A stretch of 64,000 nt of DNA, from contig NZ_CP029343.1 of assembly GCF_003143515.1 (NCBI RefSeq), positions 3,596,001 through 3,660,000 of the forward strand. Direction: 5' to 3'. Each line of letters begins with the position of its first letter. Position 1 is the stretch's first letter. This document shows, piece by piece, positions 1 to 64,000 of the stretch. This stretch comes from Massilia oculi. Its GTDB lineage: Bacteria; Pseudomonadota; Gammaproteobacteria; Burkholderiales; Burkholderiaceae_D. The position numbers and the translations under genes are program-made. The notes under the pieces are model-generated. The model searched no databases. It was not told where the DNA came from and worked only from the letters and a program-made list of their open reading frames with translations.

Positions 1-1305
1 GCGACCCTGGGCGTCGTGCCGCCGGAAGGGAGCTACGCGGGTGTCGCGATCGATCCCTCCGGGAACGTCTATTTTTCGGATCGCGGCTATCACAGGGTCT
101 ACGCCTATTCGGCGGCGACGGGCCGGATCGACGTGTTCGCCGGATCGCCTGGACCGATGTTCATCGACACCCATGGCGGACTGATCGTCATGAGTCCGGG
201 CAGCGCCGATGGCGTGGGCGTTGCGGCGCAATTCAATGGGCCGCAGGGGCTGGCTGCCGACGGCAGCGGCAACCTGTATATCGCGGACTATGGCAATTAC
301 ACGATCAGGAAGGCCTCGCCCCAGGCCCAGGTCACTACCATCGCCGGCGCGGCGCGGCGCCAGGGCGCTACCGACGGGGCAGGGCCGGAGGCGACGCTTG
401 GGGCACTCATGAGCGGTTCCACGACGGATGGCGCGGGCAATGTGTATGTCACCGACAGCTATGGGCATACCGTCCGTAAGATCACGCCTGGCGGGCTGGT
501 CACCACGGTCGCAGGCAAGGCCGGAGAAAGCGGCAGCGCCGATGGCGTTGGCGCAGCCGCGCGGTTTTTCAGTCCTGCAGGCATCGTGGCTGATGCCGCC
601 GGCAATATCTTCCTCACGGATACGTTCAACAAGCTGATCCGCAAGATCGCCATTAACGGCGAGGTGACCACCATCGCCGGCACGGTCGGCACTTTCGATC
701 TGGTCGATGGCGTCGGAAGCAATGCGCACTTCATCAGCCCCACCGGCATCACAAGGGACAGCGCCGGCAACCTGTTCGTGACCGATGGTCCGACTATCCG
801 CAAGATCACGCCGGCCGGCGCCGTATCGACGATCGCCGGCCGGCAGCTGCGTGAAGGGGACGGCTCCGCCGACCTCGATGGCGTCGGCGCGCAAGCGACC
901 TTCAACAACCCGAATGCGATCGCCATCGATGGCGTCGGCAACCTGTACGTGGTCGATATCAGGAGCTATACGGTACGCAGGATCAGTCCGGGAGGCGAAG
1001 TGGTGACGATCGCCGGAAAGCAGTCGGAAGGCGGACTGGTCGACGGGCCGGGCCTGGCCGCACGTTTCATCTACCCGAGCGGCATCGCGATCGATGCGAA
1101 CGGCAACCTTTTTATCAGCGATAGCGGCAACACTGCCATCCGCAAGATCGCCAGGGATGGCGTCGTATCGACCGTGCTTGCCCTGCCCGCGCCGCAAAAT
1201 GAGTGGTCCCAGGAAAGCCTCCAGAGCATTACCTACCTAGGCGCGAACACCTTCTACCTTACACGTCCTGGGGCTGTGCTCAAGCTTGACCTGGGTACAC
1301 GCTAG
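1..1305 (+). CDS. NHL-repeat beta-propeller protein (5' end outside window)
   Basis: The reading frame is open from base 1, so the protein is cut by the window edge; the first internal start would be a GTG at 16. It consists of about seven tandem NHL units of roughly 55-60 residues, each with a G-N-L-Y/F-x-x-D core followed by T-I-R-K and a V-T-T-I-A-G strand. Such units form the blades of a beta-propeller. Proteins of this type in Massilia-like bacteria are usually exported and bind ligands or carbohydrates, but no enzymatic motif is visible and the substrate cannot be told. Any signal peptide would lie upstream of the window. The C-terminus ends with a last blade and no sorting domain. Confidence 0.85.
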   Translation, partial: ATLGVVPPEGSYAGVAIDPSGNVYFSDRGYHRVYAYSAATGRIDVFAGSPGPMFIDTHGGLIVMSPGSADGVGVAAQFNGPQGLAADGSGNLYIADYGNYTIRKASPQAQVTTIAGAARRQGATDGAGPEATLGALMSGSTTDGAGNVYVTDSYGHTVRKITPGGLVTTVAGKAGESGSADGVGAAARFFSPAGIVADAAGNIFLTDTFNKLIRKIAINGEVTTIAGTVGTFDLVDGVGSNAHFISPTGITRDSAGNLFVTDGPTIRKITPAGAVSTIAGRQLREGDGSADLDGVGAQATFNNPNAIAIDGVGNLYVVDIRSYTVRRISPGGEVVTIAGKQSEGGLVDGPGLAARFIYPSGIAIDANGNLFISDSGNTAIRKIARDGVVSTVLALPAPQNEWSQESLQSITYLGANTFYLTRPGAVLKLDLGTR

Positions 1306-1603
1306 AGGAAGTACTGGCTATCCTGGTGTGCGGCTCTCGGTCACAAGAAATCTATGGTCCCCCTCCTTTTTGCAAGCTGATCTTGTGTGAGGCGAGGAGG
1401 GCTTGCATAAATCTATCCGGCGTCTGGTGGAGACAAGCTCCGCGCCACGATGAGAGTCGCGCCTGTCGTCCCTGAAAAGGCGCTCGGCTTGCTATAGCCG
1501 ATTTTTTTGCCAGGGTATCCGGCAGGCCGGTGTGCCGTTCACGTCATCCAAATTCAGCAGTCGGAAAACCTGGAGGTGGTTGTTAAAGCAAGTCCAGGCT
1601 CCT
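1306..1603. other. intergenic, flank of IS110 remnant
   Basis: No convincing gene. A short perfect hairpin (CTCCTTCATG / CATGAAGGAG, 1599-1623) overlaps the end of the IS110 transposase gene and may belong to that insertion sequence's subterminal structure or act as a terminator. The exact IS end cannot be fixed by eye. Confidence 0.4.
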
Positions 1604-2629
1604 TCATGTAGGCATGAAGGAGCGCTTCGTTTCAAACGTGGTGTGGTGCGCGGCGGTCGTCCAAGCGATCCGTGCCGGCTTATTGGCGAGAGCACAGGCC
1701 ACTACGTTGGAGTGCCTGCGAGTGAGCATGGCTCGTACCCAGTCAGCTAGTTGTCCCGATTTTCCTTCCACGCGCAGCATGTAGGTTCGTGCGCACTCCA
1801 CCAGCAAGCGACGCAGATTCTTGTCGCCGCGTTTGCTGATGCCTAACAGGGTGTTCCTGTCGCCCGTGCTGTGCTGGCGTGGCACCAAGCCTACGGAAGC
1901 GGCGAAGTCGCGACCGCAGCGGTATTGCTTTCCATCGCCCAATTCGCTTGCGAGGACGCTTGCCGTGATCGGCCCAATGCCGGGTACGGTCAACAATCGC
2001 TGTCCAAGGTCATCATCGGCGAGCTGTGCAGATAGATCTTTTTCGATTGCATCCACTTGCTCATCCAGATACTTTAAGTGGGTGTGCAGCCGCTACAGGA
2101 CAGCCCCCAGGCGGGGCGGCAGTTCGTGATCAACCAAAATGCTCGGCAACCGGCGAATCGCGGCGTGCCCAATCGGCAAGCTTATTCCAAACTCGAGTAA
2201 GAACGCGTGAACCTGATTGCATACTTTGGTTCGATCATGTACGAGGGATTCGCGTACGCGGTGCAGCGCTGACAAGGTCTGCTGGGCTTCATTTTTTGGT
2301 GTAGCGAACCGCATTGATGCGCGGCTGGCCGCTTCGCAGATTGCTCCGGCGTCAACGTAGTCGTTCTTGTTGCTCTTGACGAAGGGCTTCACGAACTGCG
2401 GGGAAATGAGCTTGGCGTCATGGCCGAAGCCGATCAATTGCCGAGCCAAGTAATGGGCGCCAGCACAGGCTTCCATTACAACTGTGCAAGGCTGGAGCTC
2501 GGCAAAGAACTCCATTAGCTGCTTAAGGCTGAATTTCTTGCGTAGCTGTTCCTTGCCATGCTCATCTTGGCCGTGAACGTGAAAAGTGGTTTTACCCAGA
2601 TCGATGCCGATAAGCGTAGCGTCTTGCAT
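1604..2629 (-). pseudogene. IS110-family transposase interrupted by an amber codon
   Basis: Two pieces in the same frame make one IS110-type transposase. The N-terminal 178 residues begin MQDATLIGIDLGKTTFHVHG and carry the DEDD nuclease domain (D9 in GIDLGK, an E in VVMEACAGAHY, and the N-D-Y-V-D-A motif). The C-terminal piece carries the Transposase_20 domain (LLTVPGIGPITAS, then A-A-S-V-G-L-V-P and S-K-R-G-D-K-N-L-R). They are separated only by a TAG at 2095-2093 and about 12 further sense codons, with no frameshift. The full length of about 341 residues is normal for the family. The gene is therefore a point-mutated pseudogene unless the stop is suppressed. It lies next to the broken IS1595 transposase. 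Confidence 0.85.
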
Positions 2630-3266
2630 GATAGCCTCCGTCCCAGAAATGAAGTCCCCAGTCAGCTTGGACCAGGGTGGAGGGGGACCATCTCATTAGG
2701 CGCTGTAACTGTTTCGTGTTGAAACTGCCCAATGCCGCTCGCAACAGCGCCTCCGACGAATCGATGCGCCCGCCATCCAGGGCCCAGCGCCAACCCAGAT
2801 AGTTGAGCAGGTACTGCGATGCCACGCCGTTGAAGCGCGCCAGCCACTGGCGAAAGCGCCGATGGTAGCCATTGACGTTCTGGACATGCACCGCGCCGCG
2901 CACCCGCTCTGCCTGGCGCAGATTGACGGCTTCGTGGCTGATGCCGGCTTCGCGTGCGAAAGCCCGATACGCCGCGTGCGCATCGGTGACCAGCAGGATG
3001 TCCGCTTCGAGCGCCGGCAATAAATGCTCATGCAGCTGCGACTTGGTGACCGCACCCCGGTCGGGAACGAAGTTGAAGGTGCGGCCGTCGCGGTCACGCG
3101 CCACCAGGACGCAGTCGTGTTCTTTCGAGATCCCGCGTTTTGCCGCCACGCCGCCACGCTTGCGGGCAGGACGAGTCAGTTGGCGTGAGCCTTTCTGCGA
3201 TTCGAGCAGGAACAGCTCGTCCGCTTCTGAGTCCGAAGGGTCACGTCTGACAATCGGACACGGCCT
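2592..3266 (-). pseudogene. IS1595-family (ISXO2-like) transposase fragment
   Basis: The frame reads from about 3266 through SDSEADELFLLESQKGSR (the D-E-x-F motif that opens the ISXO2 DDE domain) to LVTDAHAAYRAF, HVQNVNGYHRRFRQWL (catalytic N-x-x-H segment) and YLLNYLGWRWALD. An in-frame stop at 3269 cuts off the N-terminal zinc-ribbon half expected of this family. At the 3' end, after about 2690, the frame runs on for some 30 codons into DNA flanking the IS110 copy, so the C-terminus is not native. Both ends missing makes this a remnant. The longest ATG/GTG-initiated frame begins with GTG at 3149. Confidence 0.8.
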
Positions 3267-3326
3267 CTACATTAATCCCGGCTATTGGGTAAAAACGGCT
3301 GAGCCCGTGTTCGATTGGCAGACGTC
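3242..3326. repeat. 20-bp imperfect inverted repeat with 45-bp loop
   Basis: The left arm at 3242-3261 and right arm at 3307-3326 are inverted copies of GTGTYCGATTGKCAGACGTS, matching at 17 of 20 positions. A further GACGTGACCCT lies on each side in inverted orientation (3237-3246 region and 3340-3350). The repeat sits exactly where the IS1595 transposase frame is broken. It may be the joined end of another insertion sequence. Confidence 0.5.
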
Positions 3327-3530
3327 ATGCTGTGGCTTAGACGTGACCCTATAGCTTTAATTTGCAGCAGCAGACAACGGGGCCTGACTGGGTATGGACC
3401 TAGACATTTAGGTGGGATTGTGGAACAGCATGAAACGCTTGCTATCCGCAGTCGGAGAAGGGTGGGCAGGGTGACGGCTGCGATTCGCTTGCCTGCAGCG
3501 GAGGATAGTGCGCCGGCGAGCGGTCCGGCC
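3327..3530. other. intergenic between IS remnant and tRNA-Leu terminator
   Basis: No gene recognised. The stretch separates the IS debris from the terminator of the tRNA transcription unit. Confidence 0.4.
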
Positions 3531-3573
3531 AAAAAAGCAAAAAACCCGCTCTTTCGAAGAAGAGAGCGGGTTT
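3531..3573 (-). terminator. rho-independent terminator after tRNA-Leu
   Basis: Stem AAACCCGCTCT (3542-3552) pairs with AGAGCGGGTTT (3563-3573). In the minus direction it is followed by a T-rich tract (the A-rich run at 3531-3544 on the plus strand). Confidence 0.75.
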
Positions 3574-3592
3574 CGCTAATACTGTCTGTTGG

Positions 3593-3677
3593 TGGTGCCT
3601 CCGGCCGGAATCGAACCGGCACGCCTTACGGCGCTTGATTTTGAGTCAAGTGCGTCTACCAATTCCGCCACAGAGGC
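3593..3677 (-). tRNA. tRNA-Leu (anticodon CAA)
   Basis: An 85-nt minus-strand tRNA starts GCCTCTG and ends CGGAGGC-ACCA with the CCA encoded. The 7-bp acceptor stem, D-arm GGCGGAATTGGTAGACGC, anticodon arm CTTGA-CTCAAAA-TCAAG (anticodon CAA), long variable arm of the class II type (GCGCCGTAAGGCG) and T-arm GCCGGTTCGATTCCGGC are all visible. The long variable arm and the CAA anticodon identify leucine, reading UUG. Confidence 0.95.
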
Positions 3678-3800
3678 CCAATAGCAGGCGCGCATCTTAG
3701 CACATGGCGCGCGCAACTGACCAGTGTGCGCAAGAAATTGGCGTAAGTCGACATGCGGACACGTTAGCGCACGCCGCCAACCGATGCCCGGCGCGCCCGC

Positions 3801-4268
3801 TCAGCGCGCAATCCGATGCTGCAACAACCGCAAACTCCCCACCGGCCCGACAATCTCCAGCACGTGCTCGCGCACCGCGACATTGATCGCGCCTTCCTGC
3901 CCGCGCAGCCAGGGCCGCGGGCGGAAGTAGCGGATGCTGGTGCTGTCTGCCGCGGTGCGCCGGTAGCCCAGCGTGCCAAGCGCTTCGTCGAGCGTGTTGA
4001 TCATGTAGTGGGCATCGAAGCGGGTGCGCATCTCGAAGCGGCCGGGCCCGAGCATATAGATCGGCAGCAGGCCGCCCACGATGGCCGGCAGCACCAGGTA
4101 GGGCAGCGGGGTGCCGGGATCGATCAGGTGCAGCGTTAGCACCAGCAGCGGCAGGCCGCCCAGCAGCGTCAGCGCCCAGGGCAGGGACTGGCGCCAGGTG
4201 TCGATGCGCCGCAGGAACCCGGGCCGCTCCCGGACGCGCACGATCTCTGACAACGTCACACTCTTCAT
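3801..4268 (-). CDS. small two-TM membrane protein, unknown function
   Basis: 155 residues if started at MKSVTLSEIVRVRERPG (ATG 4268-4266), which has a GGGAGAG ribosome site about 6 nt upstream. A longer frame to 4307 lacks such a site. Two hydrophobic segments (ALTLLGGLPLLVLTLHL and LVLPAIVGGLLPIYML) precede a soluble C-terminal half of about 80 residues rich in Arg. I do not recognise a named family. It stands alone between the tRNA and the glycosyltransferase, so context gives no function. Confidence 0.65.
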   Translation of the reverse strand: MKSVTLSEIVRVRERPGFLRRIDTWRQSLPWALTLLGGLPLLVLTLHLIDPGTPLPYLVLPAIVGGLLPIYMLGPGRFEMRTRFDAHYMINTLDEALGTLGYRRTAADSTSIRYFRPRPWLRGQEGAINVAVREHVLEIVGPVGSLRLLQHRIAR

Positions 4269-4502
4269 GGTGATCTCTCCCTCACAGCATCTCGTGCAAC
4301 GGTCCATGTTGGCCTGTAATTAAACTGACGCAACACCCCATTCAGCCTGGTAGTTGATCTGCATTGACTCGCCCATTGTGACGAGCGGCACCAGGCCGGT
4401 GCTTGACTCCACGCAAACACGCATTCTTTGCGATTAGGTTCTCATATTGGCAACACTTGCCGCGCACAGGTGAATATCGTTGCTCACAAGCCTCATAAAG
4501 AA

Positions 4503-4527
4503 ACAAGCCGCATGGTATGCGGCTTGT
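4503..4527 (-). terminator. terminator of the ArnT-like gene
   Basis: A perfect 11-bp stem ACAAGCCGCAT / ATGCGGCTTGT with a GGT loop lies 12 nt beyond the stop codon at 4539 and is followed, on the minus strand, by TTTCTTTA. Confidence 0.7.
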
Positions 4528-4538
4528 CGAGGTGCATC

Positions 4539-6260
4539 TTATTGAGTACGGCGGAACAGCCTGAAGCGCTCGTCGCGGTCGGAGGCGCGCCGGCCTTCCC
4601 ACAGCGGGATCGTGTTGCGCACGCCCCATTTGCGCAGCAGCGCGCGGTCGTTGCGGTTGCGCAGGCTGTCCTGCAGCAGCACGTAGTCGCACTTGCCGCC
4701 GGCCAGGGTGACGAAGGGCAGGCGTCCGTAATAGGCCAGCGAGGCGCGCTGGGCCGGGCCGACATTGGTCTCGATGCAGTCGGTGTCGGCCGGCAGGCGC
4801 GCCGCGATCTGCTGGGCCACGCCGGCGTAGCTCTTGCCGTAGTTCAGGTCCGGCAGGAACAGGGTCATCAGGAGCACCCACAGCAGGATCAGGCCGCCGG
4901 ACGACAGCACCACCGCGCGCCACAGCACCGATGGCTGGCGCGACAGGCGCCAGTGCACCAGCACGACCCAGCCCACGCTGGCTGCGGCCGCCACGGTGAA
5001 GGTGACGATGCCGATTTCAGGCGTGAAACCGGGCACCAGCTTGAGCGCGTTCTTGGCCAGCTGGGCCGGCCAGCCGGTCAGCTTGGCGATCCAGAACAGC
5101 CAGATGGCGGCGCCCAGCATGGTCAGCACCATCACCGAGAACCAGTCGATGGCGTTGATCGCGCCGCGCTTCATGGTCGGCAGGCCGAAGGCGGCCATCA
5201 GGGCCAGCGGCGGCAGCATCTTGAGGAAGTCGCTGTTCTCGGGCACCGGGTCGCACAGCAGTTGCAGCACCAGGGCCAGGAAGAAGAACACCGGCAGCAC
5301 GATGTGCAGCATCTGCTGCTGGCGGCGCCAGGCCCAGACCGCCCAGATCGCGAATGGCCAGGCCGGCCAGAAGAACCAGACGCCGGTGCGGAGGAAAGTC
5401 TTGACCGCAACCCAGCCGGGCACACCGAACTGCTGCGCGTTCCAGGCCAGCCAGTCGGCCACCGGCGGCAGGCCGAACGGCTGCACGACGACGGCGGGCA
5501 GGATCCACACCAGGGTCAGGCCGAGGCCGACGCCGGCCGCCACGAGCAGGTGGCGCAGCGCCTGGCCCGCGGGCATGTCGAGATAGCGGGTGCAGGCGAA
5601 CAGGGCCACGATCAGCACCAGCGGCGGCAGGAAGCCCTGGGTCAGGGTCAGGGCGCCCAGGGCGAGGCCGACCAGCACCGCGTTGCGGGTGCTGGTGTGC
5701 TCGACGTAGCGCACGGCGCGGTACAGGAAATAGGCGAGCAGCGCGCCCTGCAGGGTGGCGGCCAGGGTCAGGTGGCTTTGCAGCAGCAGGCCCAGGCTGC
5801 CGAGGTAGATCAGGACCGCGGTGTCACCCAGCGTGCGGCCGTAGTCGTCGGGTTCGGGCTGGCCGCCGAAGGCCAGGCGCAGCGGCTGCGCCTCGGCGCG
5901 CCGGCCGAGGTGGAAGGCGGTGTACCACAGCGACGTCGTGCCCAGCACGAAGATGCCGATCGTCGACACGCGCGCGGCCAGCACGTCGCCCAGGATCCAG
6001 CCGAACAGCTTGATGCAGATGGCGCCCAGCCAGAAGGCCAGCGGGCCCTCGTCGACGCTGGCCAGGCCGGCGATGTTCGGGTACAGCCAGTCCTCCAGGC
6101 CGCCGTGCGCCATGGTCCACATGATGCCGAAGCTGCCCGCGTCTTCCTTCCACAGATCGCGGCCGATAATGCCGGGCAGGATGTACAGCATGCCCAGCGC
6201 GAGCAGGGCCCAGCGGGGCAGCGCCAGGGTGGCGGCGGCGGGAAGACGGACTGGTTTCAT
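4539..6260 (-). CDS. ArnT-like GT-C glycosyltransferase / membrane dolichyl-phosphomannose-type transferase
   Basis: 573 residues, with about 12 hydrophobic segments and a soluble C-terminal domain of about 100 residues. The N-terminal cytoplasmic/TM1 start (MKPVRLPAAATLALPRWALLALGMLYILPG) is followed by a first periplasmic loop with the GRDLWKEDAG and DEGPLAFWLG acidic motifs. This is the arrangement of GT-C enzymes of the ArnT/PMT_2 group (GT83/GT39), which transfer a sugar from a polyprenyl-phosphate donor to lipid A or another envelope acceptor. Acceptor and sugar cannot be told, and no arn genes are nearby. It is a monocistronic minus-strand gene with its own terminator. The large plus-strand frame on the opposite strand is an artefact of GC-rich codons. 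Confidence 0.8.
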   Translation of the reverse strand: MKPVRLPAAATLALPRWALLALGMLYILPGIIGRDLWKEDAGSFGIMWTMAHGGLEDWLYPNIAGLASVDEGPLAFWLGAICIKLFGWILGDVLAARVSTIGIFVLGTTSLWYTAFHLGRRAEAQPLRLAFGGQPEPDDYGRTLGDTAVLIYLGSLGLLLQSHLTLAATLQGALLAYFLYRAVRYVEHTSTRNAVLVGLALGALTLTQGFLPPLVLIVALFACTRYLDMPAGQALRHLLVAAGVGLGLTLVWILPAVVVQPFGLPPVADWLAWNAQQFGVPGWVAVKTFLRTGVWFFWPAWPFAIWAVWAWRRQQQMLHIVLPVFFFLALVLQLLCDPVPENSDFLKMLPPLALMAAFGLPTMKRGAINAIDWFSVMVLTMLGAAIWLFWIAKLTGWPAQLAKNALKLVPGFTPEIGIVTFTVAAAASVGWVVLVHWRLSRQPSVLWRAVVLSSGGLILLWVLLMTLFLPDLNYGKSYAGVAQQIAARLPADTDCIETNVGPAQRASLAYYGRLPFVTLAGGKCDYVLLQDSLRNRNDRALLRKWGVRNTIPLWEGRRASDRDERFRLFRRTQ

Positions 6261-6302
6261 CGGCGAATCGGATGGGTAAAATAACTGCGTAGTATAGCTG
6301 CG

Positions 6303-6332
6303 AAAAAAAAAGAAGCCGCTGAGGCGGCTTCT
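6303..6332 (-). terminator. terminator of rpmE2
   Basis: Perfect 9-bp stem AGAAGCCGC / GCGGCTTCT with TGAG loop (6311-6332), followed on the minus strand by eight T residues (6310-6303). Confidence 0.85.
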
Positions 6333-6372
6333 TTCGCGAAGCCCGGAGGCTTCGAAGATTCTACTGCGGCAA

Positions 6373-6642
6373 TTAGCCGTTGGCGACCGAGGTCTTCGAG
6401 CCGACCGAACCGAACTTCTGGCGGAATTTCTCGACGCGGCCAGCGGTGTCGACGATCTTGTGCTTGCCGGTGAAGAACGGGTGCGATTCAGCGGACACCT
6501 CGATCTTGACCAGTGGGTATTCTTTACCTTCGTGGGTGATCGTTTCGCGGGTGTTGATGGTCGAACGGGTCACGAATTTGAAGTCGCACGACAGGTCGTG
6601 GAAGACGACTTCGCGGTAATCTGGATGGGTATCGGTCTTCAT
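6373..6642 (-). CDS. rpmE2: 50S ribosomal protein L31 type B
   Basis: 89 residues starting [20 protein letters not shown], with the L31 signature [20 protein letters not shown] near the C-terminus. The CxxC zinc-ribbon cysteines of type A L31 are absent, so this is the zinc-independent B paralogue, typically longer and often the only copy in Burkholderiales. The ATG at 6642-6640 is chosen because family members begin MK(T/E)xxHPxY; the open frame to 6834 is unsupported upstream. It lies downstream of rho in the same orientation but has its own terminator and a 190-nt leader, so it may be separately transcribed. Confidence 0.95.
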
Positions 6643-6785
6643 GGTTCTGCTTTCTATTGAGTTGGTAGCCAAACAGCACTTCGTCGGTCGAACAGCTTCT
6701 TGACCCGATTGCCGATCACTTGCCAGGGGTTGGACTGAACCGAAGATTATAAAACGGTTTCCGGCGCCAGGCAATGCCAAATAAA

Positions 6786-6807
6786 AAGGCAGCCCGAAGG
6801 CTGCCTT
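6786..6807 (-). terminator. terminator of rho
   Basis: Perfect 9-bp stem AAGGCAGCC / GGCTGCCTT with a CGAA tetraloop, 24 nt beyond the rho stop codon. It is followed by TTTAT on the minus strand. Confidence 0.75.
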
Positions 6808-6830
6808 TGCACGCGGCGCACCGGGGCGTA

Positions 6831-8093
<1,263 letters not shown>

Positions 8094-8233
8094 GTGTGTG
8101 GGTGACCCGTGACGGGTGAATGTGGTAGGGGAGGGGACTGCGTGGGTTAATCGAGGCGGGAGGGTGACTCCCGGCCAATATTGTGACTGCGTGGCGACTG
8201 CGCGGGCGCGCCGTCGCCGCTATATTACTTGGA

Positions 8234-8560
8234 TCAGATGTTGCTGTCGATGAAAGCGGTCAGCGGACCCTTGGCGACGGCGCCAACCTTCTGGGCTGCG
8301 ACCTGGCCGTTCTTGAACAGGATCAGGGTCGGGATGCCACGGATGCCGAACTGGGCCGGCACGGCCTGGTTCGCGTCGACGTCCATCTTGGCGATCGTGA
8401 TCTTGCCTGCGTATTCCTTGGCTACTTCTTCCAGGATCGGGGCAATCATCTTGCAAGGACCGCACCACTCGGCCCAGAAATCGACCAGCACCGGCTGCTC
8501 GGACTTGAGCACGTCGGCTTCGAAGGATGCATCGCTGATGTGTTTGATGTTTTCGCTCAT
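8234..8560 (-). CDS. trxA: thioredoxin 1
   Basis: 108 residues with the redox-active W-C-G-P-C at residues 32-36 inside [17 protein letters not shown], the cis-proline in GIRGIPTL and the buried D in VLVDFWAEW. It is a cytosolic disulphide reductase that supplies electrons to ribonucleotide reductase, PAPS reductase and methionine sulphoxide reductases. Family length is about 108, so it is complete. It is monocistronic or co-transcribed with rho, which follows after about 140 nt. Confidence 0.97.
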
Positions 8561-8790
8561 GGTTTCCTCAATGTGAGGTAAGAATCGTTATTAACGCCTT
8601 GAGACAAGTCATGCGGAACGTCTCGACCGGCTACCGTGGGTACTGCCTTGCCAAATATTGCTGCTACACAATGGTGGAGGCACTGTGTGCGAATTTCAAT
8701 ATTGGAAGAACGGCTAGAGGGTGTCAGGCGGGGAATGAGGCGAATAATACCCCATTTTTTTAAAAAGTGTTCGAGGCTTTGTACAAAATC

Positions 8791-9198
8791 TCAACATCCC
8801 AGCGCATGGCGCAATTGCTCCGGGGTGAGCGGCTTGCGGAAGGAGCCTACCACTTGCAGGCCGAGGGCGCGCGCGAGGTCGGCGGCGGCCTCGCGCACCT
8901 CGTCCTCGAGCGCCGACAGCAGGATCACCTTGCCGGCATAGCCAAGGCTGGCCGCGGCCTGCAGGAACTCGATGCCGTCCATTTCGGGCAGCACCAGGTC
9001 GCAGATCAGGACGTCGGGCATGGCTTCATCGAGCCGGGCCAGGGCCTGGGGTGCATCGACTTCGAGGACGATCTCGCACGGCCCGCAGGCTGCCAGCATC
9101 TCGCGCATGACCTCCAGCAGCAGATGGTCGTCGTCGAGCACCAGCACGCGCAGTTGCGCGAGAGGCGAATCGGCGGCGTCGGGAGGCATGTGCGTCAT
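8791..9198 (-). CDS. single-domain response regulator (receiver only)
   Basis: 135 residues from the ATG at 9198 (an alternative ATG at 9189 removes three residues; neither has a strong ribosome site). One receiver domain fills the protein: acidic pocket D22-D24 (LDDDH), phospho-acceptor D67 (LICDLVLPEMDG), S95 (LLSALED) and K122 (SFRKPL). There is no output domain, so it would act by protein contact, like CheY or a phosphorelay intermediate. No kinase gene is adjacent; it lies between trxA and hutC. The longer frame to 9444 overlaps hutC and is a shadow. Confidence 0.8.
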   Translation of the reverse strand: MTHMPPDAADSPLAQLRVLVLDDDHLLLEVMREMLAACGPCEIVLEVDAPQALARLDEAMPDVLICDLVLPEMDGIEFLQAAASLGYAGKVILLSALEDEVREAAADLARALGLQVVGSFRKPLTPEQLRHALGC

Positions 9199-9274
9199 GT
9201 ATCTGAAATGGGTAGATCGACGGCCATTATCGCGAAAAACCGGCAAGACGGGTTGTCCGAATCGGTATTTTTTA

Positions 9275-9976
9275 TCAAACGCTGCCGGTGAAGCGCGCCA
9301 GGTGCCCCGGATGCCACATGGTGGCCACCGAGGCCACCCGTCCGGCCGAGGTGGTGCGCCGGTGCAGCACCAGGCAGGGGGCGCCGGCCTCGACCGCCAG
9401 CAGGCGCGCCTCGGCCGTAGGCGCCGGCTGGGCCTCGATCGCATAGGTGGCCCCCTGCAGCGGCGCGCTCGCCATCAGGTGCTCGTTGGGGGTGATGCGC
9501 GAAAAATCCTGCTCCAGGTAGGCCGGGGCGCAGGCCGGGTTGACCCAGCGGTCCTCGAGCTGGACCGGCGCCTCGTTCTCGAAGTGGACGATCAGCGAAT
9601 GGAACAGGGTGGCGCCCGGCTCCAGGTCGAACTCGGCGGCCAGCGTGTCGTCGGCGCTTTTTTCTTCCAGCGCCAGCACGCGGCTGGCGTGCAGCTTGCC
9701 GCGCGCGCGGATCTCGTCGGCGATGTTGCGGATCTCGACCAGGGTGCCCTGGTATTTCTGGGGGGCGACGTAGGTACCCGAGCCCTGGCGTCGCACCAGC
9801 ACCTGCTCGGCGGTGAGCTCGCGCACGGCGCGGTTGACGGTCATGCGCGAGACGCCGAACTGGCGCACCAGCGCCTGCTCCGATGGCACCAGCTCGCCCT
9901 CTTTCCAGCGGCCGGAAGCGATTTCGGCAACCAGGTAATCCTTGATCTGCTGGAAAATGGGCGACTTTTCCTGCAT
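9275..9976 (-). CDS. hutC: histidine utilisation repressor, GntR family HutC subfamily
   Basis: 233 residues from the ATG at 9976, preceded by AAGAGAG; a TTG at 10009 would add 11 residues. The N-terminal winged helix-turn-helix runs PIFQQIKDYLVAEIASGRWKEG to VPSEQALVRQFGVSRMTVNRAVREL and the wing RRQGSGTYVA. The C-terminal UTRA domain binds the effector (urocanate in known HutC proteins). Its likely target is the palindrome upstream of hutU, 3.7 kb away. No matching palindrome is visible upstream of hutC itself, so autoregulation is not supported by sequence. It is divergent from ada. Confidence 0.9.
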   Translation of the reverse strand: MQEKSPIFQQIKDYLVAEIASGRWKEGELVPSEQALVRQFGVSRMTVNRAVRELTAEQVLVRRQGSGTYVAPQKYQGTLVEIRNIADEIRARGKLHASRVLALEEKSADDTLAAEFDLEPGATLFHSLIVHFENEAPVQLEDRWVNPACAPAYLEQDFSRITPNEHLMASAPLQGATYAIEAQPAPTAEARLLAVEAGAPCLVLHRRTTSAGRVASVATMWHPGHLARFTGSV

Positions 9977-10133
9977 GCTCTCTTGCGCGGTCTGTGCTTC
10001 CAAACTCAATCTCCGAATGCCTGGCCTTTGCGGCCACGCCCGATTCTAGCACCGGGATTCGAAAGCAAGACCCGGAGTGCGGCCTGGCGGCGGGAGCTTC
10101 AGGATGTCGCTATTGCTGAAGGAGGAGGCCATC

Positions 10134-11231
10134 ATGACGGTGACAGATACAGTGACGGAAGCAGCGACAGAAGCAGCGACAGATAGCGACCGGATCGACG
10201 CCATGCGCTGGGACGCGGTACAGCGGCGCGATGCCGGCGCCGACGGCAGTTTTTATTATTCGGTGCGCACCACCGGCGTCTACTGCCGGCCCTCGTGCCC
10301 GTCGCGCGGCGCGAAGCGCGCCAACGTCGCCTTTCATGCCAGCAGCCAGGCGGCCGAGGCGGCGGGCTTCCGGCCCTGCCTGCGCTGCGCGCCGCACCTG
10401 CCGCCGCTGGCCGAGCGCCAGGCCGAGGCGGTGGCGCGCGCCTGCCGCCTGATCGAGGAATCGGAGGATGAACCTGACCTGGATACCCTGGCCCAGGCCG
10501 CCGGCATGAGCCGCTTCCACTTCCACCGCGTGTTCAAGGCCCGGACCGGGATCACGCCCAAGGCCTACGCGGCGGCCAGGCGCGGCGCCCGGGTGCGCCA
10601 GGAACTGGAGGGAGGCGCATCGGTCACCGACGCCCTGTACGGCGCCGGCTATGGCTCCAGCGGGCGCTTCTATGCGGCGTCGAACGAGGTGCTGGGCATG
10701 CAGCCGTCGAACTACCGCGCCGGCGGGCGGGGCGAGACGATCCGCTTCGCCGTGGCCGAATGCTCGCTGGGCGCCATCCTGGTCGCCGCCACCGGGCGCG
10801 GCATCTGCGCGATCCTGATCGGCGACCAACCGGAACCGCTGGTGGAAGACCTGCAGGCGCGCTTTCCCAAGGCCGAGCTGCGCGGCGCCGAAGAAGGCTT
10901 CGAGCGCACCGTGGCGCTGGTGATCGGCCTGGTCGAGGAGCCGCGCATCGGCCTCGACTTGCCGCTCGACGTGCGCGGCACCGCCTTCCAGCAGCGCGTG
11001 TGGCAAGCCCTGCGCGCGATTCCCTCGGGCCAGACCGTGACCTATGCCGAACTGGCCGAACGGGTCGGCCTGCCCGGTGGCGCGCGCGCCGTGGCCGGCG
11101 CCTGCGCCGCCAATCCGGCGGCGGTGGCGATTCCCTGCCACCGCGTGGTGCGTACCGGCGGCGCGCTGTCCGGCTATCGCTGGGGGATCGAGCGCAAGCG
11201 CGCGCTGCTCGAGCGCGAGACACAGCAGTGA
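10134..11231 (+). CDS. ada: bifunctional Ada: methyl-phosphotriester / O6-methylguanine methyltransferase and regulator
   Basis: 365 residues. The N-terminal Ada zinc domain has its four cysteines (C51, C55, C82, C85 in VYCRPSCPS and RPCLRCAP). The AraC-type HTH (LDTLAQAAGMSRFHFHRVFKARTGITPKAY) follows, then the C-terminal MGMT domain with active-site C335 in AIPCHRVV. Methylation of the first Zn cysteine by phosphotriesters converts Ada to an activator; C335 takes methyl groups from O6-methylguanine. The ATG at 10134 follows a strong AGGAGGAGG. The next gene starts inside its stop codon, which implies translational coupling with an alkylation-linked oxygenase. Confidence 0.95.
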   Translation: MTVTDTVTEAATEAATDSDRIDAMRWDAVQRRDAGADGSFYYSVRTTGVYCRPSCPSRGAKRANVAFHASSQAAEAAGFRPCLRCAPHLPPLAERQAEAVARACRLIEESEDEPDLDTLAQAAGMSRFHFHRVFKARTGITPKAYAAARRGARVRQELEGGASVTDALYGAGYGSSGRFYAASNEVLGMQPSNYRAGGRGETIRFAVAECSLGAILVAATGRGICAILIGDQPEPLVEDLQARFPKAELRGAEEGFERTVALVIGLVEEPRIGLDLPLDVRGTAFQQRVWQALRAIPSGQTVTYAELAERVGLPGGARAVAGACAANPAAVAIPCHRVVRTGGALSGYRWGIERKRALLERETQQ

Positions 11232-11917
11232 CCGTCATCGATTGGGATGACGTCGGCATCCAGCTCGACGACGCCGGCTGCGCCGTGATTCCGGGGCTGC
11301 TCGACGCGCGTCACTGCGCACGCTTCATTGCCGCCTACGACGAGCCGCAGCGCTTTCGTAGCCGGGTGGTGATGGAGCGCCACGGCTTCGGCCGCGGCGA
11401 GTACCAGTATTTCGGGTATCCGCTGCCGGAGCCGCTGGCCGCGCTGCGCGCCAGCCTGTATCCGCCGCTGGCGGGCATCGCCAACCGCTGGCAGGCTGCG
11501 CTCGGGCTGGAACCGCGCTTCCCGCCCGCTCACGCCGACTTCCTCGCGCAGTGTCATGCGACCGGCCAGCTGCGTCCGACGCCACTACTGCTGCGCTACC
11601 GCGCCGGCGACTACAACTGCCTGCACCAGGACCTGTATGGCGAACAGGTGTTTCCGCTGCAGGTGGCGGTGTTGCTGTCGCGGTCCGGCGAGGAGTTCGA
11701 TGGCGGCGAGTTCGTACTCACCGAGCAGCGGCCGCGCATGCAGTCGCGCGCCGAAGTCGTGAGCCTCCAGCAGGGCGACGCCGTCGTGTTCGCCGTCAAC
11801 CAGCGGCCGGTGCAGGGCACGCGCGGCGTCTACCGGGTGGCGATGCGGCATGGCGTCAGCCGGGTGCGGCGCGGCCTGCGCCATACCCTGGGGATCATCT
11901 TCCACGACGCCACCTGA
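11228..11917 (+). CDS. 2OG-Fe(II) oxygenase of the PF09859 family, alkylation-damage associated
   Basis: 229 residues starting at a GTG that overlaps the ada stop (GTGA, 11228-11231). A double-stranded beta-helix dioxygenase is indicated by H133-Q-D135 (YNCLHQDLYGE), the distal H208 (VAMRHGVSRV) and the R of the 2-oxoglutarate clamp (SRVRRG). It resembles the family Pfam names as an oxygenase acting on damaged DNA (formerly DUF2086); that name is from knowledge of the family. Direct biochemical support for AlkB-like demethylation is limited. Overlap with ada fits a role in alkylation repair. Confidence 0.8.
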   Translation: MTVIDWDDVGIQLDDAGCAVIPGLLDARHCARFIAAYDEPQRFRSRVVMERHGFGRGEYQYFGYPLPEPLAALRASLYPPLAGIANRWQAALGLEPRFPPAHADFLAQCHATGQLRPTPLLLRYRAGDYNCLHQDLYGEQVFPLQVAVLLSRSGEEFDGGEFVLTEQRPRMQSRAEVVSLQQGDAVVFAVNQRPVQGTRGVYRVAMRHGVSRVRRGLRHTLGIIFHDAT

Positions 11918-11999
11918 AGGGCTGCCGCCCTCATGCAGTACACTCTGTCGAACCGTGCCCACGAAGCGCGGAAAACCCATATCGGAGAGAGAAAAAAGC

Positions 12000-13670
12000 A
12001 TGCGCGCGCGCCAGTTATCCCTGCAGTGTTCATTATTCGTCCTGGCTGCCCTCGGCAGCCTGTCGGCACATGCCGACACCCTGGTCGACAACGCCAACGG
12101 CTATACCCTGAACGGGAAGGGTGAGCTGGTCCAGTTCACGGCCATCGCCTTCGACGACAAGGGCCGCATCATCGCCGTCGGCAGCGGCGCCGACGTCGCC
12201 GCGAAAGCGCCGAACGCGAAGCGCGTCGACATGGGCGGGCGCACCCTGCTGCCGGGCCTGATCGACGCCCACGGCCACGTGTTCGGCCTGGGCCAGCAAC
12301 TGACCCAGCTCGACCTGTTCCACAGCACCTCGCTCGACGGCGCCCTGAAGTCGATCGGCGACTACGCGCGCGCCAATGCGGATCACGCATGGATCCGCGG
12401 CCGCGGCTGGAACCAGGAGAACTGGAAGCTGGGCCGCTTCCCGACCGCTGGGGAGCTCGACGGTGTCGTGAGCGATCGTCCGGTATGGCTGGAGCGGGTC
12501 GACGGCCACGCCGGCTGGACCAATAGCCGCGGGCTGGCGCTGGCCGGCATCACGAAGTCGACGCCGGACCCGGTCGGCGGCAAGATCGTGCGCGACGCCA
12601 ATGGCGAGGCGACCGGCGTGCTGGTCGACACCGCGCAGGAACTCCTGACCCGCGTGCTGCCGCAGCAGACCGAGGCCGAAGGACGCCTGATGCTCGACCG
12701 CGCGCTGGCCGAGCTGGCGCGCGTCGGCCTGACCAGCGTGCACGACGCCGGCGTCGACGTGGGCCAGGACCGCCTGTACCGCGCCTATGCGGATCAAGGC
12801 AAGCTGACCACCCGCGTGTACGGCATGATCGCCGGCACCGACAAGGATTTCGACCAGCTGGCCGCCAAGGGGCCGCTGAAGGACTACGGCAATGGCATGT
12901 ATGCGCTGCGCTCCGTGAAACTGTATTCGGACGGGGCGCTGGGCAGCCGCGGCGCCGCCCTGATCAAGCCCTACAGCGACGAGTCGCACTCGCACGGCCT
13001 GCTGTTCTACAAGACCGCGCAGATGGACGCCATGATGGCCAAGGCCATGCGCAAGGGCTACCAGGTCAACGTTCACGCGATCGGCGACGCGGGCAACAAG
13101 CAGATCCTCGACATCTACCAGAAGGAGCTGAAGGCGACTGGCAGCGCTGCGCAACGCCACCGTATCGAGCACGCCCAGGTCGTGACCCCGGCCGACATCC
13201 CGCGCTTCAGGACGCTGGACATCATTCCGTCGATGCAGCCGACCCACGCGACGTCGGACAAGAACATGGCCGAGACCCGCATCGGACCGGAGCGCATCAA
13301 GGGCGCCTACGCCTGGCGCACCTTCCTGCACCAGGGCTCGCGCATCGCCTGCGGTTCGGATTTTCCGGTCGAATCGCCGAACCCGTTCTTCGGCATCCAT
13401 GCCGCCGTCACGCGCCAGGATGCGCAGGGGCAGCCGGTGGCCGGCTGGTATCCGAACCAGGCGATGTCGCTCAAGGAAGCCTTCCGCTGCTTCACGCTGG
13501 ATGCCGCTTACGCCGGGCACCAGGAAAAGGAGCTCGGTTCGCTGGAGCCGGGCAAGCAGGCCGACTTCATCGTGATCGACCAGGACCTGTTCCGCATGCC
13601 GACCTACGACATCCACAAGACCGGCGTGCTGGAGACCTGGGTGGCGGGCCGCCAGGTCTTCAAAAAATGA
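12000..13670 (+). CDS. exported amidohydrolase, YtcJ-like (amidohydro_3)
   Basis: 556 residues, starting at the ATG at 12000 with a GGAGAGAG site upstream. A signal peptide (RARQLSLQCSLFVLAALGSLSAHA) places it in the periplasm. The metal-binding H-G-H (LIDAHGHVFG) follows a small beta-sandwich, and the barrel continues with SVKLYSDGALGSRGAAL, NVHAIGDAGNK, RIEHAQVV and GSDFPVES. These are the motifs of the YtcJ/exoenzyme-regulatory AepA group of metal-dependent hydrolases. Substrate is unknown. It sits immediately upstream of the hut promoter in the same direction, but 90 nt and a promoter separate it from hutU. Confidence 0.8.
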   Translation: MRARQLSLQCSLFVLAALGSLSAHADTLVDNANGYTLNGKGELVQFTAIAFDDKGRIIAVGSGADVAAKAPNAKRVDMGGRTLLPGLIDAHGHVFGLGQQLTQLDLFHSTSLDGALKSIGDYARANADHAWIRGRGWNQENWKLGRFPTAGELDGVVSDRPVWLERVDGHAGWTNSRGLALAGITKSTPDPVGGKIVRDANGEATGVLVDTAQELLTRVLPQQTEAEGRLMLDRALAELARVGLTSVHDAGVDVGQDRLYRAYADQGKLTTRVYGMIAGTDKDFDQLAAKGPLKDYGNGMYALRSVKLYSDGALGSRGAALIKPYSDESHSHGLLFYKTAQMDAMMAKAMRKGYQVNVHAIGDAGNKQILDIYQKELKATGSAAQRHRIEHAQVVTPADIPRFRTLDIIPSMQPTHATSDKNMAETRIGPERIKGAYAWRTFLHQGSRIACGSDFPVESPNPFFGIHAAVTRQDAQGQPVAGWYPNQAMSLKEAFRCFTLDAAYAGHQEKELGSLEPGKQADFIVIDQDLFRMPTYDIHKTGVLETWVAGRQVFKK

Positions 13671-13671
13671 T

Positions 13672-13700
13672 TTGACGAGGTTGTATAGACAACCTAGACT
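13672..13700 (+). promoter_or_regulatory. hutU promoter with HutC-type operator in the spacer
   Basis: A -35 element TTGACG (13672-13677) and a -10 element TAGACT (13695-13700) are 17 bp apart. The spacer is almost filled by the perfect palindrome GGTTGT-ATAG-ACAACC (13679-13694), whose core GTATAGAC fits the GT-N-TA-N-AC pattern known for HutC-subfamily operators. A repressor bound here would block polymerase directly. Confidence 0.75.
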
Positions 13701-13762
13701 CCAGAGCAGCTTTACGGCGCGCGCCGCTGGCGTGCGCCGTGTCACCGACCGAAGGAGCCGCC

Positions 13763-15472
13763 ATGTCCCAAGATTCCCGCCATCTCGCCGATCCACGTTT
13801 CGACCCGACCCGGGTGATCCAGGCCCCGCGCGGCAGCCAGCTCAGCTGCAAGAGCTGGCTGACCGAAGCCGCCTACCGCATGATCCAGAACAACCTCGAC
13901 GCCGAGGTCGCGGAAAACCCGCAGCATCTGGTGGTCTATGGCGGCATCGGTCGCGCCGCCCGCAACTGGGAGTGCTATGACCAGATCCTGGCCTCGCTGC
14001 GCGCGCTCGAGGACGACCAGACCCTCCTAATCCAGTCCGGCAAGCCGGTCGGCGTGTTCCAGACCCACCCGGATGCGCCGCGCGTGTTGCTGGCGAACTC
14101 GAACCTGGTGCCGAAATGGGCCGACTGGGAGCACTTCAACGAACTCGATCGCAAGGGCCTGTTCATGTACGGCCAGATGACGGCCGGCAGCTGGATTTAT
14201 ATCGGCACCCAGGGCATCGTGCAGGGCACCTATGAAACCTTCGCCGAGGCCGGCCGCCAGCATTTCGGCGGCGACATGGCCGGCCGCTGGGTGTTGACGG
14301 CGGGCCTGGGCGGCATGGGCGGCGCCCAGCCGCTGGCCGCGACCTTCGCCGGCGCCGTCTCGCTGACCGTCGAATGCCAGCAGAGCAGCATCGATTTCCG
14401 CCTGCGCACCCGCTACCTGGACAAGCAGGCGCGCGACATCGACGAGGCGCTCAGCATGATCCGCCGGCACAAGGACGCGCGCGAGGCCGTCTCGATCGGC
14501 CTGCTCGGCAATGCGGCCGAGGTGCTGCCGGAGCTGGTGCGCCGGGCGAAAGAGGGCGGCCTGGTGCCGGACCTGGTCACCGACCAGACCTCGGCCCATG
14601 ACCTGATCAACGGCTACCTGCCGATCGGCTGGAGTGTCGAACAATGGAAGGCGGCGCAGCAGGACCCTGCGCAGCATGCGCGCCTCAAGGCGGAAGCGGC
14701 GGCATCGTGCGCCATCCACGTGCGCGCCATCCTCGACTTCAAGGCGCTCGGCGCCCATGCCGTCGACTACGGCAACAATATCCGCCAGGTGGCGAAGGAC
14801 GAGGGCGTGCAGGATGCCTTCGACTTCCCGGGCTTCGTGCCGGCCTATATCCGTCCGCAGTTCTGCGAGGGCCGCGGCCCGTTCCGCTGGGTGGCGCTGT
14901 CGGGCGACCCGGAAGACATCTATAAGACCGACGCCAAGATCAAGGAACTGTTCCCGCACGACGCGCGGGTGCATCGCTGGCTCGACATGGCGCGCGAACG
15001 GATCGCCTTCCAGGGCCTGCCGGCGCGGATCTGCTGGCTGGGCCTGGGCGAGCGCCACCTGGCCGGCCTGGCCTTCAACGAGATGGTGCGCACGGGCGAG
15101 CTGAAGGCGCCGGTGGTGATCGGCCGCGACCACCTCGACACCGGCTCGGTGGCCAGCCCGAATCGCGAGACCGAGGCCATGCGCGACGGCACCGATGCGG
15201 TGTCCGACTGGCCGCTGCTGAACGCCTTGCTGAACACGGCCGGCGGCGCCACCTGGGTCTCGCTGCACCATGGCGGCGGCGTGGGCATGGGTTACTCGCA
15301 GCATTCCGGCGTGGTGATCGTGGCCGACGGCACCGAGGCCGCGGCCAGGCGCCTGGCGCGGGTGCTGGTGAACGACAGCGCCTCGGGCGTGATGCGGCAC
15401 GCCGACGCCGGCTATGAGAGCGCCATCGACTGCGCCAAGCGCAATGGCCTGAACCTCCCAATGATCAAGTAA
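13763..15472 (+). CDS. hutU: urocanate hydratase
   Basis: 569 residues (family about 555-570), starting at [15 protein letters not shown] after GAAGGAGCC. It converts urocanate to imidazolone propionate, the second step of histidine breakdown, with NAD+ as tightly bound electrophilic cofactor. Family motifs visible include [58 protein letters not shown], the catalytic C in [24 protein letters not shown] and the C-terminal [18 protein letters not shown]. It is the first gene of the hut operon, behind a HutC-type operator, with hutH starting 9 nt after its stop. Confidence 0.98.
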
Positions 15473-15481
15473 GCAACCGAT

Positions 15482-17026
15482 ATGAACGACACGAACCACA
15501 GCCTCACCCTGCAACCCGGCGAATTGCGCCTGGCCGACCTGCGCGCCGTCTGGGCCGGCCACCAGCGGCTGGACCTGGCCACCAGGGCCTGGGACGACAT
15601 CGCGGCCTCCGCCGCCACCGTCGACGCCATCGTCGCCAAGGGCGACCCGGCCTATGGCATCAACACCGGCTTCGGCATCCTGGCCAAGGCCCACATCCCG
15701 ATCGAGCAGCTGGCCACCCTGCAGCGCAACCTGATCCTGTCGCATGCGGTCGGCACCGGTGAGCTTCTCCCGGACAGCATCGTGCGCCTGATCCTGCTGA
15801 CCAAGATCGGCAGCCTGGCGCGCGGCTATTCGGGCGTGCGTCCGGTGATCGTCGAGACCCTGGTCGCCCTGTACAACGCCAACATCATGCCGGCCATTCC
15901 CTGCCAGGGTTCGGTGGGCGCCTCGGGCGACCTGGCGCCGTTGGCCCATATGACGCTGGCGATGCTGGGCGTGGGCCAGGTGCGCCACAATGGCGTGCTG
16001 GTGGAGGCGGGCGATGCGCTGCGCGCGGCCGGCATCGAACCGGTGACGCTGGCGGCGAAAGAAGGCCTGGCCCTGATCAACGGCACCCAGGTCTCCACCG
16101 CGCTGGCGCTGCACGGCCTGTTCATGGCCGAACGCCTGCTCGAGGCCGCGATGGTCACCGGCTCGCTGTCGGTCGATGCGGCGCGCGGCAGCGATGCGCC
16201 GTTCGATCCGCGCATCCACGCGGTGCGCGGCCAGCCGGGCCAGATCGCGGCGGCGAAGATCTACCGCGAGCTGGTGGCCGGCAGCGCGATCCGCGCCTCG
16301 CACCTGGTGGGCGACGAGCGGGTGCAGGACCCGTACAGCCTGCGCTGCCAGCCGCAGGTGATGGGCGCCGTGATGGACCTGATCGCCAATGCCGGCCGCA
16401 CCCTGCTGATCGAGGCGAATGCGGTGACCGACAATCCGCTGCTCTTCGACGGAGGAGAGATCATTTCTGGCGGCAACTTCCACGCCGAGCCGGTGGCGTT
16501 TGCCGCCGACACGCTGGCGCTGGCGATCGCCGAGATCGGCGCGTTGGCCGAGCGCCGCATCGCGCTGCTGATCGACGCCAACCTGTCCGGCCTGCCGGCC
16601 TTCCTGGTGCGCGAGCCGGGGCTGAATTCCGGCTTCATGATCGCCCACGTGACCGCCGCCGCGCTGGCTTCCGAAAACAAGTCGCTGGCCCATCCGGCCA
16701 GCGTGGACAGCCTGCCGACGTCGGCCAACCAGGAAGACCACGTCAGCATGGCGACCTTCGCTGCGCGCCGTCTCGACCATATGGCGCACAATACGGCGGT
16801 CATCGTCGGGATCGAGCTGCTGGCGGCCGGCCAGGGAATCGAATTCCACCGCCCGTTGAAGAGCTCCGAGACGCTGGAGTCGGTGCATGCCCAGCTGCGC
16901 CAGCAGGTCGCCCCCTACGATGCCGACCGCTTCTTTGCGCCCGACATCGAGGCCGCGCGCAAGCTGGTGGTCGACGGCGCGCTGTCGGCGTCGTGCAAGG
17001 CGTTGTTCACCGTGCTGCACCCGTAA
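15482..17026 (+). CDS. hutH: histidine ammonia-lyase
   Basis: 514 residues. The autocatalytic MIO cofactor triad A147-S148-G149 lies in [15 protein letters not shown], and the essential tyrosine lies in [10 protein letters not shown]. Further family blocks are [16 protein letters not shown] and [10 protein letters not shown]. It removes ammonia from L-histidine to give urocanate, which is the inducer sensed by HutC. Second gene of the operon; hutG begins 24 nt downstream after AAGGGAGAGG. Confidence 0.98.
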
Positions 17027-17049
17027 ACCTGTAAGGGAGAGGAGTCGCG

Positions 17050-17838
17050 ATGGAGTTCCGGTTCAAGGCAGGCAGGCTTCCCATGCTGGTATCGATGCCG
17101 CATGCGGGCACCGACATACCCGACGAGGTGGCGGACACGCTGGCGCCCTGCGCCGCGGCGCGCGCAGACACCGACTGGCATTTGCCGGAGCTGTACGGCT
17201 TCCTGGAAGAGATGGGCATCGCGACCATCTCGGCGCGCTGGTCGCGCTACCTGATCGACCTGAACCGCCCACCGGAGAACACCAATCTGTATCCGGGCCT
17301 GGACACGACCGGCCTGTGCCCGCTCGACACCTTCGGGCGCGAGCGTCTTTACAGGGAGGGCATGGAGCCCGACGCGGCGGAGGTGCAGCGGCGCCTGGAT
17401 CGCTATTGGCGGCCCTACCACGAGCAGCTGGGGGCGGAGCTGGAGCGCCTGAAGGCCGAGCATGGCCGCGTGGTGCTGTGGGAAGCGCATTCGATCGCGT
17501 CCGTCGTTCCGCGCTTTTTCGAGGGCAAGCTGCCGGACCTGAACTTCGGCACCGCCGAAGGCAAGTCGTGCGACCCGGGACTCGAGGAAGCCATCCTCGG
17601 CGTGGCGCGCGCGCAGGAGCGCTACACGATCGCCCTGAACGGCCGCTTCAAGGGCGGCCACATCACCCGCCACTACGGCCAGCCGGCCAGCGGCGTGCAC
17701 GCGATCCAGCTCGAGAAATGCCAGTGCCTGTACATGAACGAGGCGCCGCCGTTCGAATACCGTTCTGACGTCGCGGCCCAGCTGCAACCGCTGCTGCGCG
17801 ACATGGTCGGCGCGGCGGTGCACTGGGTGCGTTCATGA
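17050..17838 (+). CDS. hutG: N-formylglutamate deformylase
   Basis: 262 residues of the N-formylglutamate amidohydrolase family (FGase), with SMPHAGTDIP near the start, DLNRPPEN, WEAHSIAS and the metal/catalytic G-G-H in GRFKGGHITRHYG. It hydrolyses N-formyl-L-glutamate to glutamate and formate, the last step of the five-step pathway. That assignment fits the neighbouring hutF, since four-step pathways use an arginase-type HutG instead. Its stop overlaps the hutF ATG (ATGA). Confidence 0.93.
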   Translation: MEFRFKAGRLPMLVSMPHAGTDIPDEVADTLAPCAAARADTDWHLPELYGFLEEMGIATISARWSRYLIDLNRPPENTNLYPGLDTTGLCPLDTFGRERLYREGMEPDAAEVQRRLDRYWRPYHEQLGAELERLKAEHGRVVLWEAHSIASVVPRFFEGKLPDLNFGTAEGKSCDPGLEEAILGVARAQERYTIALNGRFKGGHITRHYGQPASGVHAIQLEKCQCLYMNEAPPFEYRSDVAAQLQPLLRDMVGAAVHWVRS

Positions 17839-19214
17839 CGACTGCCCTGTTCGCGCGCCATGCGCTGCTGCCGCAGGGCTGGCGGCGCGACGTATTGTTC
17901 GAATGGGATGCGCACGGCGACCTGACCCGGGTGGCGCCCGGCGCCACGGTTTCTTCCGGCACGCGGCAGGCGCAATACGTCCTGCCAGGCATGGTCAACC
18001 TGCATTCGCACGCCTTCCAGCGCGCGCTGGGCGGCCTGACCGAAGTCGCGGGCGACGGGCCGGACAGCTTCTGGACCTGGCGCGACCTGATGTACCGCTT
18101 CGCGGCCCGCATCACCCCAAGCCAGATCGAGGCCATCGCGGCCCAGCTGTTCGCCGAGTGCCTGCGCCACGGCTATACCTCGCTGTGCGAGTTCCACTAC
18201 CTGCAGCGCGACGTCGGCGGCGCCGCCTATGCGCGGCCGGCCGAGACGGCCCAGCAACTGGCGGTGGCGGGGCAGGCGACCGGCATGGGCCTGACCCTGC
18301 TGCCGGTGCTGTACAGCTATGCCGGTTTCGGTGAAAAACCGCTGGCGCCGGCGCAGGCGCGATTTCGGACGAACGTCGACGAGGTGCTCGGCATCGTCGA
18401 TGCGCTGGGCCCGCTGCGCAGTGGACAACTGGAAGTCGGCGCAGCGCCGCACTCGCTGCGCGCGGCCACCATCGACCAGATCCGCGAATTGGCGGCTGGC
18501 CTGCCGGGCCGTCCGCTGCACATCCACATCGCCGAGCAGCAGGGCGAGGTGGAACAATGCCTGGCGCATGCCGGACGGCGTCCGGTCGAGTACCTGATGG
18601 ACCACGTCGCGCTCGATGCGCGCTGGTGCCTGGTGCATGCGACCCACCTGAACGAGACGGAAGTCGCGGCGCTGGCAAGAAGCGGCGCCGTGGCCGGCCT
18701 GTGCCCGACCACCGAGGCCAACCTGGGCGACGGCCTGTTCCCGCTGGCGCCCTTCATCGAGGCGGGCGGGCGCTTCGGCATCGGCAGCGACAGCCATGTG
18801 TCGCAAAGCCCGGTGGAAGAGCTGCGCTGGCTCGAGTACGGGCAGCGCCTGCTGCACCAGAAACGCAACGTGGCGCACACGCCGGCCCAGCGCGATGTGG
18901 CCGACTTCCTGTGGCAGGCTGCGCTGCACGGCGGCGCGGCCGCGGCCGGGCGGCGCGTCGGGCGGCTCGAGGCCGGGAGCCGCGCCGACCTGCTGGTGCT
19001 GGACGCGGATCATCCAAACCTCGATGACGTCGTTGAGGCTGAGGTGCTCGGACGTGTTGTATTCTGTGGCAACGACAACCTGGTGCGCGACGTGCTGTGC
19101 GGCGGCCGCTGGGTGGTCGAGAACGGGCGCCACATGGCGCAGGAGGCGATCGCCGGGCGTTACCGGCAGGCGCTGAAGGAGTTGCGCGCAGTGTCCCAGG
19201 AGGTGGCGAAATGA
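17835..19214 (+). CDS. hutF: formimidoylglutamate deiminase
   Basis: 459 residues of the amidohydrolase superfamily. The metal site H57-S-H59 lies in LPGMVNLHSHAFQRAL, with further ligands in LHIHIAEQ, VHATHLNE and GIGSDSHVSQS. It deiminates N-formimidoyl-L-glutamate to N-formyl-L-glutamate, feeding HutG. The ATG overlaps the hutG stop and its own stop overlaps the hutD start, indicating translational coupling. Confidence 0.95.
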   Translation: MTTALFARHALLPQGWRRDVLFEWDAHGDLTRVAPGATVSSGTRQAQYVLPGMVNLHSHAFQRALGGLTEVAGDGPDSFWTWRDLMYRFAARITPSQIEAIAAQLFAECLRHGYTSLCEFHYLQRDVGGAAYARPAETAQQLAVAGQATGMGLTLLPVLYSYAGFGEKPLAPAQARFRTNVDEVLGIVDALGPLRSGQLEVGAAPHSLRAATIDQIRELAAGLPGRPLHIHIAEQQGEVEQCLAHAGRRPVEYLMDHVALDARWCLVHATHLNETEVAALARSGAVAGLCPTTEANLGDGLFPLAPFIEAGGRFGIGSDSHVSQSPVEELRWLEYGQRLLHQKRNVAHTPAQRDVADFLWQAALHGGAAAAGRRVGRLEAGSRADLLVLDADHPNLDDVVEAEVLGRVVFCGNDNLVRDVLCGGRWVVENGRHMAQEAIAGRYRQALKELRAVSQEVAK

Positions 19215-19816
19215 CTGTCTTGATTCCCTTTGCAGGCTTGTCCCCGGTGCCGTGGAAGAACGGCGGCGGCAGCACGATCGAGATCGCGATCGGCCCACTG
19301 GAGGCCGGCTTCGACGATTTCGACTGGCGCGTCAGCCTGGCGACCATCGCCGAGGACGGCGCGTTCTCGCAGTTCCCCGGCGTGGACCGCACCCTGGCGC
19401 TGGTCGACGGCCATGGCCTGACCTTGCAGATCGACGGCGAGCCGACCCTGATCAGCGACGCCGAACCCGTGATCGCCTTCGACGGCGCCTCGGAAGTGCA
19501 GGCCCGGCTCAATCGCGGGCCGACCCTGGACTTCAACGTCATGTCGCGCAGCGAACGCTGCTGGCACCAGTTCGGGCGGCGCCGCCTGAGCGGCGACTCC
19601 ACCTTCGTGGCGCGCGCCGAGGTGACGATCCTGTTCCTGGCCGAGGGCGACAGCCTGCAACTGGCCAGCGACGACGAGCGCATCGGCCTGGTGCGCTACG
19701 ACGCCGTGATCCTCGACCAGGGCACGGTATGGTCGCTGGAGGCAGGGCAGGCCACGATCTTCATCGTCGACGTCCACTACTATTCCGAGGACGACGACGA
19801 GGCGATGTATGACTGA
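19211..19816 (+). CDS. hutD: HutD/Ves family cupin
   Basis: 201 residues, starting [26 protein letters not shown] with the conserved PWKNGGG block. [24 protein letters not shown] and DFNVMSRSE are also family hallmarks. HutD is a small bicupin encoded in many hut operons. It is not a pathway enzyme; it has been proposed to limit hut activity, possibly by binding formylglutamate, and its exact role is unsettled. Starts at the ATG overlapping the hutF stop; hutI starts 8 nt before its end. Confidence 0.92.
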
Positions 19817-21032
19817 ACGCATCGTGGATCTGCTGTTTACCAACGTCCACCTGGCGACGATGGAGGACGGCTACGGCGAACTGCCGGACGCCGCGCTGGC
19901 GGTGAAGGATGGCCGCATCGCCTGGATCGGCAAGCGCCTTGACGCCCCGCCGGCAAGCCGGGTGCACGATTGCGGCGGCGCCTGGATGACGCCGGGCCTG
20001 GTCGACTGCCATACCCACGTGGTCCACGCCGGCAACCGCAGCAACGAATGGGAAGCGCGCCTGAACGGCGCCACCTATGAAGACATCGCGCGCCAGGGCG
20101 GCGGCATCATGTCCACCGTGCGCGCGACCCGTGAAGCAAGTATCGACGAGCTGGTCGCGGCCAGCCTGCCGCGCGTGCGCGCCCTGCTGGCCGAGGGCGT
20201 GACCACGCTCGAGATCAAGTCCGGCTACGGCCTCGAACAGGGCGCCGAAGAACGCATGCTGCGCGCCGCGCGCCGCATCGGCGCGCTGCTGCCGGTGCGG
20301 GTGGCGACCACCTTCCTCGGCGCCCACGCGCTGCCGCCGGAATTCGCCGGCCGCCAGGACGATTACGTGACCGAAGTGTGCGAACGCATGCTGCCGGCGC
20401 TGGCGGAGCAAGGCCTGGTCGACGCAGTCGACGCCTTCTGCGAACGAATCGGGTTTACCCACGCCCAGACCGGGCGCGTGTTCGACGCCGCGCGCAAGCT
20501 CGACCTGCCGCTCAAGCTGCACGCCGAGCAGTTGTCGGACCAGGGCGGGGCGGAACTGGTGGCGCGCTACCGGGGCCTGTCGGCCGACCACCTGGAACAC
20601 CTGAGCCCTCAGGGCATCGCGGCGATGGCGCGCGCGGGCACCGTGGCGGTGCTGCTGCCGGGGGCCTATTATTTTTTGCGCGAGACCGTGATGCCGCCGA
20701 TCGATGCGCTGCGCGAGGCCGGCGTGCCGATAGCGGTGGCCACCGACTGCAATCCCGGCACCTCGCCGATGACCTCACTGCTGCTGGCGATGAATATGGC
20801 GTGCACCCTGTGGCGCCTGACGCCGCAGGAAGCCCTGCTGGGCGCGACCGCCTATGGCGCGCTGGCCCTGGGCCTGCAGGCCGAGATCGGCACCCTGACG
20901 GTCGGCAAGCGCGCCGACCTGGCCTTGTGGAAGATCGCCCGTCCCGCCGACCTGGCGTATGCGATCGGTTTCAATCCCTGCCAGGCCGTGGTCAATGGCG
21001 GCGTCCTGCGCGCGCCTCATCTTCCTGCCTAG
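19809..21032 (+). CDS. hutI: imidazolonepropionase
   Basis: 407 residues, complete for the family. The metal ligands H68-T-H70 lie in [15 protein letters not shown]; the lid lysine block [38 protein letters not shown] and [10 protein letters not shown] follow in the usual order. It opens the ring of imidazolone propionate to formimidoylglutamate, step three. Last gene of the operon, overlapping hutD by 8 nt. No hut transporter follows. Confidence 0.97.
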
Positions 21033-21250
21033 TCCGGCAACACCTGTCCCCTTACCGCAACACCCACAGTCACGGTGGATAAGTGCTTGATCGCCCTCAA
21101 GTCCGGCTTTCTTGCCTGATTGATGATGGATCCAACACGCAATGGCGACAAGCGGTTACAGCGGCGGTTACAGCGGTAAGCAAATGTAAGCCTTAATGGA
21201 TCATTAAGAATGGCCGACTATAGTCATTCATGTGATTCCCATCTCCCCTC

Positions 21251-21300
21251 CCCATTTGCCAAAATGGGTTTGCCCACGGTGCCAAGGCCCGTGGGTTTTT
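21251..21300 (+). terminator. tandem hairpins, probable end of the hut transcript
   Basis: Two stems follow each other: CCCATTT / AAATGGG (21251-21268, GCCA loop) and CCCACGG / CCGTGGG (21273-21295), the second followed by TTTTTC. They lie 220-270 nt after hutI and just before the 3' end of the convergent GNAT gene. The T tract points to termination of rightward transcription. Confidence 0.6.
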
Positions 21301-21314
21301 CTTTGTGCGTCGCT

Positions 21315-21815
21315 TTATTGCGTGCTTTGGCTGTGCTGCGCAAGCGACAGCAGGCTATCGCCGGTGACGCGGCAAATGCGCCAATCGGGCATGACATCCG
21401 CGCCCATGGCCTTGTAAAACTGGATGGCCGGCTCGTTCCAGTCCAGCACAGACCATTCGAAACGTCCGCAACCGCGTTCTACCGCCAGCTGCGCCAGGCG
21501 TTGCAGCATCTGCGTGCCGTAGCCCTTGCCGCGGTGTGCCTGCTTCACGTACAGGTCTTCCAGATACAAGCCCTTCTTGGTGAGGAAGGTCGAGAAATTG
21601 TGGAAGAACAGGGCGAAGGTGACGACTTCACCGTTTTCTTCGCCGACGATCGCTTCGCACGATGGACGCGCGCCGAACAGGCCTTCGTGCAGCAGCGCTT
21701 CGGTGGCGACCACCATGTGTTCGAGTTTTTCAAATACGGCCAGCTCCACGATCATGGCGTGGATGTGGGCGACGTCTTGCGGCTGGGCGGGGCGGATGGA
21801 GAAATGGATAGTCAT
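21315..21815 (-). CDS. GNAT N-acetyltransferase, diamine acetyltransferase-like
   Basis: 166 residues with a single GNAT fold. The acetyl-CoA loop V-K-Q-A-H-R-G-K-G-Y-G-T lies in LYVKQAHRGKGYGTQML, followed by the D-W-N-E-P-A-I-Q-F-Y motif typical of spermidine/diamine and thialysine acetyltransferases. The N-terminal RPAQPQDVAHIHAMIVELAVFEKLEH also matches that subgroup. A polyamine or amino-acid side-chain acceptor is likely but not certain. The start overlaps the EamA stop by 4 nt, so the two are one transcription unit. Confidence 0.85.
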   Translation of the reverse strand: MTIHFSIRPAQPQDVAHIHAMIVELAVFEKLEHMVVATEALLHEGLFGARPSCEAIVGEENGEVVTFALFFHNFSTFLTKKGLYLEDLYVKQAHRGKGYGTQMLQRLAQLAVERGCGRFEWSVLDWNEPAIQFYKAMGADVMPDWRICRVTGDSLLSLAQHSQSTQ

Positions 21816-22750
21816 GGCGATTCGATGGCATTGTTCAGGTTAGCGGATTGCACGCTCCTGGCGGCAGGCGCGCGCACGGCCCAGGCGACGCTCGCCAGGC
21901 ACAGCACCATGCCCAGGAATTCGAGGAGGCCTGGGCGGTAGTCTTCGAGCTGGACCGACAGCAGCACCGACAGCACGGGCGTGACGACGCCGATGTAGAC
22001 GGCCTTGTTGGCGCCGATGCGGCCGATCAGGGTGAAATAGGCGAAAAAGGCGATGACCGAGCCGAAGATCGACAGGTAGACCAGGCCCGCCCAGTAAGAG
22101 GGGCTGTCGGGCAGGGTGAAGGCATTGCCGTTGGCCAGCGACCACACCGCCACCATCGACGCGCCCCACAGCATCGACCAGGCCATCGTCAGCGGCAGGT
22201 TGGAAGATTGGTCCTTGACTTTGTTGACCACGATGCTGCCGGCCGAGCTGGCCAGGGTGGCGGCAAGGGCCAGCACCACGCCGGCCAGGAAGTGGCCGTC
22301 GCCGCCCGTTTTCAATGCTTGCCAGGCGTCGCCGATCGAGTGCCAGAACAGCAGGGCCACGCCGACGGTGGCGACGGCGCCGCAGGCCCAGGTGCGGCCC
22401 TTGACCTCGGTGCCGAAGAAGATGCGGCTCCAGATCGGCGTCCAGAACACCATCAGCGCGAACATCACCGCCACCAGGCCGGACACGATGTGCTGCTCCG
22501 ATTCATAGGTGCAGATATACGAGATGCCGAAGGTCAGGCCGCCCTGCAGCGCCATCCAGCGATGGGTGCTCCAGGGCAATCGCAGGCTGTCGCGGCGCGC
22601 CAGGCAGATGGCGAACAGGGTGGCGGCGGCCAGGAAGAAGCGGTAGGCGACCGACACGGCGGGAGCGGTGTGTCCCAGCTGTAGGGTGATGGCCCAGAAG
22701 GTCGAGCCCCAGATCAGCGAGGCGATGATGAAAAGGACGGGAGAAGACAT
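21812..22750 (-). CDS. EamA/DMT-superfamily transporter
   Basis: 312 residues with ten hydrophobic segments in two EamA repeats (repeat 1 from VLFIIASLIWGSTFWAI, repeat 2 from VLALAATLASSAGSIVVNKV). Inner-membrane exporters or importers of amino acids and metabolites belong here; the substrate is not predictable from sequence. Immediately before the ATG lies a 7-bp inverted repeat whose core equals the core of the hut operator, which raises the possibility of HutC-subfamily control. Co-transcribed with the GNAT gene. Confidence 0.85.
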   Translation of the reverse strand: MSSPVLFIIASLIWGSTFWAITLQLGHTAPAVSVAYRFFLAAATLFAICLARRDSLRLPWSTHRWMALQGGLTFGISYICTYESEQHIVSGLVAVMFALMVFWTPIWSRIFFGTEVKGRTWACGAVATVGVALLFWHSIGDAWQALKTGGDGHFLAGVVLALAATLASSAGSIVVNKVKDQSSNLPLTMAWSMLWGASMVAVWSLANGNAFTLPDSPSYWAGLVYLSIFGSVIAFFAYFTLIGRIGANKAVYIGVVTPVLSVLLSVQLEDYRPGLLEFLGMVLCLASVAWAVRAPAARSVQSANLNNAIESP

Positions 22751-22752
22751 TC

Positions 22753-22773
22753 GCGGGAGTATAGACCTCCCGC
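22753..22773 (-). promoter_or_regulatory. palindrome with GTCTATAC core at the EamA start
   Basis: A perfect inverted repeat GCGGGAG-N7-CTCCCGC ends 2 nt before the EamA start codon. Its centre on the minus strand reads GTCTATAC, identical to the core of the hut operator and fitting GT-N-TA-N-AC. It could be an operator, an RNA hairpin hiding the GGGAGG ribosome site, or both. Confidence 0.45.
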
Positions 22774-22849
22774 TTTGTTCCTGGAGGCACTTTTTTTAGA
22801 CGGTGGGACGGTGTGCTGTATCAAAACCGCAACATCACCGCCTGGGCGA

Positions 22850-23296
22850 TCAGTAGGCGAGCCGCATGCGCCGATACAGGAAGCTCAGCACGAACAATGG
22901 CCCGATCAGCAGGAAGCGCAAGTCCTCGAAGAACGACGGTTTCTTGCCCTCGATATGGTGGCCGATGAATTGCCCGATCCAGGCCAGCACGAAGACCCCG
23001 ATCGAGGTCACCAGCACGGTGCCGTCCGGCAGCGCGTTCAGCAGCCCCAGCATCACGGCGCACATCGCCGCCATCCCGAGCGCGAACGGCATCGATAGCC
23101 TGGCGTAATAGACCAGCGCGGCGGCCACGACGGCCAGGGCCACGAGCGGGTGAATCGCCCACAGGATGCCCAGCAGGCTGAACACGATGGCGGGGATGCA
23201 GACGAAGTGGATCAGTTCGTTGACGGGATTGCGGTGGCTCTCGGCATAGCGGGCCAGCAAGACGTCGATATCGCGCGGCGTAGAGGAAAATTCCAT
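22850..23296 (-). CDS. DUF962 / Mpo1-like membrane protein
   Basis: 148 residues with about four hydrophobic segments. The opening RYAESHRNPVNELIHFVCIPAIVFSL contains the conserved H-x-N-P-x-N-x-x-I-H motif of DUF962/YGL010w proteins. The second block WIGQFIGHHIEGKKPSFFEDLRFLLIGPLFVL is equally diagnostic. The yeast homologue Mpo1 is an Fe(II)-dependent dioxygenase that alpha-oxidises 2-hydroxy fatty acids; the bacterial function is inferred only. GGAG precedes the ATG by 9 nt. Monocistronic. Confidence 0.85.
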   Translation of the reverse strand: MEFSSTPRDIDVLLARYAESHRNPVNELIHFVCIPAIVFSLLGILWAIHPLVALAVVAAALVYYARLSMPFALGMAAMCAVMLGLLNALPDGTVLVTSIGVFVLAWIGQFIGHHIEGKKPSFFEDLRFLLIGPLFVLSFLYRRMRLAY

Positions 23297-23339
23297 GACG
23301 GCGGTCTCCGGTTGTTATGCCGACGATTCTACGCCCGAC

Positions 23340-24317
23340 TTAGTCTCCCTGTCCCGTCTGCCGCGCGCCGGAAGGCAGGGCCGGCACGGGCGCCGCGGTG
23401 TCGGCCGGCTGCAGGCGCAGGTTCGGATGGTTCGCGAACAGTTCCGAAATCCATTCGACGAATACGCGCACCTTGGCCGACAAATGGCGGTTGTGCGGAT
23501 AGACGACGTGCACCGGCAGCGGATCGCAGCGCCATTCCGGCAACAGACGCACCATCTTGCCTGTGGCCAGGTGCTCGTTGAGCAGGTAATCCGTCATATT
23601 GATCACGCCCAGCCCCGACAAGCCGGCCTGGATATAGGCGCTCGAATCATTCAGGGCGATTACGCCGGGCAAGGTCATTTCGATCCGCTCGCCGTCGCGG
23701 TTATAGTCCCAGTTGGAGATCTTGCCGTTCCTTGCCGAGAAATAGTTCACGCAGCGGTGCCGTTCCAGGTCGCGCGGGTGCATGGGCATGCCATAGCGTT
23801 CCACATAGGCGGGAGAGGCACAGGTGACGAAATTGATCACCCCGACGCGGCGCGCGATCAGGTTCGTGTCGACCAGTTCGCCGCCGCGCACGGCGCAATC
23901 GACGCCTTCCTCGACCAGGTCGACGGGGCGGTCGGTGGTGCCGAGCTCGAGCGTGATGTCCGGATAGCGCTCGAAGAAGTCGGGCAAGGCCGGAATCAAT
24001 ATCTCGGTTGACAGCCCGGTCGGCGCATCCACCCGCAGCCGTCCGCTGGGACTGAAGCGGTGGCGCGACAGCGATTCCTCGGCGTCGCGCACGTCGGACA
24101 GGATGCGTACGCAGCGTTCATAATAGGCGGCGCCGTCCGACGTCACCGACACATGGCGCGTGGTGCGGTGCAAGAGCTTGGAAGCCAGCGAGGTTTCCAG
24201 TCCCTGGACGAGGGTCGAAACCGTCGCCTTGGGCAATTGCAGGGTCTCGGCAGCGCGCGTGAAGCTGCCGGCGTCGACCACCTGCACGAAGACTTCCATG
24301 GCCTGGAGTTTGTTCAT
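23340..24317 (-). CDS. LysR-family transcriptional regulator
   Basis: 325 residues from the ATG at 24317 (the upstream extension to 24476 is unsupported). The N-terminal HTH (MNKLQAMEVFVQVVDAGSFTRAAETLQLPKATVSTLVQGLE) is followed by the co-inducer domain with the S-G-R-L-R-V-D-A-P and R-x-G-x-L-x-D-x-x-L-I-A-R patterns of the AaeR/DmlR-type subgroup. It is divergent from the small protein, hydrolase-like and RND efflux genes, so it is a candidate regulator of them; the 140-nt divergent region would hold its site. Confidence 0.9.
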   Translation of the reverse strand: MNKLQAMEVFVQVVDAGSFTRAAETLQLPKATVSTLVQGLETSLASKLLHRTTRHVSVTSDGAAYYERCVRILSDVRDAEESLSRHRFSPSGRLRVDAPTGLSTEILIPALPDFFERYPDITLELGTTDRPVDLVEEGVDCAVRGGELVDTNLIARRVGVINFVTCASPAYVERYGMPMHPRDLERHRCVNYFSARNGKISNWDYNRDGERIEMTLPGVIALNDSSAYIQAGLSGLGVINMTDYLLNEHLATGKMVRLLPEWRCDPLPVHVVYPHNRHLSAKVRVFVEWISELFANHPNLRLQPADTAAPVPALPSGARQTGQGD

Positions 24318-24459
24318 ATCCTGTTCTCCGAATCCAGTTTGATGCGATTGTTCAGCAATCCGAACAATTAATTCGGTATTGCCATCTTTATCTGATTGTA
24401 GATGAAGACTATTATGTGTGCATCGCAACAATGTATTGACCAGGAAGACGGAGCAGGCC

Positions 24460-24687
24460 ATGAGCCATCGGAACATTCAGAACGGAATCTTTACCACGGT
24501 AGCAGTCGCCCTGAGCGGCGTCGCACTGGCGGCACTGCTCTGCACCGATGCCTACTCACGCGCCGCCGGCGCCGAGGCGCGTGGCTTTCATGCGTTGTCC
24601 CTCGAAATGCAGATGAGCTGCGTGGGTGATTGCGCCGGCGTCGACGAGCGCATCGTCGAGCTCCAGAAACAGGGGGGCGCCCGATGA
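24460..24687 (+). CDS. small exported or membrane-anchored protein, unknown
   Basis: 75 residues with one hydrophobic segment (TTVAVALSGVALAALLCTDAYS) near the N-terminus, then a short polar tail with two cysteines in MSCVGDCAG. It may be a secreted peptide or a single-pass protein. The stop overlaps the ATG of the next gene (ATGA), so it is probably translated with the hydrolase-like protein. No family recognised. Confidence 0.6.
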   Translation: MSHRNIQNGIFTTVAVALSGVALAALLCTDAYSRAAGAEARGFHALSLEMQMSCVGDCAGVDERIVELQKQGGAR

Positions 24688-25529
24688 GCGCCGTGCTCGA
24701 AGCGGCCGAGCGTGCCCTGAAGGTGCGTGAGCTCGAGGTCGGTGGCGCCACCGGCCCGCTGGCCGCTCGGCTGTATGCCGCCGGCCCGGCCGCCAAGCGC
24801 GACTTGCTGGTGGTGCATTTCCACGGCGGCGGCTTCGATAGCGGCGACCTGGACGAGTGCGACGACTTCCTGCGCAGCCTGGCGGAGTGCGACCATCTGC
24901 CGCTGGTGCTGGCCACCACCTATACGCTGGCGACCGTGAGCCCGTTCCCTGCCGCGGTCGAGGATGCCCACGCGGTGCTGCAGTGGGCCAAGAAGAACAA
25001 GACCAAGCTGGGATGGAGCGGCAAGCTCCTGGTAACGTCCGGCATCGAAGCCGGCGCCAACCTGGCGGCGGTGTGCGCGCTGATGTCGCGCGACCGCGGC
25101 GGCCCGGCCCTGGCCGGACAGATCCTGGTCATGCCGATGCTCGACCCGGCCCTGTCCACCGGTTCGATGCGTCAGATGACCTATTGTGCCGATCGCGAAA
25201 AAGCGGCTACCGTATGTGCGGCCGCCTACCGCGGCTATCTGCCGCATGCGGCCGACCGCTCGCATCCGTATGCGGCGCCGCTGCACTCGAGCCGCCTCAA
25301 GAACCTGGCGCCGGCCCTGATCCTGTCGGCAGAGGACGACCCATTGCGCGACGAGGCCGAACAATACGGCGCCAAGTTGATCAACGCCGGCATCTGCACC
25401 ACCGTGCGGCGCATGGCCGCACCCGACCTGCAGGATCCGAACGGGCGCAACGAGTGCGCCTGCAAGGTGCAGGCAATGCTTGAAATTTCCAGCTTCCTCG
25501 CGCGGCTGGAAGGGCGCGGAGGCGCCTGA
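24684..25529 (+). CDS. HSL-type alpha/beta-hydrolase-fold protein lacking the catalytic Ser and His
   Basis: 281 residues with the layout of the hormone-sensitive-lipase group: oxyanion-hole HGGGF (residues 47-51), PFPAAVEDAHAVLQWA, and the acid region SAEDDPLRDE (D219). The nucleophile elbow normally G-D-S-A-G reads G-I-E-A-G (120-124), putting E122 where the serine should be. The segment normally ending in the catalytic H-G-F has no histidine. The protein therefore looks like a non-catalytic relative, perhaps a ligand binder or regulator. It is coupled to the preceding small gene and lies 490 nt before the RND efflux operon. Confidence 0.75.
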   Translation: MSAVLEAAERALKVRELEVGGATGPLAARLYAAGPAAKRDLLVVHFHGGGFDSGDLDECDDFLRSLAECDHLPLVLATTYTLATVSPFPAAVEDAHAVLQWAKKNKTKLGWSGKLLVTSGIEAGANLAAVCALMSRDRGGPALAGQILVMPMLDPALSTGSMRQMTYCADREKAATVCAAAYRGYLPHAADRSHPYAAPLHSSRLKNLAPALILSAEDDPLRDEAEQYGAKLINAGICTTVRRMAAPDLQDPNGRNECACKVQAMLEISSFLARLEGRGGA

Positions 25530-26020
25530 CCAGTCAGCGCCAGTTCACCTGACGCCCGGCCGAGCCGGGCACACAATCGTATCGCAAGACACCGTGCCAG
25601 GCGCACCGGTGGGGGCATCGCTGTAACTGCGTCTTTCGCATAATTGGTGGGTAAGTAAGAGTCGGGAAAGCCATCCGGGCGCAATATATTGTGCCAGGGC
25701 AGATTGGCAGCATTTTTGTAACCGCGTCTTTCGCATCCTGTCGGGGTGAGTAAGAGTGCATCGAGGGGAGGGTCGCCATGAAACACAACGAGCAGGCACG
25801 GGGCCGGCGGTTGCAGGCAGCGCGCGACTGTCCACGGGCCTGAGCCCGGCGCCGCCGGCATGAACTGACCGGCCGCGCTCCATCCAGATACTGAATTTTT
25901 TTCCGCGCTGCGGCGCGGAAGGGACTTCTTTTCGCCAGCGTTTCGTTCGACACGACAAGTCGACGACGCCGGACGGGGTTTTATTGTCTTTTCAATCGTG
26001 TTTAATAAGAAGGGTTAATC
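25530..26020. other. long intergenic with a diverged 95-bp tandem duplication
   Basis: Between the hydrolase-like gene and the RND operon lies a partly duplicated segment. GTGCCAGG, TGTAACYGCGTCTTTCGCAT and GTRAGTAAGAGT occur at 25594-25662 and again at 25691-25757, shifted by 95-97 nt. No protein frame convinces on either strand. Two copies of a regulator site or a structured leader of the efflux operon are possible. The remaining part (25760-26020) shows nothing else recognisable apart from AGAAGGGTT before the adaptor ATG. Confidence 0.5.
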
Positions 26021-27247
26021 ATGAATAACCAACCAGAACTGGGCAAAACAAAGGATCTGTTGCAGGGCAAGCTGCGGACGGTCGTCGCCGCGCTGGCGCT
26101 CGCCGGCGTGGTCGGCGCAGGCGTCACCGGCTGTGCGGACGCCAACAGCAACGATGCACCGGCAGCGCCCCCCGCGCCACCGGTGTCCGCCGCCGTGGTC
26201 GTGCAAAAACCCGTCCTCGAGACCCAGGAATTCTCGGGCCGTCTGGAAGCGATCGACGTGGTCGAGATCCGTTCGCGCGTCTCGGGCTACATCACCGCCG
26301 TCAATTTCAAGCCGGGCGCCGAAGTGAAGAAGGGCGACGTGCTGTTCGTGATCGACCCGCGTCCTTACCAGGCCGAGTCCGACCGCACCCAGGCCGCCGC
26401 CGCCGCCGCCCGCGCCCGCGCCGACCTGGCGCGCCTGGAACTGCAGCGCGCCGAGCGCCTGCTGGCCGATAAAGCCATCGCCCAGCGCGAGTTCGACGAA
26501 CGCGACGCCGGCCAGAAGGAGCTCGACGCCAGCGCCCGCGCCGCCGCCGCCGAACACGAGGCCGCGCGCCTGAACCTGGCCTACACCCGCGTCACCGCCC
26601 CGATCGACGGCCGCGTCTCGAAAGCCGAGATCACCCTCGGCAACCTGGTCGACGCCAGCGCGGTGCTGACCTCCGTGGTGTCGCTGGACCGCATCTACGC
26701 CAGCTTCGACGGCGACGAGGACACCTATCTGCGCGTGAGCCGCCGCACCCACGCCGGCCAGCCGGTCGACGTGAAGGTCGGCCTGGCCGGCGAAGAAGGC
26801 TTCCCGCACGCCGGCAAGCTCGAATTCGTCGACAACCAGCTCGACAGCCGCAGCGGCAGCGTGCGCATGCGCGCCACCCTGGCCAATGCCGACCGCCAGC
26901 TGGCCCCAGGCCTGTTCGCGCGCGTGCAGATCGCCGGCGGCGCCCCGAGCCAGCAGATATTGATCGCCGACCGCGCCATCAACACCGACCAGGACCGCAA
27001 GTTCGTCTACGTGGTCGACAAGGAAGGCAAGGCCGAATACCGCGCCGTCAAGCTCGGACCGCTGAACGACGGCCTGCGCGTGGTGCGCGAGGGCCTGAAG
27101 CCGGGCGAGAAGATCGTCGTCAACGGCCTGCAGCGCGTGCGTCCCGGCGCGCCGATCGCCGCCCAAACCGTGCCGATGGTGGCCCCCGCGGCCGCAGCCC
27201 CGGCGGCCAAGGACGCCAAAGTGGCGCTGGCCGACGTCAAGGAGTAA
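26021..27247 (+). CDS. RND efflux periplasmic adaptor (membrane-fusion protein)
   Basis: 408 residues. A lipoprotein signal with lipobox GVTGC (C38) anchors it to the inner membrane. The barrel-sandwich hybrid halves (RSRVSGYITAVNFKPGAEVKKGDVLFVIDPRPYQ and APIDGRVSKAEITLGNLV) flank an alpha-helical hairpin rich in Ala and Arg, followed by beta-barrel and membrane-proximal domains. It belongs to the MexA/AcrA (HlyD_D23) group. First gene of a three-gene tripartite pump operon; the pump starts 6 nt after its stop. Confidence 0.95.
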   Translation: MNNQPELGKTKDLLQGKLRTVVAALALAGVVGAGVTGCADANSNDAPAAPPAPPVSAAVVVQKPVLETQEFSGRLEAIDVVEIRSRVSGYITAVNFKPGAEVKKGDVLFVIDPRPYQAESDRTQAAAAAARARADLARLELQRAERLLADKAIAQREFDERDAGQKELDASARAAAAEHEAARLNLAYTRVTAPIDGRVSKAEITLGNLVDASAVLTSVVSLDRIYASFDGDEDTYLRVSRRTHAGQPVDVKVGLAGEEGFPHAGKLEFVDNQLDSRSGSVRMRATLANADRQLAPGLFARVQIAGGAPSQQILIADRAINTDQDRKFVYVVDKEGKAEYRAVKLGPLNDGLRVVREGLKPGEKIVVNGLQRVRPGAPIAAQTVPMVAPAAAAPAAKDAKVALADVKE

Positions 27248-27253
27248 TCGAAC

Positions 27254-30200
27254 ATGAACTTTTCCAGATTTTTTGTCGACAAGCCGATCTTCGCTGCGGT
27301 ACTGTCGGTGATCATCTTCGTCGGCGGCCTGATTTCGATCTTCCAGCTGCCGATCTCGGAATACCCGGAAGTGGTGCCGCCCTCGGTGGTGGTGCGCGCC
27401 CAGTATCCGGGCGCGAACCCGAAGGTGATCGCCGAAACCGTGGCCACGCCATTGGAAGAACAGATCAACGGCGTCGAGGACATGCTGTACATGTCCTCGC
27501 AAAACACCTCGGACGGCGCGCTTGCGCTGACCGTCACCTTCAAGATCGGCACCAACGTCGAGCAGGCCGAAACCGCGGTGCAGAACCGGGTCCAGCGCGC
27601 GCTTCCACGTTTGCCGGAAGAGGTGCGCCAGATTGGCGTGACCACGGTGAAATCGTCGCCCAACATCACGATGGTGGTGCACCTGAATTCGCCCAATGGC
27701 CAGTACGATGACCTGTACCTGCGCAACTACGCGGTGCTGAACGTCAAGGACCAGCTGGCGCGCATCAATGGCATGGGCGAAGTGCAGCTGTTCGGTTCCG
27801 GCGAATACGCGATGCGGGTCTGGCTCGATCCGCAGAAGGTGGCCGCGCGCAACCTGACCGCGGGCGATGTGGTCGAGGCGATCCGCGAACAGAACGTGCA
27901 GGTCGCGGCCGGCGTGATCGGCCAGGGTCCGGCCAAGGACGCCGACTTCCAGCTGACCGTCAACACGGTGGGCCGCCTGCAGAGCGTCGAGGAATTCGGC
28001 GACATCGTCCTCAAGACCAATGCCGACGGCGGTACCACGCTGCTCAAGGACGTGGCGCGCCTGGAACTCGGTTCCAGCTCGTATGCATTGCGCTCGCTGC
28101 TGAACAACAAGTCGGCGGTGGCGATCCCGATCTTCGCCGCCCCTGGCGCCAACGACCTGCAACTATCAAGCGACGTGCGCGCCACGATGGATGAGCTGGC
28201 GAAGGATTTCCCGCAGGGAGTCGAGTATTCGATCGTGTATGACCCGACCCAGTTCGTGCGCGAATCGATCGACTCGGTGATCAAGACCCTGCTCGAAGCC
28301 GTGGTGCTGGTGGCGCTGGTCGTCATCATCTTCCTGCAGACCTGGCGCGCCTCGGTCATCCCGCTGCTGGCGGTGCCGGTCTCGGTGGTGGGCACCTTCG
28401 CCGTGATGCTGGCCTTCGGCTTCTCGATCAACACGCTGTCGCTGTTCGGCCTGGTGCTGGCGATCGGCATCGTGGTCGACGACGCGATCGTGGTGGTGGA
28501 AAACGTCGAGCGCAATATCGCGAATGGTCTGACGCCGCATGACGCGACCATCCAGGCGATGAAGGAAGTCAGTGGTCCGATCATTGCGATCGCCCTGGTG
28601 CTGTGCGCGGTGTTCGTGCCGATCGCCTTCGTGTCGGGCCTGACCGGCCAGTTCTATCGCCAGTTCGCCCTGACCATCGCGATCTCGACCGTGATCTCGG
28701 CCTTCGTGTCGCTGACCCTGGCGCCGGCCTTGTCAAGCGCGATCCTGCAGCCGCACGGCGCGCCGAAGGACCGGTTGACGCGCATGATCGACGCAGTTTT
28801 CGGACGCTTCTTCGCCGTGTTCAACCGCTTCTTCGCCCGTTCGTCCGAGAAGTACGAAGGTGGCGTGAAGGGCGTCCTGCGCCGCAAGACCGCCGCCATC
28901 GGCGTCTACCTGGCGCTGGCCGTGGCCGCGGTGTTCATGTTCAAGGCAGTGCCGCCGGGCTTCGTGCCGCAGCAGGATAAAGCCTACCTGATCGGCTTCG
29001 CCCAGCTGCCGGACGCCGCTTCGCTCGACCGCACCGAAGCCGTGATCCGCCAGATGTCGGCCATCGCCAAGGACATCCCGGGCGTGGAATCGTCGATCGC
29101 CTTCCCGGGCCTGTCGATCAATGGCTTCACCAATGCGCCGAATGCCGGCATCGTGTTCACCAGCCTGAAGCCGTTCAGCGAGCGCAAGGGCAAGGACATG
29201 AGCGCGGACGCCATCGCGGCCGAGATCAACAAGCGCATGGGCGCCGTCGAAGACGCCTTCGTGCTGGTGCTGTCGCCACCGCCGGTGAACGGCCTGGGCA
29301 CCACGGGCGGCTTCAAGATGATGATCGAAGACCGCGGCAACGTCGGCTACGACGAGTTGAACAAGGCGGTGCAGGCGCTGCAGGGCCGCGCCTGGCAGAC
29401 CCCGGAGCTGGCCGGCGTGTTCTCCGGTTTCCAGATCAACGTCCCGCAGCTGTTCGCCGACATCGACCGCGTGAAAGCCAAGCAGCTGGGCGTGCCGCTG
29501 TCCGCGATCAACCAGACCCTGCAGGTGAACCTGGGTTCGGTGTACGTGAACGACTTCAACCAGTTCGGCCGTACCTACCAGGTGCGCGTGCAGGCCGACG
29601 CCGAGTTCCGTTCGCACCGCGAGCAGATCGACCAGTTGAAGGTGCGCAGCAACAGCGGCGAGATGATCCCGCTGTCGTCGGTGATGCGCGTGAAGGACAC
29701 CTATGGTCCGGACCGCGTGACGCGCTACAACGGCTATGTCGCGGCCGAGATGAATGGCGGCGCGGCCCCGGGCGTGTCGTCGGGCCAGGCGCAAGCCATC
29801 ATGGAGAAAATCGCGAAAGAGACGCTGCCGAAGGGCGTGTCGTATGAATGGACGGAGCTGACCTACCAGGACATCCTGTCGGGCAACACCATGATCTATG
29901 TGTTCCCGCTGTGCGTGCTGCTGGTGTTCCTGGTGCTGGCCGCCCAGTACGAGAGCTGGACGCTGCCGCTGTCGGTGATCCTGATCGTGCCGATGTCGAT
30001 CCTGTGCGCGCTGGCCGGCGTCAAGCTGTCGGGTGGCGACAACAATGTGTTCACCCAGATCGCCCTGTTCGTGCTGGTGGGCCTGGCCTCGAAGAACGCG
30101 ATCCTGATCGTTGAATTCGCCCGCGAACTCGAAGACCATGGCCGCAGCGTGATCGACGCCGCCCTGGAAGCTTCCCGCCTGCGTCTGCGTCCGATCCTGA

Positions 30201-30433
30201 TGACGTCGATCGCCTTCATCGCCGGCGTGGTGCCGCTGGTGTTCTCGAGCGGCGCCGGCGCCGAGATGCGCCACGCGATCGGCATCGCCGTGTTCTGGGG
30301 CATGCTGGGCGTGACCTTCTTCGGCCTGTTCCTGACGCCGCTGTTCTACGTGCTGCTGCGCATGCTGGCCAAGCGCTTTGAAAAACCTGCGAAGGCGCCG
30401 GCCGTGGCGCATAGCACGGAAGGAGTACATTGA
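27254..30433 (+). CDS. RND multidrug efflux pump, HAE1 (AcrB/MexB) type
   Basis: 1059 residues, the family length, starting MNFSRFFVDKPIFAAVLSVIIFVGG. TM4 contains the proton-relay D-D (GIVVDDAIVVVENVERN). Also visible are the porter motif YPGANPKVIAETVATPLEEQINGVEDMLYMSS and the C-terminal TM block LVGLASKNAILIVEFARE with R-P-I-L-M-T-S. Proton-driven export of hydrophobic or amphiphilic compounds is the known role. The closest named relatives by motif are the MexF/BpeF branch; substrate range cannot be stated. Confidence 0.97.
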   Translation: MNFSRFFVDKPIFAAVLSVIIFVGGLISIFQLPISEYPEVVPPSVVVRAQYPGANPKVIAETVATPLEEQINGVEDMLYMSSQNTSDGALALTVTFKIGTNVEQAETAVQNRVQRALPRLPEEVRQIGVTTVKSSPNITMVVHLNSPNGQYDDLYLRNYAVLNVKDQLARINGMGEVQLFGSGEYAMRVWLDPQKVAARNLTAGDVVEAIREQNVQVAAGVIGQGPAKDADFQLTVNTVGRLQSVEEFGDIVLKTNADGGTTLLKDVARLELGSSSYALRSLLNNKSAVAIPIFAAPGANDLQLSSDVRATMDELAKDFPQGVEYSIVYDPTQFVRESIDSVIKTLLEAVVLVALVVIIFLQTWRASVIPLLAVPVSVVGTFAVMLAFGFSINTLSLFGLVLAIGIVVDDAIVVVENVERNIANGLTPHDATIQAMKEVSGPIIAIALVLCAVFVPIAFVSGLTGQFYRQFALTIAISTVISAFVSLTLAPALSSAILQPHGAPKDRLTRMIDAVFGRFFAVFNRFFARSSEKYEGGVKGVLRRKTAAIGVYLALAVAAVFMFKAVPPGFVPQQDKAYLIGFAQLPDAASLDRTEAVIRQMSAIAKDIPGVESSIAFPGLSINGFTNAPNAGIVFTSLKPFSERKGKDMSADAIAAEINKRMGAVEDAFVLVLSPPPVNGLGTTGGFKMMIEDRGNVGYDELNKAVQALQGRAWQTPELAGVFSGFQINVPQLFADIDRVKAKQLGVPLSAINQTLQVNLGSVYVNDFNQFGRTYQVRVQADAEFRSHREQIDQLKVRSNSGEMIPLSSVMRVKDTYGPDRVTRYNGYVAAEMNGGAAPGVSSGQAQAIMEKIAKETLPKGVSYEWTELTYQDILSGNTMIYVFPLCVLLVFLVLAAQYESWTLPLSVILIVPMSILCALAGVKLSGGDNNVFTQIALFVLVGLASKNAILIVEFARELEDHGRSVIDAALEASRLRLRPILMTSIAFIAGVVPLVFSSGAGAEMRHAIGIAVFWGMLGVTFFGLFLTPLFYVLLRMLAKRFEKPAKAPAVAHSTEGVH

Positions 30434-30434
30434 G

Positions 30435-31946
30435 ATGAATAATCCATTCATTCGACGCGGCGTCGCGCCGTTGTTAAGCCCATTACTGGCGGCCTTGCTG
30501 CTGACCGCCTGCGCCACCCCGGACTTCGTCCAGCCCAACGTGGCCACCCCGGCCGCCTTCCGCGAATCGCAGGCCCCCAAGGCGGCCGACGTGGAAGTGG
30601 CGGGCGTCGACGGCGCGCGCTGGAAGCCGGCGCAGCCGGCCGAAGCCCAGCCGCGCGGCCAGTGGTGGCTGGCCTTCAACGACCCGGCGCTCACCGCGCT
30701 GATCGAGGAAGCCGCCGCCAACAACGCCAACCTGTCGGTCGCGGCCAGCCGCGTCAAGCAGGCGCGGGCCATCGCCGGCATCGCCGAAGCCGACCGCATC
30801 CCGCAGGTGGGCATCGGCATCGGCGCCCAGCGCGCGCGCCTGTCGCCGCTGGAGTCGAATCTGCCGCAGGGCAGCGATACCGAAGCGCGCACCAGCTACA
30901 CCGCGCGCCTCTCGGCCAGCTACGAGGTCGACCTGTTCGGCCGCGTGGCGGCCGGCGTGTCGGCGGCGCGCGGCGACGCGGCGACGTCCGAGGCGAACTT
31001 CCGCTCGGTGCTGCTGGCGCTGCAGGCCGACGTGGCCCAGACCTATTTCAGGCTGCGCGCGCTGGACGCCGAACTCGTGACGGTCGACGAGACCGTGCGC
31101 CTGCGTGAAGAGAGCGTGGGCGTGACCCAGCGCCGCTTCGACCTGGGCGATATCGGCGAATTCGACCTGTCGCGTGCCCGCACCGAGCTGGCGACGGCGC
31201 GCGCCGAAGCGATCGGCGTGCGGCGCCAGCGCGCCACCACCGAGCACGCGCTTGCCGTCCTGCTGGGCAAGCCGGCGGCCGACTACGTGGCCGGCCCGAG
31301 CCCGCTGCTCGACGCGAACCTGATGCCGGCGATTCCCGCCGGCCTCCCATCGTCGCTGCTGGAGCGTCGTCCCGACATCGTCGCCGCCCAGCGCGCGATG
31401 GAAGCGTCCAACGCCCGCATCGGCGTGGCGCGCGGCGCCATGTTCCCGGCGCTGACCATCAGCGCCGACGGCGGCGGCGTCGGTGGCGTGTTCTCGGAAG
31501 TCTTCAAATGGAGCAGCCGCTCGTGGGTGGTGGGGGCGCTGGCCTCGATGCCGCTGATCGACGGTGGCCGCAACCGCAACAACGTGCTGCGCAGCGAAGC
31601 GGCGCTCGAGGAATCGGTGGGTACCTACCGCCAGAGCGTGCTGGTGGCGTTCGCCGAAGTCGAGGACAACCTGGCCGGCCTGCGCATCCTGGCCGGCCAG
31701 TCGGCCCAGATCGACGCCGCCGTGGTGTCGGCGCGCCGTTCGGCCGATCTCGCGCAGAAGCTGTATGACGCGGGCCGTTCCAGCTACCTTGAACTGCTCG
31801 ACGCGCAGCGCAACCTGGCGACGGTGGAACGCGCCGCGGTGCAGCTGCGCGGCGACCGTGCGCTGACGACCGTGGCGCTGATCCGGTCGCTGGGCGGCGG
31901 CTGGGATGCCCCGCAGGCAGAAGCGGCGACCCTGGTACAGCGTTGA
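30435..31946 (+). CDS. outer-membrane efflux channel lipoprotein, NodT/OprM family
   Basis: 503 residues from the ATG at 30435. The signal sequence ends in the lipobox LLTAC (C26). Two OEP repeats follow, each with the long helical pair (LSVAASRVKQARAIAGIAEADRIPQVG; NARIGVARGAMFPALTISADGG). The motif RRPDIVAAQRAMEASNARIGVA and the D-x-G-R-x-x-N-N segment (MPLIDGGRNRNNV) are typical of NodT-type TolC homologues. It completes the tripartite pump and starts 1 nt after the pump stop codon. Confidence 0.95.
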   Translation: MNNPFIRRGVAPLLSPLLAALLLTACATPDFVQPNVATPAAFRESQAPKAADVEVAGVDGARWKPAQPAEAQPRGQWWLAFNDPALTALIEEAAANNANLSVAASRVKQARAIAGIAEADRIPQVGIGIGAQRARLSPLESNLPQGSDTEARTSYTARLSASYEVDLFGRVAAGVSAARGDAATSEANFRSVLLALQADVAQTYFRLRALDAELVTVDETVRLREESVGVTQRRFDLGDIGEFDLSRARTELATARAEAIGVRRQRATTEHALAVLLGKPAADYVAGPSPLLDANLMPAIPAGLPSSLLERRPDIVAAQRAMEASNARIGVARGAMFPALTISADGGGVGGVFSEVFKWSSRSWVVGALASMPLIDGGRNRNNVLRSEAALEESVGTYRQSVLVAFAEVEDNLAGLRILAGQSAQIDAAVVSARRSADLAQKLYDAGRSSYLELLDAQRNLATVERAAVQLRGDRALTTVALIRSLGGGWDAPQAEAATLVQR

Positions 31947-31980
31947 TCTGACTACCCCCTGGCAAAGTTGTTTGCCCTTT

Positions 31981-32016
31981 GCGGCGGTGCGTGAAAGCGT
32001 ACCGCCGCTTTTTTTT
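31981..32016 (+). terminator. terminator of the RND efflux operon
   Basis: Stem GCGGCGGT / ACCGCCGC (31981-32008) followed by eight T residues, 35 nt after the outer-membrane channel stop codon. Confidence 0.9.
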
Positions 32017-32021
32017 GCGTG

Positions 32022-32144
32022 ATGTAGCAAAACTACATATTTCACCCATATTCAATTGACACGCTGATGGTCGCGGCAGAGACTCATCCCGTCGAACTCA
32101 TCGGTGGTGTAGATTCTTGGAGGAAAAAGGTAGTTTTTCTACCT
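32022..32144 (+). promoter_or_regulatory. two inverted repeats GTAG-N5-CTAC upstream of the amylase
   Basis: ATGTAG-CAAAA-CTACAT (32022-32038) and AGGTAG-TTTTT-CTACCT (32128-32144) share the pattern GTAG-TTTT(G/T)-CTAC when the first is read on the other strand. Both have perfect 6-bp arms and a 5-nt A/T-rich spacer. Their starts are 106 bp apart, about ten helical turns. A possible -35 TTGACA lies between them at about 32056. They are good candidates for a sugar-responsive regulator site. Confidence 0.55.
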
Positions 32145-32230
32145 GGCTGGACGCTGCCGGTGAGCGCGACAAGATCCTGATGTTTGAAAAAACCCATTCA
32201 AACCGCAAAAAAATCGGAGGAGACGCAATC

Positions 32231-33502
32231 ATGAAGAAGAGCATCATCGGCATGCTGGCCGCGAGCGCCATGGCCGTCTGCGCCGGCGCCGGCGCCGCCA
32301 CCCCGCCGGCCCAGTCCGGCAACAGCCAGGCCGTCCTGCTGCAGGGCTTCCACTGGAATTCGTCGGGCTACCGCAGCCCGAACTGGTACAACATCCTGCT
32401 GGGCAATGTGGGGGACCTGAAAACGATGGGATTCACCCACGTCTGGTTCCCGCCGCCATCGGATTCCGCCGCGTCCCAGGGCTATCTGCCGCGCCAGCTC
32501 AACGTGCTCAGTTCGAGCTATGGCAGCTCGGCCGAGCTGACCAACGTCGTGCGCGCCTTCACCAACAACGGCATCAAGGCGGTGGCGGATATCGTGGTCA
32601 ATCACCGTGTCGGCACCACCAACTGGTCGGACTTCACCAATCCCAACTGGACACTGCACACGATCGTCAACAACGACGAATGCAACTGCGGCCTGGGCAA
32701 TCCCGACACCGCCCTCGGCTTCGACGGCGGCCGCGACCTGGATCACCGCAACGTGGGCGAAGTCCAGAACGGCATCGTCACCTGGTTGAACCACACGCTG
32801 AAGCCGGTGGGCTTCAGCGGCATGCGGATCGACTACGTGCGCGGCTTCAGCCCGAGTTATGCCGGCCAGTACGCCAACGCCTTCGGCGCCGAATTCTGCG
32901 TCGGCGAGCTGTGGAACGATATGAACCTGAACGATATCGACGCCCACCGCCAGGAAATCATGAACTGGATTAACGGCACGGGTAACAGCTGCGGCGCCTT
33001 CGATTTCACCACCAAGGGCCTGCTCAACGATGCGCTCGCGAACGGTAACTACTGGCGCCTGCGTGACGCATCCGGCAAGCCGCAAGGGGCGCTGGGCTGG
33101 TGGCCGGCGATGTCGGTGACCTTCGTGGACAACCACGACACCGGTCCGTCCGAAAGCTGCGGCAATGGCCAGAACTACTGGTCGGTGCCGTGCGGTTCGG
33201 TGATGGAAGGGTATGCCTATGTGCTGAGCCATCCGGGCATCCCGACCGTGTACTACCCCCACATCTATAACTGGAACCTGAAGACGCCGATTTCGGCGCT
33301 GATGGCGGCGCGGCGTACGGCGGGCGTGCATTCGACCTCGCCGGTGGCGATCCAGCAGGCGACCCAGGGCCTGTATGCGGCGATCATCAACGGCAACACG
33401 CGCCAGCTGGCGATGAAGATCGGGCCGAACAGCTGGAGCCCGGCGGGCAGTGGATGGGTGCTGCAGACGTCGGGGAATCATTACGCGGTCTGGATCAAAT
33501 AA
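32231..33502 (+). CDS. secreted GH13 alpha-amylase
   Basis: 423 residues with a signal peptide ending near residue 22-23 (MAVCAGAGAA). The (beta/alpha)8 motifs are in order: VADIVVNHR (region I), GMRIDYVRG with nucleophile D201 (II), FCVGELW with acid/base E226 (III) and FVDNHDT with H302/D303 (IV). QAVLLQGFHWNSSGY at the start resembles G4-forming and plant-type amylases. No carbohydrate-binding module follows the catalytic and C domains. ATG at 32231 follows ATCGGAGGAG. It hydrolyses starch-like alpha-1,4-glucans outside the cell. Confidence 0.93.
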   Translation: MKKSIIGMLAASAMAVCAGAGAATPPAQSGNSQAVLLQGFHWNSSGYRSPNWYNILLGNVGDLKTMGFTHVWFPPPSDSAASQGYLPRQLNVLSSSYGSSAELTNVVRAFTNNGIKAVADIVVNHRVGTTNWSDFTNPNWTLHTIVNNDECNCGLGNPDTALGFDGGRDLDHRNVGEVQNGIVTWLNHTLKPVGFSGMRIDYVRGFSPSYAGQYANAFGAEFCVGELWNDMNLNDIDAHRQEIMNWINGTGNSCGAFDFTTKGLLNDALANGNYWRLRDASGKPQGALGWWPAMSVTFVDNHDTGPSESCGNGQNYWSVPCGSVMEGYAYVLSHPGIPTVYYPHIYNWNLKTPISALMAARRTAGVHSTSPVAIQQATQGLYAAIINGNTRQLAMKIGPNSWSPAGSGWVLQTSGNHYAVWIK

Positions 33503-33567
33503 GACCGCTTGTCGTCACCGGCTGCCGTCTGTGGCAGTCGGATTTGCGTGCTCGATGCGATCGAACG

Positions 33568-33861
33568 CTATCCGTAGAAGCCAACTTCCCGCCGGTGTCG
33601 GATGGCGAGAATCAGGATGACATCCTGTTCCACTTCATAGCTGTAGAGAGCGATGTATCCGGTTTTCGCCTGCGAGATGATGAGTTCACGTAAATCATGC
33701 TCTGCGAGACGGCCGATGAGCGGGTGCCGAACGAGTACCGTGACGGCCTCGTCAATCAAATCGAGTGCTTCGAGTTGCGCGTCCATGCCCTCCGGTGCGA
33801 GAAAGTCGCTGATACGTTCGAGGTCGGCCAGCGCACGACTGGAATAGCTTATTCTCGCCAT
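33568..33861 (-). CDS. ParE/RelE-superfamily toxin
   Basis: 97 residues with the ParE-type fold signature: ISYSSRALADLERISDFLA, the central LVRHPLIGRLAEHDLRELII and a C-terminal strand VILILAIRHRREVGFYG. ParE toxins poison DNA gyrase, RelE toxins cut mRNA; the R-H-R-R-E-x-G-F ending favours the ParE side. It overlaps the antitoxin gene by 13 nt, downstream of it, as in many parDE operons. It lies just outside the integrated element. Confidence 0.88.
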   Translation of the reverse strand: MARISYSSRALADLERISDFLAPEGMDAQLEALDLIDEAVTVLVRHPLIGRLAEHDLRELIISQAKTGYIALYSYEVEQDVILILAIRHRREVGFYG

Positions 33862-34133
33862 GGTTTCTTGGCGGGCCTTTCAATCTGGCCGTTCTGGAGA
33901 CGCTGGCGCAGATACGCTCGAACGTCCTCGGCCGCATGCCCATTTCCATGCTCCAGCATTTCCGTCCTTGCTTCTCGCGCCTGCGTAACGAAGGCTGCGC
34001 GTTGCTCGACAGCATAGGCGGCCTGGCGGATCGCGTCCACCATGAATGCGTGGGGACTGATGCCTAGTTCCCGCGCAGCGTTGACTGCGCGTAGCTTGAG
34101 CTCATCGGGAAGCTTGAGTGATGTGGTCGACAT
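33849..34133 (-). CDS. ribbon-helix-helix antitoxin
   Basis: 94 residues. The N-terminal ribbon-helix-helix (SLKLPDELKLRAVNAARELGISPHAFMVDAIRQAA) is the DNA-binding and dimerising part; the charged C-terminal half would wrap the toxin. It precedes and overlaps the ParE-like toxin. A perfect palindrome just upstream of its start is the probable autoregulatory operator. Confidence 0.88.
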   Translation of the reverse strand: MSTTSLKLPDELKLRAVNAARELGISPHAFMVDAIRQAAYAVEQRAAFVTQAREARTEMLEHGNGHAAEDVRAYLRQRLQNGQIERPAKKPWRE

Positions 34134-34152
34134 AGTCTGCGTTATCTAAAGT

Positions 34153-34172
34153 GGTGCTACTAAGGTAGCACC
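34153..34172 (-). promoter_or_regulatory. toxin-antitoxin operator palindrome
   Basis: GGTGCTAC-TAAG-GTAGCACC, a perfect 8-bp inverted repeat, lies 20 nt upstream of the antitoxin start. Ribbon-helix-helix antitoxins usually bind such repeats to repress their own operon. Confidence 0.7.
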
Positions 34173-34222
34173 TTCCGACGGAGTTTCAAGCTGGCGCGCG
34201 GGCCGGCCGCTACAATGCAGTC

Positions 34223-34387
34223 ATGCAGAACGCAACTGTTCCCATTCTCACCGGCTTGGCGCCGGTTCTCGACGCAAGCGTGCGCATCCTTGTCTTGGGC
34301 AGCTTTCCGGGTGCGGCCTCGCTAGCTGCGGGCCAGTACTATGCCCATCCGCTTATGCGTGACGAGGTTTGTTCACTGTGTATGTAA
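34223..34387 (+). pseudogene. 5' part of host DNA glycosylase gene, split by the element
   Basis: Codons 1-43 ([16 protein letters not shown] to the G-S-F-P-G motif and AAGQYYAHP) are the N-terminus of a uracil/deoxyinosine-DNA glycosylase. After the His-Pro codons the sequence leaves homology at the ATCCGC core, and the frame stops 11 codons into the element (TAA 34385-34387). The matching C-terminal part resumes at 53854. Joined, they give about 168 residues, the normal length. GSFPG is the active-site water-activating region of this uracil-glycosylase superfamily branch. The truncated product would be inactive. Confidence 0.9.
34347..34375. other. left end: core attL and terminal inverted repeat
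   Basis: Core ATCCGC (34347-34352) is followed by the left inverted repeat starting TTATG and ending TTGTTCA (34353-34375). A nearby subterminal inverted pair ACTGTGTA (34375-34382) / TACACAGT (34429-34436) and a further TGTTCA (34455) are candidate recombinase arm sites. Confidence 0.75.
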
Positions 34388-34506
34388 AACGGGTCTAGAA
34401 CCAACATGGAGTGAGGCTTTAACTCATTTACACAGTTAGAATCTGGAGACGAAGTGTTCATTTCGCACTTTGCTCCATCTAACTTACTACAAGCGAAGTC
34501 GTCCCT

Positions 34507-34983
34507 ATGCTAGTTGGCTTGCCTCCCGTTCTTGATCTGCAAACACGTATTGTTATCCTTGGAAGTTTTCCTGGTGAGGCGTCCCTTTCGGCAAAGCGAT
34601 ACTATGCCCATCCTAGGAATCAGTTCTGGCGGCTTATGTCTGCAGTGACGAATGAACCTCTCGCAGATATGGATTACGAAGAGCGATTGGCTCGCTTGCT
34701 TGCTCACCGGATCGGCTTGTGGGACACCATCGCTGCTTGCGAACGTGAAGGAAGCTTGGACGCTGCCATTCGTCAGGCACAGGCCAACGAATTTGGCGTT
34801 TTGCTACGGCACAGCCCACATCTTTTCCGCGTCTGCTTCAACGGTAAGACCTCCGGCAAATCCGAACAACGCTTTTGCATGGCAGGGTTCGAAACCCTCG
34901 TATTGCCCTCATCATCGCCAGCGTACGCTCATATGTCTTTCGAAGATAAACTGGCTGTCTGGAAGAAGATCGTAGACTCATAG
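34507..34983 (+). CDS. element-borne uracil/deoxyinosine-DNA glycosylase replacing the split host gene
   Basis: 158 residues, complete, same family as the split host gene: VLDLQTRIVILGSFPGEASLSAKRYYAHPRNQFWRLM, then HRIGLWDTI, VCFNGKTSGK and VLPSSSPAYA. Members resembling TIGR04274 remove hypoxanthine (deaminated adenine) from DNA. It lies 120 nt inside the left end in the same direction as the host gene, so it could be read from the host promoter. Codon use is more AT-rich than the host version. At the homologous insertion point it reads CCCATCCTAGG, so the ATCCGC core is destroyed by synonymous changes. It evidently makes good the loss of the chromosomal enzyme. Confidence 0.9.
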   Translation: MLVGLPPVLDLQTRIVILGSFPGEASLSAKRYYAHPRNQFWRLMSAVTNEPLADMDYEERLARLLAHRIGLWDTIAACEREGSLDAAIRQAQANEFGVLLRHSPHLFRVCFNGKTSGKSEQRFCMAGFETLVLPSSSPAYAHMSFEDKLAVWKKIVDS

Positions 34984-35391
34984 CGGTAGCAGCGGGGGCG
35001 GTTCTCGGAGGACTATCCTCGCACCGGACGACGGCGCGACTCGCACTGCAGGATACTGCCCGCCTTGAGACGCTGCGTTCCGCCTCTGTTCGCCTCGCGC
35101 GTAGTTCGTAGCTTTACTAACGACGAGATCGCAATACAATAAGTGAACGTCACCTAAGGGTAGAGGCGGCAACGCATGCTGGTTCCTGAAACGTCAATCT
35201 CGGCTTTCTTGATAAATTGAACCATTACCCAGGCCTATATGTGTACATGCCCTGCTGCTGCAGACCGAGATATCTGGGAGCTTAGGTGCACTAGTTATCG
35301 GAAGATTAACTCCATTTTCGCTTTAGTAGTGAAACAGTAATATTATAAGTCCCATCATTTACGTTAGGCCATCCAATCGTACCGAATAAAA
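34984..35391. other. intergenic inside element, no gene seen
   Basis: About 400 bp between the glycosylase and the next gene. No RNA or protein gene recognised. The second half (35200-35390) is AT-rich and probably contains the promoter of the following gene. Confidence 0.4.
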
Positions 35392-36393
35392 ATGAAGAAT
35401 CACTTGCCTGACCAGTTCCAATTTAGTCACCAATACTGCTTCTTTTTGCACGATCAGTTGGTAAGCCTCTTAAAGGGGGGCGAAGCGGCGGATATTTTTT
35501 CGCATGAATGGAAGGTTGTGGAAGGGGAAGCTCACCCTCCTTTGAACTTATCAGGGGAGGAACTATTTCAATGGTTGGAGAGAAACAACAAGAAGGACGT
35601 GGTTTTTTCCCTCTACTACAAACAAATTTGCGCCGCGCTAGTTTCGGACATGCTGAACTTTGTCTACGAGGCACTATCTTGCTCTGCAAAAGGAAAGCTG
35701 ACCGTCGCTTTTGCACTACTTCGAAAGCCACTCAAGGAAAATCTGTTTTTTCTGGAATGGTTATTGGCGAGGCCTAGTGAAATGTTGGCTGCGTTTGATG
35801 GTGATTATGAGCATAAGTCGATCAACAAGCGATTTTCTGATTCTGAGAAAAAGCAAATAATTAAAGAGGCAGCGGAGAATTCTCATGCAGGTGAATGGCT
35901 TCCGGCTGAGCTGATTTACGACGTCAGATACAATAAGAACTTCTCGATAGGGTTCGAGGCATTATTTCAAAAGGCAAATCATCTAGTAACGTCATTTCGA
36001 TTTCTTGAGACCGAGCGAGCAAACTTAAATTTCGTTTTCTCTGATGAGGATGCATGGCAGTCACAGTGGGAGGGGTTATATTCTTTTCTGCCAATCATGC
36101 TTTTCCACACAGTTCAGATTGTGAAGTCGATTATAGGAAATTTTTCTCGATTTACTGAGCAGCGAGATTTGGATCCGGTTCGCGCGCTTATTGGTCTTGC
36201 ACTTTGGTTCCAACACCGACCTACGCCAATTGAGGCCCGACCAATTTTAGAATCAATAGCGGAGGCATTATTGGAGATCACATGCCCACAATGCGGGGGC
36301 GCATTAGATGCAAGTCACGCCGCGCTTGAAAGAATTTATATTGATAACGTGTTGTCTTGTAAAGAATGCACATGGTCCCATAGACCATATTAA
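35392..36393 (+). CDS. orphan cargo protein with C-terminal zinc ribbon, unknown
   Basis: 333 residues, AT-rich, mostly helical by composition, with a C-terminal CxxC pair (ITCPQCGGAL ... VLSCKECTWSH) that should bind one zinc. Central part: many aromatic and charged residues, e.g. KLTVAFALLRKPLKENLFFLEWLLARP. I recognise no named family. Proteins of this kind occur singly in defence islands. The ATG at 35392 lacks a clear ribosome site. Convergent with the PRTase-like gene. Confidence 0.65.
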   Translation: MKNHLPDQFQFSHQYCFFLHDQLVSLLKGGEAADIFSHEWKVVEGEAHPPLNLSGEELFQWLERNNKKDVVFSLYYKQICAALVSDMLNFVYEALSCSAKGKLTVAFALLRKPLKENLFFLEWLLARPSEMLAAFDGDYEHKSINKRFSDSEKKQIIKEAAENSHAGEWLPAELIYDVRYNKNFSIGFEALFQKANHLVTSFRFLETERANLNFVFSDEDAWQSQWEGLYSFLPIMLFHTVQIVKSIIGNFSRFTEQRDLDPVRALIGLALWFQHRPTPIEARPILESIAEALLEITCPQCGGALDASHAALERIYIDNVLSCKECTWSHRPY

Positions 36394-36513
36394 CTAAAAT
36401 CCCGTAGGCCGCGGATGCGCCTGACGAGGCCCCAAGCGTCCAATGTACGTGACTTATGGCAACGCATCGAGAGGACGGAGATTTGAAGTCAATCCAAGCG
36501 CGGCGCTACGATG

Positions 36514-38790
36514 TTAAGTAGAGGACCTAGTCTGGCGGTTTTGTTCCATTTCACTCATCAAGAACATTGCAATGATAGTAAAGTGATCTGCGATAGCCTT
36601 GTCGACGACGTTGGCAAGAAGTTCACGGGCGTGCTTCTGATGCAGCGTCAAGCGTCCAACCAACAGCGCAATCAAATATTCCATTAATGCATGACCTCCG
36701 CTTTCGCACGCGCCGGCAACTTCGCCGGACAGGAAGGCAAACATGCGTTCACTAACGATTTCGTCACAATTGCTGTATGCGATTTCGCCCTCTCGTGCAG
36801 CACGGAGAAAGGATGCCTGAATAACGCCGTCGCTAAACCTCTGAAAGCTCTCTGGCGAAATCACCGTTCGCTCGTATGTTCTGCAGACCAGCCTCGCCTT
36901 CTTCGGCACGCCCTGCCGATACTTATGAAACAGCGACGTTATGATTGCGAACGTGTCCGCTTGGCTAATAACGCGTCTACCATCGTAAGTCGGGATCATC
37001 GTGAAGTCAGCTGCGAGCTTTAACGTTACCCCTTGCGGCGAAGGCCAGAAGAGGTTGTTTTCCAGACCCACTCCGGGTGCAGTGCGCAGTAGCTCAATGC
37101 GCTCAGTGATAGCGACAGGCACGTCATGGTCTGCACAGGCGCACCAATATTCCAACTCTAGCAACCGTTCGTATTCGAGCTGCCAGCTGTGATTAGGTAC
37201 ACAGTGTGGTAGATCGAGAGAAACAACCGACAGCAGGTTAAACGTTTTAGGTCCCTGATCCCCGAAAGTAAGATTTGATTCGATGCGGCGACGCTCTGTC
37301 CCCGACGTAGCCCTGAAAATGGGGCTGACGTAAGTAATGCTGCCGCCTGGGTGAACAGTACGCAGGTCGCGACTAATACCCATCAACTCGTAGGTGTCGT
37401 CCATACAGCCCGAGAGCACCAAGGTGCCTGCTTCCCTCTCCTCGGGAACGGCTGAAAGAGCCATTGATGGCGTAACGATCGCCTGTTCCTGAAGATTGGA
37501 TGGGAGCGCCGCATAGGTTTGATCTGCGAAGGTTCTGGCACCAGGATAACTTGTTGGTACAACGCGACGTAAGTTCACGGTCGAGCCGCGACGGATCAGC
37601 CGAGAAAGTCTACTGCGAATATCCGCAACGCGTTCGCGGGCACTCTCTTCATCAGCCGTGCCTTCCAACATATTTTGCACATCGAGATAAAGTTCAAACT
37701 GCCGCGTGCCAACAGACCTGAATGCTCTGAACAATCCTGTACTGACCAGTCGATCTAACACGGACCTAGATGTCTCGTCGAAGTCATTGAGAGCCACTTC
37801 AATTTCTTCCACTTTTGCCGGTTCGGTACGAAACTGGTCTCCCACAATAGGAATCGCGTAGGAGTGACTGCTACATTCGGGACACTTAGCTCCCGGGTAA
37901 TTTTCAATTCGCGGTATTCCTTCGAAACTGTGCGCCGCGTCCGCACCCAAGTTACAGACCACAATGCCAGGCGTGGTAGAACCCAGGAAATACAAGGTGA
38001 AGATATTTTCCGCTTTTGCGCCTTTTTCGATAAGCTTTGAGGCCAAACTACCTGACGTGGAGGCTGAAACCAAAAAAACAGTATGCTCAGGATCGGACAC
38101 GGTAAGTGCGTCTAGGCCGCCATACGAAGCGTGCGATTCTATCATCGGAAGTGCATCGGCCTCTTGCCAACGGAGTCGCTCATACGCGAGTGCGTAAGCC
38201 ACTGGTGCGATACCGGACGTGTCGATGACGAGCCGATTGATAGTGCGGCCTTTGAGCAGTGGATACAGCCAGAAAAGGAGTTGGTGATTTGCTCCGCTCT
38301 TTTCGAGAACATTAGCTGCACGTAAAAATTGAGTTGAATGCGTACCGGACGGCTTCGTGAAATGCGTACCACGACCAGCAGTGACAAGGCCCCCGTTTCT
38401 TAAAAACAGATCAAATAAGGAAAAGCGCTGCTCCAAGACGTCAATGTTCGCGTCTGCCGGGCACATTCCCGTCAACGACTCGACCGAAACCTTCGAATGA
38501 TCCGTTGACCACGTAATCAGCGTAATGTGATCGATATCCTTGAGCATCGTCTGGAGGCGTATCCGTATCGCGGAATCTCTGGATAGGATTGCGCGCACCA
38601 TTGCTACGGCAACTGGCTGGCCGCTGATATGAATGCGGTCGTAAGGGCCGCCACTGGCCAGCCAAGGAACGATTGCCTCATCTAAGAGTTCCTCGCTGAA
38701 AGAAACCGGATGAAGAAAAACGGAGAGCACGTTGATCAAGCGGCCATCGGATCCTGCTCGAAGGTACGTCGAGATATTGAACACGCTCAT
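36514..38790 (-). CDS. phosphoribosyltransferase-like large protein, partner of a GHKL ATPase
   Basis: 758 residues. Residues about 125-285 resemble a type I, orotate-type phosphoribosyltransferase: G-T-H-F-T-K-P-S-G-T-H-S (141-152), RLVIDTSGIAPVAYALA, and the strand-loop VFLVSASTSGSLASKLIEKGAKA in the position of the PRPP loop. In that loop the two acidic residues of active enzymes are replaced by Ser-Ala, so the domain may bind rather than transfer. A CPEC motif follows at 303-306. The C-terminal 400 residues match nothing I know. Its ATG overlaps the stop of the GHKL gene. The pair is a candidate defence system; phage-nucleotide sensing or modification is a guess. Confidence 0.65.
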   Translation of the reverse strand: MSVFNISTYLRAGSDGRLINVLSVFLHPVSFSEELLDEAIVPWLASGGPYDRIHISGQPVAVAMVRAILSRDSAIRIRLQTMLKDIDHITLITWSTDHSKVSVESLTGMCPADANIDVLEQRFSLFDLFLRNGGLVTAGRGTHFTKPSGTHSTQFLRAANVLEKSGANHQLLFWLYPLLKGRTINRLVIDTSGIAPVAYALAYERLRWQEADALPMIESHASYGGLDALTVSDPEHTVFLVSASTSGSLASKLIEKGAKAENIFTLYFLGSTTPGIVVCNLGADAAHSFEGIPRIENYPGAKCPECSSHSYAIPIVGDQFRTEPAKVEEIEVALNDFDETSRSVLDRLVSTGLFRAFRSVGTRQFELYLDVQNMLEGTADEESARERVADIRSRLSRLIRRGSTVNLRRVVPTSYPGARTFADQTYAALPSNLQEQAIVTPSMALSAVPEEREAGTLVLSGCMDDTYELMGISRDLRTVHPGGSITYVSPIFRATSGTERRRIESNLTFGDQGPKTFNLLSVVSLDLPHCVPNHSWQLEYERLLELEYWCACADHDVPVAITERIELLRTAPGVGLENNLFWPSPQGVTLKLAADFTMIPTYDGRRVISQADTFAIITSLFHKYRQGVPKKARLVCRTYERTVISPESFQRFSDGVIQASFLRAAREGEIAYSNCDEIVSERMFAFLSGEVAGACESGGHALMEYLIALLVGRLTLHQKHARELLANVVDKAIADHFTIIAMFLMSEMEQNRQTRSST

Positions 38791-40052
38791 AAATTGTCAC
38801 CCAGCGGAATTAGAATCGACACATGTGCGCCTTGAATGTCTGGATACCCTTCCGTCATCTTTTGTGTAATTCCTCTACGCCAATCCATCATCCGCTCAGC
38901 CGGCGATGCGACATCGGTTTGTAGGAACATATTTCCGTACCATGCAAAATCCCGATACACATGCACGCGGTTAGTGCGTACGCGGATGAATCCCTTAAGC
39001 TCTTTCAGGTCGCGCAATACCTTCCATAAACCATACCCTCGGTTTTCGTCCCCAGTCGATGATCTTCCTGTGCTGAAACAGCCGAGCACGGCCTCGAATT
39101 GTTGCTGCGCGGAGGACCCGGCATATCCATCTTTAAGGTAGGTATAGGCAAACCCCGGGCCAGTGTCGAAGACGGAAATCTCGAGAAGGCCAAGGAAGTG
39201 GCGATCTGGCAGTGGAACTAGTCGAGTGTTTGGGGCTAGCGCCCGCGGTCTTGTAAAGTACGAAGCGTAGTTTTCGGCTTGGTTCAGCGTCGACGGAATG
39301 TCATTACCCTCGTCGTCTTTCACAGGCGCGGGCGCAGTATATGCAAGCTGTTCAGCTGTGTAGTAACGAGCGTACATCCCACGTATCGACAATAATAGTG
39401 GCTGCCTGTCCACGGTCGTACGTGCGTGGTCGTGCGTATTCTTGAAGAGCTCATGCAAAATCGTTGTCAGCCGTTCGCGATGATTTGTGATCGCGCCCCG
39501 AATGTTAGCCTCTGGCGTGACCGCCTTAATCATCTGATTTACGATGTGCTCGAACTGGTCGCGGCTGGCAACAAGTCGGTTTGGTGCCTGCGGATATAAC
39601 TGGGGCGGCAATCCGATCGCTGCAGGAATGTTGTCGAGACACAACAAAGAAGCTCGATCTTGCGCATTGAGGTCGGGCCACGAACGCTGACGCTTGAAAT
39701 AAGCGTCTTTGTAGCGAGCAAACGCGACCTTGGGAATTTCGGGCACCGCCTTTTCGTCGAGCAGGCCGAGCAGAGCCCCCGGCAGAGTATCGGAAATGCG
39801 CTTGAGGGCGTCAAGCGGGGCTTCTGCTATGCCTGGCTCAATACTTGTGCGACCGCCCAAGACACGCGTCCATGTACACAACCACTGCACGGTCGAGGCT
39901 TCCACAAGGAGTTTATGATCGTCGGCGCGAATACGATGCGAGTCAAACGCTAAAACGCGGTCCGCTGGCTCAATACGAGTATCAAGTAGCGCCTCCATGT
40001 CCTCCAAAGATGTCGGGAACGGATGCATATTGTAGCGGCCTTTAATTAGCAT
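38787..40052 (-). CDS. GHKL-type ATPase
   Basis: 421 residues (or 413 from ATG 40028; neither start has a strong ribosome site). The C-terminal half is a histidine-kinase/Hsp90-like ATPase domain: N-box ILHELFKNTHDHA (E201, N205), G1 box VFDTGPGFA (296-300), and G2 lid STGRSSTGDENRGYGLWKVL ending in G-Y-G-L. There is no phospho-acceptor His domain or receiver, so it is not a sensor kinase. The N-terminal 180 residues are unassigned. Its stop overlaps the start of the PRTase-like gene, which implies that the products act together. Confidence 0.8.
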   Translation of the reverse strand: MLIKGRYNMHPFPTSLEDMEALLDTRIEPADRVLAFDSHRIRADDHKLLVEASTVQWLCTWTRVLGGRTSIEPGIAEAPLDALKRISDTLPGALLGLLDEKAVPEIPKVAFARYKDAYFKRQRSWPDLNAQDRASLLCLDNIPAAIGLPPQLYPQAPNRLVASRDQFEHIVNQMIKAVTPEANIRGAITNHRERLTTILHELFKNTHDHARTTVDRQPLLLSIRGMYARYYTAEQLAYTAPAPVKDDEGNDIPSTLNQAENYASYFTRPRALAPNTRLVPLPDRHFLGLLEISVFDTGPGFAYTYLKDGYAGSSAQQQFEAVLGCFSTGRSSTGDENRGYGLWKVLRDLKELKGFIRVRTNRVHVYRDFAWYGNMFLQTDVASPAERMMDWRRGITQKMTEGYPDIQGAHVSILIPLGDNL

Positions 40053-40217
40053 TTGTGAAGGATGTTGATGAAGTATGGCAGAAAACCAGCCGGTTATTAA
40101 TCACACTTGGGCGATGCGTAGTTCTTTGGCGAATCCGTCGCGAGAGCTGAGCACGAACAAGACAAAGTTTAAATTGGATTAAAGATAACGACGACATATG
40201 GCCAAGGGATTAGGATG

Positions 40218-41258
40218 TCAATGAATCCAGTCTGTCAATGGTCTGATGGGGCCAAACTTCGATAAGTTCGCATGAGCGATCGCGAAACCTACACTTGTCA
40301 GAGAAAAGTTGGAAAGTCGAGTGTTCTCCCATACCTGCCATAAGTAATCGAAATATGTCCGGCGGTTTGCGCATGAATCAAGTACCTTTATTTGGCTTTT
40401 CGAATGAAGGATTGCTTCGAGCATCTTCCGGTCGTTCAGCGTCAAACTTAGCTGATCGCAAAGGGCACGTACATTCTCGAGGCTTCCCCCAAGGACCTGG
40501 ACATGCCCCGCATCATGTTCGCACTGGACGAGAAGAGTGCGCGCAGCTGGGCTTAGGACCTTTACGCATACATCAGCCTCGGACACGCCAGTCTGAAAGG
40601 CGCCTGGATAGAACCTGAGTAAAGCCTTGTTCATGTCGTATTTTCCAGTACTGCTGATGGTTCCACATCCAGCATATTCCAGGTGGCTCATCGAGGCGTC
40701 AGATGAGGCGATATCCTGTAGGACTGGTTCTACGTACTTGTCTAGTGTATCCAATAGGGTTGAGAAGGATGATACCGTCGAAAACTTCATGTGCTTGATG
40801 GCGAAGATCAGCGTTAGTGCATTGATCTGCCCTGCTGAAATCTTGTGGATAGCATCGATCGACTCGCTCAACACGAGCTGAACGAAGCTTCTTGGCACCT
40901 GATGGGAACGTTGTACAAGCAACTCAACGAGTAAGGATTGAAGGCCTGCGTCGCCACTTCGGGCAGCAATTTTCTGCGCGGTGTACAGGCTATATCGGAA
41001 ATCGGGATCATGAGCGTTCTCCAATGCTGCCCGGTTCTCATGCTCGATGCGAGCAATGTATTCGTTGAGCAAATTGGTCGCTCGTGCTTCGGCGATAGCA
41101 CCTGCCATGTCCAGCATTTTGACGAACTCAGATCGGAATGTGTCCAGTGCTACCGTGCGGACATTTTCGTAGCTGAGACCAGCATTGACGGTCACATCTC
41201 GATGGGCTTGAATTGCCAGTGAGCCGTCTCCTACCTCCTGTTTCGTATCACCAAACAT
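40218..41258 (-). CDS. LPO_1073/Vpar_1526-like family protein
   Basis: 346 residues. The opening GDGSLAIQAHRDVTVNAGLSYENVRTVALDTFRSEFVKM is typical of the LPO_1073/Vpar_1526 family: a G-D-G-S-x-A-x-Q-A beta segment followed by an amphipathic helix region A-x-x-R-A-x-x-L-x-x-E-Y. Function is unknown; members occur on mobile elements and in defence islands. It starts 2 nt after the stop of the 74-residue 2TM gene, which carries the same I-Q-A-x-R-D-V motif, and lies 165 nt upstream of the GHKL gene in the same direction. Confidence 0.65.
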   Translation of the reverse strand: MFGDTKQEVGDGSLAIQAHRDVTVNAGLSYENVRTVALDTFRSEFVKMLDMAGAIAEARATNLLNEYIARIEHENRAALENAHDPDFRYSLYTAQKIAARSGDAGLQSLLVELLVQRSHQVPRSFVQLVLSESIDAIHKISAGQINALTLIFAIKHMKFSTVSSFSTLLDTLDKYVEPVLQDIASSDASMSHLEYAGCGTISSTGKYDMNKALLRFYPGAFQTGVSEADVCVKVLSPAARTLLVQCEHDAGHVQVLGGSLENVRALCDQLSLTLNDRKMLEAILHSKSQIKVLDSCANRRTYFDYLWQVWENTRLSNFSLTSVGFAIAHANLSKFGPIRPLTDWIH

Positions 41259-41260
41259 GA

Positions 41261-41485
41261 CTAGCCTCTACTTGAGATGTCATGGGTCGAGACGTCTCTT
41301 CCTGCCTGAATACCGACACCGCCAGGGCCAACTGTTTGCGATTGCGTTGGTTCGCTTTTTTGCATGAGTGCGCCCACAACGGTAGCTAAAGCAGCTAGTG
41401 CGGCGCAGATGCTATCCCAGCCAGGTAGGAAGAAGACCCATGTACCAGTTACGACAAATGCGAGAATAGCGACGAGTTTGAACAT
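41261..41485 (-). CDS. two-TM peptide with IQAGRDV motif
   Basis: 74 residues: two short hydrophobic segments (KLVAILAFVVTGTWVFFLPG and ICAALAALATVVGALMQ) and a polar tail V-G-P-G-G-V-G-I-Q-A-G-R-D-V. The tail matches the start of the following LPO_1073-like protein, suggesting that the two beta segments pair or that the peptide anchors its partner at the membrane. No homologue with known function comes to mind. Confidence 0.65.
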   Translation of the reverse strand: MFKLVAILAFVVTGTWVFFLPGWDSICAALAALATVVGALMQKSEPTQSQTVGPGGVGIQAGRDVSTHDISSRG

Positions 41486-41686
41486 ATTGGATCCATCATC
41501 AAGATTAAGTTATCTGTATCCCACGGCAAGTTTTATATGTCAACCAATCTATTTTTTTTAATCCCCACGGGTTTCCAGATACGCATTCGGCAAACGCAAT
41601 TCGATAACTGAGTAAGAAGTGCCTGGCAAGGACACATTCAAGTTCATGACGAAGAAGGCGCATATGTGTGATGCTAAATGTGGGCT

Positions 41687-42127
41687 TTACGGGTTCCTAG
41701 AAGAGTCAAACTCCAGTTCCAATTTCGACAGCACTCGCCACAGTTGAGGTACTTGGCAACCATACTGGCGCAAAGTGCCGGCAGTAGGGTGGTCGCGCTT
41801 CCATTCGTCATGCCATGTACTGCAGTTGGAGACGATTACGGCGTCATCCACGTCTTCAAACTGGTCAGCAGTGATGTCGACGACCCAATCGCCATTTTGC
41901 AGCCAGGCATGTGATGAGACGGCGCCGCTCTCGCTGTATTTGTGCCCGCAAACATACATGAACCCGTCGATGCCTTCGTCGTCGAGAACCTGGCCCAGCA
42001 CGAGCGACACGTCGCCACAGGCGCCTCGAGGAAAACTTGGCCACGGCAGCTCTTTCAGATCGCACTTTTCGAAAGCTACGCGTACAGCCACGGCGATTGT
42101 CCTTACACGTTCATTGTCTACATTCAT
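41687..42127 (-). CDS. transglutaminase/papain-fold cysteine protease-like protein
   Basis: 146 residues from the ATG at 42127 (a GTG at 42136 would add three). A C-H-D arrangement typical of transglutaminase-like folds is visible: C in FPRGACGDVSLVLGQVL, H in SSHAWLQNGDWVVDITADQF, with D two strands on in V-V-D-I-T. These folds act as proteases or acyl/deamidating enzymes. It follows the reverse transcriptase by 95 nt in the same direction and may be the third gene of that unit. Function in defence is inferred from position only. Confidence 0.6.
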   Translation of the reverse strand: MNVDNERVRTIAVAVRVAFEKCDLKELPWPSFPRGACGDVSLVLGQVLDDEGIDGFMYVCGHKYSESGAVSSHAWLQNGDWVVDITADQFEDVDDAVIVSNCSTWHDEWKRDHPTAGTLRQYGCQVPQLWRVLSKLELEFDSSRNP

Positions 42128-42221
42128 GCCACGCACGACTTGGTAAAGTTAGGTTTGCGCGTCCGGCTATGCGTACTGCGCTTCCTTTTCAGAGGACCAG
42201 AATCATCATCGGTGGCGATAC

Positions 42222-43616
42222 TCAACCACGCGAGCCGCCCTGGATGTCTTGCTCAAGTTCAGAAGTCTCGCGCCTGATGCGCCTTTTAAAGGCGCGGTTG
42301 ACCTGCACTTCGGTCAGACTCCCGACATTTTCCATTCCGTACAGGGCGAGCAATGCCCGCTGTTCGTCGATGGACGAGGTGTCGAAGTTAGGGATGTACC
42401 GATGCGTGAGGTTGCTACGCTTGGCTTCGTGAAAGCTCCGAACGAACGATTTCAGTTCGCCCTTGCTTGGCTCGAAGGCGAAGCGCTTGCACAGGACGTG
42501 GATCGTCTTGTCCAAGTTATGCAGCTGCGACACTGATTTGTCGTCAATTTGGGAGAAGTAGAAAACCCATCCGCGGCGAACTTCATCGAACAGGCAACCG
42601 GTGATGCGCAGGTTCAGACGCCACGTAAAAATTTTGCGAGCACGCTCTTGCAACAACTTGCGCGCGGCAGGATCCGGGTTGGCAATTGCTGATGCACGCC
42701 TGTACTTGTAGGTAGTGAAGATCTTTGCGAGGGAAGACTCCAGGCGACGAATCGAGTCGAGTTTGACCGACGCCAGCATATTCTTGAAATCGTACCCGAG
42801 AAAGTTGAAGTGATCCGTGATCTTGCCGGCCATCGACTTCCCCATCGTGTGCAAGGGATGCACGCTAAGACGATAGTCGTTCAGCAGGCATGCGCTGACA
42901 ACATTGAACAGCTCCTCGGGGTCGCCATTTGTCAAGATAAGGACGTCGTCAACATAGCGGAAGTACTTGACGTGATTAAGTTTTGAAGCCCACACGTCGA
43001 ACTTGGATAGATAGGCCTCGGCGAGGATATTCGAGATTGACAAGCCTTGGGGCACGCCCTTCGTTTCTTTGGCCTTGGAACGGTCGGGGTAGGCAACTGT
43101 CGGGTTCTCGATGGCCACGCGAATCAGATGGTGAATCTCTGCCTTGCGAATCTTACGCTTGAGTGCCGTTGTCAAGACATCATGATCGATGCTCGGATAA
43201 AAGTTGGTGACGTCGAGCTTGATCAAGTGGGTGTACATGCCACCAGCTAAAGCTTTGCGAAGTTCGGAGACCGTATGCTGCGGCAGCTTAACGTCCAGGT
43301 TTTCTTTGAACGTGTTTTTGAGGACGTTACATAGTGCGCGCAGCGTGATCCTATCGCGATAGGTCGGAATGGAAATCACCCGCGGGTATTTGTTGGCGCC
43401 CTTTGAGATCAGTTTTTCCTTGTACTGCGAGAACTTGTAGGAGCCGTCCGCAGCTTTCTTACTGATGAGATCGATTTCCCGCATGACGGTGAGTTCGAAA
43501 AGGTTCCGGCTGAGCCGGTCGACACCGATCGCACTCGTTAGGGAAATATAGTCTTCATACACACCGCGCAAGTTCTCGATTGTGAACTGCTGCGCAAAAT
43601 GCTTCGCCGCACTCAT
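42222..43616 (-). CDS. reverse transcriptase of the defence-associated (UG/DRT-like) kind
   Basis: 464 residues from the ATG overlapping the SLATT stop. RT motifs in order: fingers R-I-T-L-R-A-L, motif A LIKLDVTNFYPSID (134-144), motif B GVPQGLSISNILAE (187-200), motif C FRYVDDVLIL (219-228, Y-V-D-D), and a GYDFKN segment after it. A helical C-terminal extension of about 200 residues replaces the maturase/thumb-X region of group II introns, and no intron RNA or endonuclease domain is present. Fusion-free RTs of this size next to SLATT genes are known in the UG group of abortive-infection RTs. The subgroup number cannot be assigned by eye. Confidence 0.8.
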   Translation of the reverse strand: MSAAKHFAQQFTIENLRGVYEDYISLTSAIGVDRLSRNLFELTVMREIDLISKKAADGSYKFSQYKEKLISKGANKYPRVISIPTYRDRITLRALCNVLKNTFKENLDVKLPQHTVSELRKALAGGMYTHLIKLDVTNFYPSIDHDVLTTALKRKIRKAEIHHLIRVAIENPTVAYPDRSKAKETKGVPQGLSISNILAEAYLSKFDVWASKLNHVKYFRYVDDVLILTNGDPEELFNVVSACLLNDYRLSVHPLHTMGKSMAGKITDHFNFLGYDFKNMLASVKLDSIRRLESSLAKIFTTYKYRRASAIANPDPAARKLLQERARKIFTWRLNLRITGCLFDEVRRGWVFYFSQIDDKSVSQLHNLDKTIHVLCKRFAFEPSKGELKSFVRSFHEAKRSNLTHRYIPNFDTSSIDEQRALLALYGMENVGSLTEVQVNRAFKRRIRRETSELEQDIQGGSRG

Positions 43617-44209
43617 TTCAGATAAAACCAGAGGGCCGCGCCCGCCGGCGCAATATATAGTAGGGTCAACGCACAAAAGCGCCAGAGGCGCCACCAGTAG
43701 TACCGCACTACTTCACTGCGGAGCGGATGGCGCGAGCTTAAACCAGAGCCTGCGAGGATGCGGGCCCGGATATCATCTAACGTATTGTGGTTTTCAACCT
43801 CACGAAGCGCTTTTGCATACCGATCGGCCAACGCCGTGCAGGCTGAGCCAGCGACATTGGTTGTGGGATGGCTTTTCAAGGTAGCCAAGCAATTCTCGAC
43901 GTCTTGCAGCTCGTGATACCCCTGCTTGAAGCGGGCGGCACGGTCCTTGAATGCCTTGCTGTTGAGGTAAAGCGAGAGTGCCAAAAGAATGATCGACAAG
44001 ACGGCCATTGCGGTGTTAGCCAGATCCTCGTCCGCCTTCAGAGCAGGAGGAAATTTCAGCATGACGACCGACACGCACGTGGTATAGGCCGCGTAGACCA
44101 CCATCAAAAGCTGCGTGTGGTGTTCGTTTTGGAGAAATCGCTCTTCGGCATTGATCCAAGCCTTGCGCGTGAACCAAACTTTGTGGAACAGATGTTCAGG
44201 GATCGTCAA
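43613..44209 (-). CDS. SLATT-domain membrane protein
   Basis: 198 residues. Two TM segments (33-50 and 65-83) follow an N-terminal helix with HKVWFTRKAWINAEERFL. A cytosolic helical region (D-R-A-A-R-F-K-Q-G-Y-H-E-L) and a C-terminal hydrophobic segment (174-197) come after. This is the layout of SLATT proteins (SMODS/SLOG-associated 2TM effectors), of which the SLATT_5 branch is known next to reverse transcriptases. They are thought to open membrane pores on activation. Its stop codon overlaps the RT start (ATGA). First gene of the unit. Confidence 0.78.
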   Translation of the reverse strand: MTIPEHLFHKVWFTRKAWINAEERFLQNEHHTQLLMVVYAAYTTCVSVVMLKFPPALKADEDLANTAMAVLSIILLALSLYLNSKAFKDRAARFKQGYHELQDVENCLATLKSHPTTNVAGSACTALADRYAKALREVENHNTLDDIRARILAGSGLSSRHPLRSEVVRYYWWRLWRFCALTLLYIAPAGAALWFYLK

Positions 44210-44636
44210 AATAGGTCCACTCGGAAAGAAGTGGGAGCACGGTTAATTATGCAAGGATTAATCTCCCTGTTGCCAGGGACTGCCATAAGGCCGACGGCAA
44301 GCCGCGATTGAATAGGGTCGCCCCGAAGGGCCCTGGTTTCCCAGCGTGCTCCCGGACTCTACCTTACTGGACTTTAATCTCTGCCGCAACCGGCTAGCGA
44401 GTCCTTAATTAGTATCGTAAGAGTTGCGCGGCAGTTCTTGGCTGCTTACACCGTTTCACAGACTTCGCATCCGTCATGAGCGGTATGGTGCAATTTACCA
44501 GGCCTCTCTTTCGCTTGCCTGCTTAGTCATCTCCTGGAGCTACGTCGAGAGGTTTTGCTAGGCGCTTTTTTGACCTTTGAATCGCCACGACTATCGTAGA
44601 CACTCTTGAGCCATAATGTTGGCATAAGGAGGAGGT
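44210..44636. other. structured intergenic upstream of the SLATT-RT unit (possible ncRNA)
   Basis: 427 bp without a protein gene, divergent between SLATT-RT and the HNH gene. On the minus strand it contains several stable hairpins, e.g. GGGCCC-TTCG-GGG and TCCCTG-GCAA-CAGGGA. It also contains the near-palindrome CTTACGATACTAATTAAG. Some defence reverse transcriptases use an ncRNA encoded beside them, so this is the place to look. A strong GGAGGAGGT at 44626 belongs to the HNH gene. Confidence 0.3.
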
Positions 44637-45902
44637 ATGAGCGGAAAGCGGGACACAGAGGAATTCAAGATCGCAGCGGTCAAGCAAGTGGCAGAGCGTG
44701 GGCACTCGGCGAACGAAGTTGCTACTCGCCCGGGGGGCACGGAAAATACTTGCCCAACAGGTGATTCGGCCGACGAATGCTGGTTGTGCCCTCGTCCACT
44801 CATCGGCGAAAACGTCACTGGTGAGCATGTGATCCCGATGGCCATAGGTGGCCACAAGGAAGTTTCTAAGTTCATTTGCCGAACGTGCAATAGCGAGCGC
44901 GGTGCCAGATGGGAAGCTGAGGTCGCTCGGCAGTTCCTATGGTTCTCGAGCGCAGCGGCCGTAAAGCGCGGGCGCGGGGGAAAACACCCTGATCTCAAGG
45001 TCCAAACGGCAAGTGGAGAAAAGCTAAGACTGCAGTCCGATACGGTACTGGTTCCAGACGAGCCAGAGGTCAAAGTCAACGACCTAGGAAACAAGCTCGA
45101 GATCACCATTCGGACCAACAATCCGAAAACAGCTCGGAACCTGATCAACAGGGTTGCACGCGATCATCCAGGGTTCGACGTGCTCGGGGGCCTCCGTGAG
45201 ATGTCGACGGAGGACAGCTATCTTGATAGCCCGCTCGCGCTCTCGTTCAGATACGGTGGGCCGGAAGCTGGACGCTCGATGGTGAAGTCATGCTTGGCAC
45301 TGTTGTCCGAGACAGGCGCCAAGCCGAAAGACTGTGCCCGCGCATTGACGTACCTTGAAGACCCGAGTCCCGATGCGCTACCACCATTCTGGGTCTTCTT
45401 CGATGCAGACTTGATCACTAATAGGCCTCAGGATCATCTGTTCCACTGTGTGTCCGTGGTCGGCCAGCCCAAACATCGGCGAATACTTGGCTATGTAGAG
45501 TTCTTCAACTTTGCTCGCATCCTGGTTCTCATCGGGGAGGGCTACGAGGGTGAGGCATTCCAGGCGACATACGCAATCGATCCTGTAGATGCTCGTGTGG
45601 CGGACATCACCGTCGACTTTGATCGCGTCCCGCCGCGGCTAGACGACATCAGGATGCCCAAGGAACCGCCGCAGATGTTCCTTGACGCGTTCCAGACCAC
45701 GGGAAGAATTGTCAGTGCCATCAGTCGGGATCGGGTCAGAGCGCACGCGGTGTCGAAAGCAGCCACCGACGCATTGCGCGCTGTCGGCTTGGATCCTACC
45801 GCCGAGGATGTCCCAGCTGAGTTGAAAGACCAATGGTTGAACGAGTTCCTCGACCAGCTGAGGCCATACATCAGGTCCCAGCTGAAAAGAGCACCGGAGT
45901 AA
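44637..45902 (+). CDS. HNH endonuclease fused to an IS3 OrfA N-terminus
   Basis: 421 residues. The first about 33 (MSGKRDTEEFKIAAVKQVAE, then RGHSANEVATR) are the start of an IS3-family OrfA HTH protein. From about residue 45 an HNH domain follows: C48xxC51, GEHVIPMAIGG (H64) and C81xxC84-N85 in CRTCNSERGARWEAEVARQF. The 300-residue remainder is unassigned. The junction suggests that an IS3 insertion removed the native start and supplied its own ribosome site (AAGGAGGAGGT) and ATG. Fused HNH proteins of this type are probably restriction or abortive-infection nucleases. Confidence 0.7.
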   Translation: MSGKRDTEEFKIAAVKQVAERGHSANEVATRPGGTENTCPTGDSADECWLCPRPLIGENVTGEHVIPMAIGGHKEVSKFICRTCNSERGARWEAEVARQFLWFSSAAAVKRGRGGKHPDLKVQTASGEKLRLQSDTVLVPDEPEVKVNDLGNKLEITIRTNNPKTARNLINRVARDHPGFDVLGGLREMSTEDSYLDSPLALSFRYGGPEAGRSMVKSCLALLSETGAKPKDCARALTYLEDPSPDALPPFWVFFDADLITNRPQDHLFHCVSVVGQPKHRRILGYVEFFNFARILVLIGEGYEGEAFQATYAIDPVDARVADITVDFDRVPPRLDDIRMPKEPPQMFLDAFQTTGRIVSAISRDRVRAHAVSKAATDALRAVGLDPTAEDVPAELKDQWLNEFLDQLRPYIRSQLKRAPE

Positions 45903-46621
45903 CCGATCCACCAACCAGATTCAGTGGGTCAGGTCGTGTATAACCACGCAGGAATTGAACATAGGACCATAGAGATGGAGCAAGCCACGACTTCCAGGCG
46001 GGATGTGCGTCATGTAAAGGGAGGCCGGCCTATGTTGGCAGCTGCCTGCACAAGGACAATGCACCGCTCTTTCGCGCGTGTCGCCGCCACCCAGTTCTGG
46101 AGCTCCTTGTGTGGAAGTTTCATATCAGCGGAAACAAGCCATTCAACGATCTTGCCGGTGTCTGCTCAAGAAGTAACCTGATCGGGATCCTGCTAGTCGG
46201 GATAGTTGGTCTTCAGCATTCAACAACGTTGACCGGATCAGGCTCCACAAACACAACTCGACTGCGCAGAACTAAATGGTAGCTGAATTCTCCCAATCGA
46301 CCTGTCGTTTCTAGCGGCCGGCTCCAGGGTGCGATGCGGAGAGAAATTCCGGCCGATGACCCGGCCGATAATGACGACGACTGAGTCCAAGACCGGCGAG
46401 ATAAGGTACGAAAGGTCGCACTTTGTCATAGGCAACCAGACGCATATCGCATTCCTGTATTCGTGGTTTATTTAACGGGAGCCCACGTCAGCACTCATTG
46501 AACGTCTGCAATGGGGGGCGAAAGCAGACCTGTTTGCGATGGTCGCAACCAGCTTGTCGCTCTCAAGAGCTGGTTTGACGAATCGTCATCCATTTTTGTC
46601 CCCAGCAGTTGGGCCGGCACC
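45903..46621. other. 720-bp stretch without a recognisable gene
   Basis: Only short, unconvincing frames in all six readings. The composition is patchy and may be decayed IS or cargo DNA (compare the IS3 remnant just upstream). No tRNA, array or clear repeat found. Confidence 0.4.
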
Positions 46622-46897
46622 TTAGTCGAACGAGTCTACCTCTGCGGCAATTGCTGCCCAGAATTGTTCGCGCTCTGCCGAGCTGGAAGGAAGGTATGCG
46701 TACGCGATCAGCGACAGAGGATGTACACCGATTACTGCCGCAATTTCATCAATCTTTGTGATCGTAGGCGCTTTGATCCCGCGTTCCAAGCTGCTGAGAT
46801 AGGTTCTACTTGAAACGACTGAGAAGTCTTCTTGAGTCAGTTGACGACTCTTCCGTGCTTTCTGTAACCCCACTCCGAAACGTTTGAGCAACACCAC
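46622..46897 (-). CDS. XRE-family helix-turn-helix regulator
   Basis: 91 residues with one Cro/CI-type HTH (GVGLQKARKSRQLTQEDFSVVSSRTYLSSLERGIKAPTITKIDEIAAVIGVHPLSLIAYAYL). The insertion S-S-R-T-Y-L before SLERG is a common variant. It is divergent from the next gene across a 95-nt gap and probably controls both. Confidence 0.85.
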   Translation of the reverse strand: MVLLKRFGVGLQKARKSRQLTQEDFSVVSSRTYLSSLERGIKAPTITKIDEIAAVIGVHPLSLIAYAYLPSSSAEREQFWAAIAAEVDSFD

Positions 46898-46992
46898 AAG
46901 TACCTCCGCACAAAAGGTACGATGTACTCATAGCGAATACTTTAGGGCTACAATCTATAGTGTTCATTCCCGAGTTCCGGGCGGAGGGGCGT

Positions 46993-47430
46993 ATGATCAC
47001 GACGTATGCGGCGGATGAGGCAGCGATGTTCTCGCTTAGCCCTGGATTTGCGACCTGGCGTACCGCAACCCTCACTTCGGGAATGTTGTATGTTTTCGTC
47101 AACTACGGTCAGAAGGAGGGGCGTAGCTGGATTCACCAGACTTCGATCCTCTGGGACAGCCGCGATGTGCTAGATTTTTGCCTCCGTTTCAAAAATAATC
47201 GAGCCGCAAAAATCGTTGACATTTCTCTTCTGGAACCTTTTCGAAGAGATAAGGTTTATACGTGGCGCTGGAACAAAGTTCTGGAAATTCGCACCTACGA
47301 AGAGGATTCTGTAGAGCATCCCGTCTATATCACCGATGCTGGTGAAACAGTAGGGCTAACGCCAGAAGAGGCAAAACAAAAAATGAAGCTGATATACAAG
47401 GCCCGAGGTATTGGACCTAAGGCGCTGTGA
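46993..47430 (+). CDS. uncharacterised cargo protein divergent from the XRE regulator
   Basis: 145 residues starting at ATG 46993, chosen because GGAGGGG precedes it by about 6 nt (a GTG at 46960 has none). Mixed alpha/beta composition, several Trp and Tyr (YVFVNYGQKEGRSWIHQTSILWDSRD), no recognised domain. Placed between the defence cargo and the recombinase module, with a divergent regulator. Confidence 0.6.
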   Translation: MITTYAADEAAMFSLSPGFATWRTATLTSGMLYVFVNYGQKEGRSWIHQTSILWDSRDVLDFCLRFKNNRAAKIVDISLLEPFRRDKVYTWRWNKVLEIRTYEEDSVEHPVYITDAGETVGLTPEEAKQKMKLIYKARGIGPKAL

Positions 47431-47502
47431 GCCGCGAAACGAGCTGTGGTGCACGTGCACTGAATTCGCCAGTCTTCGAAACTTCTCTGTTTGAGCGGCT
47501 GC

Positions 47503-48066
47503 TCATGGCCGTTCTTTGCCGTTCCGTGTACGGCAACTGTCCGGCTCATGTTCTTCGGAACCAATGTTATCTATGACCAGCGTCGGTGCTTGGTGTAAGG
47601 GACGGCTACCGCGGTGCTGTTCACGCTGCAGTTTTTCAATTTTCTCCTTGACCGCACTTTCAAGCTTGTTCATGCGCACGCGCATCGCCGCGCAGGTGGA
47701 CAGGAGCTGCTTATTAACCTTTTCGAGCTGCCTGTTTCTCTCACGCAGCTTACTGTTGACGTTCTTCAGGTCGTATTCGCCTGGCTCTCCCTCTATTCCT
47801 TTCCGGATTTCTTCCCGAACCCTGGGATAGCGGCAGTTGTCGTGACCGATCAGAGTACGCGATAGCCCTCGCCAGATCCCTTTTTCATCTTGGCCACCGG
47901 CTTCCAGCGCGGCAGCACTCACATCGGCGCGCAGCTTGCCTGCCCTGGCTTTCTTCTGTAATTCCGGGCACAGCGGATTGCCTTCCCTCAGGCGCTCGAT
48001 TGCGTCCAGAAACCGTTTCTCCATGCCCTCATAGCTCGCGGGCAGATCCTTGCGCTTTCCCCGCAT
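47503..48066 (-). CDS. small coiled-coil recombination accessory protein (TnpC-like)
   Basis: 187 residues from the ATG at 48066, which follows AAGGAG; the frame to 48141 overlaps the recombinase. A basic N-terminal part (KRKDLPASYEGMEKRFLDAIERL) leads into a heptad-rich region NSKLRERNRQLEKVNKQLL to KLESAVKEKIEKLQREQ. Tn554 TnpC, a helical accessory protein, occupies the same position behind two tyrosine recombinases. Homology is judged from layout, not from a sequence match. Last gene of the recombinase operon. Confidence 0.65.
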   Translation of the reverse strand: MRGKRKDLPASYEGMEKRFLDAIERLREGNPLCPELQKKARAGKLRADVSAAALEAGGQDEKGIWRGLSRTLIGHDNCRYPRVREEIRKGIEGEPGEYDLKNVNSKLRERNRQLEKVNKQLLSTCAAMRVRMNKLESAVKEKIEKLQREQHRGSRPLHQAPTLVIDNIGSEEHEPDSCRTRNGKERP

Positions 48067-48076
48067 GACTTTCTCC

Positions 48077-50259
48077 TTACAGCACGATGTCCGGTAACGG
48101 CACATCCAGAAACTTGAGATAGGCCGCTGACTGTGCGGCACGTTCCTTGGCTACCCTGAAGTCGTCCGCGTTGCCCTGCGCTTTGGCCTGCAGGTAGGCT
48201 GCGTTGTTTGACACGTAGCGATCGCGCCAGAACTCCACCGATTCCGGCCCCACCATGAACAGAAAACACCCAGTGCAAACACTGGGCTCGCGGGTAGCGT
48301 AGTTGGGCGCCGTGTTAGCCCAGTGCACTGTCTGCGCCCGCTTATGGCACTCCGCTTCCGTTGGCGCCAGACCGGGGATACAGCCGCCATAGCCATGGAA
48401 GAACAGTTTCAGGCTGCGTTGCGAGCACCAAGCAAGCATGGCGTGCCTTGCTTCGATGTCGTTCTTGCCTTCGATGATGGTGCCCAACTCGCCCTGGTAT
48501 TTTTCGAGCAGTCTAGCTAGGCGTCCTTCCATCTTGGAAGCTGTTCCACGTGCGAACTCCAACAGCTTATCTGTAGTTCGGTATAGGTTATGCTCTGCAA
48601 CGTCTTTCAGCAGCGCATCATTCGTATTGATGTAGGCCCCTTCGGTCATGGCAATGCTAAGGTGCTTGAACTGCCGTGCTATGGCAGGCAACAGCTTTGG
48701 GTTCACCTGGAACACGAATTGGGCGTAGGTTTTGCGCCATTGGTGCGTGCGCAGCCACTCCCCCTTACTGTTGATGTAATTTTGCGTATCGGGAGTCGCT
48801 TTGACAGTGCTCCACTCGACATGAGCGGCAACGAATCGTTTCTGCCATTTCCGCAATATTGCATTGGTTAGGACTGATACTGTTTGGCCATTTTTAGGAA
48901 AGCCTTCGCCGCCTATATCAAACACCACGAACAGGGCTTCCCGCACTTTCTCTTCTGCCATGTCGCGGAAGGGTTGCAGCAGCTTTTGAATCACATCGAC
49001 CGCGCGCACCGAGTTGGGCAGCACGTCCGAGCCGCGTGGCCTCGCTGCCAACAACCAAGTTGCTGATTCAGGCGTGGGGCGCATTTTCGAAAGCGTGCCT
49101 CTTAGGTAAAACAGCTCCAGCATGCCTGACTTAGACGGCCGTATTTCAATACAGGCAGGCAAGCCGGTTTTGGGATTGATGCCTGATGGTAGGCTGCACA
49201 ATTCGTTGGCGCGCATGCCCGTCTCGGACTGCAGGATGATGGAGCAGGCTCGAGACATGTCGTCCACGAGCCGTCGCAAGGTTGCTACAGGCCTTACTTC
49301 GCCCAGCGGCGAATGCCACGGCTGGTCGCTTCCTGGCCGGAAGGAGAATTCCCAGTTCTTCATGTGCCTAGATGCAGTGTTACAGCTGTCATACGTGTCC
49401 CGCAATGTCCGCATGTCTTCAACCATGCGCAGAACATCGGGGGCAGCCGTTTCAATATACCCATGCGCGGCGTTCATGATAGCAACCGCCACTTCATCGG
49501 GAAGCGGTGGTATTTTCTGACTGGCCTTCGTCGCCATCTCCGTAGCTAAGCGGCCGATTTTCCGCCCGCCAAACGGCTCTTGGGGCACCGGATCGACCCC
49601 GGCGGCGCGCATGGCCGCGCGCTGGTCCCACATATAACGCCAGACCACCAACCGGGTCCGCACCCATCCCTCCGTCACTTGCAGAGCTTCATCCGTGTCC
49701 TGCGAGGTTTCCTCATTGTCCTTTCGACCTGTTATATCGATAGCTTCTAGTGCGTTCTCATCAAGCAGCTCTTCCAACAAATCTTCCTGGGCGACTCCGT
49801 CCAATTGCGCCTGGAAGGCGTCTAGGTAGCACTGCGAGGCCGCACCATCGAGTTCGCTCATCCGGGCATAGCGGTTTTTCACCATCCACCGGAGCAACTC
49901 ACGAAGTCCAACGCTTAAGGGACTAGCGCTGCCCGGTTTGAGCGTATTGCCAGTACGGGGGGCGGCGAACAGCGACCAGGCGAATCGGCGGAATTGTTCA
50001 AGCAAGTCGGCATGATAGGCGTCCAGCAAATTGGTTCCATCCTCACAGAGCATGTCCCAATCAATTGTTGAGCTATGAGGTACGGCTCCAGGCGTAGGAT
50101 TGTCCAGGAACCACGTGCGGTCCTGCCATCGGCTGGTTGAAGATACCCAAGGATTGGGACAGCCTTCGGTAGGATAGGCCGGCGTGCCGTTGCCTATCTT
50201 GCTTACTATTGCCTCGGTTGTATGCTCGCCCTGAAATATTTTTTCTGTGCTTTACCCAT
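48077..50259 (-). CDS. third tyrosine recombinase, needs a -1 shift in an A6 tract
   Basis: The catalytic part is in one frame (50238-48077 open): MRANELCSLP (catalytic R), THQWRKTYAQFV (H-x-x-R), FKHLSIAMTEGAYI (H and Y), and a C-terminal C-x-x-C (VCTGCFLFM). The only good start is ATG 50259 with GGAG 8 nt upstream, just behind the second recombinase. It reads MGKAQKK in another frame and meets a stop at codon 18. One extra A in the run at 50244-50239 joins it perfectly to IFQGEHTTEAIVSKIGNG. The joined product has about 727 residues. Otherwise translation must start at ATG 50053, losing about 70 conserved-looking residues. Confidence 0.75.
50239..50244 (-). other. A6 slippery tract at the frame change of recombinase 3
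   Basis: Minus-strand AAAAAA follows GCACAG and precedes TATTTC, at codons 6-7 of the gene. A gain of one A, or -1 slippage of ribosome or polymerase, restores the long frame. It could be a mutation, a sequencing error or a programmed site. Confidence 0.6.
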
Positions 50260-50264
50260 GAGGC

Positions 50265-52238
50265 TTACTCCAATGGAGGCAAGGGGGGGAGTTTCATTTG
50301 CCTGACCTGCTCAAGTACGTATTGGGGAAGCTGCGGAAGCCAGAATTTTGTCAGGGCTCTCCTAGATGGCCCGTATCGTTCAAGCCAGGCAACGGGAGCC
50401 ATGGTCTCAGCCGCCTTGTCGATGGCATCGAGCAGATTGAACGCTTGCGCGGCAGAGTAACAGTTGTCGGAGTTTATGCTTCCGAGCGGGCAGGCGGGGC
50501 AGCGCCCATAACCCCCACACAATTTATCCTTCTCGTACAATGGGCTGTCATATGGGTCGCTACAGGTCCAGCCTGGCGTGGCGGCACCGATATCCGCGCC
50601 TTCCGGCTTGCGGCGCGGGTCCGACTTACCCTGGGTCTGTCGAAAGCGCTCTCGCACCGTGGACAGTTGTGCGAGGGACTCATCACCTCGTTGCATCTGC
50701 GCATCGGTGGTATAGCGCTGGTAAGTGGTCTGCACTTCTGCATGGCCCGCGGCAGCCTGCTTTGCCCGTATGTCGCCGCCAAACTCGACGTCCACGATAT
50801 CTAACCCCGTTGGGCGGAACTGCCTGAAGGTATAGTATGTGAGACCGTGATCCCCGAAGAACGCTTTGTAAGCAAAGTCAAAGTTAGGGTCGCCTCCCGG
50901 ATCGGTCTTGCCGTCGAAGCCCTGCATCCTCTTATTTGCAGAGGTATAGCCAGTCACGTACAGGAACAACCGGTCTTGCCACTGCGGGGCCGACGTCGGC
51001 CGGAACCAACCCGTCCACTCCATCAGGAATTGCCAGATGAAGGCAGGATTGTCGGGTGCATCCTCTACAGGTAGGATTTTCTCCTGCAGCCGATAACGGG
51101 CACGTTTCTTTCTCGGCGCGCCCCTGAACAGTTTCTCGTCCCTCTTTTCCTCGACACTGTCCGCAGTATCCTCATCTTCAATAACGGACGAACATGCTTC
51201 AAATTCCGGCCTTCCCAATTTTCCGGTAACGAGTCGGTAATCGCTCATCTTGCTACCCATTAAGGTCGCCTTGTTGTATTCCAAGTGGATGGCCATCATT
51301 AAGACAAACGGCACTAAGTCCCTGACCGAGGGATAGAAGCAAGGGCTAATGTTGCTAATCCCTCGTTGGTTTACTGCCTCGGCTAAGGACCGATCGTTTA
51401 ACGCCTTGAGCCATTCGTAGGTAGGAATTTGTCGGGGATAGCGACGGTACAGTGTGGCCAGCAGTACGCCGAGATCCTTGTACGGATTACGAAAGGTGGC
51501 GGGTATGCCTTTACCATATACCGTTCTCTCAGCCGGTTCCGGTGCCAGTGCTGTTGGATGGTCTAGATTTTTATGTAACGCCGCGCGCAGTCCCCTGACG
51601 CGGACAGTGATTTCAATAATTTCTTCCTTGCAAGCATTATAGATTTTCTGGTAATCCTCAATATGAATAATGGGCGTAGACTTTACGTTCTCTTGTTGAC
51701 CAGCCCACATTCCCGGCCGGATCTCTAAGTCCGCAGCAAGCTGCGGAATCCACTTGTCGGATTTTTTCAGGTATTGAACCACTTTGCGAAAGTAGCCCAT
51801 CTTATGTCCACGGGTTTCAAGTGCGTAGATGGCCACGCCCTTCTTATTCCCTCGGTCGAGCCAGTTTTTAAACCCCTCGACATGTAACGTTGTCAGCTGC
51901 TCTAGCCTGATGTTGTTAAGTGATTTTTCTTCCAGGTAGGCGAAGAACCCCGTCTTTAGCTCGCGGCCCATTCTGTCGCAAGTCGCGTAAGCGAAAGCCT
52001 TGTTCTTGCAAATCTCCTGGGTGGCTTGCGCAAACGGCTCGGTCAGGTGAGGGAAGGTCAACAGGTACGAGAGATCAACCGCGCCCTCTTTTTTCTCACC
52101 TTCTTTGGGGCACATCAGCTTTATGTTGCCCGCGCTACGCACCAAGCGGTAGCGACGGGCTTTGTCCAGTGAGGTGGCGTCTCCCTCATTGGTCCGGTTT
52201 TTTCGCTTGTACGCATTGGAGCCGCGGGGGTTAGTCAT
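50265..52238 (-). CDS. second tyrosine recombinase (TnpB-like)
   Basis: 657 residues from the ATG at 52238, preceded by TTGGAGGTAACA and overlapping the end of recombinase 1. The C-terminal catalytic patches are recognisable but divergent: the box FRQFRPTGLDIV has R-x-x-R instead of H-x-x-R, and AAAGHAEVQTTYQRY supplies the second His and the nucleophile Tyr. A cysteine cluster (WTCSDPYDSPLYEKDKLCGGYGRCPACPLG) follows, probably a zinc site. Length and order correspond to Tn554 TnpB. Together with the other two it would form the integration/excision machinery. Confidence 0.8.
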   Translation of the reverse strand: MTNPRGSNAYKRKNRTNEGDATSLDKARRYRLVRSAGNIKLMCPKEGEKKEGAVDLSYLLTFPHLTEPFAQATQEICKNKAFAYATCDRMGRELKTGFFAYLEEKSLNNIRLEQLTTLHVEGFKNWLDRGNKKGVAIYALETRGHKMGYFRKVVQYLKKSDKWIPQLAADLEIRPGMWAGQQENVKSTPIIHIEDYQKIYNACKEEIIEITVRVRGLRAALHKNLDHPTALAPEPAERTVYGKGIPATFRNPYKDLGVLLATLYRRYPRQIPTYEWLKALNDRSLAEAVNQRGISNISPCFYPSVRDLVPFVLMMAIHLEYNKATLMGSKMSDYRLVTGKLGRPEFEACSSVIEDEDTADSVEEKRDEKLFRGAPRKKRARYRLQEKILPVEDAPDNPAFIWQFLMEWTGWFRPTSAPQWQDRLFLYVTGYTSANKRMQGFDGKTDPGGDPNFDFAYKAFFGDHGLTYYTFRQFRPTGLDIVDVEFGGDIRAKQAAAGHAEVQTTYQRYTTDAQMQRGDESLAQLSTVRERFRQTQGKSDPRRKPEGADIGAATPGWTCSDPYDSPLYEKDKLCGGYGRCPACPLGSINSDNCYSAAQAFNLLDAIDKAAETMAPVAWLERYGPSRRALTKFWLPQLPQYVLEQVRQMKLPPLPPLE

Positions 52239-53625
52239 TGTTACCTCCAATACGTTGTTTGGCTCGATAGGAGATCTTGCCAGCCCGCGCTTTTTCCTCA
52301 ACCGTCACCACCTTTAGGTAAATATCTCGGGTGGTTTCCACGCTGGAGTGCCCCAGCAGTTCTTTAATTAGCAGCCATGGCTCGAGGTTCCCGTTGCCCA
52401 CTTCATCGAAGTACTTCGTCACCGCGAAGGTGTGACGCAAATCGTGGTAGCAGTGCGCTGCGGCGCGACGAAGTACGCTCACTTTTGTCTCGCCCCCATC
52501 GTTGTCCTCTAGGGCATGAATTTCCTGCACAGTTTTCATCACGCCAGCGGCTTTGCATGCCTGACGGAAGGCATGGGACAGGGATGTTGGCTGTATAGCA
52601 TTCCCCGCATACTGCACGGGATAGGCGTGGTTCACGAAGAGAGAGTTGGGCTCCTTGTACTTCTTGCCATGGTTGGCTGAATAAGCCTTGCCAGCCGAAA
52701 CGGCTGCTTTCCGCTCTCCGTCAATGTAGCGGACCAACTCCGGAATGAGGTAGCACGGTATCAGGACGTTGCGAGGTTTGAGTCTTTTTGTTTTAGTGAT
52801 GTACAACTTGAGGCAGCCATACTCCCTGTCCTCTTCGCTCAAGAGCAAATAATCCGTGTTGAGCTTGAGGATATGATGCACTGTCAGGCTGGCCGCCTCA
52901 TCTACCCGCAAGCCGGTAGTCAAGGCAAGTTCGCAGGCAAGCCGGTCGCGAGACGAGCGAAGATTTTCTTCTGACTCGCTTGGCAGAAGTCCCAGTTCGC
53001 GCTGAATTGCGCGCCATTCGGCCGTGTTAAGGGGATGGACGACTCCTGTCTCGCCAATTTCTTCCGCATAAGGGGAAACTTCGTGCGTGGTGTCGCGACC
53101 AGCGCGCAAGTGCACCATGGCATCCCTGTCGGCTGGCCTGATGCGTCCTTTTTTGAACTCCGAGGTTTTCAAGAACGCGCCGACATACCAGTTCTGCTTT
53201 TGGGCCTCCTTATAGAAATTCTCAACGGTGCTTTGCCGACGCCGAATCGTGGAATGAGACAGGTATCGCCTGGTATGAGGACTCACGGCGTCCTGAAGCG
53301 CGTCGCGGTAGTCGATGTAGTCGTCTTCTGTGGCGGCGTCCCAGGCTTTGCCTACCTTACCGTTTTCATCACTTTCGTCTTCGCAAACCTCGAGAAAAGC
53401 GAACCAATCACGCAAGTCATAAGCGTACGCCTCAGCCGTATTTTTTTTCCAGCCGCGGCGGCCTTTACCCCTGACGAACTTCTCATGGAGATACAGCAGC
53501 ACATGCTCTTGGATCTCGATGCTTTCGTCGCTCTCTACCACTAGAAACGGAAAGCCTTCAGGCAAGGCAAACTTGAAGAGCGGGTCGTCCTTCGGTAGTT
53601 CGTTAGCCTTCCAGAGAGTGATCAT
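52231..53625 (-). CDS. first tyrosine recombinase / integrase (TnpA-like)
   Basis: 464 residues. A SAM-like N-terminal core-binding domain (KNTAEAYAYDLRDWFAFLE) is followed by the catalytic domain with all residues: R240 (TTGLRVDEAASL), K280 region, H394-x-x-R397 (YHDLRHTFA), H426 (LLGHSSVETT) and Y436. Located 230 nt from attR and read into the element, as expected for the first gene of an integration module. Overlaps recombinase 2 by 8 nt. Confidence 0.92.
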   Translation of the reverse strand: MITLWKANELPKDDPLFKFALPEGFPFLVVESDESIEIQEHVLLYLHEKFVRGKGRRGWKKNTAEAYAYDLRDWFAFLEVCEDESDENGKVGKAWDAATEDDYIDYRDALQDAVSPHTRRYLSHSTIRRRQSTVENFYKEAQKQNWYVGAFLKTSEFKKGRIRPADRDAMVHLRAGRDTTHEVSPYAEEIGETGVVHPLNTAEWRAIQRELGLLPSESEENLRSSRDRLACELALTTGLRVDEAASLTVHHILKLNTDYLLLSEEDREYGCLKLYITKTKRLKPRNVLIPCYLIPELVRYIDGERKAAVSAGKAYSANHGKKYKEPNSLFVNHAYPVQYAGNAIQPTSLSHAFRQACKAAGVMKTVQEIHALEDNDGGETKVSVLRRAAAHCYHDLRHTFAVTKYFDEVGNGNLEPWLLIKELLGHSSVETTRDIYLKVVTVEEKARAGKISYRAKQRIGGNND

Positions 53626-53860
53626 TTTGCCCCCGCGACCCCATCAATGTAGATGAACACGTTGATGGAAGAGAAGGTGCTCTGCACAAGAGTTTAGAGC
53701 GATTGGTGAACAAAGTTTCAGCTCTTCGATATCAACATTCGAAGACTGTTAAAGTAATGGCACTATCTGCACAATACAGGCTTTTCTGGCTGTAGAAGGA
53801 GAAAAAATTGCGACATTGGAGCAAGAGCAGCTGAACACTTTTCATCGCTCATAAATCCGC
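53626..53860. other. right end: recombinase promoter region, inverted repeat and attR
   Basis: Holds the right inverted repeat (53832-53854; complement starts TTATGAGCGA and ends TGTTCA) and the core ATCCGC (53855-53860). An internal inverted pair CTTCGA / TCGAAG (53724-53744) may be a recombinase site or operator. The promoter of the recombinase operon must lie here, reading leftward. Confidence 0.75.
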
Positions 53861-54231
53861 GCAACCAGTTCTGGCGCCTCCTGGCGGCGCTGACCAATGA
53901 GGACATGCTGGCGGTCCCCTACGCCACCCGCATCGACCTGCTGCGCAAGCACCATATCGGCCTGTGGGATGTGCTCGGGGAGTGCGAGCGGCAGGGAAGC
54001 CTCGATTCCGCGATCCGCAAGCCGGCCGCCAATGACTTCGAACGGCTGCGCCATCGATGCCCCGAACTGGCGGTCGTCGGCTTCAATGGCCAGGCTGCCG
54101 GAAAATTCGCCCCGCAATTCGCTGCGCAGGGCTACAGGACGGTGGTCCTGCCGTCGTCATCGCCGGCCCACGCCGCCCTGTCCTTCGAAAGCAAGCTCCC
54201 GCACTGGCAGCAGCTGCTGCGGCACGCCTAG
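53854..54231 (+). pseudogene. 3' part of host DNA glycosylase gene, split by the element
   Basis: Reads N-P-R-N-Q-F-W-R-L-L to HHIGLWDVLGECERQGSLDSAIRKP, VVGFNGQAAGK and VVLPSSSPAHAAL, ending at TAG 54231. This is the C-terminal three quarters of the glycosylase whose first 43 codons lie at 34223. It has chromosomal GC-rich codon use. No start codon or ribosome site precedes it, so it is unlikely to be expressed alone. Excision of the element would regenerate CATCCGCGC and an intact gene. Confidence 0.9.
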
Positions 54232-54249
54232 CCGGCGGCCGTGCGCCTT

Positions 54250-56403
54250 TCACGCTGGCGCCTGGTCTTGCGACTCGACCAGGGCGCGGATGCGCGACGC
54301 CAGCGCCTGCATGTCGAATGGCTTGGTCACCACCTGCATGCCGGCCATCAGGTGGCCGTTGCCGACCGCGGCGTTTTCGGCGTAGCCGGTGATGAACAAC
54401 ACCTTCAGGTCCGGCCTTGTCTGCCGGCCGGCGTCGGCCATCTGGCGGCCGTTGAGGCCGCCTGGTAGGCCCACGTCCGACACCAGCAGGTCGATCGGCA
54501 CGTCCGATTGCAGGATCTTCAACCCGGTTGCGCTGTCGCCGGCTTCGAGGGCGGTATAGCCCAGGTCGACGATCGTCTCCGCGACCAGCATGCGGATCAT
54601 CGGCTCGTCGTCGACGATCAGCACATGGCGATGCGTCGCCACCGCCGCGGGCGGGAGCGCGGCGGTTTTTTCTTGCTCGGTCGAGACTTCACCGACATGC
54701 CGGGGAAGATAAATGGAGACGGTCGTGCCCGCACCGGGCGCGGAGCTGATATGCACCTGTCCGCCAGACTGCTTGGCGAATCCATACACCATGGACAGGC
54801 CCAGCCCCGTACCTTCGCCGACGGGCTTGGTGGTGAAGAACGGTTCGAACGCCTTGTCGAGAATGTCCGGCGCCATGCCCACGCCCGCGTCGCTTACCTG
54901 GAGGGCCAGATATGCGCCTGGAGGGATATCGTGCAGCTGGGCAGCGCGCTCGTCCAGCCAGCGGTTGCCGGTCTCGATGGTGATGTGGCCGCCATCGGGC
55001 ATCGCGTCGCGTGCGTTGATGCAGAGATTGAGGAGCGCGTTTTCGAGCTGGGATGCATCGACCAGCGCGTTCCACAGGTCCGGCTCGGCGATCACTTCGA
55101 CCGCGATGCCGGGACCGACCGTGCGCTGGACGAGCTCATGCATGTCGGCGACGAGCCGATTGACGTCGGCCGGTCGCGGGTCCAGCGTCTGGCGTCGGGA
55201 AAAGGCCAGCAGCCGATGGGTGAGGGCGGCGGCACGCTTGACGCCGCTCTGCGCAGTCAGGATGTAGCGGTCGACATCCTTGAATTGGCCGTTTAAGGCG
55301 CGCAATTGCATCAGCTGTAAGGCCCCGGAGATGCCTGCCAAAAGATTGTTGAAATCATGCGCCAGGCCGCCGGTCAGCTGGCCGACCGCTTCCATTTTCT
55401 GTGATTGGCGCAACGCTTCCTGCGTTTCGACGAGCTTCGCGGTGCGCTCGTTCACACGCTGCTCCAGGCTCGCATTCAGGTCGCGCAGCTCGGCGGCGAC
55501 CCTGTCGCGTTCCGCTTCCACGCCGCGTCGCGCAGTGATATCGATTAACACGCCCGGGAACCGGTCCGGGTTGCCGTCGCCGTCGCGCTCGACCCGGCCG
55601 TTGGCCTCTACCCAGTAATGGATGCCGTCGTGGCGGCGCACCCGGTATTGATGCATATAGGTGCCGCCATGCTGCACCGCATTGGCGACCGCCTCCCTGA
55701 GAGCGGCCCTGTCGTCCGGATGAACGGCGTCCATCACCGGCTCCAGGCTGATTCCCCGGTGGCCGAGCGCCGGATCCAGTCCGAACGCGCTGGCAAAGCC
55801 TTCATCGATGGAAAACTGGTTGGTCTTGATATCCCAGACCCAGGTGCCGACGATGGCTCCGGCCGCCAGGGCGAGCTGCACGCGTTCGGCGTTGGCGCGC
55901 GCCGCGACGGCGTGCGAACGCATGTCGTCGTCCGCTTGCTTGCGCTTGGTGATGTCGACCGTGGTTCCTGAAAAGCGGACCGGCCTGCCATGTTCGTCGT
56001 AGATGAGCTTGCCTTTGCACTCGACCCAGCGCAACGCCTCGCCAGGGATGGCAAGACGATATTCCACCAGGAAGTCGGTGCCGCGTACGAAGGTGTCGCG
56101 AATGTCTTCGCGCAGCCCGGGCAGGTCCTCGACGACCACGAACTCCTGGTATTGCTCCATGGTCAAGCCTGCTGCTGTCCTTTCCCTGTCGAGCCCGTAC
56201 AGCCTCGCGAAGTTGGCGTCTCCATGCAGCAGGTCGGTGTCGACCATCCAGTCCCACAGGCCGACGACGCCAGACGCCGATAGGGCCAGTTCCAGTCGTT
56301 CATTGGCCGTGCGAAGACGGGATCGTTCTCGTTGAAGCGCTTCGATCTCCTCTTGCATGGCGGCAACGGAGCAGGGAAGGGCAGGAATGTGTTGGTAAAG
56401 CAT
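54250..56403 (-). CDS. hybrid sensor histidine kinase, PAS-PAS-HisKA-HATPase-receiver
   Basis: 717 residues with no TM segment, so cytosolic. Two PAS/PAC domains (about 35-155 and 172-292; each ends in F-S-G-T-T-V-D-I-T or F-P-G-V-L-I-D-I-T) are followed by a coiled linker. HisKA has H349 (GGLAHDFNNLL), then an N-box (LLNLCINARDAM), G1 (DAGVGM) and G2 (EGTGLGLSMVYG). The C-terminal receiver has acceptor D643 (LLVSDVGLPGGL) and K in VTKPFD. H-D-F-N-N-L kinases usually lack a cognate two-domain regulator nearby, as here. Convergent with the split glycosylase gene, which ends 19 nt away. Confidence 0.95.
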   Translation of the reverse strand: MLYQHIPALPCSVAAMQEEIEALQRERSRLRTANERLELALSASGVVGLWDWMVDTDLLHGDANFARLYGLDRERTAAGLTMEQYQEFVVVEDLPGLREDIRDTFVRGTDFLVEYRLAIPGEALRWVECKGKLIYDEHGRPVRFSGTTVDITKRKQADDDMRSHAVAARANAERVQLALAAGAIVGTWVWDIKTNQFSIDEGFASAFGLDPALGHRGISLEPVMDAVHPDDRAALREAVANAVQHGGTYMHQYRVRRHDGIHYWVEANGRVERDGDGNPDRFPGVLIDITARRGVEAERDRVAAELRDLNASLEQRVNERTAKLVETQEALRQSQKMEAVGQLTGGLAHDFNNLLAGISGALQLMQLRALNGQFKDVDRYILTAQSGVKRAAALTHRLLAFSRRQTLDPRPADVNRLVADMHELVQRTVGPGIAVEVIAEPDLWNALVDASQLENALLNLCINARDAMPDGGHITIETGNRWLDERAAQLHDIPPGAYLALQVSDAGVGMAPDILDKAFEPFFTTKPVGEGTGLGLSMVYGFAKQSGGQVHISSAPGAGTTVSIYLPRHVGEVSTEQEKTAALPPAAVATHRHVLIVDDEPMIRMLVAETIVDLGYTALEAGDSATGLKILQSDVPIDLLVSDVGLPGGLNGRQMADAGRQTRPDLKVLFITGYAENAAVGNGHLMAGMQVVTKPFDMQALASRIRALVESQDQAPA

Positions 56404-56569
56404 GGAAAAATGGCTGGCCAGAACAAGCCCCTACTCTACACCTGCCGCCCTGTTTGCAGCGGACATCCGGGAAGCGTTGTTGGCTACGCGCATCGTGCCT
56501 GGCCCAGCGGAAGACGCGAGCGCCATCCCGCGGCCCGGGAAGGCCGGCCGCGCGGCATGGGACGCAGGG

Positions 56570-57745
56570 CTAGCGAAGCCGGGTTCCCGTCGTCGCCACC
56601 TTGCGCAACTGCGCCAGCTTGGCCGAGTACACCTCGCGCATCTCCCCCCGCGTGCTGTGATCGACCGCCAGCGCGATATGCTCGCGCGCATCGCCCAGGC
56701 GCCCGAGCTTGAGGTGCGCAATCCCCAGCCAGAACCTGAACTCGTCGTTGTACGGCGCCCGTTTCACCTCGCGTGCGAAGAGCGCCACGGCCGCGTCGAA
56801 GTCGCCGGCCTTGAGCGCCACCATGCCCTGGTCGAAATAGTGATACGGCGGCGTCGGCTCGATCGAGGCGATCCGTTTGGCCAGCGCCTGCGCCTCCTGC
56901 GGCCGGCCCAGCGTCAGCAGCAGCGGCTCCAGGTTGCGCAGCACCGACAGGTTCTCGGGCTCGCGCGCCAGCGCGGCCTGGAAGGCGCGCTCGGCCAGCG
57001 CCAGCTCGCCGTGGCGGTGGTAGATCACGGCCAGGGTATTGAGCGTGGTCGCCGTACCCGGACGCGCCGCCACCGCCGCGCGCGCCCACCAGTAGGCATC
57101 AATGATGCGGCCCTGTATCAGCGCTTCGGCGGCGCGGTTGTTCAGGTAGAGGGCGACGACGTCTTCTTCTTCCAGCTCGCGGGTGCGCAGGCTCGCGGCT
57201 TCGTCGCGCGGGATGAAATCGACCACCAGCACCCGTTCGGGGTCGTAGCCGCGCAGGACGTCGGAAGCATGCTGTCCCAGGCTGATGTTGATGTGGGCGC
57301 TCGACAGGTAGATGCCGTCGGTGCGGCTCCAGCTGTCCGCCACCTCCACGCTCCGGAAGCGCACCGGCATCCCGAGTTCCTTCGCGAAGGCGGCCGTCAT
57401 GACGACCAGCGACAGGCAGTTGCCCTTGCGCGCCTGATACGTTTCGCTGGCGGTGCGCGTGATGCGCGATTCGTATTCCAGCTTCAGGTCGGTCTTGCTG
57501 TACAGCGCGTCCACCAGGCCATGGCGCATGCCCTTGGCGCGCAGGCGCTGGGTGAAGGCGGCGCTGTGCAGGTAGTCGCGCATCGCGGGGCTGAGCGTGA
57601 ACAGCTCTTTCGCGCCGACCGCTTCGGACGGCGGCGCGAAGCGCTCATCGGCGAACAGCGCGGTTGGCGGGGAGGAGGGGACGGTGCTGGCGCAGCCGCC
57701 CAGCAGCAAGGACAGCGACAGCAGTCCGGTCACGAGGCGCTTCAT
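56570..57745 (-). CDS. lipoprotein with transglutaminase-like and TPR domains
   Basis: 391 residues. Signal and lipobox LLLGGC (C18) give an outer- or inner-membrane lipoprotein. Residues about 100-170 resemble a transglutaminase-like fold (YQARKGNCLSLVVMTAAFAKELGMPVRFRSV, with the Cys in GNCLS). From about 215, four to five TPR units follow (ALIQGRIIDAYWWARAAVAA, TLAVIYHRHGELALAERAFQAAL, MVALKAGDFDAAVALFAREV). Such proteins may help assemble envelope complexes or exopolysaccharide machinery. A longer shadow frame lies on the other strand. Confidence 0.85.
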   Translation of the reverse strand: MKRLVTGLLSLSLLLGGCASTVPSSPPTALFADERFAPPSEAVGAKELFTLSPAMRDYLHSAAFTQRLRAKGMRHGLVDALYSKTDLKLEYESRITRTASETYQARKGNCLSLVVMTAAFAKELGMPVRFRSVEVADSWSRTDGIYLSSAHINISLGQHASDVLRGYDPERVLVVDFIPRDEAASLRTRELEEEDVVALYLNNRAAEALIQGRIIDAYWWARAAVAARPGTATTLNTLAVIYHRHGELALAERAFQAALAREPENLSVLRNLEPLLLTLGRPQEAQALAKRIASIEPTPPYHYFDQGMVALKAGDFDAAVALFAREVKRAPYNDEFRFWLGIAHLKLGRLGDAREHIALAVDHSTRGEMREVYSAKLAQLRKVATTGTRLR

Positions 57746-57814
57746 GTCTCCTCCCTGTACGCGCGGGTATTTACATTCCAGTATCCGCTCGCCTCAGGCA
57801 GAAGTCAAAGAGGA

Positions 57815-58672
57815 TCAATCCTCGTGGAAGGCTTCCAGCAATTCGTCCAGGATCTCGCCGGTTTCCTCGCTCGATAAACCGAGATAGGCGCAGGCCGCGG
57901 CGCCGCCCTTGCTCCACTCGTTCGACTCGGCGTGGCCCTGGTAGCGGCAGATCGCGCTCTCGGCCAGCAGCGACAGCGCGACCAGCGAGCGGACCGGCGA
58001 GGCCGTCGACACGTCGTCGATCACGGCGTAGTCGTGGTGGTGCAGGATGGCCCACGACACGTGGTCCGACAGGCCCCAGTTACGCGCCAGCAGGCAGCCG
58101 ACGGCGGCGTGGCTGGTGTCATGGCGTTCGACTTCGAGCGCGGTGAAGGGGCGGACCGCTTCGAGCGAGGCCGCGCCATAGGTGACGTTGTAATCCTTGA
58201 AACGCTCCATCAGCAGCGGCACGCCGGTATCGCAGAACAGGCCGAAGGTGTGGGCCACGTCCGCTTCGCCCATGCGCAGGCGGCGCGACAGGAACACCAT
58301 CGCCTGCGCGCGGCGGGTGGAGATATCCCAGAAGCTGGCCAGGGCCGCGCTGTTGGCGGGAATCGCCTGGCGCGCCAGCAGGCCGGTCATCATCGCAGCC
58401 ACCTGGTTAATGCCGAGGAACAGGATGGCCTGCTCGATCGACTTGGCCTTGCGCCGGCCGCCATAGATGGCCGAATTGGCAAGTTTCAGAAGGGCGCCGG
58501 ACATGCCGACGTCGCTCGCCACGATCTTGCCGATGGCGTCCAGCGACGGATCTTCCGCCGCCAACTCGCGCTGCAGGTCGGCGAGCAGGCTGGGCCGAGG
58601 CGGGATGCGGATCGATTTGATCAGGGCATCGACCTGGTCGATCTGCGGAATGGGCTCGACGACGGTGTTCAT
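57815..58672 (-). CDS. HDOD-domain signalling protein
   Basis: 285 residues made up almost entirely of an HDOD domain: IRIPPRPSLLADLQRELAAEDPSLDAIGKIVASDVGMSGALLKLANSAIYGG, then SIEQAILFLGINQVAAMMTGL and VGCLLARNWGLSDHVSWAILHHHDY. The catalytic HD pair of phosphodiesterases is not evident, as usual for HDOD. Such proteins connect chemotaxis, second-messenger and biofilm signalling. Monocistronic, 70 nt beyond the TPR lipoprotein gene in the same direction. Confidence 0.93.
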   Translation of the reverse strand: MNTVVEPIPQIDQVDALIKSIRIPPRPSLLADLQRELAAEDPSLDAIGKIVASDVGMSGALLKLANSAIYGGRRKAKSIEQAILFLGINQVAAMMTGLLARQAIPANSAALASFWDISTRRAQAMVFLSRRLRMGEADVAHTFGLFCDTGVPLLMERFKDYNVTYGAASLEAVRPFTALEVERHDTSHAAVGCLLARNWGLSDHVSWAILHHHDYAVIDDVSTASPVRSLVALSLLAESAICRYQGHAESNEWSKGGAAACAYLGLSSEETGEILDELLEAFHED

Positions 58673-58831
58673 GGAAGTAGAGGCGCGAATAGGCTTCGCG
58701 GAAATGCGGAGGACCCCGCCACTATACCCGAGTCATTTCTTTATTGCAGCAAGGCAATGCCATTATCACGCTGTTCTTGTATCCATTTCACCAAAACGGC
58801 GGGTCAGGCTGCCCCACGCTAGAATCGTCGC

Positions 58832-59401
58832 ATGGCTATTTCTACAATTGCAGGGATCGATTTTTCGGCGCCGGCGGACCTCGTTGCGCGGCAGCTGATC
58901 GGGGTCACCGTGCTGGTCGACGGCGTCGGCGGCCGCATCGTCGAGACCGAAGCCTATGACCATGAAGACCCGGCCTCGCATGCCTATGCCGGGCCGACCG
59001 AGCGCAATGCGTCGATGTTCGGGCCGCCCGCGCATGCTTATGTCTACAGGTCGTACGGCATCCACTGGTGCCTGAATTTCGTGTGCCAGGAGGCCGGTCA
59101 CGGCGCCGGTGTGCTGATCCGGGCGCTGGAGCCGGTGGCGGGACTGGATGAGATGCGGGTGCGGCGCGACGCGCTGGATGAACGCCTGCTGTGTTCCGGG
59201 CCGGGCAAGCTGTGCCAGGCGCTGGGCGTGACCCGGGCGCACAATGGCATGCCGCTGTCGGAACGACCATTCGAACTGCTGCCGGCCGCGCCGGGATTGA
59301 CGCTCGTGGCCGGGCCGCGTATCGGGATTTCGAAGGCGGTCGATGTTCCCTGGCGGTTTGGCTTGGCCGGTTCGCGTTTCGTCAGCCGGCCGTTCCGCTA
59401 G
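58832..59401 (+). CDS. 3-methyladenine DNA glycosylase (AAG/MPG family)
   Basis: 189 residues of the Pur_DNA_glyco (PF02245) family. The catalytic Glu lies in [28 protein letters not shown], the intercalating Tyr region is [16 protein letters not shown], and [13 protein letters not shown] and GPRIGISKA complete the fold. It excises alkylated and deaminated purines such as 3-methyladenine and hypoxanthine. Length is normal for bacterial members. With ada and the deoxyinosine glycosylases it is a further base-damage enzyme in this window. Confidence 0.94.
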
Positions 59402-59413
59402 CCGCGCCGCGCT

Positions 59414-61129
59414 TCAGGCGCGCCGCCGCGTGGGGGCCGCGGGCAGGGCGCGCAGCGGGCCGCCCCGCATCGCGCTACCCGATGCGCGCCGTTCGCCCAC
59501 GCCCTGGAAGACGGCTTCCGGCGCTTCTTCCGCGGTCGTTTCCTGTGGCGTTTCGACGCCCGCGACAGCGGCGTCCAGACCCGGTGCGATGCGGAAGATC
59601 GCCACCGCCTTCGCCAGGTTCACGGTCTGCTCGTGCAGGCTTTCGGCGGCCGCAGCGGCTTGCTCGACCAGGGCCGCGTTCTGCTGGGTCATGCCGTCCA
59701 TCTGTCCAACCGCGCGATTGACCTCGGCGATGCCGTCGGCCTGCTCGGTGCTGGCGATGCTGATGCGGCCGATGATGTCGTTCACCTGGCGCACCGAGGA
59801 CACGATGTCGCCCATGCTGGCGCCGGCCTCGCTGACCGAGGCGTTGCCGCGCTCGATGATGCTTACCGAATCGGCGATCAGGCCCTTGATTTCCTTGGCC
59901 GCCGCCGCCGAGCGCTGGGCCAGGGTGCGCACCTCGCTCGCCACCACGGCGAAGCCGCGTCCCTGCTCGCCGGCGCGCGCCGCTTCCACCGCCGCATTCA
60001 GGGCCAGGATGTTGGTCTGGAACGAGATGCCGTCGATGACGCCGATGATCTCGACGATCTTGCGCGAGCTGGCCTGGATCGATTCCATCGTCGTCACCGC
60101 CTGCTGCACCGCCTGGCCGCCGCGCGACGCCAGTTGCGACGCCTGCGCCGCCAGTTCCGAGGCCTGGCGTGCGTTGCTGGCATTGTCTTTGACCGCGGTG
60201 GTCAGGGTCTCCATGGTGCTGGCGGTCTGCTCGAGCGAGCCGGCCTGCATCTCGGTGCGGGTCGACAGGTCCAGGTTGCCGCTGGCGATTTCCTGCGACG
60301 CCGTGTCGATCGAGCGCACCGCGTTCATCACGCTGTGCAGGGCGGCGTTGAGGCGCGCGATGGTGTGGTCGAGCGCGCGCGCGGTGTCGTCGATCTCGTC
60401 GCGGCCTTTCGCCTGCAAGGGCGGCGCGTCGAGCCGGCCCTCGGCCAGTTCGCCGACCGTGCGCGCAATCGCGTTGATCCCGCCCAGCATCGAGCGCCGC
60501 ACCAGCATCGTCACCGCCAGCGACAGGCCGACCGAGAGCAGCACCAGGCCGGCCATGCTCAGGCCCAGGCCGCGGAACTCGGCCTTGGCGGCGGCATGGG
60601 CGTCTTCGCTCATCTTCTTTTCCAACCGGGCCAGGCGCGTCAGTTCGGCGTCGAGGGCGACGAACTGCTGCTCGGCCTTCTGCATCGAGTTGGTGGCGAT
60701 CGACTGGTCGATCGAGGCCATCTCGATGGTCTCGCCGACCGCCTTGCGGTAGCTCGCCAGCGCCGCCTGCGAGGCCTCGATCGGCGCGCGCTCGTCCGCT
60801 TCGGCACCCTGCGCGAACTTGCCCAGCTTGTCGCCGATGGCGGCATGCCTGCGCCCGATGTCGGCCGTCAGGGCCGTCAGGCGGTTCTGGGCGAAGCTGC
60901 CGTTGACCCAGGCCAGCAGCCGGTAGGCGTTGGCGTGCGCGAAGCGCGCCTCGCCGGCGACGTCGGCCACCGCCTGCAGGCGCGCGGCGCGTACCTGCAC
61001 CATATGTTCGAGCGAGGTGTTCTGGCGCACCATGCCGTAATAGGCGGCCGCCGAAAGCAGGGTCAGCAGGACCAGCACGAGTCCCGGGGCCAGCAGCAGT
61101 TTCTGGCCGATCCGCAGTTTGTTCAGCAT
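59414..61129 (-). CDS. methyl-accepting chemotaxis protein
   Basis: 571 residues. TM1 ([22 protein letters not shown]) and TM2 ([22 protein letters not shown], about 190-211) enclose a four-helix-bundle sensor domain. HAMP follows ([26 protein letters not shown]), then the signalling hairpin with the tip [27 protein letters not shown]. No C-terminal CheR pentapeptide is visible. The ligand is unknown. The Cache-domain gene downstream of its start, in the same direction, may encode a related sensor input. Confidence 0.95.
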
Positions 61130-61223
61130 GGGAGTTACTCCGTGAGAGAGGGCGCGCGAAGATGGAGACCCGCTTAGGGTGGACGGCCCCGCCGTCCACC
61201 CTGCGTGCCAACGTCAATGGTGT

Positions 61224-61679
61224 TCATTTCTTATAAATTCCCGCCTCCAGCACCACGTCGTCGACCAGCAGGATGTACGTGGTCTTCGGCTCGATCTTGC
61301 CGGTGGTCGGATTCTTGTACTGGTAATCGACCCAGCCCTTGCCCTTGGCCGCGGCCAGCTCGATGATCTCGCGCCGGTATTTCTTGCCGTTCGCATCGGG
61401 CACGTCGGTCAGGTCCTTGCCGACGATCGACGGGTTGTACGGGTGGGCCAGCACGATGCCGGTCTTGACGTCGCGCAGGTCGACGTACAGCGAGCCCTGG
61501 ACGAAGCTCGGATCCTTGGCATTGATGAGCTTCATCATCTCGGCCTTGCCCTTGGCCTTGATCACGGCGGCGCCGCGCTCGGCCATCGCGATGGCGTCCT
61601 TCTCGGTCGGCTCGTTGGCCAGTGCGTTCGTGGCGGCCAGCCCCAGGCAGAGGGCGGCGGTGGTGGCGATCATCTTCAT
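61224..61679 (-). CDS. periplasmic single-Cache-domain protein
   Basis: 151 residues with a signal peptide (MKMIATTAALCLGLAATNALA) and a stand-alone sCache_2 domain: V-D-L-R-D-V-K-T-G-I-V-L-A-H-P-Y-N-P and KGKGWVDYQYKNPTTGKIEPKTTYILLVDDVVLEAGIYK. Soluble Cache proteins of this type can bind small ligands and present them to a membrane receptor. It lies 94 nt upstream of the chemotaxis receptor gene, same strand, so joint function is plausible. Confidence 0.88.
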   Translation of the reverse strand: MKMIATTAALCLGLAATNALANEPTEKDAIAMAERGAAVIKAKGKAEMMKLINAKDPSFVQGSLYVDLRDVKTGIVLAHPYNPSIVGKDLTDVPDANGKKYRREIIELAAAKGKGWVDYQYKNPTTGKIEPKTTYILLVDDVVLEAGIYKK

Positions 61680-61958
61680 GGAACGTCCCTTTCAAGTGAA
61701 TGCTTATAAGATATTTCTCAAGTGCACGGACTAATGTACCGAGCTGCGACGGGGTGGGATTGCGTTCGCACAACGGCAACGGCTGCGATCCGGTCGCGTT
61801 GTGTCGTTGCCTCATTTCGTCACGCCATGCCGCGGGTTTGTCCCAACTCCGGTGCCGGAAACAGTGTGGTTGATTGAGGGCAATCCATATTGCATACAGC
61901 TCCCTAAGATGAGTGCTTCCCGGCAACTTGCCGCCTGTCATCTCACTGGAGAATTCTC

Positions 61959-62376
61959 GTGACCACGACTGCATCGACGCCCTCCAAGTTCAAGCCGTAT
62001 ACGCGCCAGTCCATCGTTACTGCGCGTCAATGGGAATGGCTCACGCCCGAGCTGCAGGAAGCCGTACAAGTGGTGTCCCACGTGCTGCCGTTTCGCACCA
62101 ACGCCTATGTGATGGATGAGCTGATCGACTGGAAGCGCGTGCCCGACGATCCGATCTACCGCCTGACCTTCCCGCACCGCGACATGCTGCCGGCCCAGGA
62201 ATACGAGCAGCTGCGCGAGCTGGTGCTGCACAAGAAGGACGATGCCGCGATCGCGCGCCTGGTGCACGACATCCGCATGCGCATGAACCCGCACCCGGCC
62301 GGCCAGATGACGCACAACGTCCCGCGCGTGAACGACGCGCCGCTCAAGGGCCTGCAGCACAAGTACATCTACCGCT
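61959..62376 (+). pseudogene. lysine 2,3-aminomutase-family gene, 3' part missing
   Basis: From a GTG at 61959 (GGAG upstream), about 139 residues match the N-terminus of KamA-type proteins: FKPYTRQSIVTARQWEWL, VVSHVLPFRTNAYVMDELIDWKRVPDDPIYRLTFPHRDML and HNVPRVNDAPLKGLQHKYIYR. The radical-SAM CxxxCxxC that should follow within about 20 residues is absent. Homology ends after the C-G-C codon at about 62376, where low-GC unrelated DNA (TGTAAAACGCCCC) begins. The rest of the gene is presumably beyond the window, on the far side of an insertion. Confidence 0.8.
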
Positions 62377-62452
62377 GTAAAACGCCCCTCATAAAATGTT
62401 GTTTATTTGCTCTGCATAGCTGTGATTACATTGATGTGGGATACTGGTCAGC

Positions 62453-62617
62453 ATGCTTCATAACTATCCAGTTGCCCCGGTCAGCAGCGTTGCCATCCTC
62501 GCCGCAGCGTTGGAGTTGCAACGTACCCACGGTACGGAGTTCGCCGCACGCTTCCTTGAGCCGTACCAGTTCGACCCGGAAGTGGTCAAAGCGTTGCTTT
62601 ACCCAGATCGGGAATGA
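62453..62617 (+). CDS. 54-residue ORF, unknown
   Basis: MLHNYPVAPVSSVAILAAAL then ELQRTHGTEFAARFLEPYQF and DPEVVKALLYPDRE: a compact, largely helical small protein with natural codon use. First ORF of the second insertion. No family recognised; the weak ribosome site lowers confidence. Confidence 0.4.
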   Translation: MLHNYPVAPVSSVAILAAALELQRTHGTEFAARFLEPYQFDPEVVKALLYPDRE

Positions 62618-62957
62618 TCGCCGCTGGAATCCATCGCACCCCATCCCACCTCACAAGATACGGACCTGTCGACACCACCTGTTAGCTAAGTAGTACGGCC
62701 CGCTCTTTCTTACATTAACTGCGCAGATTTTCGCTTCCCACCACTGTGAGAAAGGGTGGCTTTTCACTGTCCTAGCCATGTTACAATTTCTTACAAAATA
62801 GTTGTTGACTTGAATGCATAAATGCACTAGACACCACTTGACTTCAGACGACTCGTATGGTAGTATTTTGCTTGTGACTCGGACCGCTGACACGTAACAC
62901 CCGCTCGGCGTCCTCTTCAAATTCCAGTTCAAACAAACAGACAAATAGGAGCAGTGC
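62618..62957. other. AT-rich intergenic in second insertion
   Basis: 340 bp without a convincing gene. A candidate promoter region with TTGACTTGAATGCATAAAT at about 62806-62824 lies upstream of the next ORF. Nothing else recognised. Confidence 0.4.
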
Positions 62958-63173
62958 ATGCTTAACGCATACGCACGTCGCCCCGCATTCGGCATGCCCG
63001 TTTGCAGCGACGAGTATTACCAACGGGTCGATGCCATCATCGCCACCCTCCGAGAAACGGCATCACGCAGTGTGATCGCTGCCCACCTAAATAGGTGCGG
63101 ATTCTCAACCCCGAGGGGCCTTCCCTTCGACAGACAGCGGCTGGGGAACTATCTTCGCCGTACCAAAGTTTAA
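62958..63173 (+). CDS. small HTH-like protein, recombinase-domain resemblance
   Basis: 71 residues. Segment TASRSVIAAHLNRCGFSTPRG to FDRQRLGNYLRRT resembles the I-A-x-x-L-N-x-x-G-x-x-T-x-x-G segment followed by W/F-x-x-x-x-V/L of serine-recombinase DNA-binding regions. It has no catalytic domain. It may bind DNA within the inserted element. Confidence 0.5.
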   Translation: MLNAYARRPAFGMPVCSDEYYQRVDAIIATLRETASRSVIAAHLNRCGFSTPRGLPFDRQRLGNYLRRTKV

Positions 63174-63190
63174 TTATTAAAGGAACTACA

Positions 63191-63622
63191 ATGACAACAA
63201 AGCAAACCGCCGCTGCGCAGGCATCGGCAACCACATCACCGACCGTACTGACATTCGGTCGCCTGCCAGCCAACATCGACCTGTTCGAGAACACCTTTAC
63301 GGCGTTTGCTCAGGCAGCGGCCTTGGTCCGTGCAGGATATGTATTTTCGCCCGGTACAGCGCCGATGATCTTCCCGAACGGCACGGCCACCATTAGCCTC
63401 ACTCTGGGTACACCAGATCAGGCAGCATTTGATGACGCTATGAAGTCTGTTCAGGCTGGTCGCGATGCGGAAGAAGCCGCGTTTGAGGCTCGCGTGCAAG
63501 CGGCAGCAAAGCACATCGTGGACAGTGCAGCCAAGGCAGCCCGTGACGCCGAGCTTAAAGCGAAAATCACCGAGCAGAAGATTGCGCTTGCCGCTCTTGA
63601 GGCAGCAGCGGGGGTTGCGTGA
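63191..63622 (+). CDS. coiled-coil cargo protein, unknown
   Basis: 143 residues from the ATG at 63191 (AAAGGA upstream). The N-terminal half is mixed; the C-terminal half is an Ala/Lys/Glu-rich helix (EEAAFEARVQAAAKHIVDSA, then KAARDAELKAKITEQKIALA) likely to form a coiled coil. The stop overlaps the GTG of the next ORF, implying coupling. Confidence 0.6.
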   Translation: MTTKQTAAAQASATTSPTVLTFGRLPANIDLFENTFTAFAQAAALVRAGYVFSPGTAPMIFPNGTATISLTLGTPDQAAFDDAMKSVQAGRDAEEAAFEARVQAAAKHIVDSAAKAARDAELKAKITEQKIALAALEAAAGVA

Positions 63623-63837
63623 AAGCCCTGACAGTACGCTTCGTGCCAGCCCCGAGAACCACCAGCAAGCCGCTCGTTGCAATCATCCCAGCCCCGGCAA
63701 CTTATCGCTCGTTAGCTGCGCGGCGAGGAAGTAAGGGTAAGCCACTGGCACCGCAGGCCACTACCGGCGTCAACGATGCCAAGATCGCCTCTCTACTCGC
63801 AATGTTCGGTCGAAGCTGGCAACCGAAGGCGAAGTAA
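63619..63837 (+). CDS. 72-residue basic ORF, unknown
   Basis: Starts with GTG overlapping the previous stop (GTGA). Rich in Pro, Ala, Arg and Lys (KALTVRFVPAPRTTSKPLVA). Translationally coupled to the coiled-coil protein; no domain recognised. Confidence 0.5.
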   Translation: MKALTVRFVPAPRTTSKPLVAIIPAPATYRSLAARRGSKGKPLAPQATTGVNDAKIASLLAMFGRSWQPKAK

Positions 63838-64000
63838 CCGCGATTGCAGGCCCGCAGAAGGCCCGCCAAGGCGTTTGTAGTAACTCGCAAGGGGTAGACC
63901 CGCCATGACTGCACAAATCGCTCCAAGAGCCGTTTAAGCCAAATTCAGTGCGGGCATAACCAGAGCCCTTCTATGATGTCACGGCTAGACGCCTCCAGCA

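Follow-up and report, generated by a model that had tools for sequence, protein, structure and literature searches.

A site-specific integrative element in Massilia oculi that breaks a DNA-deoxyinosine glycosylase gene and probably compensates with a whole diverged orthologue

In the window, which is the whole 64,000-nucleotide stretch of the Massilia oculi genome analysed here, a DNA-deoxyinosine glycosylase gene is interrupted by a 19,502-bp element. A 6-bp core is present at both junctions and, as one copy of it is assigned to the host, the element DNA is 34353-53854. The features of the locus are the following:

34211-34222, + strand: what remains of the native promoter, with TACAAT shortly before the host ATG (comparison with genus loci)
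34223-34352, + strand: 5′ portion of the broken host gene, with the core ATCCGC as its last six bases (TIGR04274 positions 1-33)
34347-34352, no strand: 6-bp core ATCCGC at the far end, same bases as 53855-53860
34353-34376, + strand: element terminus TTATGCGTGACGAGG..., forming imperfect inverted repeats with the opposite end
34507-34983, + strand: complete DNA-deoxyinosine glycosylase gene, 158 aa (TIGR04274, clade, codons, selection)
36514-40052, - strand: two genes matching the candidate defence proteins PDC-M65B and PDC-M65A (PADLOC E 3.7e-94 and 1.5e-35)
42222-44209, - strand: UG17-type reverse transcriptase and SLATT membrane protein (PADLOC: RT_UG17 E 4.9e-153, RTasSLATT E 2.4e-48; Pfam: RVT_1, SLATT_5)
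44637-45902, + strand: HNH-domain protein (PF14279, E 3.2e-11)
47503-48141, - strand: recD, the small gene that comes fourth in the recombinase block (83.5% identity to its counterpart in genome G036)
48077-50053, - strand: recC, a large tyrosine recombinase whose boxes are TGMR, HQWR and KH...Y (motif scan)
50265-52301, - strand: recB, putative tyrosine-recombinase-like gene without TGxR and HxxR boxes (motif scan)
52231-53625, - strand: recA, tyrosine recombinase, 464 aa, with boxes TGLR, HDLR and GH...Y (PF00589 E 3.1e-13; motif scan)
53830-53854, - strand: element terminus ...CATCGCTCATAA, beside the recombinases, identical in G036
53855-53860, no strand: 6-bp core ATCCGC on the recombinase side, with the same six bases there in G036
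53855-54231, + strand: remaining 3′ portion of the broken host gene, starting with the core (TIGR04274 positions 32-150)

The host gene is split at the codons for His-Pro-Arg-Asn, with ATCCGC at each junction, which agrees within a few bases with the first-pass annotation, where the cut was placed between His-Pro and Arg-Asn. The frame of the 5′ stub runs on into the element up to a stop at 34387, and the joined halves give 166 aa without an internal stop, with a mean identity of 69.7% (52-75%) when compared with the glycosylases of 30 loci in the genus, two of which (L021 and L023) turned out to be solo element-type copies. The DNA upstream of the site is common to 29 of these loci and the downstream DNA to 14, while a TANAAT box, probably the -10 box of the native promoter, lies close before the gene start in 24. 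The continuous gene in element-free relatives, on which the first-pass annotation had staked its reading, was found at the genus loci, and the flanking pieces align, as it also expected, with neighbouring stretches of a single family member.

As for the ends of the element, its first 15 nt are invariant across all four left ends found, and the left terminus matches the reversed right terminus at 15 of 22 positions, a level also reached by 2 in 20,000 random pairs. The far-end core is AAGCAT in G036, TCCACA in G024 and ACCAAA in G026, i.e. it differs from ATCCGC in three of the four left ends, and the window alone has ATCCGC at both. The G+C content is 53% in the element and 52% in the inner glycosylase gene, which occupies the far end, against 64-65% in the flanks.

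The recombinase nature of recB is putative, being suggested by motif remnants; its structure model is poor (mean pLDDT 53.7), and although Cre and Flp were among the first matches of this model in the PDB, no match had an E below 0.86 and none was significant. Compared with Pfam, recC gave nothing above the cut-off and recD gave weak matches below it only. In a genus-wide search (E 1e-20), close recB genes were confined to the window and G036 elements, and related recombinase blocks were found in G005 and G027, at other sites. In its sequence features, the quartet is similar to SE and GInt islands. The SE order intA-tfp-intB-srap, i.e. catalytic, degenerate recombinase-fold, catalytic and small helper, is found here, as are the SE ends, with imperfect inverted repeats and six bases at each end, those beside the recombinases coming from the target and those at the far end being brought in (PMC10214605), a comparison made with the published description of SEs. 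SEs, which are strand-biased circularizing integrative elements, are reported there only from Gammaproteobacteria, whereas the closest complete element to ours is in Massilia rhizosphaerae, of the class Betaproteobacteria, where GInts also occur; a target copy is not mentioned in the accessible part of that report (PMC10214605). GInts (ginABCD) similarly have three recombinase-type genes and a small gene at one end, followed by cargo, and are site-specific, but their degenerate gene is the third (ginC), the first and second being catalytic, while here it is the second. GInts also have a short AT-rich end opposite the gin operon, which is where the element here has its copy gene. As far as the accessible text describes, GInt target genes escape damage through position or through a promoter that points outwards, and not through a replacement copy (PMC5385486).

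The inner glycosylase gene begins 154 bp inside one element end, and its ATG lies 284 nt downstream of the host ATG, the two genes being co-directional. Its protein matches TIGR04274 over the full length (positions 1-150 of 150) with 172.9 bits against a cut-off of 80, so the intact gene of the same family that the first-pass annotation saw just inside the left end, in the same direction, is confirmed. In this copy the target site is recoded as CAT CCT AGG AAT CAG. The motif arginine is AGR in all seven copies of this type, while their 81 other arginines are all CGN (AGR 0/81); in native genes, AGR is found at 0/28 motif arginines and 9/310 others. Such counts are not independent, because the seven copies are related, and one ancestral AGR would account for the recoded state; AGR has nonetheless been kept across a dS of about 1. 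The copies are under purifying selection, with dN/dS of 0.083-0.150 (21 pairs, 7 copies), the median for native genes being 0.145 (66 pairs, 12 natives). They form a single clade (32 rows, support 100/100), and the genus natives fall in another; one misframed tree row, hostjoin_G021 (26% of columns), was disregarded.

Among the 62 genomes of the genus survey, the window copy type is present in seven (G000, G024, G026, G036, G040, G050 and G053), comprising two complete elements, two eroded elements and three solo copies without element. The native-type gene is present in 50 (47 from one typing, and G006, G017 and G055 from their loci), and the rest consist of one serine-recombinase version (G021), three genomes with only a distant type-B gene (G018, G030 and G045), and the untyped G025. 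The position of the copy is constant in the four genomes retaining the left end. Between the window and G036, the recombinases are 78.5-83.5% identical and the copy 95%, and little other cargo is shared. In the solo genomes G053, G040 and G050, the copy is the sole glycosylase match and is preceded by a promoter stretch and a start stub of native type; in G053, 34 residues from the native 3′ end also survive as a fragment about 2.3 kb beyond it. A glycosylase match was found in all 62 genomes and an endonuclease V match in none, which suggests that losing deoxyinosine repair is costly. The exact orthologue is not indispensable, since three genus members have only the type-B gene, at another place.

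A scan of genome contigs gave one locus. A plasmid or phage home for the element was set aside: the plasmid matches to recB (12 records) and to the copy (19 records) were all below 60% identity, and none of 70 pattern-matching stretches in viral contigs encodes recB. One viral-contig glycosylase (L121) is 42% identical, with no recombinase among the genes listed.

The same glycosylase motif is also broken by unrelated elements with large serine recombinases, in G021, G355 and G433, which carry a full glycosylase gene of their own. This spare is of type B, about 40% identical to the window copy, and adjoins the recombinase gene. The G021 recombinase matches PF00239, PF07508 and PF13408 (the last under its curated cut-off), and those of G355 and G433 are classed by 59% identity only. 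Furthermore, a relative of the same serine recombinase splits a spermidine-synthase-like gene and carries a full copy of that gene. It is conceivable, though very unlikely, that the copy serves the element itself, acting as a decoy, protecting it from a further insertion or helping with repair while strands are exchanged, and that replacement is a side effect. The recoded site would suit such a role, and the first 15 nt of the copies, invariant in 7/7 and identical to the search key used, might be a protein-binding site; however, solo copies persist without the element, the copies of this type are under purifying selection, and the spare of the spermidine-synthase case is no DNA-repair gene.

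An even more doubtful explanation is that the element acquired the inner repair gene by chance, like any other cargo, and that the kinship of this gene with the broken one is coincidental. Elements do bear varied cargo, in the window largely defence genes, and a target copy is absent from both related tyrosine blocks (G005 and G027) and from sixteen more distant serine recombinases (L093-L108), where no homology was found between the 1.5-kb flanks of the recombinase (only 379 bases upstream in L107, and with recombinase sequence included in the flanks of partial matches). Likewise, ten viral-contig serine recombinases, 32-39% identical, have no glycosylase at their loci. Nevertheless, the position of the copy stays constant while the remaining cargo of the window and G036 differs, and the solo genomes have no other glycosylase match. 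As the arrangement recurs in other genomes, with the same design in three integrase-target pairs, chance cargo was set aside. The least probable reading, a second glycosylase gained by homologous recombination with the pieces left as rearrangement debris, has in its favour that rearrangement does happen at the site, where G036 has two 3′ halves, but it is at odds with the sharpness and conservation of the termini, with their inverted repeats and the 6-bp core, with the presence of recombinases at one end, and with copy and genus natives belonging to different clades.

We therefore regard it as highly likely that the locus holds a site-specific integrative element with a whole diverged orthologue compensating for the gene it breaks, as the first-pass annotation had proposed; solo copies, selection, recoding and the repetition in serine elements all back this proposal. 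According to such a model, three tyrosine-recombinase-type proteins and one small protein would move the element into the conserved-motif codons of the chromosomal glycosylase gene, destroying it and bringing in, directly within the end on the side of the host promoter, a full-length glycosylase gene from a foreign source. The copy would most likely be transcribed from this promoter, since the native promoter and 5′ stub lie upstream and no terminator was found between; a pattern scan from the host ATG to the copy ATG gave no terminator-like or promoter-like sites, although it misses the native promoter too. Because the same motif is written in other codons, the copy is probably not itself a target. 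Its presumed glycosylase activity would sustain the repair function, with a probable fitness benefit, and would so allow the element to take up residence in a gene that its hosts retain. After erosion or deletion of the element, the copy would be left behind as the gene in service under the native promoter; three genomes have sequences in this end state.

The closest precedent that emerged is Tn552-II of Staphylococcus aureus (tnpABC), described in 2025, and a transposon with a target-gene-like gene is accordingly not wholly new (PMC12486829). Like the window element, it is a tyrosine-recombinase transposon located in a gene and bearing a target-gene-like gene (tgl), and its 7-bp spacer comes from the donor. 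It is unlike in its recombinase set, phylum, target (plasmid CDS40 or a yolD-like gene) and bla cargo, and its tgl retains an internal att copy, whereas the window copy has the site recoded. Clade, selection and solo copies, shown for the window copy type, do not appear for Tn552-II in the accessible part of that report (PMC12486829). A literature search that covered few subscription journals gave no other report of a replacement copy. In tRNA-gene-rebuilding islands (Islander, PMC4383910) the broken gene is likewise restored by the element, but via sequence shared with the target, while here a whole separate gene is added and the broken one stays broken.

In this light, whole-gene replacement looks like a recurrent strategy. 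An element could occupy a gene that hosts keep, by having the whole gene aboard, written as a non-target, and the solo copies offer a concrete mechanism for xenologous gene displacement, by which a foreign gene can come to stand in for a chromosomal one at the native promoter; a gene that is the only one of its kind in a genome may be what an element has left behind. Tyrosine and serine recombinases converging on one motif with their own spares, together with the second target, suggest a testable rule, namely to look near an integrase for a complete version of the gene that has been broken, and the spare could also be a sign for integrase prospecting, pointing to sites where disruption is normally compensated. 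In more general terms, the chances seem about even that integrases cutting conserved coding genes repeatedly evolve a two-part module, of an integrase and a complete spare of its target with the att site recoded or absent, and that such modules then replace genes and leave foreign orthologues at native loci, providing a general route for core-gene swaps between bacteria.

Type-B singles were also considered as scars of serine elements and rejected, since a native-type remnant or scar motif was found at the loci of 0 of 24 sampled genomes (L178, outside the position filter, was left untyped, and the motif column was unusable); two type-B loci gave weak other matches (20 aa, and 70 aa at 26%). 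In G265, a 3′ piece fits no clear assignment to type A or type B. L157 in G278, 75% identical to the serine-element copy, may be a solo copy.

The window covers positions 3596001-3660000 of a single-contig genome of 5.84 Mb. Its host DNA-deoxyinosine glycosylase gene starts at 34223, is broken after the codons for Tyr-Tyr-Ala-His-Pro and resumes at 53855, in agreement with the split between His-Pro and Arg-Asn proposed by the first-pass annotation. As both junctions carry ATCCGC, the element was delimited with one copy of this core assigned to the host. The left terminus starts TTATGCGTGACGAGG and the right terminus, read backwards, starts TTATGAGCGATG; the two agree at 15 of the first 22 bases, and an equally good fit occurred in 2 of 20,000 random pairs drawn from the element. 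G+C content is 52.8% in the element versus 64-65% in the flanks.

Features of the window in and around the element
27254-31946: RND-type efflux pump gene, then an outer-membrane-factor-like gene (assigned by inspection of the ORF list); host chromosome, upstream of the element
33568-34133, minus strand: small gene pair, toxin-antitoxin-like by eye, flanked by an amylase-like gene upstream and by the glycosylase promoter
34353-53854: integrative element, 19,502 bp
Element cargo: PDC-M65-like candidate defence genes
Element cargo: UG17 reverse transcriptase with its SLATT partner
Element cargo: HNH protein
Right (recombinase) end, minus strand: recA (464 aa, PF00589 match), recB, recC and recD

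In two compared loci (L006 and L032), unlike in the window, an amylase-like gene lies directly upstream of the glycosylase.

The joined host halves form one frame of 166 codons with no internal stop and, in the alignment with uninterrupted relatives that the first-pass annotation had suggested as a check, share a mean identity of 69.7% (range 52-75%) with 30 genus loci, including two solo copies, i.e., element-type glycosylases at the native promoter without an element. DNA upstream of the site is common to 29 of these loci and downstream DNA to 14. A TIGR04274 match above cut-off is present in all 62 genus genomes, the window's own included, while endonuclease V, the other well-known deoxyinosine enzyme, was matched in none of the 62 by a search positive in 6 of 14 control genomes. 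Given this presence of the one and absence of the other, loss of the glycosylase appears not to be tolerated in the genus. The native gene type was found in 50 of the 62 genomes, the element's copy in 7, a serine-recombinase version in 1 and only type B, a second and distant glycosylase lineage, in 3, with G025 left untyped. In G018, G030 and G045 (L041, L042, L043) the native gene is absent, type B is the only glycosylase, and its flanks match few genus loci. In addition to its native gene, G008 has another glycosylase gene that looks incomplete and shares 48.5% identity with the copy (L039:9391-9798, minus strand).

The intact gene of the same family, noticed earlier inside the left end, proved to be a full TIGR04274 protein (34507-34983) scoring above the curated cut-off, with 2L3F as its best PDB relative (E 1.1e-33). 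The host promoter region is intact upstream of the split gene, a TANAAT box lies shortly upstream of the gene start in 24 of the 30 genus loci, and a pattern scan found no terminator-like site between the host ATG and the copy. Transcription of the copy probably starts at the host promoter. At the start of the copy, 15 nt (34507-34521) are identical in all seven copies and the following eight in five of the seven, third codon positions included; this stretch may have a role in binding or regulation.

A search of 392 family genomes, together with G024 from another search, placed the copy in seven genus genomes at 80-100% identity: the window's own, G036 (95%), G026 (94%), G053 (94%), G024 (89%), G040 (83%) and G050 (80%). 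Below a clear gap, the next-best matches, from other genera, reach at most 72%, and genus natives are 56-63% identical to the copy. A close recB is found only in the window genome and G036 (genus-wide search, E 1e-20). The latter, Massilia rhizosphaerae NEAU-GH312 (Betaproteobacteria), holds a complete element with recombinases 78.5-83.5% identical to the window's and different cargo (MkoA, MkoB, a patatin-NUDIX protein, PD-Lambda-4, an Hcp gene and an amidase gene). Its two glycosylase 3' halves stand in tandem (L034:1312-1677 and 3654-4022, minus strand), the outer one behind a serine-recombinase-type scar, a nested arrangement left by two unrelated elements that used the same site. G024 and G026 retain the 5' stub, left end and copy, with no recombinase within the stretches read, and the 3' half of G026 is a remnant with a stop.

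In G053, G040 and G050 the copy is the sole glycosylase match in the genome. It follows a native-type promoter stretch, a short native start stub and the last bases of the element leader, and in G040 and G050 the upstream DNA resembles that of relatives. At E 1e-20 recB has no match anywhere in G040 and G053; in G050 its sole match is distant and partial and lies on a different contig. No recombinase genes were found beside the solo copies in the stretches read, a 49-aa, 28% match to recD near the G053 copy (E 0.001) not being counted. About 2.3 kb beyond the G053 copy, 34 native 3'-end residues persist at 68% identity, which fits loss of the element by deletion; no native 3' piece was found in about 20 kb near the G040 and G050 copies.

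Among the seven copies (21 pairs), dN/dS is 0.083-0.150 at dS up to 1.10, the median for 12 natives (66 pairs) being 0.145. A tree of 116 rows places the 32 copy rows, of which 7 come from genomes and 25 from the protein database, in a single clade with 100/100 support, separate from all natives; the host halves of the window and G036 group with genus natives. The protein database contains 25 clusters that are 77-94% identical to the copy, plus a 128-aa fragment at 84%, followed by matches at 73% or less among the best 120; for recB it contains 31 full-length proteins at 70% or more, the window's protein among them, and five partial proteins, after which come two at 39-41%. Since both show such a gap, the copy and the recombinases look, by sequence, like parts of one element family. 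At the site, the host reads CAT CCG CGC AAC CAG versus CAT CCT AGG AAT CAG in the window copy. The motif arginine is AGG or AGA in all seven copies and in none of their 81 other arginines, whereas natives use these codons in none of 28 motifs and for 9 of their 310 other arginines. If codons were exchangeable, the copies' pattern would have a chance of 1.6e-10, which overstates the case because the copies are related; the safe reading is a single early change kept across a long divergence.

Serine recombinases use the same motif. An unrelated element with a large serine recombinase (Resolvase and Recombinase domains) interrupts the native gene of G021 at a point slightly further along, by a few bases; its recombinase gene is directly followed by a glycosylase gene just 39.6% identical to the window copy. 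The layout recurs in G355 (recombinase 59% identical), where the attachment arms at the junctions form a palindrome about two bases of the asparagine codon, and in G433, with the 3' half on a separate contig. A GTCAAATTRACCA-like motif precedes the 3' piece as a scar in G288, G201 and G265, and in G036 outside the tyrosine element; in G288 a type-B copy comes after the 5' stub, the 3' half lies about 2 kb further, and the interval contains no recombinase. The serine-element spares fall in type B in the tree. Type B also occurs as an ordinary resident gene, with no native-type remnant next to it in any of the 24 genomes sampled. The copies in G021, G355 and G433 lack the His-Pro motif, so that the site is missing rather than recoded. 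The G021 element also carries a Gabija pair (GajA, GajB; L036:10315-13658). A type-B glycosylase in G278 (L157) is 75% identical to the G355 copy and might represent this element's copy in solo form. A serine recombinase relative at 38% identity, with one in-frame stop, is also present in the genome of the window (G000:C1:375564-377231).

A second target gene is found with a recombinase in G346 that is 55% identical to that of G021 and has no glycosylase nearby. There, the element splits a spermidine-synthase-like gene, with residues 7-62 to one side of it and 58-261 to the other, and carries a complete 261-aa homologue (PF01564), 81% identical to the 3' half, which immediately follows the recombinase but is encoded on the other strand. 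In G820 the recombinase and copy are 85% and 92% identical to those of G346 and the 3' half adjoins the recombinase, the 5' half not being found within the stretch read. The two copies show dN/dS of 0.036 at dS 1.0, and near the site they carry synonymous differences from the host sequence. The serine recombinase clade is discrete, with 40 proteins at 54-100% identity and then 40% or less among the best 120; none of 16 recombinases from the lower-identity group showed a broken gene with a copy.

Spermidine-synthase-type elements in G346 and G820
L110:5213-7995
L111:9537-10148
L196:8101-11314

Compared by published description, the recombinase block of the window agrees with strand-biased circularizing integrative elements (SEs) in the order of its genes, its inverted repeats and the asymmetry of its 6-bp spacer, and with GInt islands in composition, but differs from the latter in which gene is degenerate. 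SEs are reported there only from Gammaproteobacteria, while GInts also occur in Betaproteobacteria (PMC10214605). The element is called SE/GInt-like and is placed in neither class. If it behaves as SEs do, insertion would leave no empty site and no way back to the intact gene, and a spare would then be of even greater use. The first-pass annotation had considered replacement of a whole gene unusual; the nearest precedent is the Staphylococcus aureus transposon Tn552-II, which is described as having a target-gene-like gene that, according to its authors, may serve for rescue (PMC12486829), and no other precedent was found in the literature searched. As far as that literature shows, the new features are the use of one motif by two unrelated recombinase classes, the recoding of the site, the selection measured on the copies, the solo copies behind the native promoter and the existence of a second target gene. 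The Methylomonas plasmid pUP202 carries a bare four-gene block related to recA-recD (L181:7389-13131), 33-38% identical, in its conjugation region.
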